Origin: Sipunculus nudus
Lineage: Eukaryota; Annelida; Sipuncula; Golfingiida; Sipunculidae
Direction: 5' to 3'
DNA length: 64,000 nucleotides
Assembly: GCA_026874595.1 (NCBI GenBank)
Contig: CM049313.1
Coordinates: 27,030,008-27,094,007, forward strand
Shown: piece after piece, positions 1 to 64,000 of the stretch
How the letters are laid out: every line of letters starts with the position of its first letter
Position numbering within the stretch: position 1 is the stretch's first letter
The notes under the pieces: model-generated
The model's database searches: none
The model's input: the letters and a program-made list of their open reading frames with translations, nothing else
Told to the model about the DNA's origin: nothing
Made by a program: the position numbers and the translations under genes

Positions 1-640
1 ACCACATCCGTCTTATAAACAAGCGATACCATAAAATAGAATTAACAAAGGGTCATTCATTGCAGGTGTATATGGTCAAATATTCATAATTTTATCCTCA
101 GAAATTATAGGAATGTCAGGAACTAATGTATTAATGTAGTAGAAATTTAGAAATGCAACATCAGCTCAAAAATAAACTTCTGTTGGGAATAATGAAAGAA
201 AAAGCTGTTAAATTCAATTTTTTTATGATATTTTATAAGTATAGTGATTAATTGCTTCATCAACAAAAATACATAATACATTTATATGATAATTGTTGTC
301 AGTGACTTTTCCACACTATTTGCAAACAATGCAGTTTATTTGAAGTGAATATGTCAAATATTAAATATTACTACCCCCCTATCAAGGCAACCTGTCTGCG
401 GGTGCGTGCATAAAGACGCCGTTGTCTTTAAATGGCCTAAAAAGGGTAGTGTATCCCAAAATAATCAATGTTAACATCTTAATTCATTAATTGGACATAC
501 TTGGGGATCTAATTATACATATGTCATAAAATCCCGGAGGGGGTGCACGGTGACCCCTCCTAGCCCATGGACTTATAAAATGAAAATCCTAATGTTGTTC
601 AAATAAATTTCTGTTAACCTGAAACTGGGTCCAGAGTTGA
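1..640. other. AT-rich non-coding flank
   Basis: No long open frame, RNA gene or recognisable repeat is visible. The stretch is AT-rich with one more GC-rich patch near 380-440 and another near 530-575. It lies left of the satellite array and may be intronic or intergenic; the window gives no way to tell which. Confidence 0.5.
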
Positions 641-697
641 TTAATAAACCATGATTTACATCTGTACCTTTGGCTTAATAGCAGTACTCATCACTAA

Positions 698-1044
698 GAT
701 TCACTCCTGGTCACTCTTGGTCACTACCTGTCAATCACCCACCAACAAGGATCACTGGTGGTCAAAGTCATTATCACCTCTCATCAAGCTAGTGTCTGGT
801 GGAGTAACTAAGTTCACTCAGCATCACTGCCAGTCACTCCTGGTCACTCAGCAAATTATCAATTAGTCACACCCCATCAACTGATCCCCAGGGCTGCTAA
901 ACTATCACTGCTGGTCACACAGTGATAGTCTGTGAACAGTTTAGTCACTCCCTATCACTGCTAATTACCTGTTGCGTGGCAGTGACCAGGAGTGATGAAA
1001 CCGGTCACAGACCTTCACTTTGTGATAGCCCAGTTCTCATAGTG
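698..1044. repeat. Degenerate TCACTCCTGGTCACT motif cluster bordering the satellite
   Basis: The 15-mer TCACTCCTGGTCACT occurs at 701-715 and 834-848, and its exact reverse complement occurs at 981-995. Many partial forms (TCACTGCTGGTCAC, CTATCACTGCTA) fill the gaps. The direct and inverted copies could pair into a hairpin about 130 bp apart. The cluster stops where the 83-bp array starts, so it may be a remnant of an older tandem repeat or the edge of the unit that seeded the array. Confidence 0.6.
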
Positions 1045-1259
1045 CAACCTAGTCTGGACTACATCACAGTCATGGGGACGCAGGTTAGTGATCAATTCAT
1101 CAACGTGAAGTCAGGTTCACTTTACACCAACCTAGTCTGGACTACATCACACTCATGGGGACGCAGGTTATTGATCAATTCATCAACATAAAGTCAGGCC
1201 CACTCTACAGCAACCTAGTCTGGACTACATCACTGTCATGGGCACACAGGTTAGTGATC

Positions 1260-3640
1260 AATTCATCAACGTGAAGTCAGGTTCACTTTACACCAACCTA
1301 GTCTGGACTACATCACACTCATGGGGACGCAGGTTATTGATCAATTCATCGGTGTAAAGTCAGGCCCACTCTACAGCAACCTAGTCTGGACTACATCACT
1401 GTCATGGGCACACAGGTTAGTGATCAATTCATCAACGTGAAGTCAGGTTCACTTTACACCAACCTAGTCTGGACTACATCACACTCATGGGGATGCAGGT
1501 TAGTGATCAATTCATCAACGTAAAATCAGGTTTATTTTACACCAACCTAGTCTGGACTACATCACAGTCATGGGGACGCAGGTTAGTGATCAATTCATCA
1601 ACGTGAAGTCAGGTTCACTTTACACCAACCTAGTCTGGACTACATCACAGTCATGGGAATGCAGGTTAGTGATCAATTCATTGACATGAACTCAGGCCCA
1701 CTCTACACCAACCTAGTCTGGACTACATCACATTCATGGGGATGCAGGTTAGTGATCAATTCATTGACGTGAAGTCAGGCTCACTCTACACCAACCTAGT
1801 CTGGACTACATCACAGTCATGGGAATGCAGGTTAGTGATCAATTCATTGACATGAACTCAGGCCCACTCTACACCAACCTAGTCTGGACTACATCACATT
1901 CATGGGGATGCAGGTTAGTGATCAATTCATTGACGTGAAGTCAGGCTCACTCTACACCAACCTAGTCTGGACTACATCACAGTCATGGGGACGCAGGTTA
2001 GTGATCAATTCATTGACAAGAAGTCAGGCTCACTCTACACCAACCTAGTCTGGACTACATCACAGTCATGGGGACGCAGGTTAGTGATCAATTCATCAAC
2101 GTAAAGTCAGGTTCATTTTACACCAACCTAGTCTGGACTACATCACACTCATGTGGACGCATGTTAGTGATCAATTCATTGACATAAAGTCAGGCTCACT
2201 CTACACCAACCTAGTCAGGACTACATCACAGTCATGGGGACGCAGGTTAGTTATCAATTCAATGACATGAAGTCAGGCTCACTCTACACCAACCTAGTCT
2301 GGACTACATCACACTCATGGGGACGCAGGTTAGTGATCAATTCATCAACGTGAAGTCAGGCTGACTCTACACCAACCTAGTCTGGACTACATCACTGTCA
2401 TTTGGATGCAGGTTAGTGATCGATTCATTGACGTGATGTCAGGTTCACTCTACACCAACCTAGTCTGGACTACACCACACTCATGGGGACGCAGGTTAGT
2501 GATCAATTCATTGACATGAAGTCAGGCTCACTCTACACCAACCTAGTCTGGACTACATCACAGTCATTTGGATGCAGGTTAGTGATCAATTCATCAACGT
2601 AAATTCAGGCCCACTCTACAGCAACCTAGTCTGGACTTCATCACTGTCATGGGCACACAGGTTAGTGATCAATTCATCAACGTGAAGTCAGGTTCACTTT
2701 ACACCAACCTAGTCTGGACTACATTACAGTCTCTGGCACGCAGGTTAGTGATCAATTCATCAACGTGAAGTCAGGTTCACTTTACACCAACCTAGTCTGG
2801 ACTACATCACAGTCTCTGGCACGCAGGTTAGTGATCAATTCATCAACGTGAAGTCAGGTTCACTTTACACCAACCTAGTCTGGACTACATCACAGTCTTG
2901 GGGACGCAGGTTAGTGATCAATTCATCAACGTGAAGTCAGGTTCACTTTACACCAACCTAGTCTGGACTACATCACACTCATGGGGACGCAGGTTATTGA
3001 TCAATTCATCAACGTAAAGTCAGGCCCACTCTACAGCAACCTAGTCTGGACTACATCACTGTCATGGGCACACAGGTTAGTGATCAATTCATCAACGTGA
3101 AGTCAGGTTCACTTTACACCAACCTAGTCTGGACTATTTCACAGTCATGGGGATGCAGGTTAGTGATCAATTCATCAACGTAAAATCAGGTTCATTTTAC
3201 ACCAACCTAGTCTGGACTACATCACACTCATGGGGACGCAGGTTAGTGATCAATTCATTGATGTGACGTCAGGCCCACTCTACAGCAACCTAGTCTGGAC
3301 TACATCAAAGTCATGGGGACGCAGTTTAGTGATCAATTCATCAAAGTGAAGTCAGGCTGACTCTACACCAACCTCGTCTGGACTACATCACAGTCATGGG
3401 GACGCAGGTTAGTGATCAATTCATCAAAGTGATGTCAGGCTGACTCTACACCAACCTAGTCTGGACTACATCACAGTCATGGGGATGCAGGTTAGTGATC
3501 AATTCATTGACGTGAAGTCAGGCTCACTCTACACCAACATTGTCTGGACTACATCACAGTCATGGGGATGCAGGTTAGTGATCAATTCATTGACTTGAAG
3601 TCAGGCTCACTCTACACCAACCTAGTCTGGACTACATCAC
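1260..3640. repeat. Left arm of a duplicated satellite sub-block
   Basis: Rare variants here recur near 12.7-15.6 kb in the same order: CATTGACAAG at 2011 and 13464, ATGTGGACGC at 2151 and 13604, CTTGGGG at 2897 and 14101, CCTCGTCTGG at 3372 and 15323. The offsets are 138, 138, 135 and 144 units of 83 bp, each less 1 bp for the deletion near 4250. The two sub-blocks are copies that later gained and lost whole units. Confidence 0.88.
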
Positions 3641-5890
3641 TGTCATGGGCACACAGGTTAGTGATCAATTCATCAACGTGAAGTCAGGTTCACTTTACAC
3701 CAACCTAGTCTGGACTACATTACAGTCTCTGGCACGCAGGTTAGTGATCAATTCATCAACGTGAAGTCAGGTTCACTTTACACCAACCTAGTCTGGACTA
3801 CATCACAGTCTCTGGCACGCAGGTTAGTGATCAATTCATCAACATGAAGACAGGTTCACTTTACACCAACCTAGTCTGGACTACATCACAGTCATGGGGA
3901 CGCAGGTTAGTGATCAATTCATCAACGTGAAGTCAGGTTCACTTTACACCAACCTAGTCTGGACTACATCACACTCATGGGGACGCAGGTTATTGATCAA
4001 TTCATCAACGTAAATTCAGGCCCACTCTACAGCAACCTAGTCTGGACTTCATCACTGTCATGGGCACACAGGTTAGTGATCAATTCATCAACGTGAAGTC
4101 AGGTTCACTTTACACCAACCTAGTCTGGACTACATCACACTCATGGGGACGCAGGTTATTGATCAATTCATCAACGTAAAGTCAGGCCCACTCTACAGCA
4201 ACCTAGTCTGGACTACATCACAGTCATGGGCACACAGGTTAGTGATCAATTCATCAATGGAAGTCAGGTTCATTTTACACCAACCTAGTCTGGACTACAT
4301 CACAGTCATGGGGATGCAGGTTAGTGATTAATTCATCAAAGTGATGTCAGGCTGACTCTACACCAACCTAGTCTGGACTACATCACAGTCATGGGGACGC
4401 AGGTTAGTGATCAATTCATTGACGTGAAGTCAGACTAACTCTTAAGCAACCTAGTCTGGACCACATCACACTCATGAGGATGCAGGTTAGTGATCAATTC
4501 ATCAACGTAAAGTCAGGTTCATTTTACACCAACCTAGTCTGGACTATATCACACTCATGGGGATGCAGGTTAGTGATCAATTCATTGACGTGAAGTCAGG
4601 CTCACTCAACACCAACCTAGTCTGGACTACATCACAGTCATGGGGATGCAGGTTAGTGATCAATTCATCAAAGTGATGTCAGGCTGACTCTACACCAACC
4701 TAGTCTGGACTACATCACAGTCATGGGGACGCAGGTTAGTGATCAATTCATTGACGTGAAGTCAGGCTCACTCTACACCAACCTATTCTGGACTACATCA
4801 CACTCATGGGGATGCAGGTTAGTGATCAATTCATCAAAGTGATGTCAGGCTGACTCTACACCAACCTAGTCTGGACTACATCACAGTCATGGGGACGCAG
4901 GTTAGTGATCAATTCATTGACATGAAGTCAGGCTCACTCTACACCAACCTAGTCTGGACTACATCACACTCATGGGGATGCAGGTTAGTGATCAATTCAT
5001 CAACGTAAAGTCAGGTTCATTTTACACCAACCTAGTCTGGACTACATCACACTCATGGGGACGCAGGTTAGTGATCAATTCATTGACGTGAAGTCAGGCT
5101 AACTCTACACCAACCTAGTCTGGACTACATCACAGTCATGGGGATGCAGGTTAGTGATCAATTCATTGACGTGAAGTCAGGCTCACTCTACACGAACCTA
5201 GTCTGGACTACATCACAGTCATGGGGATACAGGTTAGTGATCAATTCATTGACGTGATGTCAGGCCCACTCTACACCAACCTAGTCTGGACTACATCAAA
5301 GTCATGGGGACGCAGGTTAGTGATCAATTCATCAAAGTGAAGTCAGGCTGACTCTACACCAACCTAGTCTGGACTACATCACAGTCATGGGAATGCAGGT
5401 TAGTGATCAATTCATTGACATGAACTCAGGCCCACTCTACACCAACCTAGTCTGGACTACATCACATTCATGGGGATGCAGGTTAGTGATCAATTCATTG
5501 ACGTGAAGTCAGGCTCACTCTACACCAACCTAGTCTGGACTACATCACAGTCATGGGGACGCAGGTTAGTGATCAATTCATTGACGTGAAGTCAGGCTCA
5601 CTCTACACCAACCTAGTCTGGACTACATCACAGTCATGGGGACGCAGGTTAGTGATCAATTCATCAACGTAAAGTCAGGTTCATTTTACACCAACCTAGT
5701 CTGGACTACATCACAGTCATGGGGACGCAGGTTAGTGATCAATTCATCAACGTAAAGTCAGGTTCATTTTACACCAACCTAGTCTGGACTACATCACAGT
5801 CATGGGGACGCAGGTTAGTGATCAATTCATTGACATAAAGTCAGGCTCACTCTACACCAACCTAGTCAGGACTACATCACAGTCATGGGG

Positions 5891-8800
5891 ACGTAGGTTA
5901 GTTATCAATTCATTGACATGAAGTCAGGCTCACTCTACACCAACCTAGTCTGGACTAAATCACAGTCATGGGGACGCAGGTTAGTGATCAATTCATCAAC
6001 GTAAAGTCAGGCCCACTCTACACCAACCTAGTCTGGACTACATCACAGTCATGGGGATGCAGGTTTGTGATCAATTCATCAACGTGAAGTCAGGTTCACT
6101 TTACACCAACCTAGTCTGGACTACATCACAGTCTCTGGCACGCAGGTTAGTGATCAATTCATCAACATGAAGACAGGTTCACTTTACACCAACCTAGTCT
6201 GGACTACATCACAGTCATGGGGACGCAGGTTAGTGATCAATTCATCAACGTGAAGTCAGGTTCACTTTACACCAACCTAGTCTGGACTACATCACACTCA
6301 TGGGGACGCAGGTTATTGATCAATTCATCGGTGTAAAGTCAGGCCCACTCTACAGCAACCTAGTCTGGACTACATCACTGTCATGGGCACACAGGTTAGT
6401 GATCAATTCATCAACGTGAAGTCAGGTTCACTTTACACCAACCTAGTCTGGACTACATCACACTCATGGGGACGCAGGTTAGTGATCAATTCATCAACGT
6501 AAAATCAGGTTCATTTTACACCAACCTAGTCTGGACTACATCACAGTCATGGGGACGCAGGTTAGTGATCAATTCATTGACGTGAAGTCAGGTTCACTCT
6601 ACACCAACATAGTCTGGACTACATCACAGTCATGGGGACTCAGGTTAGTGATCAATTCATTGACGTGAAGTCAGGCTCACTCCACAGCAACCTAGTCTGG
6701 ACTACATCACAGTCATGGGGACGCAGGTTAGTGATCAATTCATTGACGTGAAGTCAGGCTCACTCTACACCAACCTATTCTGGACTACATCACAGTCATG
6801 GGGATGCAGGTTAGTGATCAATTCATCAAAGTGATGTCAGGCTGACTCTACACCAACCTAGTCTGGACTACATCACAGTCATGGGGACGCAGGTTAGTGA
6901 TCAATTCATTGACGTGAAGTCAGGCTCACTCTACAGCAACCTAGTCTGGACTACATCACACTCATGGGGATGCAGGTTAGTGATCAATTCATCAACGTAA
7001 AGTCAGGTTCATTTTACACCAACCTAGTCTGGACTACATCACACTCATGGGGACGCAGGTTAGTGATCAATTCATTGACGTGAAGTCAGGCTAACTCTAC
7101 ACCAACCTAGTCTGGACTACATCACAGTCATGGGGATGCAGGTTAGTGATCAATTCATTGACGTGAAGTCAGGCTCACTCTACACGAACCTAGTCTGGAC
7201 TACATCACAGTCATGGGGATACAGGTTAGTGATCAATTCATTGACGTGATGTCAGGCCCACTCTACACCAACCTAGTCTGGACTACATCAAAGTCATGGG
7301 GACGCAGGTTAGTGATCAATTCATTGACATGAACTCAGGCCCACTCTACACCAACCTAGTCTGGACTACATCACATTCATGGGGATGCAGGTTAGTGATC
7401 AATTCATTGACGTGAAGTCAGGCTCACTCTACACCAACCTAGTCTGGACTACATCACAGTCATGGGGACGCAGGTTAGTGATCAATTCATTGACTTGAAG
7501 TCAGGCTCACTCTACACCAACCTAGTCTGGACTACATCACAGTCATGGGGACGCAGGTTAGTGATCAATTCATCAACGTAAAGTCAGGTTCATTTTACAC
7601 CAACCTAGTCTGGACTACATCACAGTCATGGGGACGCAGGTTAGTGATCAATTCATTGACATAAAGTCAGGCTCACTCTACACCAACCTAGTCAGGACTA
7701 CATCACAGTCATGGGGACGTAGGTTAGTTATCAATTCATTGACATGAAGTCAGGCTCACTCTACACCAACCTAGTCTGGACTAAATCACAGTCATGGGGA
7801 CGCAGGTTAGTGATCAATTCATCAACGTAAAGTCAGGCCCACTCTACACCAACCTAGTCTGGACTACATCACAGTCATGGGGATGCAGGTTTGTGATCAA
7901 TTCATCAACGTGAAGTCAGGTTCACTTTACACCAACCTAGTCTGGACTACATCACAGTCTCTGGCACGCAGGTTAGTGATCAATTCATCAACATGAAGAC
8001 AGGTTCACTTTACACCAACCTAGTCTGGACTACATCACAGTCATGGGGACGCAGGTTAGTGATCAATTCATCAACGTGAAGTCAGGTTCACTTTACACCA
8101 ACCTAGTCTGGACTACATCACACTCATGGGGACGCAGGTTATTGATCAATTCATCGGTGTAAAGTCAGGCCCACTCTACAGCAACCTAGTCTGGACTACA
8201 TCACTGTCATGGGCACACAGGTTAGTGATCAATTCATCAACGTGAAGTCAGGTTCACTTTACACCAACCTAGTCTGGACTACATCACACTCATGGGGATG
8301 CAGGTTAGTGATCAATTCATCAACGTAAAATCAGGTTCATTTTACACCAACCTAGTCTGGACTACATCACAGTCATGGGGACGCAGGTTAGTGATCAATT
8401 CATTGACGTGAAGTCAGGTTCACTCTACACCAACATAGTCTGGACTACATCACAGTCATGGGGACTCAGGTTAGTGATCAATTCATTGACGTGAAGTCAG
8501 GCTCACTCCACAGCAACCTAGTCTGGACTACATCACAGTCATGGGGACGCAGGTTAGTGATCAATTCATTGACGTGAAGTCAGGCTCACTCTACACCAAC
8601 CTATTCTGGACTACATCACAGTCATGGGGATGCAGGTTAGTGATCAATTCATCAAAGTGATGTCAGGCTGACTCTACACCAACCTAGTCTGGACTACATC
8701 ACAGTCATGGGGACGCAGGTTAGTGATCAATTCATTGACGTGAAGTCAGGCTCACTCTACAGCAACCTAGTCTGGACTACATCACACTCATGGGGATGCA

Positions 8801-11036
8801 GGTTAGTGATCAATTCATCAACGTAAAGTCAGGTTCATTTTACACCAACCTAGTCTGGACTACATCACACTCATGGGGACGCAGGTTAGTGATCAATTCA
8901 TTGACGTGAAGTCAGGCTAACTCTACACCAACCTAGTCTGGACTACATCACAGTCATGGGGATGCAGGTTAGTGATCAATTCATTGACGTGAAGTCAGGC
9001 TCACTCTACACGAACCTAGTCTGGACTACATCACAGTCATGGGGATACAGGTTAGTGATCAATTCATTGACGTGATGTCAGGCCCACTCTACACCAACCT
9101 AGTCTGGACTACATCAAAGTCATGGGGACGCAGGTTAGTGATCAATTCATCAAAGTGAAGTCAGGCTGACTCTACACCAACCTAGTCTGGACTACATCAC
9201 AGTCATGGGAATGCAGGTTAGTGATCAATTCATTGACATGAACTCAGGCCCACTCTACACCAACCTAGTCTGGACTACATCACATTCATGGGGATGCAGG
9301 TTAGTGATCAATTCATTGACGTGAAGTCAGGCTCACTCTACACCAACCTAGTCTGGACTACATCACAGTCATGGGGACGCAGGTTAGTGATCAATTCATT
9401 GACTTGAAGTCAGGCTCACTCTACACCAACCTAGTCTGGACTACATCACAGTCATGGGGACGCAGGTTAGTGATCAATTCATCAACGTAAAGTCAGGTTC
9501 ATTTTACACCAACCTAGTCTGGACTACATCACAGTCATGGGGACGCAGGTTAGTGATCAATTCATTGACATAAAGTCAGGCTCACTCTACACCAACCTAG
9601 TCAGGACTACATCATAGTCATGGGGACGTAGGTTAGTTATCAATTCATTGACATGAAGTCAGGCTCACTCTACACCAACCTAGTCTGGACTAAATCACAG
9701 TCATGGGGACGCAGGTTAGTGATCAATTCATCAACGTAAAGTCAGGCCCACTCTACACCAACCTAGTCTGGACTACATCACAGTCATGGGGATGCAGGTT
9801 TGTGATCAATTCATCAACGTGAAGTCAGGTTCACTTTACACCAACCTAGTCTGGACTACATCACAGTCTCTGGCACGCAGGTTAGTGATCAATTCATCAA
9901 CATGAAGACAGGTTCACTTTACACCAACCTAGTCTGGACTACATCACAGTCATGGGGACGCAGGTTAGTGATCAATTCATCAACGTGAAGTCAGGTTCAC
10001 TTTACACCAACCCAGTCTGGACTACATCACACTCATGGGGACGCAGGTTATTGATCAATTCATCGGTGTAAAGTCAGGCCCACTCTACAGCAACCTAGTC
10101 TGGACTACATCACTGTCATGGGCACACAGGTTAGTGATCAATACATCAACGTGAAGTCAGGTTCACTTTACACCAACCTAGTCTGGACTACATCACACTC
10201 ATGGGGATGCAGGTTAGTGATCAATTCATCAACGTAAAATCAGGTTCATTTTACACCAACCTAGTCTGGACTACATCACAGTCATGGGGACGCAGGTTAG
10301 TGATCAATTCATTGACGTGAAGTCAGGTTCACTCTACACCAACATAGTCTGGACTACATCACAGTCATGGGGACTCAGGTTAGTGATCAATTCATTGACG
10401 TGAAGTCAGGCTCACTCCACAGCAACCTAGTCTGGACTACATCACAGTCATGTGGACGCAGGTTAGTGATCAATTCATTGACGTGAAGTCAGGCTGACTC
10501 TACACCAACCTAGTCTGGACTACATCACAGTCATGGGGACGCAGGTTAGTGATCAATTCATTGACGTGAAGTCAGGCTCACTCAACATCAACCTAGTCTG
10601 GACTACATCACAGTCATGGGGATGCAGGTTAGTGATCAATTCATTGACGTGATGTCAGGCCCACTCTACACCAACCTAGTCTGGACTACATCACAGTCAT
10701 GGGGATGCAGGTTAGTGATCAATTCATTGACGTGAAGTCAGGCTCACTCTACACCAACCTAGTCTGGACTACATCACAGTCATGGGGACGCAGGTTAGTG
10801 ATCAATTCATTGACTTGAAGTCAGGCTCACTCTACACCAACCTAGTCTGGACTACATCACAGTCATGGGGACGCAGGTTAGTGATCAATTCATCAACGTA
10901 AAGTCAGGTTCATTTTACACCAACCTAGTCTGGACTACATCACAGTCATGGGGACGCAGGTTAGTGATCAATTCATTGACATAAAGTCAGGCTCACTCTA
11001 CACCAACCTAGTCAGGACTACATCACAGTCATGGGG
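5891..11036. repeat. Higher-order repeats of the 83-bp satellite (22, 23 and 17 units)
   Basis: The variant ACGTAGG starts at 5891, 7717, 9626 and 11037. Spacings are 1826, 1909 and 1411 bp, that is exactly 22, 23 and 17 units of 83 bp. A second private marker, CATCGGTG, sits at 6326, 8152 and 10061 with spacings of 22 and 23 units. The 22-unit copy lacks one unit (the CATCAAAG unit next to a GGGAATGC unit) that the copies near 5331 and 9150 have. The ancestral higher-order unit was therefore probably 23 monomers. A related 24-unit spacing (CCTATTCTGG at 4782 and 6774) extends the block to the left. Confidence 0.93.
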
Positions 11037-12699
11037 ACGTAGGTTAGTTATCAATTCATTGACATGAAGTCAGGCTCACTCTACACCAACCTAGTCTGGA
11101 CTAAATCACAGTCATGGGGACGCAGGTTAGTGATCAATTCATCAACGTAAAGTCAGGCCCACTCTACACCAACCTAGTCTGGACTACATCACAGTCATGG
11201 GGATGCAGGTTTGTGATCAATTCATCAAAGTGAAGTCAGGCTGACACTACACCAACCTAGTCTGGACTACATCACAGTCATGGGGATGCAGGTTAATGAT
11301 CAATTCATTGACGTGAAGTCAGGCCCACTCTACACCAACCTAGTCTGGACTACATCACAGTCATGGGGACGCAGGTCAGTGATCAATTCATTGACGTGAA
11401 GTCAGGCCCACTCTACACCAACCTAGTCTGGACTACATCACAGTCATGGGAATGCAGGTTAGTGATCAATTCATTGACTTGAAGTCAGGCTCACTCCACA
11501 CCAACCTAGTCTGGACTACATCACAGTCATGGGGATGCAGGTTAGTGATCAATTCATTGACGTGAAGTCAGGCCCACTCTACACCAACCTAGTCTGGACT
11601 ACATCACAGTCATGGGGATGCAGGTTAGCGATCAATTCATTGACGTGAAGTCAGGCTCACTCTACACCAACCTAGTCTGGACTACATTACAGTCATGGGG
11701 ATGCAGGTTAGTGATCAATTCATTGACGTGAAGTCAGGCTCACTCTACACCAACCTAGTCTGGACTACATCACAGACATGGGGATGCAGGTTAGTGATCA
11801 ATTCATCAACGTAAAGTCAGGTTCATTTTACACCAATCTAGTCTGGACTACATCACACTCATGGGGACGCAGGTTAGTGATCAATTCATTGACGTGAAGT
11901 CAGGCTCACTCTACACCAACCTAGTCTGGACTACATCACAGTCATGGGGATGCAGGTTAGTGATCAATTCATTGACGTGAAGTCAGGCTCACTCTACACC
12001 AACCTAGTCTGGACTACATCACAGTCTCTGGCACGCAGGTTAGTGATCAATTCATTGACGTGACGTCAGGCCCACTCTACAGCAACCTAGTCTGGACTAC
12101 ATCAAAGTCATGGGGACGCAGTTTAGTGATCAATTCATTGACATGAAGTCAGGCTGACTCTACACCAACCTAGTCTGGACTACATCACAGTCATGGGGAC
12201 GCAGGTTAGTGATCAATTCATCAAAGTGATGTCAGGCTGACTCTACACCAACCTAGTCTGGACTACATCACAGTCATGGGGATGCAGGTTAGTGATCAAT
12301 TCATCAATGTGAAGTCAGGTTCACTTTACACCAACCTAGTCTGGACTACATTACAGTCTCTGGCACGCAGGTTAGTGATCAATTCATCAACTTGAAGTCA
12401 GGTTCACTTTACACCAACCTAGTCTGGACTACATCACAGTCTCTGGCACGCAGGTTAGTGATCAATTCATCAACATGAAGACAGGTTCACTTTACACCAA
12501 CCTAGTCTGGACTACATCACAGTCATGGGGACGCAGGTTAGTGATCAATTCATCAACGTGAAGTCAGGTTCACTTTACATCAACCTAGTCTGGACTACAT
12601 CACACTCATGGGGACGCAGGTTATTGATCAATTCATCAACATAAAGTCAGGCCCACTCTACAGCAACCTAGTCTGGACTACATCACTGTCATGGGCACA

Positions 12700-15600
12700 C
12701 AGGTTAGTGATCAATTCATCAACGTGAAGTCAGGTTCACTTTACACCAACCTAGTCTGGACTACATCACACTCATGGGGACGCAGGTTATTGATCAATTC
12801 ATCGGTGTAAAGTCAGGCCCACTCTACAGCAACCTAGTCTGGACTACATCACTGTCATGGGCACACAGGTTAGTGATCAATTCATCAACGTGAAGTCAGG
12901 TTCACTTTACACCAACCTAGTCTGGACTACATCACACTCATGGGGATGCAGGTTAGTGATCAATTCATCAACGTAAAATCAGGTTTATTTTACACCAACC
13001 TAGTCTGGACTACATCACAGTCATGGGGACGCAGGTTAGTGATCAATTCATCAACGTGAAGTCAGGTTCACTTTACACCAACCTAGTCTGGACTACATCA
13101 CAGTCATGGGAATGCAGGTTAGTGATCAATTCATTGACATGAACTCAGGCCCACTCTACACCAACCTAGTCTGGACTACATCACATTCATGGGGATGCAG
13201 GTTAGTGATCGATTCATTGACGTGAAGTCAGGCTCACTCTACACCAACCTAGTCTGGACTACATCACAGTCATGGGAATGCAGGTTAGTGATCAATTCAT
13301 TGACATGAACTCAGGCCCACTCTACACCAACCTAGTCTGGACTACATCACATTCATGGGGATGCAGGTTAGTGATCAATTCATTGACGTGAAGTCAGGCT
13401 CACTCTACACCAACCTAGTCTGGACTACATCACAGTCATGGGGACGCAGGTTAGTGATCAATTCATTGACAAGAAGTCAGGCTCACTCTACACCAACCTA
13501 GTCTGGACTACATCACAGTCATGGGGACGCAGGTTAGTGATCAATTCATCAACGTAAAGTCAGGTTCATTTTACACCAACCTAGTCTGGACTACATCACA
13601 CTCATGTGGACGCATGTTAGTGATCAATTCATTGACATAAAGTCAGGCTCACTCTACACCAACCTAGTCAGGACTACATCACAGTCATGGGGACGCAGGT
13701 TAGTTATCAATTCAATGACATGAAGTCAGGCTCACTCTACACCAACCTAGTCTGGACTACATCACAGTCATTTGGATGCAGGTTAGTGATCAATTCATCA
13801 ACGTAAATTCAGGCCCACTCTACAGCAACCTAGTCTGGACTTCATCACTGTCATGGGCACACAGGTTAGTGATCAATTCATCAACGTGAAGTCAGGTTCA
13901 CTTTACACCAACCTAGTCTGGACTACATTACAGTCTCTGGCACGCAGGTTAGTGATCAATTCATCAACGTGAAGTCAGGTTCACTTTACACCAACCTAGT
14001 CTGGACTACATCACAGTCTCTGGCACGCAGGTTAGTGATCAATTCATCAACGTGAAGTCAGGTTCACTTTACACCAACCTAGTCTGGACTACATCACAGT
14101 CTTGGGGACGCAGGTTAGTGATCAATTCATCAACGTGAAGTCAGGTTCACTTTACACCAACCTAGTCTGGACTACATCACACTCATGGGGACGCAGGTTA
14201 TTGATCAATTCATCGGTGTAAAGTCAGGCCCACTCTACAGCAACCTAGTCTGGACTACATCACTGTCATGGGCACACAGGTTAGTGATCAATTCATCAAC
14301 GTGAAGTCAGGTTCACTTTACACCAACCTAGTCTGGACTATTTCACAGTCATGGGGATGCAGGTTAGTGATCAATTCATCAACGTAAAATCAGGTTCATT
14401 TTACACCAACCTAGTCTGGACTACATCACACTCATGGGGACGCAGGTTAGTGATCAATTCATTGACGTGAAGTCAGGCTCACTCTACACCAACATAGTCT
14501 GGATTACATCACAGTCATGGGGACGCAGGTTAGTGATCAATTCATTGACGTGAAGTCAGGCTCACTCTACAGCAACCTAGTCTGGACTACATCACAGTCA
14601 TGGGGACGCAGGTTAATGATCAATTCATTGACGTGAAGTCAGGCTGACTCTACACCAACCTAGTCTGGACTACATCACAGTCATGGGGACACAGGTTAGT
14701 GATCAATTCATTGACGTGAAGTCAGGCTCACTCTACACCAACCTAGTCTAGACTACATCACAGTCATGGGGACGCAGGTTAGTAATCAATTCATCAAAGT
14801 GATGTCAGTCTGACTCTACACCAACCTAGTCTGGACTACATCACAGTCATGGGGACGCAGGTTAGTGATCAATTCATTGACGTGAAGTCAGGCTAACTCT
14901 ACACCAACCTAGTCTGGACTACATCACACTCATGGGGATGCAGGTTAGTGATCAATTCATCAACATAAAGTCAGGTTCATTTTACACCAACCGAGTCTGG
15001 ACTACATCACACTCATGGGGAAGCAGGTTAGTGATCAATTCATTGACGTGAAGTCAGGCTCACTCTACACCAACCGAGTCTGGACTACATCACAGTCATG
15101 GGGATGCAGGTTAGTGATCAATTCATTGATGTGAAGTCAGGCTCACTCTACACCAACCTAGTCTGGACTACATCACAGTCATGGGGACGCAGGTTAGTGA
15201 TCAATTCATTGATGTGACGTCAGGCCCACTCTACAGCAACCTAGTCTGGACTACATCAAAGTCATGGGGACGCAGTTTAGTGATCAATTCATCAAAGTGA
15301 AGTCAGGCTGACTCTACACCAACCTCGTCTGGACTACATCACAGTCATGGGGACGCAGGTTAGTGATCAATTCATCAAAGTGATGTCAGGCTGACTCTAC
15401 ACCAACCTAGTCTGGACTACATCACAGTCATGGGGATGCAGGTTAGTGATCAATTCATTGACGTGAAGTCAGGCTCACTCTACACCAACATTGTCTGGAC
15501 TACATCACAGTCATGGGGATGCAGGTTAGTGATCAATTCATTGACTTGAAGTCAGGCTCACTCTACACCAACCTAGTCTGGACTACATCACAGTCATGGG
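12700..15600. repeat. Right arm of the duplicated satellite sub-block
   Basis: This is the partner of the sub-block at 1260-3640 and lies on the far side of the 22-23-unit higher-order repeats. Relative to the left arm it has lost 3 units between markers at 13604 and 14101, and gained 9 units between 14101 and 15323, mostly near 14.46-15.18 kb. The change is always in whole 83-bp units. Confidence 0.85.
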
Positions 15601-17134
15601 GATGCAGGTTAATGATCAATTCATTGACGTGAAGTCAGGCTGACTCTAAACCAACCTAGTCTGGACTACATCACAGTCATGGGGAGGCAGGTTTGTGATC
15701 AATTCATCAACGTGAAGTCAGGCTCACTCTACACCAACCTAGTCTGGACTAAATCACAGTCATGGGGACGCAGGTTTGTGATCAATTCATCAAAGTGAAG
15801 TCAGGCTGACTCTACAGCAACCTAGTCTGGACTACATCACACTCATGGGGACGCAGGTTTGTGATCAATTCATTGACGTGAAGTCAGGCTCACTCTACAC
15901 CAACCTAGTCTGGACTACATCACAGTCATGGGGAAGCAGGTTTGTGATCAATTCATCAAAGTGAAGTCAGGCTGACTCTACACCAACCTAGTCTGGACTA
16001 CATCACAGTCATGGGGACGCAGGTTAGTGATCAATTCATTGACGTGATGTCAGGCTCACTCAACAGCAACCTAGTCTGGACTACATCACACTCATGGGGA
16101 CGCAGGTAAGTGATCAATTCATTGACGTGAAGTCAGGCTCACTCTACACCAACCTAGTCTTGACCACATCACAGTCATGGGGACGCAGGTTTGTGATCAA
16201 TTCATCAAAGTGAAGTCAGGCTGACTCTACACCAACCTAGTCTGGACTACATCACAGTCATGGGGACGCAGGTTAGTGATCAATTCATTGTCGTGAAGTC
16301 AGGCTCACTCTACAGCAACCTAGTCTGGACTACATCACAGTCATGGGGACGCAGGTTAGTGATCAATTCATTGATGTGAAGTCAGGCTCACTCTACACCA
16401 ACCTAGTCTGGACTACATAACAGTCATGGGGATGCAGGTTTGTGATCAATTGATTGACGTGAAGTCAGGCTGACTCTACACCAACCTAGTCTGGACTACA
16501 TCACAGTCATGGGGATGCAGGTTAATGATCAATTCATTGACTTAAAGTCAGGCTGACTCTACACCAACCTTGTCTGGACTACATCACAGTCATGGGGACG
16601 CAGGTTTGTGATCAATTCATCAAAGTGAAGTCAGGCTGACTCTACACCAACCTAGTCTGGACTACATCACAGTCATGGGGACGCAGGTTAGTGATCAATT
16701 CATTGTCGTGAAGTCAGGCTCACTCTACAGCAACCTAGTCTGGACTACATTACACTCATGGGGACGCAGGTTTGTGATCAATTCATTGACGTGAAGTCAG
16801 GCCCACTCTACACCAACCTAGTCTGGACTACATCACGGTCATGGGGATGCAGGTTAGTGATCAATTCATTGACGTGAAGTCAGGCTCACTCTACACCAAC
16901 GTAGTCTGGACTACATCACAGTCATTGGGATGCAGGTTAGTGATCAATTCATCAAAGTGAAGTCAGGCTCACTTTACACCAACTTAGTCTGGACTACATC
17001 ACAGTCATGGGGATGCAGGTTAGTGTTCCACTTCCTTGGATAACAGTAGGTCACCCCTTGACTGAGCCACAACACTGCACCTCATTGTTTCCTGACACGG
17101 ACTAAATTTTGTGAGACAGCCCCCTTATAAGCCC

Positions 17135-17156
17135 ACTACCCATGATGCCTTGCGCC
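17135..17156 (+). promoter_or_regulatory. ZNF143/Staf-like binding motif
   Basis: ACTACCCATGATGCCTTGCG, followed by CC, fits the long Staf/ZNF143 site (ACTAC, then CCCANNATGC, then a YTGCG tail). Just downstream is CCTAGCAAC, which contains an RFX-type half-site (RGYAAC). The motif lies 110 bp right of the satellite edge and 155 bp left of the DNA transposon at 17311, outside both. No gene start can be tied to it here. Confidence 0.5.
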
Positions 17157-17481
17157 GCCTAGCAACTGCGTTTGTGTACACTACCATTCAATTTCCTCTG
17201 TGTTGCCGACCGAGCTGGTCATGTCTACAACGCATCGCGACCCGCCGGTTCTGCTGTCTTGGTTCAGCGCTTCTGCCGGACCTCCATGTTTCCTGACAGT
17301 GGTACTGTAACAGGCCTCGAATTAGATGACCGGCAACTGGCAAATGCCGGTTAAAATTGGCTGGCTGCCGTCAGCCACGATCCACTTACAGTGATACACG
17401 GTGGCGCTAAGCTAGCCACCATTCGGATCTACTCAGGGAAAATTCCGGGAACATTTCAGATAAAAAATGGCTACCTGTCGG

Positions 17482-17596
17482 CCAATCAGAAAAATGATCT
17501 TTTATGGCCGGCGGTTATCAGCCAATCATAGCTAAGGATAGCGGTTACTGCAGCGTGGGAAACACATCTACATTATGTTACGCGTTATCCGATTGG
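17482..17596 (+). promoter_or_regulatory. Cluster of three CCAAT boxes
   Basis: CCAAT at 17482-17486 and 17522-17526, and ATTGG (reverse CCAAT) at 17592-17596, all sit inside the DNA transposon upstream of its short frame at 17855. The first two have the NF-Y-like context GCCAATCA. With a poly(A) signal downstream this could form a small transcription unit, but expression is unproven. Confidence 0.4.
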
Positions 17597-17854
17597 TCCG
17601 CTGTATAAGGATATTGGTAATACAGTTTTGCGGGAAACTACATCGTATGCATGCTGTGTTCAGTTGTAAAAACCCGCGTACCTCGTGTTTAACATATGTA
17701 GTATATAGATAAATACTGGGAACACCATTAATATATCTATTATAAGGTCTATCATCGTCCAAATTAGGCCTGCTATTAAATTATGACCTGGTAAAAAAAT
17801 TCCCATTTCCCAAGGTTCCGCGTCCGTGTCTCCATTTCACCCACCGTTGTCACG

Positions 17855-18064
17855 ATGGCTGCATCAGCTAAACTTAGCACTGTCAGAAAATGGAAAAGCC
17901 AGTACGACTGGTTGCAGTACGAAACTGATGAACATGGTTACGTGTCAGTGATATGGTGCAGCCTCCACCTCTTGCAGAATTTGATGCAATCCCTGCCCTT
18001 GTTCACTTGGAAGGGAAAAAAACCCAGAAGAGGCGAATACAGGAAGGGTGCTGCTGCAAAATAG
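17855..18064 (+). pseudogene. Short frame with TTF/BED-like zinc-finger start inside the DNA transposon
   Basis: The 69-codon frame opens MAASAKLSTVRKWKSQYDWL. The pattern KWKxxYxWLxYxxxxxGxVxxxxC resembles the start of TTF-type or BED-like fingers found in hAT-derived proteins, but the expected second cysteine is missing and the reading breaks down after IWCSL. The + frame one base over reads LAEFDAIPALVH over about 17970-18005, which looks coding-like and suggests a frameshift or lost splice. A polyadenylation signal AATAAA lies about 60 bp after the stop. Best read as the degraded N-terminus of a transposase or captured exon; it could also be a chance frame. Confidence 0.4.
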
Positions 18065-18121
18065 TTTGAGGACTGGCCAAAGATGACTCGGGGTCACCTG
18101 GTGACTATGTTTATGAATGAT

Positions 18122-18175
18122 GAATAAAAAATACTTGGATATGTTTTTTCCTTATTTTGACTTTATTCCAAATAA
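18122..18175 (+). terminator. Candidate polyadenylation signals
   Basis: AATAAA occurs just downstream of the short frame's stop (GATGAATAAAAAATAC, about 18123) and again near 18170 (CCAAATAAAATAATG), within AT-rich DNA. Positionally they could end a transcript of the transposon's short frame. AATAAA is common in AT-rich DNA, so support is weak. Confidence 0.35.
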
Positions 18176-18320
18176 AATAATGCAAACAAATGAAAAAGTG
18201 AAAACTGCCTGTCAAATTTCTTTGTTGCCTGTCAAGTTCAAATTTGACAGGCAGCAGTAGCTTGTCATTTCCAAAAATAAAATTCGAGGCCTGTGTAAGT
18301 AGTTATAAACCCTCCCCAGT

Positions 18321-18731
18321 ATGTCGAGACGCCCAGAAACCCCACTGAGTAGAAAATGTCACCATTGTTTGGGGCTCCTGCATGACAGTTGCCCGGTCTT
18401 CCTTAGGTCAACCGGCGAATGTGGCGGGCCAACGAATCCATGCCCACTTTGTTTATCTTGGGATAGAAAAGAGTGGAAGAAGTGTGCTGCCTATTTTAAA
18501 TCAAAAGACATAAAAGATTTGCCCCTTCCCAAAGATAGGATTTCTTGTCTGAGAGGAGGGGAAGGGAAGCCTCTAGACTGGAGTCAGGCTTCTTTAAAAT
18601 TAGTATCCCAAGCACAAGTTGCTCCTTCCACTCCGGAACTAGAAAGAATCACCACTCAGCAGTCTGGTACATCCGGACCCTTCACCTATCTAAGCCCCCG
18701 TAGAGGCATCGCCCTGGGTGGTAGAGAGTAG
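18321..18731 (+). pseudogene. DIRS gag-like frame with C-x2-CLG...C-x2-C motif
   Basis: 136 codons from the ATG of MSRRPETP. A cysteine/histidine block near residues 14-47 (CHHCLGLLHDSC, later CPLCLSW) matches the layout of the gag-like first frame of DIRS elements (CxxCLGxxH...CxxC). The remainder is rich in Ser, Pro and charged residues. It is followed with overlap by another frame (18718-18966) that probably continues gag after a frameshift, with a helix-like run REALKAMMASVMGKFVAEL. Confidence 0.6.
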
Positions 18732-18966
18732 GGCTCGACCCCCTATAGAAGACCTAGTCTCCAGGGAAGCCCTCAAGGCTATGATGGCCTCTGTGATGGG
18801 CAAGTTCGTGGCAGAACTGTGCCTGACCATGAGCAGACCAATTATAGAGAGCAGCACTGGAGGGCGAAATCCAAAAAATGCACCACAATTGAGCGATAAG
18901 GTTAGTAGATCCCCGCTCTCTAGGCTTTTATTCCCATGTTTTCCTTGTACAAAAGGAAAACTGTGA
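18718..18966 (+). pseudogene. Probable frameshifted continuation of the DIRS gag-like frame
   Basis: 82 codons, opening within the end of the preceding frame. The run DLVSREALKAMMASVMGKFV is plausible gag-like helix. It ends 39 bp before the RT frame and has no motif of its own, so its identity rests on position. Confidence 0.4.
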
Positions 18967-19004
18967 TTAGCGGCCTATAATCGATTTAAAGGCCCTCAAT
19001 CAGT

Positions 19005-19382
19005 ATGTTGAAACACCGTAATTTCGGATGCACAACATCCATTCGGTTCTACAGACTGTCAGTCAGGGCGACTGGTCTTGCACGTTGGTTTAAAAGATGT
19101 GTATTTCCATTTGCATATCGAGACCAAGTGTATCAGTTTCAGGCCCTGCCCTTTGGGCTCAGCCTGGCACTGTGGCTGTTCTCTCAGCTAGTAGACCTCA
19201 TGGCGGTGCATCATAGGTCCCAGGGGATCTCTATGATCCCCTGTCTGGATGATTGGCTGTTCCACCACCTCGACTTACAGGTGACCCTCCGTCACCGGGA
19301 GGTAGTCATAGAGACAGTACAATCCCTGGGATCTATCATAAACCTGGAGAAATCGCACCTGGAACCTTCTCGGGTGATGTAG
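19005..19382 (+). pseudogene. DIRS reverse transcriptase fragment
   Basis: The palm is recognisable: YQFQALPFGLSLA (template-grip block), then IPCLDDWLFHH, where the active-site box reads CLDDW instead of YLDDW but keeps both aspartates, then LGSIINLEKSHLEPS. The preceding catalytic block LKDVYFH is at 19090-19110 in another frame, so at least one frameshift separates the first catalytic Asp from the DD pair. LDDW with a following Trp is characteristic of DIRS-like RTs rather than Ty3 or LINE enzymes. Confidence 0.78.
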
Positions 19383-19422
19383 ATCAACATCAGGTATGTA
19401 GATCGACCTGTCACGGGGTTGG

Positions 19423-20187
19423 GTGGCATTGCCATCTCCAATGGCGGTGAAAATAATGGGAGCTATAAGCAGCCTGTTACGTCACTCCCTGGTTTCAACA
19501 TGGGATGCAGCTGCGGTCATGGACAACCTCAACTGGGCGGCTAACTTTCTTTTTCTGTTCAGACAGATGGAGTTACGTCCAGTTCAGCAGTTGTTTTGCC
19601 GGTTTCACCTGCACTGGTCGGCACAACCTTGCTCTGCCCACATTCCTCGCAGGGATCTATGGCGGGTGCTGCGTCTCTGGCGTTCCCAACAATTTCACAC
19701 GCAGGGCTGCTTCTGTGTCCCGGTTGCTCCGGTGACCATTTATACAGACGCATCTCTCGTAGGATGGGCTCCCACTGGGGGAGCGCCGCCTTTCCGGTCT
19801 CTGGTCGGACACCAAGGTGAGCCTGCACATCAATTTGCTGGAAACAAGAGCCATCTGCCTGGCTCTGAAAGAGTGGGCTCCTCTCCTTCCAGGCTGTCCG
19901 GTTCTTCTTTACTGCGACAATGTAACAGCGGTGGCTTACATCAACCTCCTTGCCGAGTCTCTTTGCTTCCTCTGTTTTTGTCAGTCAATCAGGTCTCCCA
20001 TTTCAGCCACCAATATTGCGGGCACCAGGATCATCCTGGCCGACGCCCTCTCCTGTACAATGTCGCCCCTCCCCAAAGTGTGGCAATTTCACCCAGGGCT
20101 GACCCCAAACTTTTCACGATCTGGGGTCCTCCGGAGATAGACCTGTTTGCCTCAGATCTTTATTTCAGCTCCCATGGTTTGTATTGA
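19423..20187 (+). pseudogene. DIRS RNase H and connection region, frameshifted
   Basis: This frame carries VTIYTDASLVGWAPTGG (first RNase H Asp, near 19730) and, at its end, LFTIWGPPEIDLFASDLYF, the IW...G.P..DLFAS block that follows RNase H in DIRS elements. The middle of RNase H (HINLLETRAICLALKEW and LLYCDNVTAVAYIN, with the catalytic Glu and Asp) is in another frame at 19817-20140, so two compensating frameshifts lie between. Length and block order match a DIRS pol. Confidence 0.75.
19817..20140 (+). pseudogene. DIRS RNase H central blocks (out-of-frame segment)
   Basis: Contains HINLLETRAICLALKEWAPL, then LLYCDNVTAVAYIN and AGTRIILADALSC, corresponding to the Glu, Asp and NxxADALSR blocks of DIRS RNase H. 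It is separated by frameshifts from the TDAS block upstream and the DLFAS block downstream. Its ATG is only the first Met of the segment. Confidence 0.72.
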
Positions 20188-20590
20188 TCGCCCCGTCCCA
20201 GAGAGTGATCGGGCGCGATGCCTTCCAGATACCATGGAACAACAGGTTCCTGTACGCGTTTCCCCGCCGAAGCTCATACCGCGGGTGCTGGAATGCCTTC
20301 GTTACTCAAGGGGAACTCTCATGATACTGATTCTTCGGATTCATGCCCTCTGGTGTCCGGTTCTTATGGATCTTCTGATCGACTGGCCCCGGTGTCTACT
20401 GCCGTGGCCGGACATCCTGCGCAAGGGCTGTTTCGGCGCTCCTAGCAAGTCGCCCATCTAAGCACATGTCTGTTATCGTCGACCACCTTTGTAGTGCAGG
20501 CTTTTCAAGAGAGGCAGCTCTTGTCATCGCCACTCCACATAGCCTATGACGCTTGCTGGCTGCTCTATGTGGAGTGGGCGAAGCGCCGAT
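20147..20590 (+). pseudogene. End of DIRS pol and broken start of a tyrosine recombinase
   Basis: Near 20215-20275 one frame reads DAFQIPWNNRFLYAFPP, the block after DLFAS in DIRS pol, continuing into PPKLIPRVLECLRYS in another frame. Near 20480-20590 the pieces LCSAGFSREAALVIATP and, one frame over, PLHIAYDACWLLYVEWAKRR resemble the core-binding start of DIRS tyrosine recombinases (ST..AY...W..F.EWC). The recombinase catalytic domain is absent. Confidence 0.55.
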
Positions 20591-20633
20591 ATATAGGCAT
20601 TGTTCGCCCCTAGGCTCAGTAACTCATGGTATT

Positions 20634-20849
20634 TTGGCTCAGCTGACTGTAAGTCATCTGAGCTATAGTCGTGGTCAATTGTCCTTCGTCCGTCTGTCCG
20701 TCCATAGATGTGGCACATTTTGAAATTGTAAGACCTAGGAATCCAAAATTTGGCATAATGTTAGATGTCCCCAAGATCTCCTACCAAGCTGAAAACTGGG
20801 TCTTTGTGACTTCGTTCCTTTGAGAAATTAAGGAAAAACCTCAATTTTT
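20634..20849 (+). mobile_element. Family A, 5' fragment
   Basis: Begins at the degraded TTTTGGCTCAGCTGACTGTA, the 5' terminus shared with copies at 35388, 46946 and 55276, and runs through the GTCYGTC-rich tract. A family B 5' end (AGCAAACCTGTGAGC) takes over at 20850. No family A 3' end follows within the next 14 kb. Confidence 0.8.
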
Positions 20850-21586
20850 AGCAAACCTGTGAGCTATTTGCGATGGTGTGGCTTTGTCTGGCGTCCATCG
20901 TTCGTCATCTGTACGTTAACCCATACTATCTTGAAAACGGCAAGAGTTAGCATCACAAAATTTTATGCAAAAAATTAGTCATCTAAAAAACTATCAGATT
21001 TTGCTAATTTTTTGGCTAACTGCATTTTCTTAGATTTTATAGGTAAAAAGCTAAAAAAGCTTTAAAAGTCTTCTCTGAAACTTTTCAGCCAAATTGTTCA
21101 ATATTTCACAGATATGATTCCTGGAACAATCTCTCACAAGTTTGTTCGATTGGTTTAAGTTCAGTGATTTTAGCCGAGTTACAGGAAGTTGAACTTAGTC
21201 ATCTGTCAAAAAAAGCAAACTAAAATTACAATCTCAGAAACGGCTGGAGCTACCATCACCAAATTTTATGCCAATGTTGGTCACATGAGTCTTATCTGAA
21301 ATTGGGATATTGGAGGCTCCACCTGCATCAGCCTTTTTTGTATGGGAGTCATCAGTGCCCGTATCATACTGACGGCTACAAAAAACATCTTCTCTGAAAC
21401 CATATGGCCAAATTTTTTAATATCGCACATTAATTATCCTCAGATGTTGATAATTCAAGTTTGTTCAAATGGTTTTGGTTCAGTGATTTTTGGCTGAGTT
21501 ATGGGAAGCCATTTTGCAGTATTTTCCCATATTAGTTATAAACCTGCAAAATGTTTTTTGACTTACGCCACTGATTCCAATTTGTT
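20850..21586 (+). mobile_element. Family B, 5' fragment (copy 1)
   Basis: Starts with TTTTT then AGCAAACCTGTGAGC, a variant of the family 5' terminus AGCGAACCTGTGAGC, followed by the shared GTACGTTAACCCATACTATC segment. At 21587 a second family B 5' end interrupts it; the equivalent uninterrupted sequence in copy 2 is near 22505. Confidence 0.82.
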
Positions 21587-23159
21587 AGTGAACCTGTGAG
21601 CTTATGCGATGGTGTGGCATCATCCGGCATCTGTTGGCCATCGTCCGTCGTCTGTATGTTAACCCATACTATCTTGAAAATGGCAAGAGTTAGCATCATG
21701 AAATTTTATGCAAAAAATTAGTCATCTAAAAAACTATCAGATTTTACTTATTTTTTGGCTAACTGCATTTTCTTAGATTTTTTAGGGAAAAAGCTGAAAA
21801 AGCTTTAAAAATCTTCTTCTCTGAAACTGTTCAGCCAAATTGTCCAATATTTCACATAAATGATTCCTGGAACAATCTCTCTCAATTTGTTTAAATGGTT
21901 TAAGTTCGGTGATTTTTGGCCGAGTTACATAAAGTTGAACTTAGTCATCTGTCCAAAAAAGCATACTAAAATTACAATCTCAGAAACAGCTGGAGCTATC
22001 ATCACCAAATTTTATGCCAATGTTTGATCATATGAGTCATATATTGGTGGCCCAACCTGCATCGGCCTTTTTTGTACAGGGTCATCAGTGCCTGTATCAT
22101 ACTGACAGCTACAAAAAACTTCATCTCTGAAACCATATGGCCAAATTGTTTAATATCGCACAGAAATGATCCTAGGGTAGTGCTTTCTGAAGTTTGTTCA
22201 AATGGTCTCTTTTCAGTGAATTTTGGCTGAGTTATGGGAAGCTGAATTTAGTCATATGCCATAACAGCCCATTTTAGCTCAGTGGCTACAAAGATCTTCT
22301 TCTCAAAAACCACTGGGCCAAATTCTTAAATCTCACACATTAATTATCCTCAGATGTTGATAATTCAAGTTTGTTCAAATGGTTTTGGTTCAGTGCTTTT
22401 TTGCTGAGTTACGGGAAGCTGAACTTAGCCAGTTTGCTGTATCTTCCTATACGAGTTATAAACCTGCGAAACGTTTTTCGACTGATGCCTCTGAAGCCAG
22501 TTTGTTAAATATTTTACAGAATAATCCCTACAATAACACTTATAATAATTGTCATTAATGGTTCCACTTGAATGATTTTTGGTTGAATTATGGAGATAGA
22601 ATTGAGTCATTTTACCATATATATTAGCTGTGTGATGCTGTTACATCTGGCATGGCACCAGTTTATCAGCATCTATTACATCATGCCACTAGACATTTAG
22701 ATTTCAGGTTATATTTGGTTAATATTGACAAGAAAGTTTTTTTAAAAGCTTTTAAAAAATTTAGATTTATGATTTAAGTTATACATCATACCAGGCAATG
22801 TTACAATCATGGACGATTAGCTCTCTGTAGCTATATAAAGACAACTGTACGTGGATTGTAAATTATTGGTATCCCTACTCAACTTAATTAAATAATTTGC
22901 CATCAATGATATATATCTGTATTTTAATTTTGCATTCAGTATGCATCTGTAATAATTTTACATATATTCCTGATTTCTTTTATTTTTAATAAAAGTCAGC
23001 TGAAAAGTATTTTGTATTGGGAAAATAAATTTCAAAGTTATTTCAAGTAGGGACCACTTTTGTGTACAGATGGCAGCACTAGGTTTACCATTGGCAGATT
23101 GCCAGTGCTTCGAAGTTGGCCATTAGCCAAGATAATGTCAGCTCTATAAATAGTTTTGG

Positions 23160-23480
23160 CACAGTGCCAGGATTGGAAGAAGTGGAGCCAGGTATAGATC
23201 AAGAGTTCACTCAGTGCAGTAGCTGCATTCTATTTATAGCTTTGGCGGACTGCTCATTGCATCATATTTGGCACCAAAGTTCAGCCTGAATCTATTTATA
23301 GCTTTGGCAGACTGCCAACTGTGTCAGATTATGCAACAGGTCAAGAGTTCACTCAGTGCAGCCAGGTACAGGTCAAAAGCTCACTCAGTCTAACCAGGTG
23401 CAGGTCAAGAGTTCACTCAGTGCAGTAGCTTGAGGTAGCAATTTGTCACTCAGTGCAGTAGCATGAGGCAGAATTTTGTC
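23160..23480. repeat. Short tandem motif GGTCAAGAGTTCACTCAGTG inside family B
   Basis: About five degenerate copies of CAGGTnnAGGTCAAGAG and TCACTCAGTGCAG with intervening TCTATTTATAGCTTTGGC segments. The same block recurs at 30070-30440, about 33900-34130 and, shortened, near 36500, always in the 3' half of family B. It marks the family's internal organisation. Confidence 0.75.
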
Positions 23481-23879
23481 ACAGGTCACTAGGGGGCAAC
23501 TGCCTTACTCATCTAAGCCTTGTCAGCCCAGTGCATCAAAATCTGGGGAAGTTTGATGTATTGGACTGATACCTGTCTATGCGTCTTTGATGGTATTCTC
23601 ATTTACAAGACAGGTGGTGCCACCTACATTGACTTTTGCAGTGTATGCGCCTGCTTATTTCTGCAGAGGAATTTGATACATCAGCCTAAAATTGGGTATG
23701 TTTATACATATTGGGTAGCTTTACAGTGTACAAGACTGGTGGCGCCACCTACAATAATTTTTGCCCGGTGTATGTCCCTGCTTATTTCACAGGAGGGGTT
23801 TGACATATCAGTCTGACATTGGGCATATGTATATATCTCTTCATTGTATATAAGACTGGTGGTGCCAGCTACAATCATT

Positions 23880-25221
23880 GTATCTGCCAAAACAGAGTTT
23901 TGCGGATACTATGTTTTCAGTCGGACGCCGACGCTGCCGCCATCGCCGCATAGGTTTCCGAGGAACTCCTCCATAACCACTGGGCAGAATTTTTTCAAAT
24001 TTGGAATTATGATCAGTCAAATGTGAACTGCTGTGCCCTCATTTTTGGTTGACCTCTGACCTTTCCTCTCTGCCCAGCATCCATTTGTGCGTCTGATTCC
24101 ACACATAAACCCACATATCTCGGGAACCGTTTGACCGATAAGGCTGAAGATTTCGCACAAATGTAGCCCTTGGAAAGCTTTATAACATACACTTAAAATG
24201 GTGGCGCCACCTGCTACCATTTTTGCGCAGTGTCCATCTGTTCATCTGCCTTGGGATGAAAACACTCAAATCTCTGCATTTGTTGGACTTATCCACCTGA
24301 AATTTTACATGTGTATAGATGTCCCATAGCTCTTTATCGTACGCAAAACTGGTGGCGCCACCTGCAACCATTTTTGCACAGCGTCCATCTGTTCATCAGC
24401 ATTGGGAAAAAATCACTTGTATCTCGGCAGTGGTTTGACTTATCCACCTAATATTTTGCAGGTTTATACATCATGGACAGCTTTCTTGATTTTATGACAG
24501 GTGGCGCCACCTACATTCAGATTTACGCTGCAGACATCCAAGCTCATATTTCAGGAACCATTTTACCGATTGGGCAAAAATTTTGCATGTTCATAGATCT
24601 CACATATAGCTCTTTATCATACACAAAACTGGTGGTGCCACCCGCAACCATTTTTGCACAGTGTCTGTCTGTTTGTTTGCCATGGGATAAAATCACTCAT
24701 ATCTTGGCAGTGGTTTGACATATCTGCCTAACATTTTGCAGGTATATACATCTTGGATAGCTTTCTTGATTTTGTGGCAATTGGCGCCACCTTCATTTAT
24801 GTATACGCTGCAGACATTCAGGCTGATATCTCATGACTGGTTTGACATATCCCTCTAAAAACTTTGCATGTGTATAATTTTCACATAGCTCTTAATCATA
24901 CACAAAATTGGTGGCACCACCTGCCACCATTTTTGCACAGCGGTCTTTCTGTTTGTCTGCTGTGGGATAAAATCACTCATATACAAGTAGTGGTTTGACT
25001 TATCTGCCTAAAATTTTGCATATGTATACAACTTGGACAGCTTTCTGGATTTTATGGTAGGTGGCGCAACCTACATACACATTTCGGCTGCAGACATCCA
25101 GAGTATTGTGCAACACACCTCACTCTATTTCCCCTTGCCACTCAATCCATGCCTCACTTCACCCGTCCTACTCTGATTTTGGCGGATACACGTAGTCGCT
25201 TATTCACTACCCATATTCTAG
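23880..25221 (+). mobile_element. Family C element inserted in family B copy 2
   Basis: 5' end GTATCTGCCAAAA; 3' end TTTTGGCGGATACACGTAGTC, a CTTATTCACTAC loop/stem, CCATATTCTAG, then T's. TGTATCTGCCAAAA and TTTTGGCGGATACA are near-perfect 14-bp inverted repeats. Family B at 30732 (CAATCATTTTTGTGTTGTGT) gives the empty site: here it reads CAATCATT, element, TTTTGTCATGTGT. Insertion was therefore between T's. The interior is made of ~278-bp units carrying GGTGGCGCCACC palindromes. Confidence 0.88.
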
Positions 25222-25408
25222 TTTTTGTCATGTGTGCACCCATGCCAGAATTTCAGCAGTGATGTTTGTTAAATTGTTTCTTGTTCTTAGTGTTTAGTAC
25301 TTGCATTGTTCATACATATGTCACACAAAAGTAATGGTCCAGCATTGAAGCATTATACCTAGTGTGACCTCATTGCACAGGTTCGCATTAGGCCTGTAGG
25401 CCTTGTTT

Positions 25409-26380
25409 AAAATTCGATATTATGATCGGTCGCGTGTGAACTGCTGCGCCCTCATTTTCGGTTGACCTCTGACCTTTCCTCTCTGCCCAGCATCCATTTG
25501 TGCGTCTGTCACTACACATAAACCCACATATCAAGGGAACCGTTTGACCGATAAGGCTAAAGTTTTTGCACAAATGTAGCCCTTGGAAAGCTTTATAACA
25601 TACACTAAAAATGGTGGCGCCACCTGCTACCATTTTTGCACAGCGTCCATCTGTTCATCCGCCTTGGAATAAAAACACTCATATCTCTGCATTGGTTTGA
25701 CTTATCCATCTGAAATTTTGCATGTGTATACATCCTGGATAGCTTTCTTGATTTTATAACAGGTGGTGCCACCTACATTCATTTTTAAGCTGCAGACATC
25801 CAAGCTCATATCTCAGGAACCATTTGACAGATTGGGCAAACATTTTGCATGTGTTTAGATCTCCCATAGCTCTTTATCATACGCAAATGCGGTGTCGCCA
25901 CCTGCAGTCATTTTTGCACAGCGTATGTCTGATTGTTTGCCGTGGGATAAAATCACTCATATCTCAGCAGCGGTTTGACATATCTGCCTAAAATTTTGCA
26001 GGTTTATACATCTTGGATAGCTTTCTGGATTTTGTGGCAGGTGGCGCCACCTACATTTATGTATACACTGCAAACATTCAGGCTTATATCTCAGGACTTG
26101 CTTGACATATCCCCAAGTAATTTTGCATGTGTATAGATCTCACATAGCTCCTAATCATACACAAAATTGGTAGTGCCACCTGCCACCATTTTTGCACATT
26201 GTCTGTCTGTCTGTCTGCAGTGGGCTTAAATCACTCCTATCTCAGTAGTGGTTTGACTTATATGCCTAAAATTTTGCATGTTTATACATCTTGGATAGCT
26301 TTCTGGATTTTTTGGCAGGTGGCGCCACCTACATTTATGTATATGCTGCAGACATTCAGGCTTATATCTCAGGACTGGTT
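25409..26380 (+). mobile_element. Family C, 5'-truncated copy
   Basis: Directly follows the family B 3' end. It begins inside family C at the point equivalent to 24000 in the first copy (ATTATGATCGGTC...GTGTGAACTGC) and has neither the family 5' nor 3' terminus. It stops at 26380, where a family B 5' end is inserted after GGACTGGTT. Confidence 0.82.
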
Positions 26381-27595
26381 AGCGAACCTGTGAGCTTATG
26401 CGATGGTGTGGCGGCGTCCGTCATCCGTCCGTCTGTCGTCCGTCGTCTGTACGTTAACCCATACTATCTTGAAAACGGCAAGAGTTAGCATCACCAAATT
26501 TGATGCAAAAAATTAGTTATCTAAAAAACTCTATCGGATTTTGCTTATTTTTTGGCTAACTGCATTTTCTTAGATTTTATGGGGAAAAAGCTAAAAAAGC
26601 TTTAAAAATCCTCTTCTCTAAAACTGTTCAGCCAAATTGTCCAATATTTCACAGAAATGATCCCCAGAACAACCTTTCTCAAATTTGTTCGAATGGTTTA
26701 AGTTCGGTGATTTTTGGCCGAGTTACAGGAAGTTGAACTTAGTCATCTGTCCAAAAAAGCATACTAAAATTACAATCTCAGAAACGGCTGAAGCTGTCAT
26801 CACCAAATTTTATGCCAATGTTGGTCACATGAGTCATATCTGAAATTGAGGTATTGGTGGCGCCACCTATATCGGCCTTTTTTGTACAGGGGTCATCAGT
26901 GCCCGTATCATACTGACGTCCACAAAAAACTTCTTCTCTGAAACCATATGGCCAAATTGTTTAATGTCGTACAGAAATGATCCAAGGGTAGTGCTTTCTG
27001 AAGTTTGTTCAAATGGTTTTGATTCAGTGATTTTTGGCTGAGTAATGGGAAGCTGAACTTAGCCATTTTTCTGTATTTTCCCATATGAGTTATAAACCTG
27101 TAAAACGTTTTTTGACTGACTCCACTGAGGCCAGTTTGTTTAATATTTTACAAGAATAATCTCCTGAATAATTCTTATATTAATTGTCTTTTATATGGTT
27201 CCAAAGAATGAATTTTGGCTGAATTATAAAGATTGAATTGAGTCATTTTACCATATATGTAAACTGTGTGAAGCAGATACATCTAGCCTGGCACCTGTTT
27301 ATCAGCATCAATCACATTGTGCCTCTAGACATATAGATTTCAGGTTATCTATGGTTAATATTGACAAGAATGTTTTTTAAAACTTTTTAAAAAATGTAGA
27401 TTTATGATTTTAGATATTCCTCATGCCAAGCAATGTTTCAGACACAGGTATACAGCTCTCTGTGGGTATATAAAGATGGCTGTACATGGATTATAAATAA
27501 TAGGTATCCATACTCAACTTAATTCAAGATTTTGCCTTCAGTGAGATGTATCTGTATTATAATTTTGCATTCAGTATGCATCTGTTGTAATTTTT
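26381..27595 (+). mobile_element. Family B, 5' part (copy 3)
   Basis: Starts AGCGAACCTGTGAGCTTATG after GGACTGGTT in family C; carries the GTCCGTC tract, GTACGTTAACCC, and a GGTGGCGCCACC palindrome at 26856-26867. At 27596 another family B 5' end begins. The 3' terminus of this copy is not found. Confidence 0.83.
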
Positions 27596-29017
27596 AGCGA
27601 ACCTGTGAGCTAATGCAATGGTGTGACGGCGTCCGCCATCTGTACGTTAACCCATACTATTTCAAAAACGACTGGAGCTAGCATCATGAAATTAAATGCA
27701 AAAAATTAGCCATCTGAAAAACTGCATTTTCTTAGATTTTATAGAGAAAAAGGTAAAAAATCTTTAAAAATCTTCTCCTCTGAAACGGTAAAGGCAAATT
27801 GTTCAATATTTTACACAAATAATCTTTTATACCATCTCTCTCAAGTTTGTTTGAATGGTTTCAGTTCGGTGAATTTTGGCCGAGTTACAGGAAGTTGAAC
27901 TTAGACATTTGTCAAAAAAGCATACTAAAATGACAGTCTCAGAAACGGCCAAATCACCAAATTTTATGCCAGTGTTGGTCACATGAGTCATATATGAAAT
28001 TCAGGTATTGGTGGCGCCACCTGCATTGACCTTTTTCTGTACGGAGCTCATTGGTCATCTCTACATTGACCCATAATTTCTCAGGAATGGCAGGAGCTAC
28101 CATCCCAAGATTTTATGCAATAATCTGTCATATATCAAATGTTGTGGGATTCAGCTTAATTTTTTGCTATCTGCGTTTACTTAGATTTTATAGGGGAAAA
28201 ACTGAAAAACCTTTAAAAGTCTTCTTCTTGTTAACAGTCCAGCCAAATTGTTCCATATTTTGCAGAATTGATCCCAGAGGCAAGCCCTCTCAAGTTTGTT
28301 CAAATGGTTTGCATTTGATGAATTTTAGTGGAGTTACATGAATTTGAACAGTCATTTGGCCAAGTAAGCATACTGACATATTCATTTCAGAAATGACAGA
28401 AGCTAGCATTTCCAAGTATTGTGCAAATGTTGGTCACATGACTCATATTTGAAGTTGCAGATTTTATGGTGCCACCTACATTGACCGGTTTTTTATTGGC
28501 ATAAACCTCATAATTTTAGCCTCTTTCAGCTTAAAATGTTTATGATGAAACTGTCAAGTTGAATCGTTCAATTTTTCAAAAGAATTATTGTAGGACATGG
28601 TTCTTTCAATCATATCAGAAAAGCTTTTGTTGGTCTTATGGCCATTATTATGTCTGTTTCAAACTGAGGACTGCAAAACTGTTCTTCTACAAAATTATTG
28701 TTTCAATTATAACTTCTGTAACATTTCACAAAAATTATTCTTAGGTGGACTTTGTTCAAGTTTTCTTGAATGATTTTTGGCAGAATTATTGGACCTGTAA
28801 CAATGAAAGAACTGCATCTTTTATTATTCTAGATATTTTGATAAAAAGTTTATGAATATGTCAGCTTGAAAAAAAAGCATTATAGTCTTTCAGTATGTGT
28901 AAACAGATTCACCAACACTCCAAGATCAGTGGTTACCGTTACTATTTTCCCTCCACCGAGGTTGGCAGGTCTGTGATACTATGGCACCTGCAGTGCCAAG
29001 AAATATCTAGTTATATA
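27596..29017 (+). mobile_element. Family B, 5' part (copy 4)
   Basis: Starts TTTTT then AGCGAACCTGTGAGC at 27596. Palindrome GGTGGCGCCACC at 28010-28021. From about 29018 the sequence switches to family A-like DNA rather than the family B 3' half. Confidence 0.8.
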
Positions 29018-29254
29018 TATATTAATTACGAAATTTTTCCTATAAGCACTGTTGAAATAACTTTCATATGCTGTATCTGTATGGATTTAAGCTCTTAAAG
29101 TCTGAAATTTTAAAGCATTTTATATATTCAGTTGTGTAATATTGCAGATGTTAAACTTTAAAAAAATTTGATATAATGAAAAATTAAGAAATGATTGGAA
29201 CTTATGGAAATATATTATCATCTTTGTTTGTCTACCAGTTTGTCTGTTGTTTTT
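29018..29254 (+). mobile_element. Family A internal segment fused to family B
   Basis: This segment matches the family A interior at about 48563-48777 over its whole length: shared landmarks include AAGCACTGTTGAAATAACTT, GTGTAATATTGCAGATGTTA and TTTGTTTGTCTACCAG. It sits between a family B 5' half and a new family B 5' end, so families A and B have exchanged sequence. Confidence 0.78.
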
Positions 29255-30929
29255 AGGGAACCTTTGAGCTTATGCGATTATGTGGCATTGTCCGTCATGC
29301 GTCAGTGTGTCGTGCATCGTCTGTACCTTAAACATAGCTATCTGAAAAATGGCAGGAGGTAGCATCACCAGATTTGTTGCAAATAATCAGTCATCTGAAA
29401 AACTCTTTTTTTTTACTAACTGCATTTTCTTAGATCTTATAAGAAAAAGTTAAAAACCCTTTAAAATATTCTTCTCCGAAACTGTTGGTCTGAAAGTGTT
29501 GGTCATGTGACTCATATTTGAAATTGCACTTTTTGTGGCGCCACTTACATCGACCTGTGTTTTTTTTACAGTCAGAAACCTTGTAATTTTAGCCACTTAC
29601 AGCTTAAAAATGTTTTATAATAATGAAACTGTCAAGCTGAATGGTTTAATTTTTCACAAGAATTTTAGGATAGGGTTTTTTTTAATTGTATAAGCATAGG
29701 TTGGGTTCATTGATTTTTGGTAGAGTCATAGAAAGCTTAAGTTGGTCTTGAGGTCATTAGTAAGCCTATTTCAAATTGAGGGCTGCAGTAGTCTCCTTCT
29801 GCAAAACTGTTGTTTCAATTTATGTAACGTTACTTAAAAATTATTCTTAGGTGGGCTTCGTTCAAGTTTACTTAATTGATTTTTGGCACAATTATTAGAC
29901 CTTTAAAAATGAAAGGACTGCATCTTTTATAATTCTAAACATTTTTTATAAAAAATCTTATGAATGCATTGGCTTAAAAGAATCATTTTAGCCAAAGGAT
30001 TTCAGTATGTGTAAATAGATTTACTTTTACCAACAGGCTAAGATTGTGTATGTAATTATAAATAGCCTGGCAGACTGCTAACTATTTCATATTTGGCAAC
30101 AGGCCAAAGGTCAGTCTTGGTCTATTTATAACTTTGGCAGACTGCCAACTGTAGCAGATTAGGCAACAGGTCAAGAGTTCACTCAGTGCAGCCAGGTATA
30201 GGTCAAGAGTTCACTCAGTGCAGTAGCTGCATTCTATTTATAGCTTTGGCAGACTGCCCACTGCATCAGATTTCGCACCAAAGTTCAGCCTAGATCTATT
30301 TATAGCTTTGGCAGACTGCCAACTGTGTCAGGTTATGCTACAGGTCAAGAGTTTACTCAGTGCAGCCTGGTGCAGGTCAAACGTTAACTCAGTCTAGCCA
30401 GGTGCAGGTCAAGCGTTTACTCAGTGCAGTAGCTTGAGCCAGCAATTTGTCACAGTTCACTTGGGGCAACTGCCTTTCTCACCCAAGCCTGGTCAGCTCA
30501 GTGGCATCAAGCTCAAGGGAAGTTTGATGTATTGGCCTGATATTTTGACCTGTCTATGCCTCATTGATGGCTTTCTTGTTTGCAAGACAGGTGTCGCAAC
30601 CTACAATATTTTTTTCACAGTGTATGTCCCTGCTTATTTCTCAGGAGGGGTTTCACATATCAGTCTGAAATTTGGCATATGTATATATCTCTGATAGCTT
30701 CGTTGTATAAAAGACTGGTGGTGCCAGCTGCAATCATTTTTGTGTTGTGTGCACCCATGCCCGAAATTCAGCAGTGATGATTGTGTAATTGTTTCTTGTT
30801 TTAAATGTTTAGTACTTGCATTGATAATATACATGTTACACATGTACTTGAAAAGTGCCCAGCATTGAAGCATTATACTTGGTGTATATCCAGTTGCACA
30901 GGTTCGCATTAGGCCTGTAGGCCTTGTTT
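29255..30929 (+). mobile_element. Family B, complete copy 5
   Basis: 5' end AGGGAACCTTTGAGC at 29255; 3' end CACAGGTTCGCATTAGGCC, then TGTAGGCCTTG, ending at 30926 before TTT. The 3' hairpin AGGCC-TGTA-GGCCT is at 30911-30924. Contains the GGTCAAGAGTTCACTCAGTG block (30070-30440) and the uninterrupted site corresponding to the family C insertion at 23880. Its 3' end lies about 75 bp upstream of an MSH3 exon. Confidence 0.86.
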
Positions 30930-31000
30930 ATATTGTAAATGTTTTGTACAAAGCCGTCAACTACAGCAATAAGAAAGATATGTCTTATTATGTATTTCAG

Positions 31001-31065
31001 TTTTTGATTGAGGTAAAGAAAGAACAGCTTCACCTTGTACCATCTGACTGGGTCCAGATAAGCAG
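31001..31065 (+). CDS. MSH3: MSH3 exon (DNA mismatch repair protein, lever-region start)
   Basis: A 65-bp internal exon between acceptor TATTATGTATTTCAG and donor AGCAG|GTAAAA. Only one frame is open; it reads FLIEVKKEQLHLVPSD then WVQIS and ends with two bases of the next codon. This parallels the MSH3 segment FMIEIKN...IPTDWVKVGS just before SRFHSPF. MSH3 pairs with MSH2 as MutS-beta, which recognises insertion/deletion loops in nuclear DNA. Assignment is by my recollection of the vertebrate protein and is reinforced by the two downstream exons joining in phase. Upstream exons are not in the window or were not recognised. Confidence 0.88.
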
Positions 31066-31425
31066 GTAAAAAGCTGATTTACAGTCAGTAAATATAAGTT
31101 TTAGTAAGTCATATAATACCATATTAGTTAGACGAAGGACTACGTACAAAAGTCCATTTCTATTTACAGAGACCAGGCTGGCTTTTGAAGTCCACAGAGG
31201 TGTACAAACAACACAATAGAAATAAATAATTTTGTCACCAGAAAAAGAGAATTAAGTGAAAGGAAATTCTGTGTTAAACTGCGAGGAAACTTGTGCCTAA
31301 TTAAAGCAGCAGTTGCACATTTCAAATAGTGATATAGTAAAAAATTCAGGTCTGTTGCCCCTTGCTTGTATTTTATACAAATTCAATGTAAAGTCAAGTA
31401 TTAGGGCCTGCTTGATAAAAGGCAC
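31066..31425 (+). other. Start of the 11.66-kb MSH3 intron, no repeat family recognised
   Basis: Intron 31066-42721 begins with GTAAAAAGC. Its first 360 bp are AT-rich with no repeat family or RNA gene that I recognise. The rest of the intron is nearly all repeats. Confidence 0.6.
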
Positions 31426-33062
31426 CATATAGTGGTTGCATTGTCTGTCTGTCTGTCATTCTATCCTTTCGTCCATCCTTCTGTCAGTGACACTTTCTTT
31501 CATGTGAAAGCTGAATAAGAACATGCTTGATTTTCTCAAATTCACAGGAATCATGGGGGCCTAATGAGAGCTCCTGACCTATCAGAATTCAAACACGAGA
31601 GCACAATTGGTGATTTTCTATCACACATGATATCTCTAAAAGTAAATGTTTGGTCTTTCTCAAATTCACAGGGATCATATGGGCCTTAAGGGCTCCAGAT
31701 TTGTGGAATTACAAACTTGTTGGAATTTCAGTATGGCTGCCAGAGCACAATCAGTGATTTTTGTTCATGCGATATCTGAACAAGCTTGATCTTTATACTC
31801 ACAGCCTCACACACAAGGAAACATAAACATGACAGCCAAATTATCATTTATTAATGACCTTAAAAGGGGGGTGATGCCATCTAACTTTATTACACTAATG
31901 TTATGCAACTCGGGCTATCAAAAGGTCCATTTAGAGGTTCAGAGTCAATGATTGATGTTCAGTACATGCCCGAGTCTTGTCTAAGCTGTAAACTAGTATA
32001 CATGTTGGTATGGCACCACCACCAGATGACATTAAAACATAACTTTGTACATATAAATAACACATTTCACAATACAGAATAAACACATGACATAATGAAT
32101 GATATATATCTAGTCATTCTAAGAATGCGCATTACAATAGGTAGAATTCCCTAAAGGTGGGGACAAAAAGGCCATCCTCAGCCAATTGTGAGCATTTTTA
32201 TCATAAACTGGGTGGAGGAGAAGAGGTGGTGGAAAATCGATGTGTGTGGTCTGTTGGCCGGTCAGAAACAAACTGACAGCATTGTTTAATGATTAGCCTG
32301 GGGTAATTTCAGAGGGGCACACGTGGCCTATTACCTCTTGGTCATTGGTTAGTTACTCTAAGACAGATAAGAAGACTGTTGATTGGCCATTACCCATATA
32401 TATGACAGATCACTTAATGACTTAGTATAAGTGTGAAACTAATGATCAATCACTAAAGAGTAAACTTCATTAATTAACTAACTATTAACGGACAGGCTTG
32501 TCTATCAAGTTTTTAAGCCTTTAAACACTGCTGTACTTGAAACCTAATTTCTCAAATTAACTGGGATCATTGGGGCCTATGAGGGCTCCAGACCTATGTA
32601 ATTACAGACCTGTGAGAATTGTAATTTGGTCGCCAGAGCACAATTGGTCATTTCTTTTTTCACACGCAGTATCTGAAAGAAAATATGCTTGATCTTTCTC
32701 TAATTCACAGAGATGATTGGTGTTTATAAGAGCTCCAGCATTATCAAAATACAGACCTGCCTAAAGTCCAATATGGGTTCGAAAGAACAATTGCTAATTT
32801 TCTTTTGAGCACATTATTTCAGAGAGGCTATGTTCCACCCCTTTCAAATTAACTGGGGCAATGGTGCCTATGAGGACTCCAGCTGTATTAATTTACAGAC
32901 CTGCATAATATCCAGTATGGCTGCCAGAGCACAATCACTGATTTTCTTTTATGAATATTTTACAGATCATTGATACCCATGAGGGGATCAGTGCTTTCAG
33001 ATTTCACATTCCTGTTAAATCCAATATGGCTGCCAGGCAAATATTTTAAAATTATTTCTCAA
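31426..33062 (+). repeat. Family G tandem-unit repeat, interrupted near 31800-32535
   Basis: Opens with a GTCTGTCTGTCATTC...GTCCATCC tract, then degenerate units around 'AATTCACAGGGATCAT..GGGCC..GGGCTCCAGA' and 'CAGTATGGCTGCCAGAGCAC', each about 110-155 bp. Units are seen near 31540, 31660, 32560, 32700 and 32850. Between about 31800 and 32535 an unrelated AT-rich segment interrupts the run; I found no terminal repeats for it. No ends are defined for family G. Confidence 0.55.
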
Positions 33063-33071
33063 TCACTTTTT

Positions 33072-35370
33072 AGCGAACCTGTGAGGTTATGCAATGGTGT
33101 AGCATTGGCCATCTTTTGTGCGTTAACCCATACTATCTCGAAAAATGGCAGGGGCTAGCATCACCAAATTTTATGCACAAAAATTAGTCATCTAAAAAAC
33201 TTTATCGGATTTTGCTTATTTTTTGGCTAACTGCATTTTCTTAGATTTTATAGGGAAAAGACTAAAACACCTATAAATTTTTCTTCTCTGAAAGCCAAAT
33301 TGTCCAATATTTCACAGAAATTATTAGTGGAACAATCTCTCTCAAGTTTGTTCGAATGGTTCAAGTTAGATGATTTTTGGCTGAGTTACAGGATGTTGAA
33401 CTTGGTCATCTGTCCAAAAAGCATACTAAAATTGCCATCTCAGAAACGTCTGGAGCTATCACCACCAAATTTTATGCCAATGTTGGTCACATGAGTCATA
33501 TCTGAAATTTAGGTATTTGTGACGCCACCTGCATCAACCTTTTTTGTACAGGGGTCATCGGGTTCAGTACATTAACCCATAATTTCTCAAGAACAGCAGG
33601 AGCTAGCATCCCCAAAATTTACACAAAAATCAAAATTAAAATGGGATATAGCTTTTTTTGTCGCCACCTGCATCATTTTATATTTTGAGGTTTTGTGCTG
33701 CCACCTTCATGGACCTGTTTATTTTATTGACAAAAACCTCTTTCAGCTTGAAAATGATTCATGATGAAACTGAAGCTGATTGGTTTTAGTTTTCACAACA
33801 ATTTTATAAGTTCTCTCAATTTAATAAGATTATATTGGGTTCATTGATTTTTGGTAGAGTCATAGAAAACATTTTAGCCAAAGTCTTTCAGTATGTGTAA
33901 ACAGGCAACAATTGTGTCTGTATGTATAATTAGCTTGGCAGACTGCCAACTGTTTCAGATTTGACAACAGGCCAAGGTCAGTCTTTGTCTATTTATAGCT
34001 TTGGTGGACTGCCAACTGTATCTATCAGATTATGCAACAGGTCAAGAGTTCACTCAGTGCATCCAGATATAGGTAAAAAATTTACTCAGTGCAGGCAGGT
34101 ACAGGTCAAGAGTTCAATGAGTGCACACTGAGTTTGCTAGGGGTTATAAGATCAAGTCAGCTCCATTTCCTCAAGGCTGCATGTGATCACCTCATGGATG
34201 CCATGACCCTCAAAGCTGCATTTAGACACCTCCTGAATGCCTCTATCCCTGGAAACTGTCAGGGCTCATAAATTCAGTTTAGTTTCTCCTTGCTGGGCTT
34301 AAGGTATTCGTCTGAAATTTGGCGTGTTCATCCATTTAGGAAAGTTTTCTCATAAACCAGACAGGAGGTGCCGCTTACCTTTCCGTTTGTCGTAGAATAA
34401 ATTAATGCCCTTTTCTCAGGAGTGATTTGGGTGAAATTGCTCATATCTCAGGAGTGGGTCAAGGTATTGGTCTGAAATTTGGCATGTTCATCCATCTTGG
34501 AAAGGTGTCACATACACCAGACAGGTGGCGCCACTTACCTTTCTGTTTTTGTAGAATAAATTAAATACCATTTCTCAGGAGTGATTCGCAGTATTGGCCA
34601 GAAATTGTGCATATCCATAGATCTTGGACTCCTCCATCTTGTACCCAAGACTTGTGGCACCATCTGCAATTGTTTTCCTGTAGCATCCATCCATACTTTA
34701 GTTTTTGGTGAAAATTGCTCATGCCCTTTTCTCAGGACTGATTTGCATTATTGGTGCCATCTGCAATCGTATTCACGTGGTGTCCAGCCAAAATTGCTCA
34801 TATCTCGGGAGTTGGTCAAGGTAATAGTCTGAAATTTTGCATATCAATCCATCTTGGAGAGTTTTCTAGAAGACCAGACAGGTGGTGGCAGTTGTTTTTG
34901 TTGAGTAAATTAATGCCCTTTTCTCAGAGTTATAGTTGACTATATTCAGAAGTGGTGTGACATACCACTCAATCTATGCCTCATTTCACCAAAACCACTC
35001 TTGACTTCAGCGGAGACACGTTGTCGCTTGTTGAATACCGGTTTTCTGTTTGTTTCATGCATCTGTGCACATAGCCTAACAGTGGTTTGAAGTAGGCCTA
35101 TCTGCCTAAATTTTTTCATGTCCATACATCTTTGATGGCTTTCTTGTACACAAGACTGGTGGTGCCACTTACAATCATTTTTGTGTTGTGTGCCTCCATG
35201 ACATATTTCAGCAGTGACTTTTGTATAATTGGTGCATGCACTTTGGTTCAAAATGTTTGAATTGTACATATGCATGTCACATTCGTACTTGAAATGTAGT
35301 GGTTCAGTTTGGAAGCATTATACCTGATGTATATCCCTTTGAACAGGTTTGCATAAGGCCTGTAGGCCTT
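33072..35370 (+). mobile_element. Family B copy 6
   Basis: 5' end TTTTT then AGCGAACCTGTGAGG at 33072; 3' end GAACAGGTTTGCATAAGGCC, then TGTAGGCCTTATT, at about 35370. Between 34270 and 35050 lies a different set of units (TCTCAGGAGTGATTTGG, CAGACAGGTGGCGCCACTT) that ends with a decayed family C-like 3' end near 35010-35045, suggesting an old nested insertion. The GGTCAAGAGTTCACTCAGTG block is present but eroded. Confidence 0.78.
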
Positions 35371-36569
35371 ATTATGCTGTGATTTTTAGCTCAGCTGACT
35401 GCAAGTCATCTAAGCTATAGCGATCACTCTTTGTCCGTTGTTCGTCCGGCCATCTGGCCGTGTGTCTGTTAACAAGGCACAAATCATAACCACTGGACCT
35501 GGAATCTTCTTACTACATATCCAGAGAGGTCCATGAAAAATCTCCTTGGAAACCTGAAATTAGGTCTCTGTTACCAATATTCTTCAAGCTATGGGGCTCC
35601 AAAGTATACCCCAGAATCATGAAAAAATTGATACAAAAGCTCAAGTATCTGAACAACTGATGCATTGATCACCATGATTCCTTGCATTGATATTGATCAT
35701 GGAGTGTTTCATCAGTTCCTGCAGACTTGTAGCGCCATCTATTTTCTTTTAAATTTTACTCATTTTTTAGCGAACCTGTGAGCTTATGCGATGGCTCAGT
35801 GTCGTCCGTCCATCGTCAGCCGTCCGCCGTCAGCCGTCCGCCGTCCAGGGATGGCTTTCCGCCATCCATGGCTGTAGGTCAGAAACTGAGCTAGCAGCTC
35901 CAAATTACATATAAGAATTAGTCACATGTGAAACCTGGTGCCCTGGAGCTTATTATTGGGTGTCTGCATTAATTTAGATTTTATAGAGAAAAAGCTTAAA
36001 AACCTTTAAAAATCTTCTTCTCTGAAACTGTCCAGCCAAATTGTCCAATATTTCACAGAAATGATCCCTGGAACAATCTCTCTCAAGTTTGTTCTAATGG
36101 TTCCAGTTCGGAGATTTTTGGCCGAGTTACAGGAGGTTGAACTTAGTCATCTGTCCAAAAAAGCACACTTTAATTAAAATAAAAGAAACAGCTAGAGCTA
36201 TAATCACCAAATTTTATACCAATGTTTGTCACATATGTCATATCTGATTTTGAGGTATTGGTGGCACTACCTACATTGATGTGTTTTTTTACAAGCGAAA
36301 ATGTAATTTTAAACTCTTCTAGCTTATACACTGATTTATGATGAAACTGTTAAGCTGATTGGTTTAAACTTTATAAGAATTATTCTATGGTAGGGTTCTG
36401 CCAGTTTTATAAGAATAGATTGGGTAAATACAGATTTAAGAAAACATTGTAGCCAATTGAAAAAGGCTTTCTGTATTTGAAAACAGATTTGACAACTTGC
36501 TGACTTTCAGCAGCCAAGTCAAGAGGTCACTCAGTACAAACAGGTGGGGTCCAGACATCACCATGGCAA

Positions 36570-36655
36570 CTTACCTGGCTCTGGGGGGGTGTCTAGACAA
36601 TGTGTCTAGACGTCTAGACACAGCGTCGAGACGTCTAGACACAATGTTTAGATGC
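36570..36655. repeat. Palindrome cluster of GTCTAGAC and GACGTCTAGA motifs
   Basis: A perfect 22-bp palindrome spans 36601-36622, with half-site TGTGTCTAGAC and centre AGACGTCT. It is flanked by GTGTCTAGACAAT on the left and GTCGAGACGTCTAGACACA on the right, so GTCTAGAC recurs at least four times in 70 bp. Not seen in other family B copies. Confidence 0.85.
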
Positions 36656-36724
36656 AGAATTCCCAGGTTATTGTACTATATCTTTCAACTGTTTGAAAAA
36701 ACTTGGTTTGCATTTTAAGCGAAT

Positions 36725-38064
36725 TGGGTTTATCATTAGGTCACATGTGAACTGCTGCGCCCTCAGTTTTGGTTGACCTCTGACCTTTTCCGCTGCCCAG
36801 CGTCCATTTGTGGGTCTGTTACCACACATAAACCCGCATATCTTGGGAACCGTTTGACCGATCAGGCTAATAATTTTGCACAAATGTACCCCTTTGATAG
36901 TTTTATAACATACACTAAAATGGTGGTGCCACCTGCAACCATTTTTGCACAGCGTCCATCTATTCATCTGCCTTGGGATAATAACACTCATATCTCAGCA
37001 GTGGTTTGACTTATCCACCTGAAATTTTGCAGGTTTATACATCCTGGACAGCTTTCTCAGTTTTATGACAGGTGGCGCCACCTACATTCACATTTACTCT
37101 GCAGACATCCAAGCTCATATCTCCAGAACTGTTTGACCGATTTGGCCAAAATTTTGCATGTGTATAGATCTCACATAGCTCTTCATCATAGGCAAAACTG
37201 GTGGTGCCACCTGCAACCATTAATGCACAACACCCATCTGTTCATCTGCCTTGGGATAAAATCACTCATATCTCAGCAGTGGTTTGACTTATCCACCTGA
37301 AATTTTGCAGGTTTATACATCCTGAACAGCTTTCTCGATTTTATGACAGGTGGCGCCACCTACATTTATGTTTACTCTTCAGACATCCAAGCTCATATCT
37401 CCTGAACAGTTTGACCGATTGGGTCAAAATTTTGCATGTGTATAGATCTCACATAGCTCTTCATCATAGGCAAAACTGGTGGTGCCACCTGCAACCATTA
37501 ATGCGCAGCACCCATCTGTTCATCTGCCTTGGGATAAAATCACTCATATCTCAGCAGTAGTTTGACTTATCCACCTGAAATTTTGCAGGTTTATACATCC
37601 TGAACAGCTTTCTCGATTTTATGACAGGTGGCGCCACCTACATTCATGTTTACTCTTCAGACATCCAAGCTCATATCTCCTGAACAGTTTGACCAATTAG
37701 GTCAAAATTTTGCATGTGTATAGATCTCACATAGCTCTTCATCATAGGCAAAACTGGTGGTGCCACCTGCAACCATTTTTGCACAGGTCCATCTGTTCAT
37801 CTGCCTTGGGATAAAATCACTCATATCTCAGCAGTGGTTTGACTTATCTACCTGAAATTTTGCAGGTTTATACATCCTGGACAATATTCTCAATTTTATG
37901 ACAGGTGGCACCATCTACATTCACGTTTACGCTGCAGACATCCATGCTAATATGCAACACACTTCACTCTATTCCCCTTGCCACTTAATCCATGCCTCAC
38001 TTCACCCGTCCCACTCTGATTTCTGCGGATACACATAGTCGCTTGTTGACTACCCATATTTTAG
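36725..38064 (+). mobile_element. Family C, 5'-truncated copy with exact 278-bp tandem units
   Basis: GGTGGTGCCACCTGCAACC starts at 36922, 37200, 37478 and 37756, three exact spacings of 278 bp. Each unit also has a second palindromic site GGTGGCGCCACCTACATT. The 3' end has TGCGGATACACATAGTC, GACTACCCATATTTTAG at about 38064, but the GTATCTGCC 5' end is missing. Inside family B copy 7. Confidence 0.87.
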
Positions 38065-40290
38065 TTTTATAATGTCATGGTCTGAAACTTGCAGGTCCGA
38101 AATGTCCATTTTGCTAAAATCATAATGACTAAAGTAGATATGCAGGACTTTAAAGGATCAATATTAAATTTTAAAAATAAACCTCCATTCATACTCCCAA
38201 ACTTTGCACAGGTTCACATTAGGCCTGTAGGCCTTGTTTCTCTATTTCGAGACCTTTAAAGATGTGGCTGTCTGTTAACAAGGCACAGATTGTAGACTCT
38301 GGACCTAGAATCTTTTAACTTGAATTCCGGGCAGGTCCATGAAAACTCTGCCTGGAGACCTGAAATTAGGTCTCTGTTACCCATATCCTTTGAGCTGTGG
38401 GGCTCAGAAGTTCTCCCCAAATTTTAAAAAATTTGATTCAAAAGCTCCATTATCTGAACAACGAATGCATTGATCACCATGATTCTTTGCATGGATATTG
38501 ATCATGGAGTGTTTCATCAGTTTCTGCAGACTGGTGGCGACCTGTATTTTTTATTTTTTATGATTTTTTTCTCTATTTTTGAGACCTTAACAGATGCTGT
38601 CATCTGTTAACAGGGCACAAATTATAACTGCTGGAATAAGAATCTTCTGTCTCATCATGTAGGGAGGCCCATGAAAAGTTTCCTTGGAAACCTGGAATTA
38701 GGTCTGTGGTACCCATATTCTCTGAGCTATTGGGCTTATAAGCACCCCCCATCATAATTAAAAATTTGTTACCAAAGCAGGGCACAAAAGATAAACATTG
38801 GACCTGGAATCTTTGTACCTAAAATTCAGGGAGGTCTATGAAAATCTCCTTGGAAATATGTATTTAGGTCTCTGGTACCCATATTTTCTGAGCTATGGGG
38901 CCTATAAATATAAGCACACCTCAGAATAATTGAAAATTTGATACCAAAGTAGGGCACAAATCATAACCTTTGGGCCCAGAATCTTCTAACTTGACATCCT
39001 CAAAAGTTCTCCCCAGAAACCTGAAATAGGGTTACAGTGACTTATATTCTCAGAGTTTTAGGGTATGTTTGAGCACCCTAAAAATAATGCAGAATACACA
39101 CAAATTGCCAGATTCCTCATGAAAGGCCGGTTGGTTTGTCATCAGATTTCTTGTGCTTATGGGTCTTGATGAACTTAAGCTAATATGCATGAACAATGAT
39201 GCCACCTACATTATCTTAATTAGTTGTCTGTGCAAGGGCACATTGTCAACATGTAAGTCAGCTGAGCTTCATGACCCATGGGTCACTTGTTCTGAAAATT
39301 TGTCTCTTTTAGATTTTTTGTGGTAATAAATTTCAGACCAAGCTGATATCCAGTATTGCCCCAGCGCTGCCATTTGGAGGAATCTGCAGTTGTGTGGCCC
39401 TTATTGAGGAACTTCATGGTCCCAAACCTTTAGTTTATTTTCTGAATCATTTTATAGCATTACATATATTATCATGTTCTTCATGATGAGTTCTCTTTGA
39501 ATTTTAGCTTAGCCAACTGTGAGTCAGCTGAGCCATTACGATGGTCCTTTGTCTGTCAGCTGTCCATCTATTTGTCCATCCATCTGTTACACTGACATGT
39601 TTTGAAACCATTAGACCTACAAATTTGAAATTCTACATACAGTTAGATGTCCCTAAGTTCTCAAATGGAACCTGAAAGTGGGTCATTGTGACTTCGTTCC
39701 TTCAAGAAATTAAGGAAAAACATCTATTTTCCAGTAAAAGCCTATTGTAACAGCTCAATACTTAAGTCATTAGAAGTTATGAACCAGACTTTACCCACTT
39801 TACTTGTTCACTGTTGAAGCTAGAGAGTCTTTTGCAAGCAAATAGCTTTATTTAATATAGATTTCATTGTACACCAGGAACTAGATAAGAATTTTGTGAA
39901 TTTTTTAAGTTATTAACATTAACATAAATATAGAATCTACACCTTAACTTTTTCCCAACTTTGCCCTAAGCACATTTTTGCACTGTAAGCACTTTGGATT
40001 TAATTTTCACACAGTGTACACATAAGAATTTAAGCTTTTATATCTGAAATTTGAAAGCAATTGATCAAATATTGCTTTTATTTAAGTTTTGGAAGACCAA
40101 GTCAAAAGGTGTTCACAATGAGCCAAAACAGTGTGCAAGTGTGCATTAGTGACCTGGCTTGCCAAGATTTTTTGCAACTTTAATGTAGAGCTCCAGCTGA
40201 GCTTGAGCCAGCCAAAGTCCCCCTTCCCCCCCCCCCCCCCCCCCCAAACCTCCAATTGACAGGTGTCCAAAAACCTCAAAAGTTATAATT

Positions 40291-41438
40291 GTATCCGCCA
40301 AAATAAAGTTTGGGTTCCACTGCTGCGTTCGTTTCCGGAATAGAAGTTTGAGACCACTGGACAGCTTTTTCGGAAACTTTACACCATTATCGGGTCACAT
40401 GTGAACTAGTGCCTAACCAATTTGCGTTGACCTCTGACCTTTCCTGTCTGCCCAGTGTCCATTTGTGTGTCTGTTGCCACACATAAACCCACATATCTCG
40501 GGAACCGTGTGACCGATCAGGAAAATTTTTTGTACAAATGTAGCCCTTGGATAGCTTTATAACATACAAAAAAAATGGTGGCCACCAACAACCATGTTTG
40601 CACAGTGTCCATCTGTTCATCTGCCTTGGGTTAAAATCACTCATATCTCCACAGTGGTTTGACTAATTCACCTGAAATTTGGCATGCGTATACATCCTGG
40701 ATAGCTTTTTTTTATTTTCTGACAGGTGGCGCCACCTACATTCAGGTTCAAGCTGCAGACATCCATGCTTATATCTCTGGACTTGGTTGACGTATCTTCC
40801 TGAAAATTTGCATGTGTATAGATCTCACATAGCTCTTTATCATACGTAAAACTGGAGGTGCCACTTGCAACCATTTTTGCACAGCTTCCAACTGTTGTCT
40901 GCCATGGGATAAAATCATTCATATCTAGGCAGAAGTTTGACTCATCAGCCTAAAATTTTGCATGTATAAAAATTTTTATAGCTTTCTGGATTTTGTGGCA
41001 GATGGTGCCACCTACATTAATTTTTACGCTGCAGACATCCATGCCAATATTTCAGGACTGGTTTGACATATCCCCCTGAAATTTTGCATGTGTATAGATC
41101 TCACCTATCTCTTCATCATACACAAAATTGACAGCGCCACCTGCAACCATTTTTTTATAACGTTCTTCTGTTTGTTTGCTGTGGGATAAAATCACTCATA
41201 TACAAGTAGTGGTTTGACTTATCTGCCTACAATTTTGCATATGTATACAACTTGGATAGTTTTCTGGATTTTGTGGCAGGTGGCACCACCTACTTACACA
41301 TTTCAGCTGCAGACATCCATCCTTATATGCAACACACCTCACTTTATTTCCCCTTGCCACTAAATCCATGCCTCACTTCACCCGTCCCACTCTTGATTTT
41401 GGTGGAAACACGTCACTTGTCAACTTCCTGTATTCTAG
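40291..41438 (+). mobile_element. Family C element inserted in family A
   Basis: 5' end TT then GTATCCGCCAAAA at 40291; 3' end GATTTTGGTGGAAACACGTC, ...GTATTCTAG at 41438 followed by TTT. Contains several GGTGGCGCCACC-type sites, for example at 40726. The 3' hairpin is eroded in this copy. Confidence 0.84.
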
Positions 41439-41736
41439 TTTCCATGTTAAATTCAGGTTTCGTTTCCAGACTGCTGATTCATTTTGTTAAAAGTGTTAAT
41501 GAAATCATATGTCCACAGAGTGATGTAATATTGCTTGAGAAGTGTAAATTTTCATGATGTATGGAATTCCCAATTACCAAATACATAAGGGGAAAAGATC
41601 TTAAAAAATTTAAATTTGTTAAATTTTGGTACCTCAGTAAAAGTTGAGAAATCATAAATAATTAATGTGATGATTTTGGTTATACCTTATTTGAAAAACT
41701 GAGGGAATTTTATTTTATCAGTGTTACTGATTATTA

Positions 41737-42420
41737 TGTCTCCCCTCCCATGGAGGGAGACATATTGTGTTTGGTCTGTTGTCGTCAGTGTGGTCATCCA
41801 TGTAGTCTGTGTCTGTTGTGTCATTTCTTGTGAACACAATGACTTTTGAATGGCTCTACATTTTTTCATGAACTTTCAAATTTAAATTGTTTCTACCAGT
41901 GTCTCAGATGAGTTCAAAAACCAGTGACCTTGACCAAGGTCAAATAGGCCGGAACAGAAGTTGTTTGTTAACCCCATAACTTTTTAAGCATCGCATATAT
42001 TTCCTCAAATTTGAAACATTTATTGTTTCATCTAAGTTCTTTGATGAGTTCCAAAACTTGTGACCTTAAGCTGGATCTTCAAGGTGAAATCAGCTGGAAT
42101 ACAGATTATTTGTGAATGCTTAAATTCGTGAACCACATTAAATATGACTCCATAAATGTTTCTACCAGATTCTTGGAAGTGTTAAAAAACTAGTGACCTT
42201 GGTCTTCATCTTCAAGGTCAAATCAGAAGAAATAGAAATATTTTGTCTACACTATTTCTTTTGAACCACCCAACATATTTTCATGAAATTTGATATGTGA
42301 AATATTTCTTTAAAAATCTAGGAAGTGTTCAGAAACCAGTGACCTTGACCTTCATCTTCAAGGTCAAATCAGCAGGAATAGAAATAATTTGTAAATGCTC
42401 TGACTTTTGATGATTCAGTT
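41737..42420 (+). mobile_element. Family H: 5' hairpin followed by GACCTTGACC-type units
   Basis: Starts with a hairpin TGTCTCCCCTCC-CATGG-AGGGAGACA (41737-41762). Units of about 135-145 bp follow, each with an AAACCAGTGACCTTGACC and ATCTTCAAGGTCAAATCAG box (near 41925, 42060, 42200, 42340). The 3' end is not identifiable. Nested in family A. Confidence 0.65.
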
Positions 42421-42721
42421 TAAAATTTAATGATAAAAAGAAAGAAATATTGGTGTATGAATACATGATTTAACTTGATATGAGCCAAATTAATGATAAA
42501 TAATGATGCAATTGATAATTTGAATCAGCTGACTTTTAAGTCTGTAAATAATAAAGCCAAATGGCTGTAGCATTAGGATCTACACTTTCAAGTGCAACAG
42601 TATAACAAAAACCTCTTTTCTGTCCACCAGGATTTGATATTTTTGTCATAGGCAAATTCAGCTGAGCCCTGTGTTCCATGGGTCCCTTGTTTAAGTCAGT
42701 GAATGATGGTGTTTGTTTCAG

Positions 42722-42838
42722 TGTGAAGGCTGCCTCTAGGTTTCATACTCCGTTCATCATTGATGCCTGTAAGCAACTGAACCAACAGAAGGAGCGTCTT
42801 CAGCTGGAATGTGACCAGGCCTGGCAGATCATTCTTGA
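42722..42838 (+). CDS. MSH3: MSH3 exon (lever domain, SRFHTPF block)
   Basis: A 117-bp exon between acceptor GTGTTTGTTTCAG and donor TTGA|GTGAGT. Its first base completes the Ser codon begun at the end of the 31001-31065 exon (AG|T). It then reads VKAASRFHTPFIIDACKQLN, QQKERLQLECDQAWQIIL, ending in phase GA. This matches the MSH3 block [20 protein letters not shown] and following residues, where MutS proteins carry the conserved RF(H/T)(S/T)P motif of the lever/clamp region. No stop or frameshift is present. The acceptor is only 31 bp downstream of a family A element. Confidence 0.93.
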
Positions 42839-44498
42839 GTGAGTATTTGAATGACAGGCTCGGCTGACCTGGTGATCTCATGATTCAAGGTGGCTGGTAC
42901 AGATGGTCATTGACATTGCGCCCAGGTTTGGACGACCTCCAGGAACAGCAACCACCAGCAGTCACTCACTTCATGGGAAACAGCAGTACAAACATCACAA
43001 TAGTAATATTAATTTATAGTATCTCTGGGGATACTATGGTTTTAGCACGGTCATCATAGGACAAAGCCTATTTAAAAGGAGTTCATGACTTTTACTAGGG
43101 GAGTGACTTTGACCTTAAATAGTTCAATAATTGGTGAAAAACAAACAAAAACATCAGTGATCATGGATAGCTTTTACACACTTAACACAGCACGTGATCT
43201 CCTGGCGATCTTCCACTCAAACGCTGTGAGAAATAGCAGGATACTTCAGGTTTGGCAAGGTGCCAGACACCCAGTCAGTTTGGGCTAGAAATGCTTAAAT
43301 CTGATTGACTAAGTGTGTAAACAAAGATGCAAAAATGGTAAAAGAAATCTGATTGGCTCAGCATGTAAACATACATGACTGCGTCAATGCAGCACTGCAA
43401 GAGAGGAAATATGCAGACAGTGGGGGATAACTGACCCAAGGCCACACAGGCAAATTAGTATAAAGACTGTCTTGAAAGGTTACAATTGCATTGTGTTTAC
43501 ATGTATTGCCAAGCACATTCCACCACAGTGCAAACATGATTGTGCTGGTCATGCCTGCAATGTGATTTGTTAAATATTACTCAGGGGGAATTCCTCAGAG
43601 ACAGCATGGCCTGGTGGCCAAACTTAAATAGCAACAGCGTTTTTTTGCAGCGTATAGCGAATAGTTGAGCATAATGCAACAGCTGCTTATGGAGGGTAGG
43701 ATAGCTTTGTCTTGTATGGAAGACTGGTGGGTGCAACCTGTTGTCCTTAATGTCAGCTTTATAAGTCAAAACTAACAGACTGATTTCTTTCATATTATGA
43801 ACATACATGTATAGATATGGGTCATAGACTGACTCAAATTGGGGTCATGACATTCACTATGAGTGGCCTTGGCCTTGATTTATTCCATATTTGGTTAAAA
43901 ACAAACAAAAACATTATATTTTTCAAGTTGTTGGATTTATTTTCCAAAAATCCAAATGAGAGATGTGAGATGTTGTCATATGAGTTTGAAAACCAATGAC
44001 CTTGATGTTCAAATCGACAATGCATGATTTTGATGTACCCTGTAACTTTGAATAACAGCATGTTTCCCCTTTAATATTTGATATAGAAAAGGTTCGACCA
44101 AATTGTCTAATATTTCTGATAAATCTGTAGGGAAATAATTGGAGTTTCATGAACCCATATCTTATGAAGCAGTGCATATTTTTCCTCACATTTTATACAA
44201 AAATTCTTTACAGTAAGATTTTGGTCATGATGTTAACTGGTGACTTTGACTTTGGTTTTCTTGACCGTGACCTTGGTTAATACTTGTATGCTTGAACATT
44301 ATCTAATAAAAACAAGTTTTGGTTCTTTTTTTTTTTAATTTGGAAAAATATATTTTTCAGAAAAACATCATTCTACTGTATATTAATAGTAGGTGAATAC
44401 ATTGTTGTAAATTTTTGTGACTTCAGATTTTTATCATTGACAGTCAGTTACTTCTTGAATGTATATTCCTGAAAGTGCTTGTGTTTTATATTTTGTAG
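42839..44498 (+). other. MSH3 intron, 1.66 kb, low repeat content
   Basis: Begins GTGAGTATTTG and ends TATATTTTGTAG. It holds fragments recalling the GACCTTGACC units (about 43085-43140 and 43810-44280), an 8-bp inverted repeat ATAGTATC/GATACTAT near 43018-43041, and a family B-like scrap near 43690-43740. No further exon, RNA gene or complete element is seen. Confidence 0.7.
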
Positions 44499-44606
44499 TG
44501 AATTCAGTGAGTGTTACATTGTATACAGAGATGCAGTCAGACATGTTGCTGCTGTGGACTCTTTCTTGTCTCTTTGTCATGTGGCCAGACAGGAGGGCTA
44601 TACAAG
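44499..44606 (+). CDS. MSH3: MSH3 exon (FSE..VDSFLSL block before the ATPase domain)
   Basis: A 108-bp exon between acceptor TATATTTTGTAG and donor ACAAG|GTATTT. The GA carried over from the previous exon plus T gives Asp; the reading continues EFSECYIVYRDAVRHVAAVD, SFLSLCHVARQEGYT and ends with two bases (AG). It parallels the MSH3 stretch [20 protein letters not shown], then DCIFSLAKVAKQGDY, the last segment before the Walker A ATPase domain. The frame is intact and phases agree across all three exons. ATPase exons must lie further right but were not found before 64000. Confidence 0.93.
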
Positions 44607-46945
44607 GTATTTTGTTGATGTGTTATAAACAAACTATAAACAAACTAAAGTCAGCAGGGCATGTTTTGTAATAGCTGCAGCTGAGAACCTGCAGTTTAAA
44701 TTTTATCTTGATTTGCCAAATACTGCAACCACAGCTGTAACAATGTCAATCATTTTCCCAAACTTTTGAATGTTATTATATATATATCAAGCCTTCATAC
44801 CAGCTCCACATAGTAACTTTAATCCTGGATCGTTTCAGTTTAAAGTCTTTTAATTCCTGCGATCTGCATTCATTGCAGTTATGAGGTGCACTCTGTGCCA
44901 TTAAACATGCAGGTGCAGGTATTACATCTTCCTACAATAAGAGCTATAAACTAGTAGTTATTTGCAGGTTATCTCACAGTTTTTTAATCTCCAGAGAGGT
45001 GAATAGGTCATCATCAGGTAAATTTCTTACAGTGGTTTTGGGTTTATGAAGGACTGTGCGAACACAGCTCATACATTTCAAAAGTTTTTAATATGTAGCC
45101 GTAATATCCAAAGTACAGTTCAGACTATCTGCTTCTGGCTATCATTGGTACTGCTGCTGTAGCTGTCGCTGTTGGTTAGCTACCATTAATGTAATAACCT
45201 CATAAGTATAGGATATACTGTTCTCTAAACACAACAAGATAACAGAAAAATGGTAAGTTACTGTATATGGGATGTACAACACATAAGTTTGTTTCTCAGA
45301 AATGATAAACATGATCAAATAACAGCATACCGTTCAATAACTGGCCCTAAACCCATGGCTGTGCATTCTACAGCATACAAGGTAGAAAGTTACAAAGCTT
45401 TACATTGGTTATTACTGCTTTAATAGGGATAAACAATAGGTTTCATGTTTAATATTAACATTAATATTAATAGGATGGTCGATAATACAGAAGCACATGG
45501 CTCTGATACAAACTGAATATCAGCAAATGTCTATTGCACTAAATGACCATAATAATTAAAGAACATACATGCATAGTATCTGGCTTTAATTAACATGGGC
45601 TTTATTGTCCACAGACATAAAAGCATATGCTTACCATGCTGTAGACACTTGAACCCACTCATAAATTCACCACTTCACCAAAAAAGCATGGCCCTTTCCT
45701 TGGTTCCAAAGAGTGTTCCTGTTGTGACAGTGCCCTCTACAGGCTGTCCCCCTGCCTCAACATCCTGCATCATACATTGCCCCCTACTGGCAACTCTGGA
45801 TACAAATCAAAACTAATTAACACTTACCATTAAATTCCTTGTAAAAGTCACATCTTGTACTAGGAAATTGAATTCTAAAAACCAGAATTTTCTGGCATAG
45901 TCTTGGTGCGTACTTGTCCATCAAAGACAGCTTTCCTGGTACATGGAACAACGTCATTTGAAGGATAATAGATATTACATTTAATCTGTGCTTTGCAAAG
46001 CATCTTTCCCAAATAATTTACACTGTTAACCTTCTCTTATGAAAGCATGCCTTCTGTTTGGTGAACTGATAGGATTTCATTTTATTAACATGAAATACAA
46101 ATGATAAACTTGCCCAGTTTAAGACCTAACTCTTCTGACAAGTGGCAATTCAAGTGATACTTCCTTATCTGCATTACTATTATATCATGAGTCATTTTGA
46201 CGCATATGCCAGTCTGCAGCTTGTTGATGTAAAATTTTCTTTCCATTATTCTTTATGGGTATGCATGTCATTATGGAAACCTTGCAGCAATAGCCATTTA
46301 TATTTATCTATGTATATTTGAGTTACATTCAAATTTGCTTCACTAAAAGCACGTCTTGAATTCTGTTGCCTGCACAGTTGATCCCAGGTACCAGCTGACC
46401 TTTGAAGCCATGTAGCAGAAGTTTAAAGCCTCAGGTCAACTAAGCCTGTGACGATATCCACAGTTGTAAACTATCATATTCAGAACCATCAGGTCACTGT
46501 CACGTCTCGTGACTTTCAAGCGTTTTGGATAACAAGGTTAACATGTTTAACATGAGCTTCGAATATACGATCTACTTCGTGTTTTACTTGTGTCTCTTTC
46601 ATTACAATCATATTCTCCGTCAATAATGGTGGCATGCATGCATTACTGTCAATCGTGTGTTGATGTAATTGTTAAATTTTTTAATGAAAACACATTTAAG
46701 TACTATGAAATAACAAACACCAAACAGATATATTTTATTTACTGAAATGGCCACATATGTACCTAAATTCCATGGGAACTGACAGTGTTTGGTGTTTTGG
46801 TTCAACACTGCTGAGGTTTCCAGACATCCAAGCCATTTGAACATAATCACTGATAACAATGAATATTGGACTTTCCAGATATAATCACAGAATCAAAATC
46901 AGTAGTCTCTTTAAATATAATACATTAAATTTAATGGTATTTATT
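44607..46945 (+). other. Intronic or flanking AT-rich DNA after the last recognised MSH3 exon
   Basis: Starts with donor GTATTTTG. The stretch is mostly unique-looking. It contains short microsatellite-like ATATAT (near 44777) and no complete element. The next MSH3 block (RPTV...NGRHPVID, then GPNMGGKS) is not readable in any frame here. Confidence 0.6.
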
Positions 46946-47774
46946 AGCTCAGCTGACTATAAGTCATCTTGAGCTAGTGCTATAATTGTGGTCCATTGTC
47001 CGTCGTCCCTCCGTCCATCCGTTAGACTGGCAAGTTTTAAAACCGTTGGACCTACCAATCCAAAATTCCGCATGCTGTTAGATGTCCCCAATATCTCCTA
47101 CCAAACTGAAAACTGGGTCACTGCGACTTTGTTCCTTCAAGAAATTAAAGAAAAACCTATTATTACACTTCAGGACTGCCTTATATCAAAACCACTTATC
47201 TGCTTTTTTCTTCATATTAACCAGAAGTATTGTCTTATTTAGTTCCTATGTACATGCCAGATTTTAAGTCCGTTAAGTATAATCTCTTAAAGTTATGGGC
47301 CCGAACATAATGGACTTTGTAAAAAACAGGAAAAATATTTACTCACTTAACATGAAAAGCTAGAGATTTTTTGTCCAAGTATATAACTTTGTTTAATTAA
47401 GTTTTAATTGTATACCCAAAATTAGATCTGAATTTTGTAAATTTTTTAAGTTATAAGCATAAACATAAAATCATTTCCTTAAACTTTGCCCAAGTTTGAC
47501 CATGGCAGGTTTTTTTCCTGTGAGAAGAGTTGATTTAATTTTCACAGCATGTAAACATAAGTATTTTATATGTTTAAATCTGAAATTTGAAAATAAAAGC
47601 TTGAAAATTAGGCTAGTTATTGAATTTCTTCTTAAGGCTCTATTTAGTCACTTGCATTGTCCAGATGCAGGCAGCCCCCTCCTGGTCACTGGAAGTCAGC
47701 TATGCCAGGGTTCCTGATTAGTTACAGTCATTAAGTTTCCCTTCTGTGACAGGTGTACTATAATTCTCATATCA

Positions 47775-48899
47775 CCCCCCCCCCCCCAACCCACACACCC
47801 TGGCAACCCTACCCAACAAGTGTTATGCAGTAATTGATATTGTTTGCACTGTATTTCCTTAATTGTAATGCTGTTTCCAATATACAAAACTTTCCTTGAA
47901 AAAGTAATTCAAGGAGTAATCCAGAAGATGCCATGTTGAGTTAATGAAGCCTTTTTAAAGAAATCAAATGTTCTTTTAAATGATTTTTACAAATTAAAAT
48001 ATAATTAAATCCATCAGTATACATAAATTTATTAAATATGAAGCAAATTATGGATAAATAAAGGCAGAAGTTAAAATTGTGAAATCTGAATCAAGTATTA
48101 TTTCTTTTATATTTATTGTTTGCAAATTTGGTAAAAAAAATATACTTGTGTATGCATGTTGTGGTGTTATTGAGGTTTATGATGGTGCAATTTAGAATTA
48201 TGAATCTAATTAAAAAATTTGATTGATAAAAAATGAGGATCTAATACAAAAATTATTAATTATTTTCCTGTCTCAGCAGAATTGGAAATCAGGCTTTGTT
48301 TGCTCTGTATGTATATGCAGAAGTGTTGTAATCCCACCATGCCCCCCCCCCCCCCCCCCCCATCCTCTGCTACCATTGATTTATTTGCACCTCTGCACTG
48401 GGACATTGGTTTTTATTGCAAATGTGTAAAATTTATTTGATTTACAAAATAATTGGATTAGAAAAAAATTAAGTTCTAATTGAAACACATTCTTGCCTCA
48501 GGAGAATAGAACATAAAGTGATCATCTCTGTCTGTCCATCATCTCTTCATTATCATTAAATACATATTAATTATAAATTTTTCCTAAAGCACTGTTAAAA
48601 TAACTTTCATATGTTGTATGTGTATGGATTTAAGCTATTAAAGTCTGAAATATGAAAGCAGCTTATCTATTCAGTTGTGTAATATTGCAGATGTTAAACT
48701 TTAAAACAATTTGATATAATAAAAATAAGAAATAATTGAAACTTTATATATTATCAGCTTTGTTTGTCTACCAGTCTGTGAGTCTTTTTTGAATAATAAT
48801 TTTTTAAATATTTAAGAATTAAATGAAAATCCTATATATATACACTATAATAATACAGAGATGTTGTAACTCCCATCATTCCACACCCCCCCCCCCCCC
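47775..48899. repeat. Three poly(C) tracts inside family A
   Basis: Runs of 13 C at 47775-47787, 20 C at 48342-48361 and 14 C at 48886-48899. The last two sit in a recurring context (GTTGTAACTCCCATCATTCC, then C's). Equivalent tracts occur in other family A copies at 40226-40245 (20), 56047-56060 (14), and 57989-58000 (12). Confidence 0.9.
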
Positions 48900-48978
48900 A
48901 ATCACCACCACCACAAAGTCCTTGCATCTGTGGACTGAGGGCATTAGTTACATTTCAACTGTACATGTTTTATAAAAT

Positions 48979-48980
<2 letters not shown>

Positions 48981-49037
<57 letters not shown>
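48981..49037. repeat. (AT)n microsatellite
   Basis: About 28 AT dinucleotides in an unbroken run, followed by ATTTATTAATATATATTAT. It lies within the family A copy. Confidence 0.97.
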
Positions 49038-49041
<4 letters not shown>

Positions 49042-49356
49042 TAATATATATTATAAAAAAATAGATCCAATTAAACTACTGAACTGTCAACAATTTATCA
49101 AAAAGCCAACCAATGATCATGGTAATAATATACATCTTGTGTTCAAATTGCTTCAATTTTAACATTATGAAATGCATGGTTTGGTCACAAAATAACATTT
49201 GCAACAATTTCTTACTCATCAATACAAACCAATCATGTCAACCAGCCATGGCCTATATTACCTTTTCCTCTTAGACTTTATCTCCATTTGATATTATTTT
49301 AGATTTTTACCTTCAAGATCAACTTCAGCTGAGCACAGTGACCCATGAGTCCCTTG

Positions 49357-51054
49357 TTTTTCTTTTAACTGACCAGTCAATAAAGTGTTCATTATCCCCT
49401 TGTTGACTGACATGTTTCAGTAATACCATGCATGTGCCACCCCTTGATGGTCAGTTGTAACAATTAATTTAAGGGTTACTTAATTCACTTTTCAAGTGCA
49501 TTTCAATATTTTATGAGAGAAATTAGGTAAATACATTCAAACTAAATTATTCTTTCTATCCTTGTTGGTCTTTAATCAGTTCAAAATATGCCCAATGTGG
49601 CGGATTGAGACTCGTCACACTTGCACAAACTAATGAATCAAATCTACTTTTGACAATCTTCAAGCATTTAAGCAGTTGGTCGAGTATGATATTATTTTGC
49701 TTCAGACTGTTTTTTATATTCATACAGTCATTTAACTTGATATAAGTATTTCTAATGTTACTTTACCTAGTAAGAAACATCAATAATGACATTGTTTCAC
49801 AGCACAAAATGTAATCTGATGTAGCTGACCCTGGGACTCCAACACACTATACAAATAATATCTGACAATTGAACCCTGACTTTATATGTAATGATACTGT
49901 TGTTATTCCTTATTTGTAAGCATTGTTTTTAAAATGTATGATTTATCTTTATGTGTAAATGGTTGATCTAGTTTAAAAACCACCTTAGTACTACAGAGAC
50001 CTTGGTTGTAGTCTTTTACTGAAGGGAGACAGGATACTTAAATTCAATAGGTACCAGGTGATTGGGACGCCTCTAAACTCTGGGTGTGACTCAATTATGG
50101 ACATTTCCAAAAACAAAACTTTAATGGCTATTCCCCATGGGGATCCTAAATTCAAGGTGCGACTTGTAATAAGGATGTGATTTCTGCAAGGAATTTTATG
50201 GTAGTGTTACACAAAGTGTACCATCATATAAATACAAAAATAAATACAAATTCTACCTTACACATGTTTTTGGCTGTTACAGTAGTTACATTAGTAAAAA
50301 TAAAAAATTTATAGAACACCAAGGTCTACTGAATTTGGCACTTTTTAAAGCCCTGTTATTTATTCATTAATACACTGTAAAGTGTTGATATGTTAGTTGT
50401 TGGTTAGCTGAGCATAATGACCCATATGGCTTTCCATTATCCTCCAATTAGATGGTACCAGGACATATAAGTTTCAGAAACTTGATGATTTAATCTACAA
50501 TCTAAAGCTGGATGAATTATGAAGAAAAAATCTAAAAAAAAAGCCTTATATATCCAACTATTGGGATTAACAATTTAGATATACAGATTAAAGGGGTGTT
50601 TCCATGTCACGTATATGCATATATATGCATGAAAAATCTCTCATATGATTTTCTTACTGGTGTGTTTCCCTGTGTCTGTCAGTGTTTATGCATATATGCA
50701 TGAAAATCAACACAGGAGCAATCAGATACGCCTATACGTGCACATGGAAACACTTTCAAGCATATATACCCACATACGCTTATGCGTGCACATGAAAACA
50801 CACCTTTTTCACGCATATACCCATTTGGCATTCAGATGATAAAATTCCTTTTGTAATTGTCTTCCTACTCAGCTGAGCGTCATGACCCCTTGTTCACTTG
50901 TTAATAACAACTTTAAGAAAAACTAATAGAAAAAGGAATTTGATAGTTGATGAGTAACAAGGAATTACCTTGCAATTACTGATGTTGTAAGGATCTTGTA
51001 TGGATGGATGAAAATGTTTTCCAAATAACACCATGCAGTCACCTATGGTATTTT
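49357..51054. other. AT-rich spacer with family A 3'-end scraps and an inverted repeat
   Basis: Mostly plain AT-rich DNA. Family A 3'-terminal scraps appear near 50405 (TTAGCTGAGCATAATGACCC) and 50870 (CAGCTGAGCGTCATGACCCC). Between them, GTGTTTCCATGTCACGTAT (50596-50614) is nearly the inverse of ATACGTGCACATGGAAACAC (50734-50753), with TATGCATATATGCATGAAAA repeated in between. This could be the stem of a small palindromic element. Confidence 0.5.
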
Positions 51055-52900
51055 CAGCTCAATGACTATATCTGAGCTATAGTCATGGTCTGTTGTCCAA
51101 CCTGCTGGCCAGCCGTCTGTGCTTAAACAAGGCACGTTTTAAAACCATTGGACATACAAATAAAAAATTTTGCATACAGTTTAGATTTCCCCAAAATCTC
51201 CTACCATATCGAAAATTGGGTCACTAAGACTTTGTTCCTTTGAGATATTAAGGAAAAACCTTCATTTTCCATTAAAAACCCATTGTTACACTTCAAAACT
51301 GCCTAATATCAAAACCACTGATCTGTTTTTGATCATATTTAGTAGGCATATTCTTCCATACATTTCCTATGTACGTACCAAAATTAAGGTCAGTATTTTG
51401 TAATTGTATCTGCCAAAATGAAGTTTTGCGGATACTATGTTTTTGACCGGGTTCCGCCGCCGCGTTCGTTTCCTTGGAACTCCTCTGAGACTACTAGCCA
51501 GATTTTTCCGAAACTTACACCAATTATCGGGTCACATGTGAACTGGTGCCTAACCAATTGGCCTTGACCTCTGAACTTTCCTCTCTGCCCAGCGTCCATT
51601 TGTGCGTCTGTTTCCACACATAAACCCAAATGACTCGGGAACCGTTTGACCGATCAGGAAAGATTTTTTACACAAATGTAGTCCTTGGATAGCTTTATAA
51701 CATACACAAAAAAAGGGTGGCGGCACCTGCAACCATTTTTGCACAGTGTCCATCTGTTCATCTGCCTTGGGTTAAAATCACTCATATCTCTGCAGTGGTT
51801 TGACTAATCCACCTGAAATTCTGCATGCAAATACATCGTAGATAGCTTTCTTGATTTTCTGACAGGTGGCGCCACCTACATTCAGGTTCAAGCTGCAGAC
51901 ATCCAAGCTCATATCTCCAGAACCTTTCGACCAAGCAGGAAAAAAATTTTACACAAATGTAGCCCTTGGATAGCTTTATAACATACACAAAAATAATGGC
52001 GCCACCTGCAGCCATTTTTGCACAGCGTCCATCTGTTTGTTTGCCTTGGGTTAAAATCACTCATATCTCTGCAGTGGTTTGACCAAATTACCTGTAATTC
52101 GGCATGCGTATACATCCTGGATAGCATTCTTGATTTTATGACAGGTGGGACCAGCTTCATTCACATTCACGCTGCAGACATTAATGCTTATATCTCCAGA
52201 CTCGTTTGGCCAATCAGGAAAAAAAAATTACACAAATGTAGCCCTTGGATAGCTTTATAACATACACAAGAATGGTGGCTCCACCTGCAGCCATTTTTGC
52301 AGAGCGTCCATCTGTTTGTCTGCTGTGGGATAAAATCACTCATATCTTTGCAGTGGTTTGACGTTTCAACCTGAATTTTTTCATGTGTATACATCTTGGA
52401 TAGTTGCTCGTTCAAATAAAAGGTGGCGCCACCTACAATCATGTTTACATGGCAGACATCCATTCTTATATTTAACACATGTAACTCTATTTCCCCTTGC
52501 CTATCAATCCATGCCTCACTTAACCCCTCCTACTCTAATTTTGGCAGATACACATAGTTGCTTGTCAACTACCCGTATTCTAGTTTGTTGAAGTAATGGG
52601 CCAGAACATAATGCACCTTGTAAAAAATTAGGAAATATATTTACTCACTTAACATAAGAATTGCTGAAGCTAGAGACTTTTTTTCAGGGACATAACTTCA
52701 TTTAATCAAGATTTAGTTGTATACCAAAAATTAGATCTGAATATTACAAATTTTATATGTAATTAGCATAAATATAAAATTAGTACCTTAAATTTTGCCA
52801 AGCTTTGCCAGCTTCCTTTATTTCAGTTAATAAAATTAAACATGCCCAACTCCAGTTTGCTCCTTGTATATCATATTGGGTGTTTTGATCCTTGGGTTAT
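51055..52900 (+). mobile_element. Family A, 5' part hosting family C
   Basis: Starts TTTTCAGCTCAATGACTATA near 51055 and follows the family through GGTCAGTATTTTGTAA. Family C interrupts at 51406-52584, after which family A resumes (TTGAAGTAATGGGCCAGAAC) until family D begins at 52905. The copy at 55276 shows the same place uninterrupted (CATTGTTTTGAAGTTGAGGGCC, 22 nt). No 3' end found. Confidence 0.8.
51406..52584 (+). mobile_element. Family C element inserted in family A
   Basis: 5' end GTATCTGCCAAAATGAAG at 51406 after GTAATT; 3' end TTTTGGCAGATACACATAGT, TGCTTGTCAACTACCCGTAT, TCTAG at 52583. The 3' stem is TAGTTG/CAACTA here but TAGTC/GACTA in the copy near 38040: a paired C-to-T and G-to-A change that preserves pairing. 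GGTGGCGCCACC sites at 51866 and 52422. Confidence 0.88.
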
Positions 52901-52904
52901 TTTT

Positions 52905-55066
52905 ATGCCCCCGCCACAAAGTGGCCGGGGCATATAGTTTTACCCATGTCCGTCATTCCGTCCTTCCATCATTCCGAAATCAAACAGCTGTACAGACTTT
53001 TTTTCAAAATGCCTGCTGATACAGGCTCATTTTTGGTGTGTGGGCAGATAATGACAAGTTACAGATTGAGTTCATGTTTTGTCCCAGTTGACCTACTTTT
53101 GACAGTTTGACTGCTCCTAAACTAAGAAAATTTCATGAAAAATAGAAATTTTCATGACAAATACACATGTACGGACTTTTTTTTCACAATACCTGCAATT
53201 ATTGGCCTGATTTTTGGTGTGTTGGCAGATTATGACCAGTTACAGATTGAGTTCGTGTTTTGTCCCAGTTGACCTAATTTTGACCGTTTGACGGTGCCTT
53301 AACATAGAAAATTTCATGAAAAATATAAATTTTCATGACAAGTGCACATGTACGGACTTTTTTCGCAGTGCCTGCAGATACGGGCCTGATTTTTGGTGTG
53401 TGGGCAGATAATGACCAGTTACAGATCAAGTTCATTTTTGTCCCAGTTGACCTACTTTTGACCGTTTGACTGCCCCTGAACATAGAAAGTTTCATGAAAA
53501 TAGAAATTTCATAACAAATGCATATGTATGGACTTTTTTTCAGCAATGCCTGCAGATACCGCCCTGATTTTTTATGTGTGGGCAGATAATGACCAGTTAC
53601 AGATCGAGTTTGCGATTCGTCCCAGTTGATCTACTTTTGATTGTTTTACGGCTCCTAAACATAGAAAATTTCATGAAAAATAGAAATTTTCATGACAAAT
53701 GTACATGACAGCCTTTTTTAGCCCTCAGCTCATAGGCTGATGGGCTATTGTTGTCACCCAAGCTGTCCATCTGTCCGTCTGTCTGTCCGGCGTCCGTCCG
53801 TCCCGTGTCCGTTTACTTTTACCTTGTGAGCGGGCTACCTCTAAAAAGATTCACTGTTTTGAATTTTTTATTTCATCAGTGAAGATGTATATTGATAAAA
53901 TTTCGGTCAAGTTCGAAGATGGGTGACCTTGACCCATTTTTCTACATTTTAGAGCTGATTATAGAAAAACACTCAGAAGATTATATCTCAGGAACCATTG
54001 TGTGGATTTTCACAAAACTTACTATGATCATTGGGACTGATGGTCTGTACATGTTGCACAATTTTGGTGGCGCCACCTGCAATTTCCGAATTTTTTATCA
54101 ATTTTTATCGGATTTTCCAATTTTGGCCTTGTGAGCGGGATATCTCTAAAAGGATTCACCGTTGGAACTTTATTTCATCAGTGAAGATGTGTATCAACAA
54201 AATCTTTGTCAAGTGCAAAAATGGGTTACCTTGACGTATTTTTCTTTGTTTAAGAGCTGATTATACAAAAACACTCAGAAGCTTATATATCAGGAACCAT
54301 TGTGTGGATTTTCACAAAACTTACTATGATCATTTGGAATGATGGTGTGTACGTGCTGCACAATTTTGGTGGCACCACCAACAATTTCTGATTTTTTTAA
54401 TGAATTTTTATATGATTTTTCAATTTTGGCCTTTTGTTCAGGATATCTCCAAAGGTGTTCAACACAGGAACTTCATTTCTTCAGTGCTACTGCATGATAT
54501 TTACAAAATCTTGGTCAAATTCAAAGAAGGGTGATCTTGACCTACTTTTCAAGGTCACAGACCTTAGTATAGAAAAAAACTTAGGAGCTTAATTCTCAGG
54601 AAGCATTTGGTGGATTGTTATGAAACATGGTACATACCTCTCCAATTTAAATTTATAACTGATTATCAGCTTTTGCTAATATTGTAGTTTCGCAATGCAA
54701 TGCTTACAGATACTGGCCTATTGTTTGGTCTGTGGGCGCATAATGACCAGTTACAGATCAAGTTCATGTTTCATCCCAGTTGACCTATTTTTGACCATAT
54801 GACAGATCCTGAACATTGAAAATTTCATGAAAGACAAATTTTTATGAAAAATGCACTATATGGACTTTTTTTCACAGTGCCTACAGATACTGGCCTGATT
54901 TTAGGTGTGTTGCTTGATAATGGCCCGTTACAGATTGAGTTTGCATTTTGCCCTTGTTGACCTACTTTTGACCATACGACACCTCCTGAACTTAAAAAAT
55001 TTTACAAAATTTAACAAAAATTTGCTCCAGGCGGGGGCATTTGTGTCGTTCTGACACATCTGGTTT
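52905..55066 (+). mobile_element. Family D element, complete, hosting family E
   Basis: 5' end TTTTT then ATGCCCCCGCCACAAAGTGG at 52905; 3' end GGCGGGGGCAT (55030-55040), hairpin TGTGTC-GTTCT-GACACA (55042-55058), TCTGG, then TTT. ATGCCCCCGCC and GGCGGGGGCAT are perfect 11-bp inverted repeats. After a GTCCGTC tract the body is ~180-bp units with ATGACCAGTTACAGATTGAG near 53050, 53234, 53413, 53591, 54742 and 54923. Family E lies inside between the fourth and fifth units. Confidence 0.88.
53720..54680 (+). mobile_element. Family E element, 3' end unclear, nested in family D
   Basis: 5' end TTTTTT then AGCCCTCAGCTCATAGGCTG at 53720, followed by a strong GTCCGTC tract and about three units of 250-310 bp opening GTGAGCGGGATATCTCTAAA (near 53826, 54132 and, eroded, 54430). 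GGTGGCGCCACC at 54066-54077. The expected inverted 3' end (GAGCTGAGGGCT) is not seen, so the right border is approximate. Confidence 0.72.
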
Positions 55067-55275
55067 ACACATGTATTAGTTTCATAGCTGATTTTACTTT
55101 TCATTTTTATTCTGATACATGTTTAAATAAAATATTCAAATGTGATAAAAAAAATAAGACCTTAGACATGTTCTCATAATGATGTCTATAATATTAATAA
55201 TAGTCATAAGTGTCTTGCTGTTTAGTGTGTAGACAGTGATGTGACAGTATCCAAAGGTGAATATAATAGTTTTTT
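55067..55275. other. AT-rich spacer
   Basis: Between family D and family A; nothing recognised. It may be the continuation of the family A copy that family D interrupts, but landmarks are too weak to say. Confidence 0.4.
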
Positions 55276-57077
55276 AGCTCAGCTGACTGTAAGTCATCTG
55301 AGCTATAGTCGTGGTCCATTGTCCATTGTCCGGCTGTCCATCCAGCCGTCCGGCTGTTAACAGGGCACGTTTTGAAACTGTTGGTCCTATGAATCCAAAA
55401 TTTTGCATACAGTTAGATGTACCCAAAATCTCCTACCGTACTGAAAATTGGGTCACTAGGGCTTCTTTCCTTCAAAATATTAAGGAAAAACCTTACTTGA
55501 AAAACCATACATTTTCCTTGAACATACCAAAAATTAGGTCAGTATTGCTCATTGTTTTGAAGTTGAGGGCCAAAATATAATGCAATTTTTTTAAAGATTC
55601 AGTAAATATATGTACTCACGTAACATGAGAATTTCTGAAGCTGGAGACTTTTTTTCAGGGATATAACTTTATTTAATCAAGATTCAATTGTTTACCAAAA
55701 ATTAGATCTGAATTTTGCAATTTTTTTCAGTTATTAGCATAAATAAAAAATTAATACCTTAAATTTTGTCCATCTTTATCTACGGCACGTTTTTTCCCTG
55801 TAAGCACTGTTGATTCAATTTACACAGCATATATACATAAGGAATTTATCTTTTAAAATCTGAAATTTCATAGGATTTGATTGAAAAGAGTATCTTTTAT
55901 TCAAGTTTTCATACACCTTTTCAAGTGCTGTTTACATCTAGCCCACCTAGTAGTACAGCCGTCACTTGTGTTATGTAACCCACCCCAGGCAGGTTGCCCT
56001 GGCTCAACTTGGCCACTCCTAGCAGGCTTCTCCTCTGCCCTGCACTCCCCCCCCCCCCCCAGATGGTGCATTAACTAGATGAATGTTATAATTTTCTGTA
56101 TTTGATTCATTCTTATTCTAGGCTATGCTACATTTTAGATTTTGTATTGTACCACCATGGTTACAATGATTAAAGTGCCCATTTAATTGTGTCCACAAAG
56201 TGGTGTATTGCTATGAAAGTGTGGATGTTCATCAGATAAGTAATTCCTTACTTCAGAAGAGTTAAAACTTCACCAGGTGTGAAATTGACTATTAATTCCA
56301 GTAATAAATTATAGCTGAAATTGTAATTAGCACAATTATTGTTCGCCCTCATTCAACCAACAGTGTTTATACGTTATTTGAAAAGATATCTTATTTTATC
56401 AGATTACTGAATATTTTATTTTTTGTGAATAAATTTAAGCATGTAATAAAAACTCCTATGTAGAAAACTTTTTAATAGTGATTCAAGAAATAATCTTGAA
56501 GATGCCATGTTATGGCATTATTTTCTTTTAAATTCAGCTTAAACATTTGTGATTTAAAAATAATAAAATATATGTGTATGCCTAATATGACCCAATAGCA
56601 GATACACTCTGGATAAATAATGATTGCAACTTAGAATTCTGATATTTTAACTTATATTTTCAGATTTTTTTATTATAAATTTATATAAAAAAAAATGAAT
56701 ATGATAAAAACTTTGAATGGAAAAAGTGGATATGTTAAAAAAAATAGGCTTTACTATAAACTTAAATGCATTATTCCCTTAAAAGTAAAATAAAGGTATT
56801 AGTCCATTCTGTCCACTTGTCTGTCCATCTTTAAATTCATTATATGCATCATAGTATTTCAAAACTTTTACTCTTTTTCTTCATGACAGTCTTGTCAGAG
56901 TATTAGTTTAGAAATCATATATTTAGAACTATACTATAACCAAGTAGGAGGGCCCCTTTCCTCTTAGCTTCTCATATGCTTATATATATAAAAAAACATT
57001 ACAATAGAATATTTTGCATATTTTGCATTTGCAAATATTTCAAACTTCAGCTGAGCGCTGTGACCCATGGGACCCTT
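55276..57077 (+). mobile_element. Family A, complete copy of 1.8 kb
   Basis: 5' end TTTTTT then AGCTCAGCTGACTGTAAGTC at 55276; 3' end TCAGCTGAGC (57047-57056), GCTGTGACCCATGGGACCCT, TG at 57077, then TTTT. Inverted ends are perfect over 10 bp. GTCCATTGTCCGGCTGTCC tract after the 5' end, 14-C tract at 56047. It supplies the uninterrupted version of the family C insertion site at 51406. Confidence 0.88.
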
Positions 57078-57608
57078 GTTTTATCAATTAAAGCCATAAA
57101 ACCAGGTACTAATGATCATTATTTAAATTTGCTAAATTTGTATATCCTGGATTCTCAACAGTTTTGTTTGACTGAAACTGAATAAATATGAGACACTTAA
57201 TGAACATTATAATTGTATTTGAATATGAATACAAAAATTCAATAGTTTGATCAAGAAAATTAATACAAATAGTAATACAGGTAAAAAGAAAGTAGCTGAA
57301 TGCCAGTGCAAATACTTTCAAAATGTATTCATGAATGCATACATTTTATAATATTATTTTAATGATCTTTTATTTCAATTATATTATTTAAAAAATCTTT
57401 TTTGGACGACACAGTATGTATTTTTTAATTAAAATTATATTTTGCCCAATAATTGCAATTAATTTTTAATAATAAATAGTTAAACTCTCAACTATCATTT
57501 GTGCTAGTGATACTCCTGGCTATAGGTAACCTGTAATTGTTGAATAACAGATAACTCCTTTGTAAAAAGCATGCATAATAATTGACATGACTTACAGTTG
57601 ACATTTTT
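57078..57608. other. AT-rich spacer without recognised features
   Basis: Strongly AT-rich; no gene, RNA or repeat terminus recognised between two family A copies. Confidence 0.5.
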
Positions 57609-57628
57609 ATGCCCCCGCCACAAAGTGG
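57609..57628 (+). repeat. Orphan 5' terminus of family D
   Basis: TTTTT then ATGCCCCCGCCACAAAGTGG, the exact first 20 bases of family D, followed at once by unrelated AAAAAAATTGATG. Only the terminus is present, so it is either a severely truncated insertion or the breakpoint of a deletion. Confidence 0.8.
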
Positions 57629-57639
57629 AAAAAAATTGA

Positions 57640-58938
57640 TGTAATGAAAATAAAAGGAATTAATGCAAATATTGTTATTTTTTACCTGTCTCAGCAGAAT
57701 GGGAATTAAAATGATTTGCTTTATTTCTCCAACTTTCTGCCTGTTTTAAATATTTAATAATTATGAATAATTTTTTTTTTCCTGTAAGAACTGTTGAATT
57801 AAATTTCATATCCTGTATGTATATGCAAGGGTGTTGAAACTCCCACCATCCCCTTCCCCCACCCCACTGTGTCCTTTCTCCATGGCACTGTGAACAATAG
57901 TTCTATGGCTATAGCATAATTTAATAATTAATGAAAATATATACAGAGAGATAGAGGCATTGAAACTCCCATCATAACCCTCCTTTCTCCCCCCCCCCCC
58001 AACAAGAAGTCCTTTCACCTGAGGAGTGGGGATGTTATGGCAACTATATACATATCATAAAATAGAAAAAAAAGTTTATTAAAAATTTGGATCTCATTAG
58101 ACAAATGTGTTAACTGTTGAACTGTCAACAGCTTATCAAAAAGGTAACCAATGGAAACGCATCATCAGATCTCAAAATATTATCTACAGTTTCTTCAGTC
58201 ATATCAACCATCCATGGCCTAGGTTACCCCTTGCTCCCATGCAGACATCCGCATTTCATAATATTTAGATTTTAACCTTCAAAGTGTTTAAGTACTGTTG
58301 AATGGTCAGTTCCCCTCTCCTTTTCTCTCCTTTTCTCTCTACATCCACCCCTCCGTGCGTCCCTCACTGTTTTCTTCTCCAAACCCAATCCCAGTGTCAG
58401 CCTCAGTAAACAAGAATAAGATGAATCAGATGTATTCATATTTTTATATTTTGTACAAGTATTTGTCCATGGTACCTATGTACATGCCAGAAATTATGTC
58501 AGTATTGTGTAATATGTAGACGTGGTGGGAATCAAAATAATGTACCTTGTCAAGACTGAAGTGATATCATGTCACACAGTCACAAATTCATAAATCCCCT
58601 CTTCAGTATAGTTTATCATAACATTATATCTGTCAAATTGAAATCTTATCATCATTCTACCACTGCTGAGTATACTGTCATTGTTTTCATATTTGCTCAA
58701 ATACATCGCCATTTTCAACCCCTCCCAAATAAATAAAAAATAAGCCACTATATTTTACTCCATATTTATCCATCAGTCAGGTTATTTCATATATCATTTA
58801 CTCACATATTACATTATATTCCTTTATAATAGCCCAACATGTCCATAAAATTCATAACCTTTATATAGTATCAAAATATAGATACATTTTTAGTCCATTC
58901 ACAATCAGCTGAGCCCTAAGTGAGCCATGGGTCCCTTG
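57640..58938 (+). mobile_element. Family A, 5'-truncated copy
   Basis: Shares interior landmarks with the 46946 copy (ACCTGTCTCAGCAGAATGG near 57690; ACTCCCACCATCCCC) and has the 3' end TCAGCTGAGC (58905-58914), CCTAAGTGAGCCATGGGTCC, CTTG at 58938. No 5' end. Contains the source of the 422-bp duplication. Confidence 0.8.
57841..58262 (+). repeat. 422-bp direct duplication, copy 1
   Basis: Runs from TCCCACCATCCCCTTCCCCC to CATCCGCATTTCATAAT and recurs at 61082-61505. Reading both side by side, the only difference I find is the C tract: 12 C's here (57989-58000), 14 in the second copy. Part of family A. Confidence 0.93.
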
Positions 58939-58942
58939 TTTC

Positions 58943-61070
58943 GTTTCCGGTGATAACTTTCCTAAATTTTATCCTACTTCATTCAAATTTTGGTCAGTGA
59001 TTGCTCTCATGTTTACCTTGGTTGGGATTGGTTTAAGAGTGTCTGGCTTTTGTCTGTGTGTATGTTACTCTGTCTGTCCCTCTGTCAGGTTTTCGTTTCT
59101 GTGCAATAACTGTCCTAAATATTATCTGTTTCATTCAAATTTGGGTCAGTGATTGCTCTCATACTTACCTTGCTTAGGATTGGTTTTGGAGGGTCTGGCT
59201 TCTGTCTATCTGTCTGTCTGTCACTCTGCCTGTCCATCTGTCAGGTTTTCGTTTCCATGAGATTACCTTCCTAAATATTATCTGATTTCATTCAAATTTA
59301 GGTCAGTGATTGCTCTCTTGCTTACCTTGGCGGGAATCGGTTTTGGAGTGCCTGGCTTCTGTCTGTCTGTCTGTCAATCTGTCTATCCGTCCGTCAGGTT
59401 TTCATTTCTGTATGCTAACTTTCTTAAATTTTTAACCAATTTCATTTAAATTTGGGTCAGTGATTGCTCTTATGTTAACCTTGGTTTGGATTGTTTTTGG
59501 AGTGTCTGGCTTTTGTCTATCTGTCTGTCTGTCACTCTGCCTGTCCATCTGTCAGGTTTTCATTTCCATGAGATTACCTTCCTAAATATTATCAGATTTC
59601 ATTCAAATATAGGTCAGTGATTGCTCTCTTGCTTACCTTGACGGGAATCGGTTTTGGGGTGCCTGGCTTCTGTCTGTCTGTCAATCTGTCTATCCGTCTG
59701 TCAGGTTTTCATTTCTGTATGATAACTTTCTTAAATTTTTAACCAATTTCATTTAAATTTGGGTCAGTGATTGCTCTTATGTTAACCTTGGTTTGGATTG
59801 TTTTTGGAGTGTCTGGCTTCTGTCTATCTGTCTGTCACTCTGCCTGTCCGTCTGTCAGATTTTTGTTTCTGGGCAATTACTTTCCTAAATATTATCTCAT
59901 TTCATTCAAATTTGGATCAGTGATTGCTCTCATACCTACCTTGGTTTGGATTGGTTTTGGAGTGTCTAGCTTCTGTCTGTCTGTCTGTTGGTCACTCTCT
60001 CTGTCCATCCGTCATGTTTTCATTTCCATGCCATAACTTTTCCTAATATTATCCGACTTCATTCAAATTTTGGTCAGTGATTGCTCTCATGCTTACCTAG
60101 GTTGGGGTTGGTTTAGGAGTGTCTGGCTTTTGTCTGTATGTCTGTATGTCACTCTGTCTGTCCATCAGGTTTTTGTTTCTGTGCGATAACTTTCCTAAAT
60201 ATTATCTCATTTCATTTAAATTTGGGTCAGTGATTGCTCTCATGTTTACCTTGGTTGGGATTGGTTTTGGAGTGTCTGGCTTTTGTCTGTCTGTCTGTCT
60301 GTCCGTCTGTCAGGTTTTCATTTCTGTCTGATTACATTCTTAAATATTATCCAATTTCATACAGGTTAGTGATTTCTCTCATGCTCATCTTGGTTAGGAT
60401 TGGTTTTGGAGTGTCTGGCTTCTGTCTGTCTGTCTGTTTGTCTGTCACTCTGTCTGTCCATCAGGTTTTCCTTTCTGTGCGCTAACTTTCCTAAATATTA
60501 TCCCATTTCATTCAAATTTGGGTCAGTGAGTGCTCTCATGTTTACCTTGGTTTGGATTGGTTTTGGATTGTCTGGCTTCTCTCTGTCAGTTTGTCTGTCT
60601 CTCTGTCTGTCTGTTTGTCAGGTTTTGGTTTCCGTACAATAACTCTCCTAAATATTAACTGATTTCATTCAAATTCGAGTCAGTGATTGCTCTCATACGT
60701 ACCTTGGTTGGGATTGGTTTTGGAGTGTCTGGCTTCTGTCTGTCTGTCTTTGTCTGTCTGTCACTCTGTCTGTCTGTAAGGTTTTCATTTCCATGCCATA
60801 ATTTTCCTTAATATTATCTGATTTCATTCAAATTTTGCCCTCATGCTTACCTTGGTCGGAATGGTTTTTTGAGTGTCTGGATTCTGTCTGTCTTTCTGTA
60901 TGTCACTCTGTCTGTCCCTCCATCATTTGTCGTTTCTTTGCAATAACTTTCCTAAATAATATCTGATTTAATTTAAATTTGGGTCAATGATTGCTCTCAT
61001 GGTTTTCTTGGTTGGGATTGGTTTTGGAGTGTCTGTCTGTTTGTCACTTTGACTGTCTGTCCGTCAGGTA
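58943..61070. repeat. Tandem repeat, about 14 units of 139-157 bp, GTCT-rich
   Basis: The anchor GTCAGTGATTGCTCTC starts at 58993, 59145, 59302, 59456, 59613, 59763, 59916, 60073, 60226, 60365, 60522 and 60679, with two more eroded near 60838 and 60983. Each unit has a GTGTCTGGCTTCTGTCTGTC tract, TCAGGTTTTCATTTC and ACTTTCCTAAATATTATC. Length varies mainly through GTCT copy number. It starts right after the family A 3' end. Apparent open frames rich in Leu, Ser and Val are artefacts of the repeat. Confidence 0.95.
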
Positions 61071-61081
61071 TTTTAGCTTCA

Positions 61082-61505
61082 TCCCACCATCCCCTTCCCC
61101 CACCCCACTGTGTCCTTTCTCCATGGCACTGTGAACAATAGTTCTATGGCTATAGCATAATTTAATAATTAATGAAAATATATACAGAGAGATAGAGGCA
61201 TTGAAACTCCCATCATAACCCTCCTTTCTCCCCCCCCCCCCCCAACAAGAAGTCCTTTCACCTGAGGAGTGGGGATGTTATGGCAACTATATACATATCA
61301 TAAAATAGAAAAAAAAGTTTATTAAAAATTTGGATCTCATTAGACAAATGTGTTAACTGTTGAACTGTCAACAGCTTATCAAAAAGGTAACCAATGGAAA
61401 CGCATCATCAGATCTCAAAATATTATCTACAGTTTCTTCAGTCATATCAACCATCCATGGCCTAGGTTACCCCTTGCTCCCATGCAGACATCCGCATTTC
61501 ATAAT
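61082..61505 (+). repeat. 422-bp direct duplication, copy 2 (424 bp)
   Basis: Identical to 57841-58262 except for two extra C's in the poly-C run. It is joined on the left to the GTCT tandem repeat and cut on the right exactly where the Ty3/gypsy LTR begins; copy 1 continues with ATTTAGATTTT there. Confidence 0.93.
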
Positions 61506-61646
61506 GTTTCAATAGTTTAATTGTTCATAAAACTTACATACTATGTGTGAGCTAAGTCCAAGCATGTAACTTGTGCCACAAAGTCACTAACACCACCTGG
61601 TGTTCACTTTCAGCATTATTATCAATCAGCCCTGCATATTGCCACA
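61505..61646 (-). repeat. Candidate 142-bp LTR (3' LTR) of the Ty3/gypsy element
   Basis: On the - strand the stretch begins TGTGGCAATATGC (from 61646) and ends ATTGAAACA (to 61505), a TGT...ACA terminus pair. It is directly preceded by the purine-rich AAAAGGGACAAAGGA (61661-61647), a plausible polypurine tract, and contains ATTAAA near its end. The outer edge coincides with the point where the duplicated family A sequence breaks. The 5' LTR is off-window, so the assignment rests on termini and position. Confidence 0.6.
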
Positions 61647-61661
61647 TCCTTTGTCCCTTTT
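61647..61661 (-). other. Candidate polypurine tract
   Basis: AAAAGGGACAAAGGA on the - strand, immediately upstream of the TGTGG start of the LTR and about 150 bp after the pol stop. This is the usual position for plus-strand priming in LTR retroelements. One C interrupts the tract. Confidence 0.5.
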
Positions 61662-61807
61662 CAGATGATCGGGATTAAATAATAAATACTTATGCTGTAA
61701 TAAACTCTTCAGCATTACTTATAATGATAAAAAAAAAATTACTTTTGCTTAAATAGAATGTTCATCACTATTGTGTCACTTACTGTGAAATATGATCACT
61801 TTTTAAT

Positions 61808-61886
61808 TTACACAAAGTCTCTAAAATGGCTTGGTGGTTTAACCTCGCGTCCTGACCGTGTTTTCTTGCCGTCTTGTATTTCTTGA
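61808..61886 (-). pseudogene. Out-of-frame C-terminal tail of the Ty3/gypsy pol (TRSGR tail)
   Basis: Beyond the pol stop, a different - strand frame reads MRDQEIQDGKKTRSGREV, KPPSHFRDFV, stop at 61808-61810. TRSGRxVKPPxxFxDF is the usual last block of many Ty3/gypsy pol proteins, so this copy has probably suffered a small indel just before 61891 that cuts pol about 26 residues short. Confidence 0.72.
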
Positions 61887-61890
61887 TCCC

Positions 61891-63999
61891 TCATATTTTG
61901 TTGTTGGGTCTATCATCAGTCACACCTTGTTCTGGACTGGATGGAACATCACTAGTATCTGGAATATCGTCAATTGCGCTATTCTGCTGTGGTGGCGATT
62001 CATTTGTTTTCCTGAGATGCACACGATTTCTCCTCAGTATGCCACTATCTGTCTCTATTTCATAAGAGCGCTCATCTAGTCTTTTGTTTATAACACCTTT
62101 ATCCCATCTTTTCTCACCAAGTTGGAATGGTTTCAGCCTTACCACATCTCCTTCATTCAACTTTGGTAGATCTCTGGCCGTTTTATTGTAAAGCTGTGCT
62201 TGCTTACTTTGGCTAAGCTTCATCCTTTCCCTCTCTTTAGTGAGTATCTCTGCACCACGTGGCTGTAGCAGGTTGGCTGTTGCAGGTAGAGTAGACCTTG
62301 TCCTTCTGCCTAGTAACCGCTGTGCAGGGCTACTGCCTATAGCTTGTGTTGGTGTATTTCTAATCTCAAGAAGGGCTTTGTATACGTCACTCTTTCCTTC
62401 TTTACATTTTCTCATGGTGCGCTTGGCAGCCTTGACTGCGGCCTCCGCTTTTCCGTTGGCATTTTGGTGATAGGGTGAGATGACCACATGCTCAAAGTCC
62501 CATTCTCGAGCAAATTTCTGGAATTCATCAGAAATATATTGTGTACCATTGTCACTGACAACAATGCTAGGAATTCCATTTCTTGCGAAGTGAGCTTTCA
62601 TTTTGGTTATTACTGTACTTGACTTAACATCATAAAGACGATCAATCTCCCAAAAATTGGAAAAATAATCCATGATCACCAAATAATCTCTGCCTTCAAG
62701 TGAAAAAAGATCAGTCCCTATTTTCTCCCAGGGCCTTGTTGGCAGTTCATGTGGCATTAATGGTTCTCTGGGGTTGCCTGTCTCATATGTCCTACAGGCC
62801 TCACATTTCTGTATGTAGTTCTTTATGTCACTGTTCATACCTGGCCAGTACAGGCATTCTCTAGCTCTCTGCAGACAACTTTCTATACCTAAGTGTGCCT
62901 GATGTACTCTATCTTTCATTTCATCTCTTAGACTTCTGGGAATGACCACACGTTCACCCCTAAGAATAATCCCGTCATGGACAGACAGTTCATCACGCAT
63001 ACTGTGATATGGCAACACTTGCAGTGGGAGGTTATGTTTCTCCTTGGGCCATCCTGTTTGAATCACTGACTTTAGTTTCTGTAAATCATCATCACTGTCT
63101 GTGTGTGCTTTAATTTTCTGTAGTCGTTCAGGTCTAACTGGCAAGAACTGAACCATGTTGATCTGCTCAAATTCACTGTTTTTACCATCATGGGGCAAAT
63201 ACGAACGTGACAACATATCAGAGACAAACATATTCTGTCCCTTTCTGTACTTTATTTCAACATTGTAGCCATGTATCCGTAGGAGCATTCCTTGCAATCT
63301 CCTTGGCGCTGCATGCATGGGCTTCTTTGTGATTGATTCTAATGGTTTGTGATCAGAGTACACAATGGTCTTACGCGCAAATACATACTGATGGAATTTC
63401 TCTAGCGAGTATACAATGGCTAACATCTCTTTCTCGATTTGGGCGTATCTTGTCTCTGTTGGCGTCATAGCACGACTTGCATATGCGATGGGACGGCCAC
63501 ACTGCATAAGTACTGAGCCTATACCACTCTGGCTTGCATCACACTCAATAGTCAGTTCTTTAGATGGATCATAATAAGCCAGTACTGGGGCCTGAGTGAA
63601 AAGTGTTTTTATTTCTTGCATAGCCCGTTCCTGTATTTCTGTCCAGCACCACACGCTGTCTTGTCTTGCTAGCGCTCTCAAGGGTTCCATTTTATCTGAC
63701 AGTTTTGGTAAGAATCGCGCCAAGTAATTGACTGTTCCTTGTAGCCTCTGCACCTCTTGTGCATTGGTTGGGTTTTGCATCTCGAGGATGGCTTTGATTT
63801 TCTCATTGTTTGGTTTAAGCCCTTCGCTTGAAATACAGTGTCCAAGAAGGGAGATTTCACCTGTACGAAACTGGCATTTACTTTTGTTCAAACGTATACC
63901 CTTCTCCTTGCATCTTTGTAATAGGGCTCTCAGTTTTTTGTCATGATCCTTGTTAGCTTGTTCAACATCATCTCCAGCTCCAAAGATGATGATGTCATC
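61891..63999 (-). CDS. Ty3/gypsy pol polyprotein, 3' part (RT end, RNase H, integrase); partial
   Basis: The frame is open from the window edge to a stop at 61891. The codon at 63891-63889 is TTG (Leu), so no real start lies here. About 702 residues are visible: residues 1-7 DDIIIFG (active-site Asp pair of RT, preceding residues off-window); RNase H from about 150 (IECDAS, YTQ-like RYAQIEKEMLAI, YSDHKPL); an integrase zinc finger near 365-402 (HQAH...CEAC); integrase core with GTDLF, VSDNGTQY and NGKAEAAVK, the last two acidic residues 35 apart (D-35-E); and a C-terminal GPY/F-like module (GDVVRLKPF...RRNRVHL). No internal stops, so it is fairly young. Confidence 0.95.
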   Translation of the reverse strand, partial: DDIIIFGAGDDVEQANKDHDKKLRALLQRCKEKGIRLNKSKCQFRTGEISLLGHCISSEGLKPNNEKIKAILEMQNPTNAQEVQRLQGTVNYLARFLPKLSDKMEPLRALARQDSVWCWTEIQERAMQEIKTLFTQAPVLAYYDPSKELTIECDASQSGIGSVLMQCGRPIAYASRAMTPTETRYAQIEKEMLAIVYSLEKFHQYVFARKTIVYSDHKPLESITKKPMHAAPRRLQGMLLRIHGYNVEIKYRKGQNMFVSDMLSRSYLPHDGKNSEFEQINMVQFLPVRPERLQKIKAHTDSDDDLQKLKSVIQTGWPKEKHNLPLQVLPYHSMRDELSVHDGIILRGERVVIPRSLRDEMKDRVHQAHLGIESCLQRARECLYWPGMNSDIKNYIQKCEACRTYETGNPREPLMPHELPTRPWEKIGTDLFSLEGRDYLVIMDYFSNFWEIDRLYDVKSSTVITKMKAHFARNGIPSIVVSDNGTQYISDEFQKFAREWDFEHVVISPYHQNANGKAEAAVKAAKRTMRKCKEGKSDVYKALLEIRNTPTQAIGSSPAQRLLGRRTRSTLPATANLLQPRGAEILTKERERMKLSQSKQAQLYNKTARDLPKLNEGDVVRLKPFQLGEKRWDKGVINKRLDERSYEIETDSGILRRNRVHLRKTNESPPQQNSAIDDIPDTSDVPSSPEQGVTDDRPNNKI

Positions 64000-64000
64000 T

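Follow-up and report, generated by a model that had tools for sequence, protein, structure and literature searches.

Four families of element termini in the window

The window analyzed here, a 64,000-nucleotide stretch of the Sipunculus nudus genome (CM049313.1, positions 27,030,008 to 27,094,007), carries elements and termini of four noncoding families, designated A to D (Table 1). As the first-pass annotation had proposed, the four families share one terminus plan, in which an inverted repeat lies at the 5′ end, its partner lies inside the 3′ hairpin, and the target is T rich. Read directly, the 5′ and 3′ inverted repeats of each family are reverse complements of each other. All of the motif sets described for the families were found where they had been placed, with more matches in the window than expected from dinucleotide shuffles (A, 11 versus 0.12; B, 9 versus 0.50; C, 8 versus 1.51; D, 5 versus 0.18), and none of the shuffled window sequences equaled the observed numbers. 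Extended family C 3′ termini lie at 25177, 38020, and 52539, and 5′ ends were likewise found for all four families.

Table 1. Copies and termini of families A to D in the window
Feature	Position	Strand	Remarks
Family A 5′ terminus (subterminal repeat and internal palindrome)	20637..20665	+	Without an assigned 3′ end
Family B element holding a nested C	21588..25405	+	5′ end 21588 (1 mismatch), 3′ end 25376-25405
Family C element nested in B	23879..25221	+	Tandem core, period 280; uninterrupted relative at window 30661-30800
Family B 5′ terminus	26382..26406	+	
Family B 5′ terminus	27597..27621	+	
Family B element	29256..30926	+	5′ end with 4 mismatches; exact 3′ end 30897-30926
Family B element, variant 3′ end	33073..35371	+	B 3′ end at 35342
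Family A element with a B element inserted in it	35389..39289	+	A 3′ end at 39258
Family B element nested in A	35770..38236	+	B 3′ end at 38207; uninterrupted relatives in autonomous A copy; C 3′ end (38020-38064) and 278-bp tandem core inside
Family A element	39507..42689	+	3′ end 42658-42689; weak 5′ end, nearly palindromic (6 mismatches on +, 7 on −)
Family C element	40290..41440	+	5′ end 40290; tandem core, period 276; 40390-41440 alignable with the C element of L013
Family A element	46947..49356	+	A 3′ end at 49325
Family A 3′ terminus, diverged	50869..50900	+	
Family C element	51405..52583	+	C 3′ end at 52539; tandem core, period 279; uninterrupted relative in L020
Family D element, both ends	52905..55063	+	D 3′ end at 55030; tandem core in common with autonomous D elements
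Family A element	55277..57078	+	A 3′ end at 57047; uninterrupted relative in L054 (join with a gap of 8 bases)
Family D 5′ terminus	57609..57628	+	
Family A 3′ terminus	58905..58938	+	One extra base before the hairpin; adjoins a 157-bp tandem array

Two details of the plan needed adjustment. The TCTGG end given for family D does occur in the window but is a variant, as TCTAG stands at this place in 18 of the 19 copies listed with one mismatch or none. The statement that elements start after T's holds for D, in which T's directly precede 5/5 ends, but needs refinement for the other families: the base at −1 is an A, itself after T's, at 11/12 A and 7/7 B 5′ ends, and the 5′ flank of family C is T-N-A-T in 11/11 cases. 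Given these conserved flanking bases, the element may extend a few bases beyond the inverted repeat. The termini and flanks of the families lack the 5′ TC and the insertion between A and T by which canonical Helitrons are defined in the part of PMC4067079 drawn on here.

A Pfam scan of 10 of the 72 open reading frames (ORFs) listed for the window recognized no host gene; a reverse-transcriptase fragment just under the cut-off and a weak fn2 match were seen among these 10. As previously stated, the window holds no Rep gene, at least among the 143 Rep matches listed after scoring the best 150 of 195 candidates.

Recurrence of the ends and conservation of the hairpins

We searched the genome (1.43 Gb, 153 contigs) and found that the 3′ ends of all four families recur. 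The A 34-mer (up to 3 mismatches) occurs at 41,974 places, the B 22-mer (exact) at 4,597, the C 32-mer (up to 2 mismatches) at 9,074, and the D 36-mer (up to 3 mismatches) at 2,275, and reversed-pattern controls gave 0 genome matches for each family. The places listed for further work were the first 100 per pattern, those of A, B, and C being exact copies only, and contig C1 is for this reason overrepresented among them.

The 3′ hairpins are unevenly conserved. One pair of the A hairpin shows a compensatory change (GACCCATGGGTC versus GGCCCATGGGCC) and has standard pairing in 20 of the 23 distinct copies, versus 17.0 if the two sides were independent, but in the same 23 copies, pairing at the remaining A positions was no higher than independence would give. 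A compensatory C-G to T-A change is present in 1 of 8 distinct C copies, but 5 of the 6 C pairs are each disrupted in between one and three of the 8. Because the B hairpin is invariant across copies and the D hairpin was compared in two copies only, these two are uninformative about compensatory change.

Rep-encoding elements with A and D termini

The families had been taken to be nonautonomous, and a search for autonomous elements with the same ends identified Rep/helicase elements with A termini and Rep elements with D termini, separate from the noncoding copies but in the same genome. Four Rep loci (C17:35.63M, C5:42.91M, C10:71.60M, and C9:52.35M) share the A 3′ end; downstream of the Rep region, they are 98.2 to 98.7% identical, and their match breaks off at T's, no more than 4 bases from the A 3′ terminus. 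The 3′ end was thus compared in four copies and the 5′ end in two (C17 and C10), in which the match starts at a T-run 7 bases ahead of the A 5′ repeat and the flanks beyond differ. The C17 element spans 14,882 bp, and its intact 2342-amino-acid ORF encodes a PIF1 helicase and a Rep with HUH and two tyrosines, with Pfam matches to Helitron_like_N (5.1e-27), PIF1 (6.4e-23), and, weakly, Exo_endo_phos (4.4e-4) and with the motifs PHIHM and YIVSYVSK. The endonuclease-like region of this ORF scored 20.5 bits, under the Pfam cut-off of 24.5; the match in a 93%-identical relative scored 32.7 bits, above its cut-off of 27.4, and that in a group 1 ORF scored 50.3 bits, also above the cut-off. An endonuclease-like region in the A-lineage protein would point to a Helentron rather than a Helitron2.

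A D 3′ end is common to two D-type Rep copies (C3:41.77M and C5:20.31M), which carry it, at 99% identity, 4.0 kb downstream from the Rep match. On the 5′ side, the two copies are alignable from the T-run of the D terminus inward, and their outer flanks differ. These elements are 12.0 and 12.4 kb long, with D termini at both ends, and the Rep domain is seen in both, with one stop inside the C5 match and none in the C3 match.

Among the Rep loci examined, we found no autonomous partner for B or C. One autonomous B candidate, the Rep at C17:31.32M, has a B 3′ end at a distance of 6.4 kb on its downstream side; it was rejected because this end is part of a separate, adjacent B copy, the Rep element itself being bounded by an A-variant terminus. 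At 6 of 16 further Rep loci, no A to D end was present within the 4.5 kb examined, and the 3′ ends of the group 1 Reps (C11:50.38M and relatives) were not reached in 4.5 kb. The proposed Helentron/Helitron2 affinity is therefore confirmed, as Helentron, for A and D through their Rep elements; for B and C, which lack a partner among these loci, it rests on shared architecture, and these families too are, by analogy, probably cognate to autonomous Helentrons.

Insertion sites

Four insertions have uninterrupted relatives: one of B, two of C, and one of A, the last aligning with a gap of 8 bases across the join; none was found for a D insertion. These three or four A, B, and C sites are T rich and have no target duplication beyond T's, with one or two extra T's possible, in agreement with the absence of target duplications noted earlier. 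That A to D are MITE-like cut-and-paste DNA transposons with subterminal inverted repeats, as their many copies and the inverted repeats close to both ends might suggest, is very improbable in view of these sites and of the A and D ends held in common with Rep elements.

Neighboring elements lie on the same strand

Every directional 3′ end in the window (6 A, 4 B, 3 C, and 1 D; 14 in total) is on the plus strand. This common orientation, which is absent from the first-pass annotation, is the most unusual feature of the elements. Along C1, the 196 listed A, B, and D ends form 40 strand runs, versus 98.2 expected (z = −8.4). Agreement between members of different families was 10/10 at less than 6 kb, 11/13 at 6 to 12 kb, 24/31 at 12 to 25 kb, 39/46 at 25 to 50 kb, 45/67 at 50 to 100 kb, and 345/758 at 0.8 to 1.6 Mb, with strand concordance fading over about 50 to 100 kb. 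Among well-conserved copies on C1, 24/24 pairs less than 6 kb apart were concordant. Family C, which lies outside the C1 set, agreed with the nearest place of another family within 60 kb in 6/6 cases, one C row less than 400 bases from a B row having been left out.

The first part of C1 (0.06 to 1.06 Mb) contains 35 ends, all on the minus strand. A domain of about 1 Mb exceeds the length expected of a gene, and we count this against a reading based on transcription. With this domain removed, concordance on C1 was 98/179 at 100 to 200 kb, and elsewhere on C1 the strand flips within 25 kb (13.04 to 13.07 Mb).

The availability of T-runs was also considered as a cause of co-orientation and was not supported: the T5:A5 ratio is 218:187 inside elements and 86:100 outside, and this strand bias is too small.

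Element strand and host-gene strand

We then compared the strand of elements with that of host genes, using ion-channel, kinase, and PDZ genes and, as a fourth family, RRM genes. For the first three families, 11/11 genes with a listed element within 60 kb had the nearest one on their own strand; at greater distances, the strand was the same for 4/7 genes at 60 to 120 kb and 5/10 at 120 to 200 kb. Placebos with shifted elements gave same-strand counts of 4/7, 4/7, 7/13, 5/8, and 4/15. The 60-kb limit was picked from this result and fixed before the RRM search, in which the strand was the same within 60 kb for 1/3 genes after 73 of 148 hits had been set apart as retrotransposon-like on the basis of recurring match ranges, a rule made after the list had been seen; two hits with such ranges were retained as genes by hand. 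The set-apart hits gave 0/1. One of the two RRM misses is a 763-amino-acid intronless ORF on the minus strand within a run of 16 plus-strand elements, and in the other, the element is closer to a PDZ cluster on the element's own strand. Pooled over the four families, 12/14 genes were on the same strand as the element, or 12/15 with the set-apart hits included. Rep copies agreed with genes within 60 kb in 1/2 cases, 79 of the 143 listed Rep copies having been typed.

The Rep and gene-family sets come from the best 130 to 150 candidates scored per family. Hits on small contigs (numbers above C60) were left out (PDZ, 41/108; kinase, 7/138; RRM, 2/150), the PDZ hits among them being probably bacterial, and one second piece was dropped from a 41-row listing. 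Within ion-channel introns, four sense elements lie in two genes and one diverged antisense end lies in a third; in 7/11 intron pieces, neither of two methods detected an A to D element. The gene test is small, which we count against the transcription reading. The comparison is suggestive of sense-strand insertion, or retention, in transcribed DNA but does not prove it.

Possible causes of the shared orientation

Families A to D are probably nonautonomous Helentron derivatives (HINEs) inserted mostly in the sense direction relative to transcription, so that neighbors agree. By analogy with established Helitron biology, the 5′ end would be nicked and one strand peeled off, the 3′ hairpin would end the copy, and Rep would join the single strand into a single-stranded T-run. 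We infer that the target strand so exposed would in most cases be the coding, or non-template, strand of host DNA under transcription, in which case most copies would lie sense to the transcription unit and neighbors would agree. A more specific and more tentative proposal is that Helentron integration is strand specific, with Rep joining non-template T-runs opened by RNA polymerase (R-loops), such that HINEs would record the direction of germline transcription.

Selection after insertion would be expected to produce the same pattern: elements would insert either way, and antisense copies that disturb splicing or end transcription would be removed. We regard this explanation as rather unlikely. 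In mammals, an orientation bias of intronic elements is put down to selection in the portions of PMC3517506, PMC1794541, and PMC3088655 consulted. The donor-like motif GTRAGT is commoner on the minus strand, both in nine window elements (11 versus 4) and in autonomous A (12 versus 6), which we count in favor of selection, but poly(A) signals have no clear strand bias (AATAAA, 19 versus 24; ATTAAA, 18 versus 20) and so offer selection little or no basis. Moreover, the short-range concordance of well-conserved copies is complete, which exceeds the bias usually reported for selection, and the mammalian bias is antisense, whereas that seen here is sense.

It is improbable that orientation instead reflects fork direction, with Rep joining the lagging-strand template, as for IS200/IS605 in bacteria. 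Those transposons use an HUH enzyme, as do the elements here. The part of PMC5371812 available to us provides the HUH-element precedent for an orientation that follows replication, and the initial domain of C1, which spans about 1 Mb, would fit such a cause. Against it are the level of concordance by 100 to 200 kb once that domain is removed and the flips within 25 kb. Such flips are finer than typical animal replicons. Furthermore, of the four listed B copies that lie 0.6 to 1.0 Mb into their chromosomes, those on C5 and C6 (two) are on the plus strand and that on C16 is on the minus strand, so that no common chromosome-end rule applies at that distance, and strand is predicted by genes within 60 kb. 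The 90 bases that begin each of 17 chromosomes showed no telomere repeats, those of two being N.

We likewise give little credence to local duplication or side-by-side insertion, in which tandem rolling-circle products or segmental duplications would leave neighbors co-oriented. Adjacent head-to-tail Helitrons are described from maize and bats in the excerpt of PMC2267711 used here, and five exact C copies on C3, mostly about 11 kb apart, resemble a tandem duplication; however, unrelated families are concordant to 50 kb or more (duplicated segments being included in these counts), and the concordance extends to the strand of host genes.

Relation to known elements and significance

Families A to D are probably HINEs and, as such, new members of a kind already described from bivalves and flies. 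Like the HINEs and Helentrons, including DINE-1, in the sections of Thomas et al. (2014; PMC4067079) consulted, they have subterminal inverted repeats, a 3′ palindrome, an unmodified T-rich target, and a tandem or microsatellite core in some copies. The partner with Rep, helicase, and endonuclease described there has its counterpart in the Rep elements of A and D, with a helicase and a putative endonuclease region in A; the family sequences differ, and strand domains and co-orientation with genes are not described in those sections. Helitron2, as presented in the same sections, has similar asymmetric inverted repeats and palindromes but no endonuclease, whereas the A lineage has an endonuclease-like region, although the match is weak in the A ORF. 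Cg_HINE of Crassostrea gigas and bivalve Pearl elements, according to the part of PMC7492417 drawn on, are alike in their 5′ subTIR with a complementary inverted repeat, GTCY microsatellite, central satellite-like repeats, 3′ subTIR with palindrome, and T-rich insertion; autonomous partners with matching ends for two families are the difference here, and orientation in that account refers to repeats relative to the ends of their own element. With IS200/IS605 (PMC5371812, in the part used), the elements have in common a single-stranded target, presumed here, and a genome-wide orientation bias, but that bias follows replication, whereas here, in an animal, gene strand is indicated. None of the titles and abstract openings listed from the openly licensed literature that we searched reports orientation domains for Helitrons or Helentrons.

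The HINE kind is thus extended with matched autonomous partners for two families, which have about 42,000 and 2,300 marked 3′ ends. To our knowledge, how rolling-circle transposons of eukaryotes gain access to single-stranded targets is an open question, and in this respect, the orientation domains weigh more than the new elements themselves. If transcription sets the strand, the question of target access would become testable with annotation and with nascent-RNA or R-loop maps, and HINE-rich genomes would carry an annotation-free marker of transcription direction. Should the R-loop reading be true, tens of thousands of HINE copies would record the direction of germline transcription along the chromosomes.

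Termini and copies of families A to D

We located the 5' and 3' ends of A, B, C and D by terminus searches in the window, which spans G000:C8:27030008-27094007, and the motif sets that the first-pass annotation had listed for the four families were all present there, in counts far over chance. Across the 1.43-Gb assembly, in which 17 contigs (C1 to C17) are chromosome sized, 3' ends numbered 41,974 for A (≤3 mismatches), 4,597 for B (exact 22-mer), 9,074 for C (≤2 mismatches) and 2,275 for D (≤3 mismatches), and the reversed patterns gave no match for any family. Copies of A and B carry a GTCC-type microsatellite after the 5' repeat, as do oyster HINEs (nonautonomous Helentron derivatives) in an excerpted account (PMC7492417). 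Tandem cores measured 276 to 280 bp in C copies and 181 bp in D.

Coordinates of nested insertions, Rep-coding copies and other features
Feature	Location	Description
Satellite array	window 1045-17025	83-bp unit, ~193 copies, 91% matches
Reverse-transcriptase fragment	window 18990-19382 (+)	RVT_1 29.3 bits, just below the 29.6 cut-off
C element	window 23879-25221	nested inside B
278-bp tandem core resembling that of C	window 25599-26376	just ahead of B 5' end; no C ends assigned
B element	window 35770-38236	nested inside A
C element	window 51405-52583	in sequence related to the A copy of locus L020
A 3' terminus	window 58905-58938	
157-bp tandem array	window 58939-61061	starts directly past the A 3' terminus
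Minus domain	G000:C1:64036-1057048	~1 Mb; 35 listed ends of A, B and D, without exception minus
Five exact C ends	G000:C3:39137235-39193317	one strand, mostly ~11-kb steps; probably a tandem duplication
Autonomous A element	C17	14,882 bp; uninterrupted 2342-aa frame; A 5' end doubled

The families had also been said to lack target duplications. We compared the joined flanks of 21 candidate elements with other fetched sequence and found uninterrupted relatives of a C insertion (filled site CAT/TTTTTGTC; relative CATTTTTGTG), of a second C insertion (relative in L020) and of a B insertion that lies in an A T-run; for an A insertion, the L054 relative has a gap of 8 bases where the flanks meet. 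The claim held at the three sites and the gapped A site, with no duplication beyond T's, 1 or 2 extra T's being possible. All other flank matches involved repeats, had gaps or were weak; several of the 21 elements had no match. Of the A 5' ends 11 of 12, and of the B 5' ends all 7, have a conserved A residue just before the inverted repeat, so the repeat may sit ~1 base inside the element, an arrangement known for HINEs (PMC4067079).

Rep-coding partners

At least 143 matches to Helitron_like_N (PF14214) were obtained from 150 candidates scored, several in open frames of >2000 aa; none of those listed lies in the window, in agreement with the earlier statement that it holds no Rep gene. We examined DNA around five Rep matches and, in a second step, the 4.5 kb downstream from sixteen others. 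Rep-coding elements with the same ends, the check named in the first-pass annotation, were found for A (shared 3' end in four copies, 5' end in two) and for D (C3:41.77M and C5:20.31M).

The four A copies, on C17, C5, C10 and C9 (C17a, L049, L050 and L053), are 98.2 to 98.7% identical, and their homology stops ≤4 bases from the A 3' terminus. Upstream, homology between the C17 and C10 copies starts with the T-run at the A 5' terminus; their flanks diverge there, and this terminus is duplicated in both. An embedded C element is common to the C17, C5 and C10 copies, and in the C9 copy the C 3' end alone was recognised (L005, L006, L057-L062). The A ORF (2332 of 2342 aa scanned) contains Helitron_like_N, PIF1, DUF6570 and a herpes-tegument-N-like region, together with a weak endonuclease match. 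It also contains PHIHM and YIVSYVSK, which we take to be the HUH and two-tyrosine motifs. Protease-like regions occur in the Rep ORFs of L001, L003 and L005: OTU in the ORF of another Rep lineage (group-1), and a herpes-tegument-N-like region in each of the remaining two. In a sister lineage (L042, L043, L044 and L063) the terminus reads GGCCCATGGGCC...CACTAG, which corresponds to the A hairpin after compensatory change of one pair.

The D 3' end is present at the C3 Rep locus, and the 470 bp ending at that terminus, used as a query, recovered a copy of 99% identity that lies 4.0 kb downstream from the C5 Rep match, and that match contains one stop. Upstream, both loci have D-type tandem repeats, and their homology starts with the T-run that marks the D 5' terminus; coordinate subtraction gives lengths of 12.0 and 12.4 kb. 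The 4.5-kb downstream stretches of 6 of the 16 further Rep loci lacked A-D ends, and autonomous partners of B and C were not found among the Rep loci examined. We conclude that A and D are almost certainly Helentrons or HINEs and that B and C very probably are.

Orientation domains

All 14 directional 3' ends in the window face plus (6 A, 4 B, 3 C and 1 D); T-runs are about equally common on its two strands. On C1, a runs test on 196 listed A, B and D places, up to 16.3 Mb and with duplicated segments left in, gave 40 strand runs where 98.2 were expected (z = -8.4). Concordance was highest between close neighbors, also when they belonged to different families; at 100 to 200 kb it was 98/179 without the minus domain (first 1.1 Mb of C1). 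Among the places listed, exact C places had the same strand as their closest neighbor from another family in 6/6 cases within 60 kb, and in 3/4 cases on C1 beyond 60 kb. That orientation domains exist is, in our judgment, hardly in doubt.

Same-strand pairs on C1 by distance
Distance	All pairs	Between families
<6 kb	24/24	10/10
6-12 kb	24/26	11/13
12-25 kb	54/61	24/31
25-50 kb	67/80	39/46
50-100 kb	120/152	45/67
100-200 kb	179/264	86/137
0.8-1.6 Mb	620/1386	345/758

Element strand and host genes

We compared 479 typed places, among those listed, with ion-channel, kinase and PDZ exons on C1 to C17 (301 exons in 214 same-strand clusters among the matches listed). At ≤60 kb, all 11 genes had their nearest listed element on the gene's own strand (14/14 pairs), and the counts were 4/7 at 60 to 120 kb and 5/10 at 120 to 200 kb; placebo shifts of the elements by 1 to 3 Mb gave 4/7, 4/7, 7/13, 5/8 and 4/15. 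With the same 60-kb limit, RRM genes, a fourth test, gave 1/3, retrotransposon-like RRM matches, separated after the list was seen, 0/1, and Rep copies 1/2. Pooled, the genes gave 12/14 (one-sided binomial P = 0.0065), or 12/15 with the separated RRM matches (P = 0.018). Among chromosomal RRM_1 matches, 73 of the 148 listed recur over identical profile ranges and resemble retrotransposon ORF1. Small contigs (C61-C119) hold 41 of 108 listed PDZ matches, mostly in long open frames (~465 to 550 aa), which are probably bacterial contamination or a symbiont.

In 94 kb of ion-channel introns (nine genes, eleven pieces), L013 contained copies of C and A, L014 a piece of D and L020 a copy of A, all of them sense and together from two genes; the one antisense element was a 6-mismatch A end (L012), and 7 of the 11 pieces lacked A-D elements. 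The sense strand was T-rich in 10/11 pieces, in one of the ten by only 0.001, and similar sense-strand T-richness is reported for human genes in an excerpt of PMC10030826. Element strand is likely to be linked to gene strand.

Possible basis of the orientation

Insertion bias, not selection, is a possible cause of the orientation, at somewhat under even odds; its main rival is the removal of antisense copies by selection. Replication, which governs IS200/IS605 orientation according to an excerpt of PMC5371812, is a less good fit to the short scale of the domains. Excerpted work on Helraiser describes a Helitron transposase that cleaves single-stranded DNA, the formation of circles and a 3' hairpin that serves as terminator (PMC4778049). 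By analogy, the A-D hairpins would terminate the copy, and the T-run may be the joining site. The gene-sized scale of the domains and the match to gene strand favor the non-template strand of transcribed DNA as the strand that would be used over tens of kilobases.
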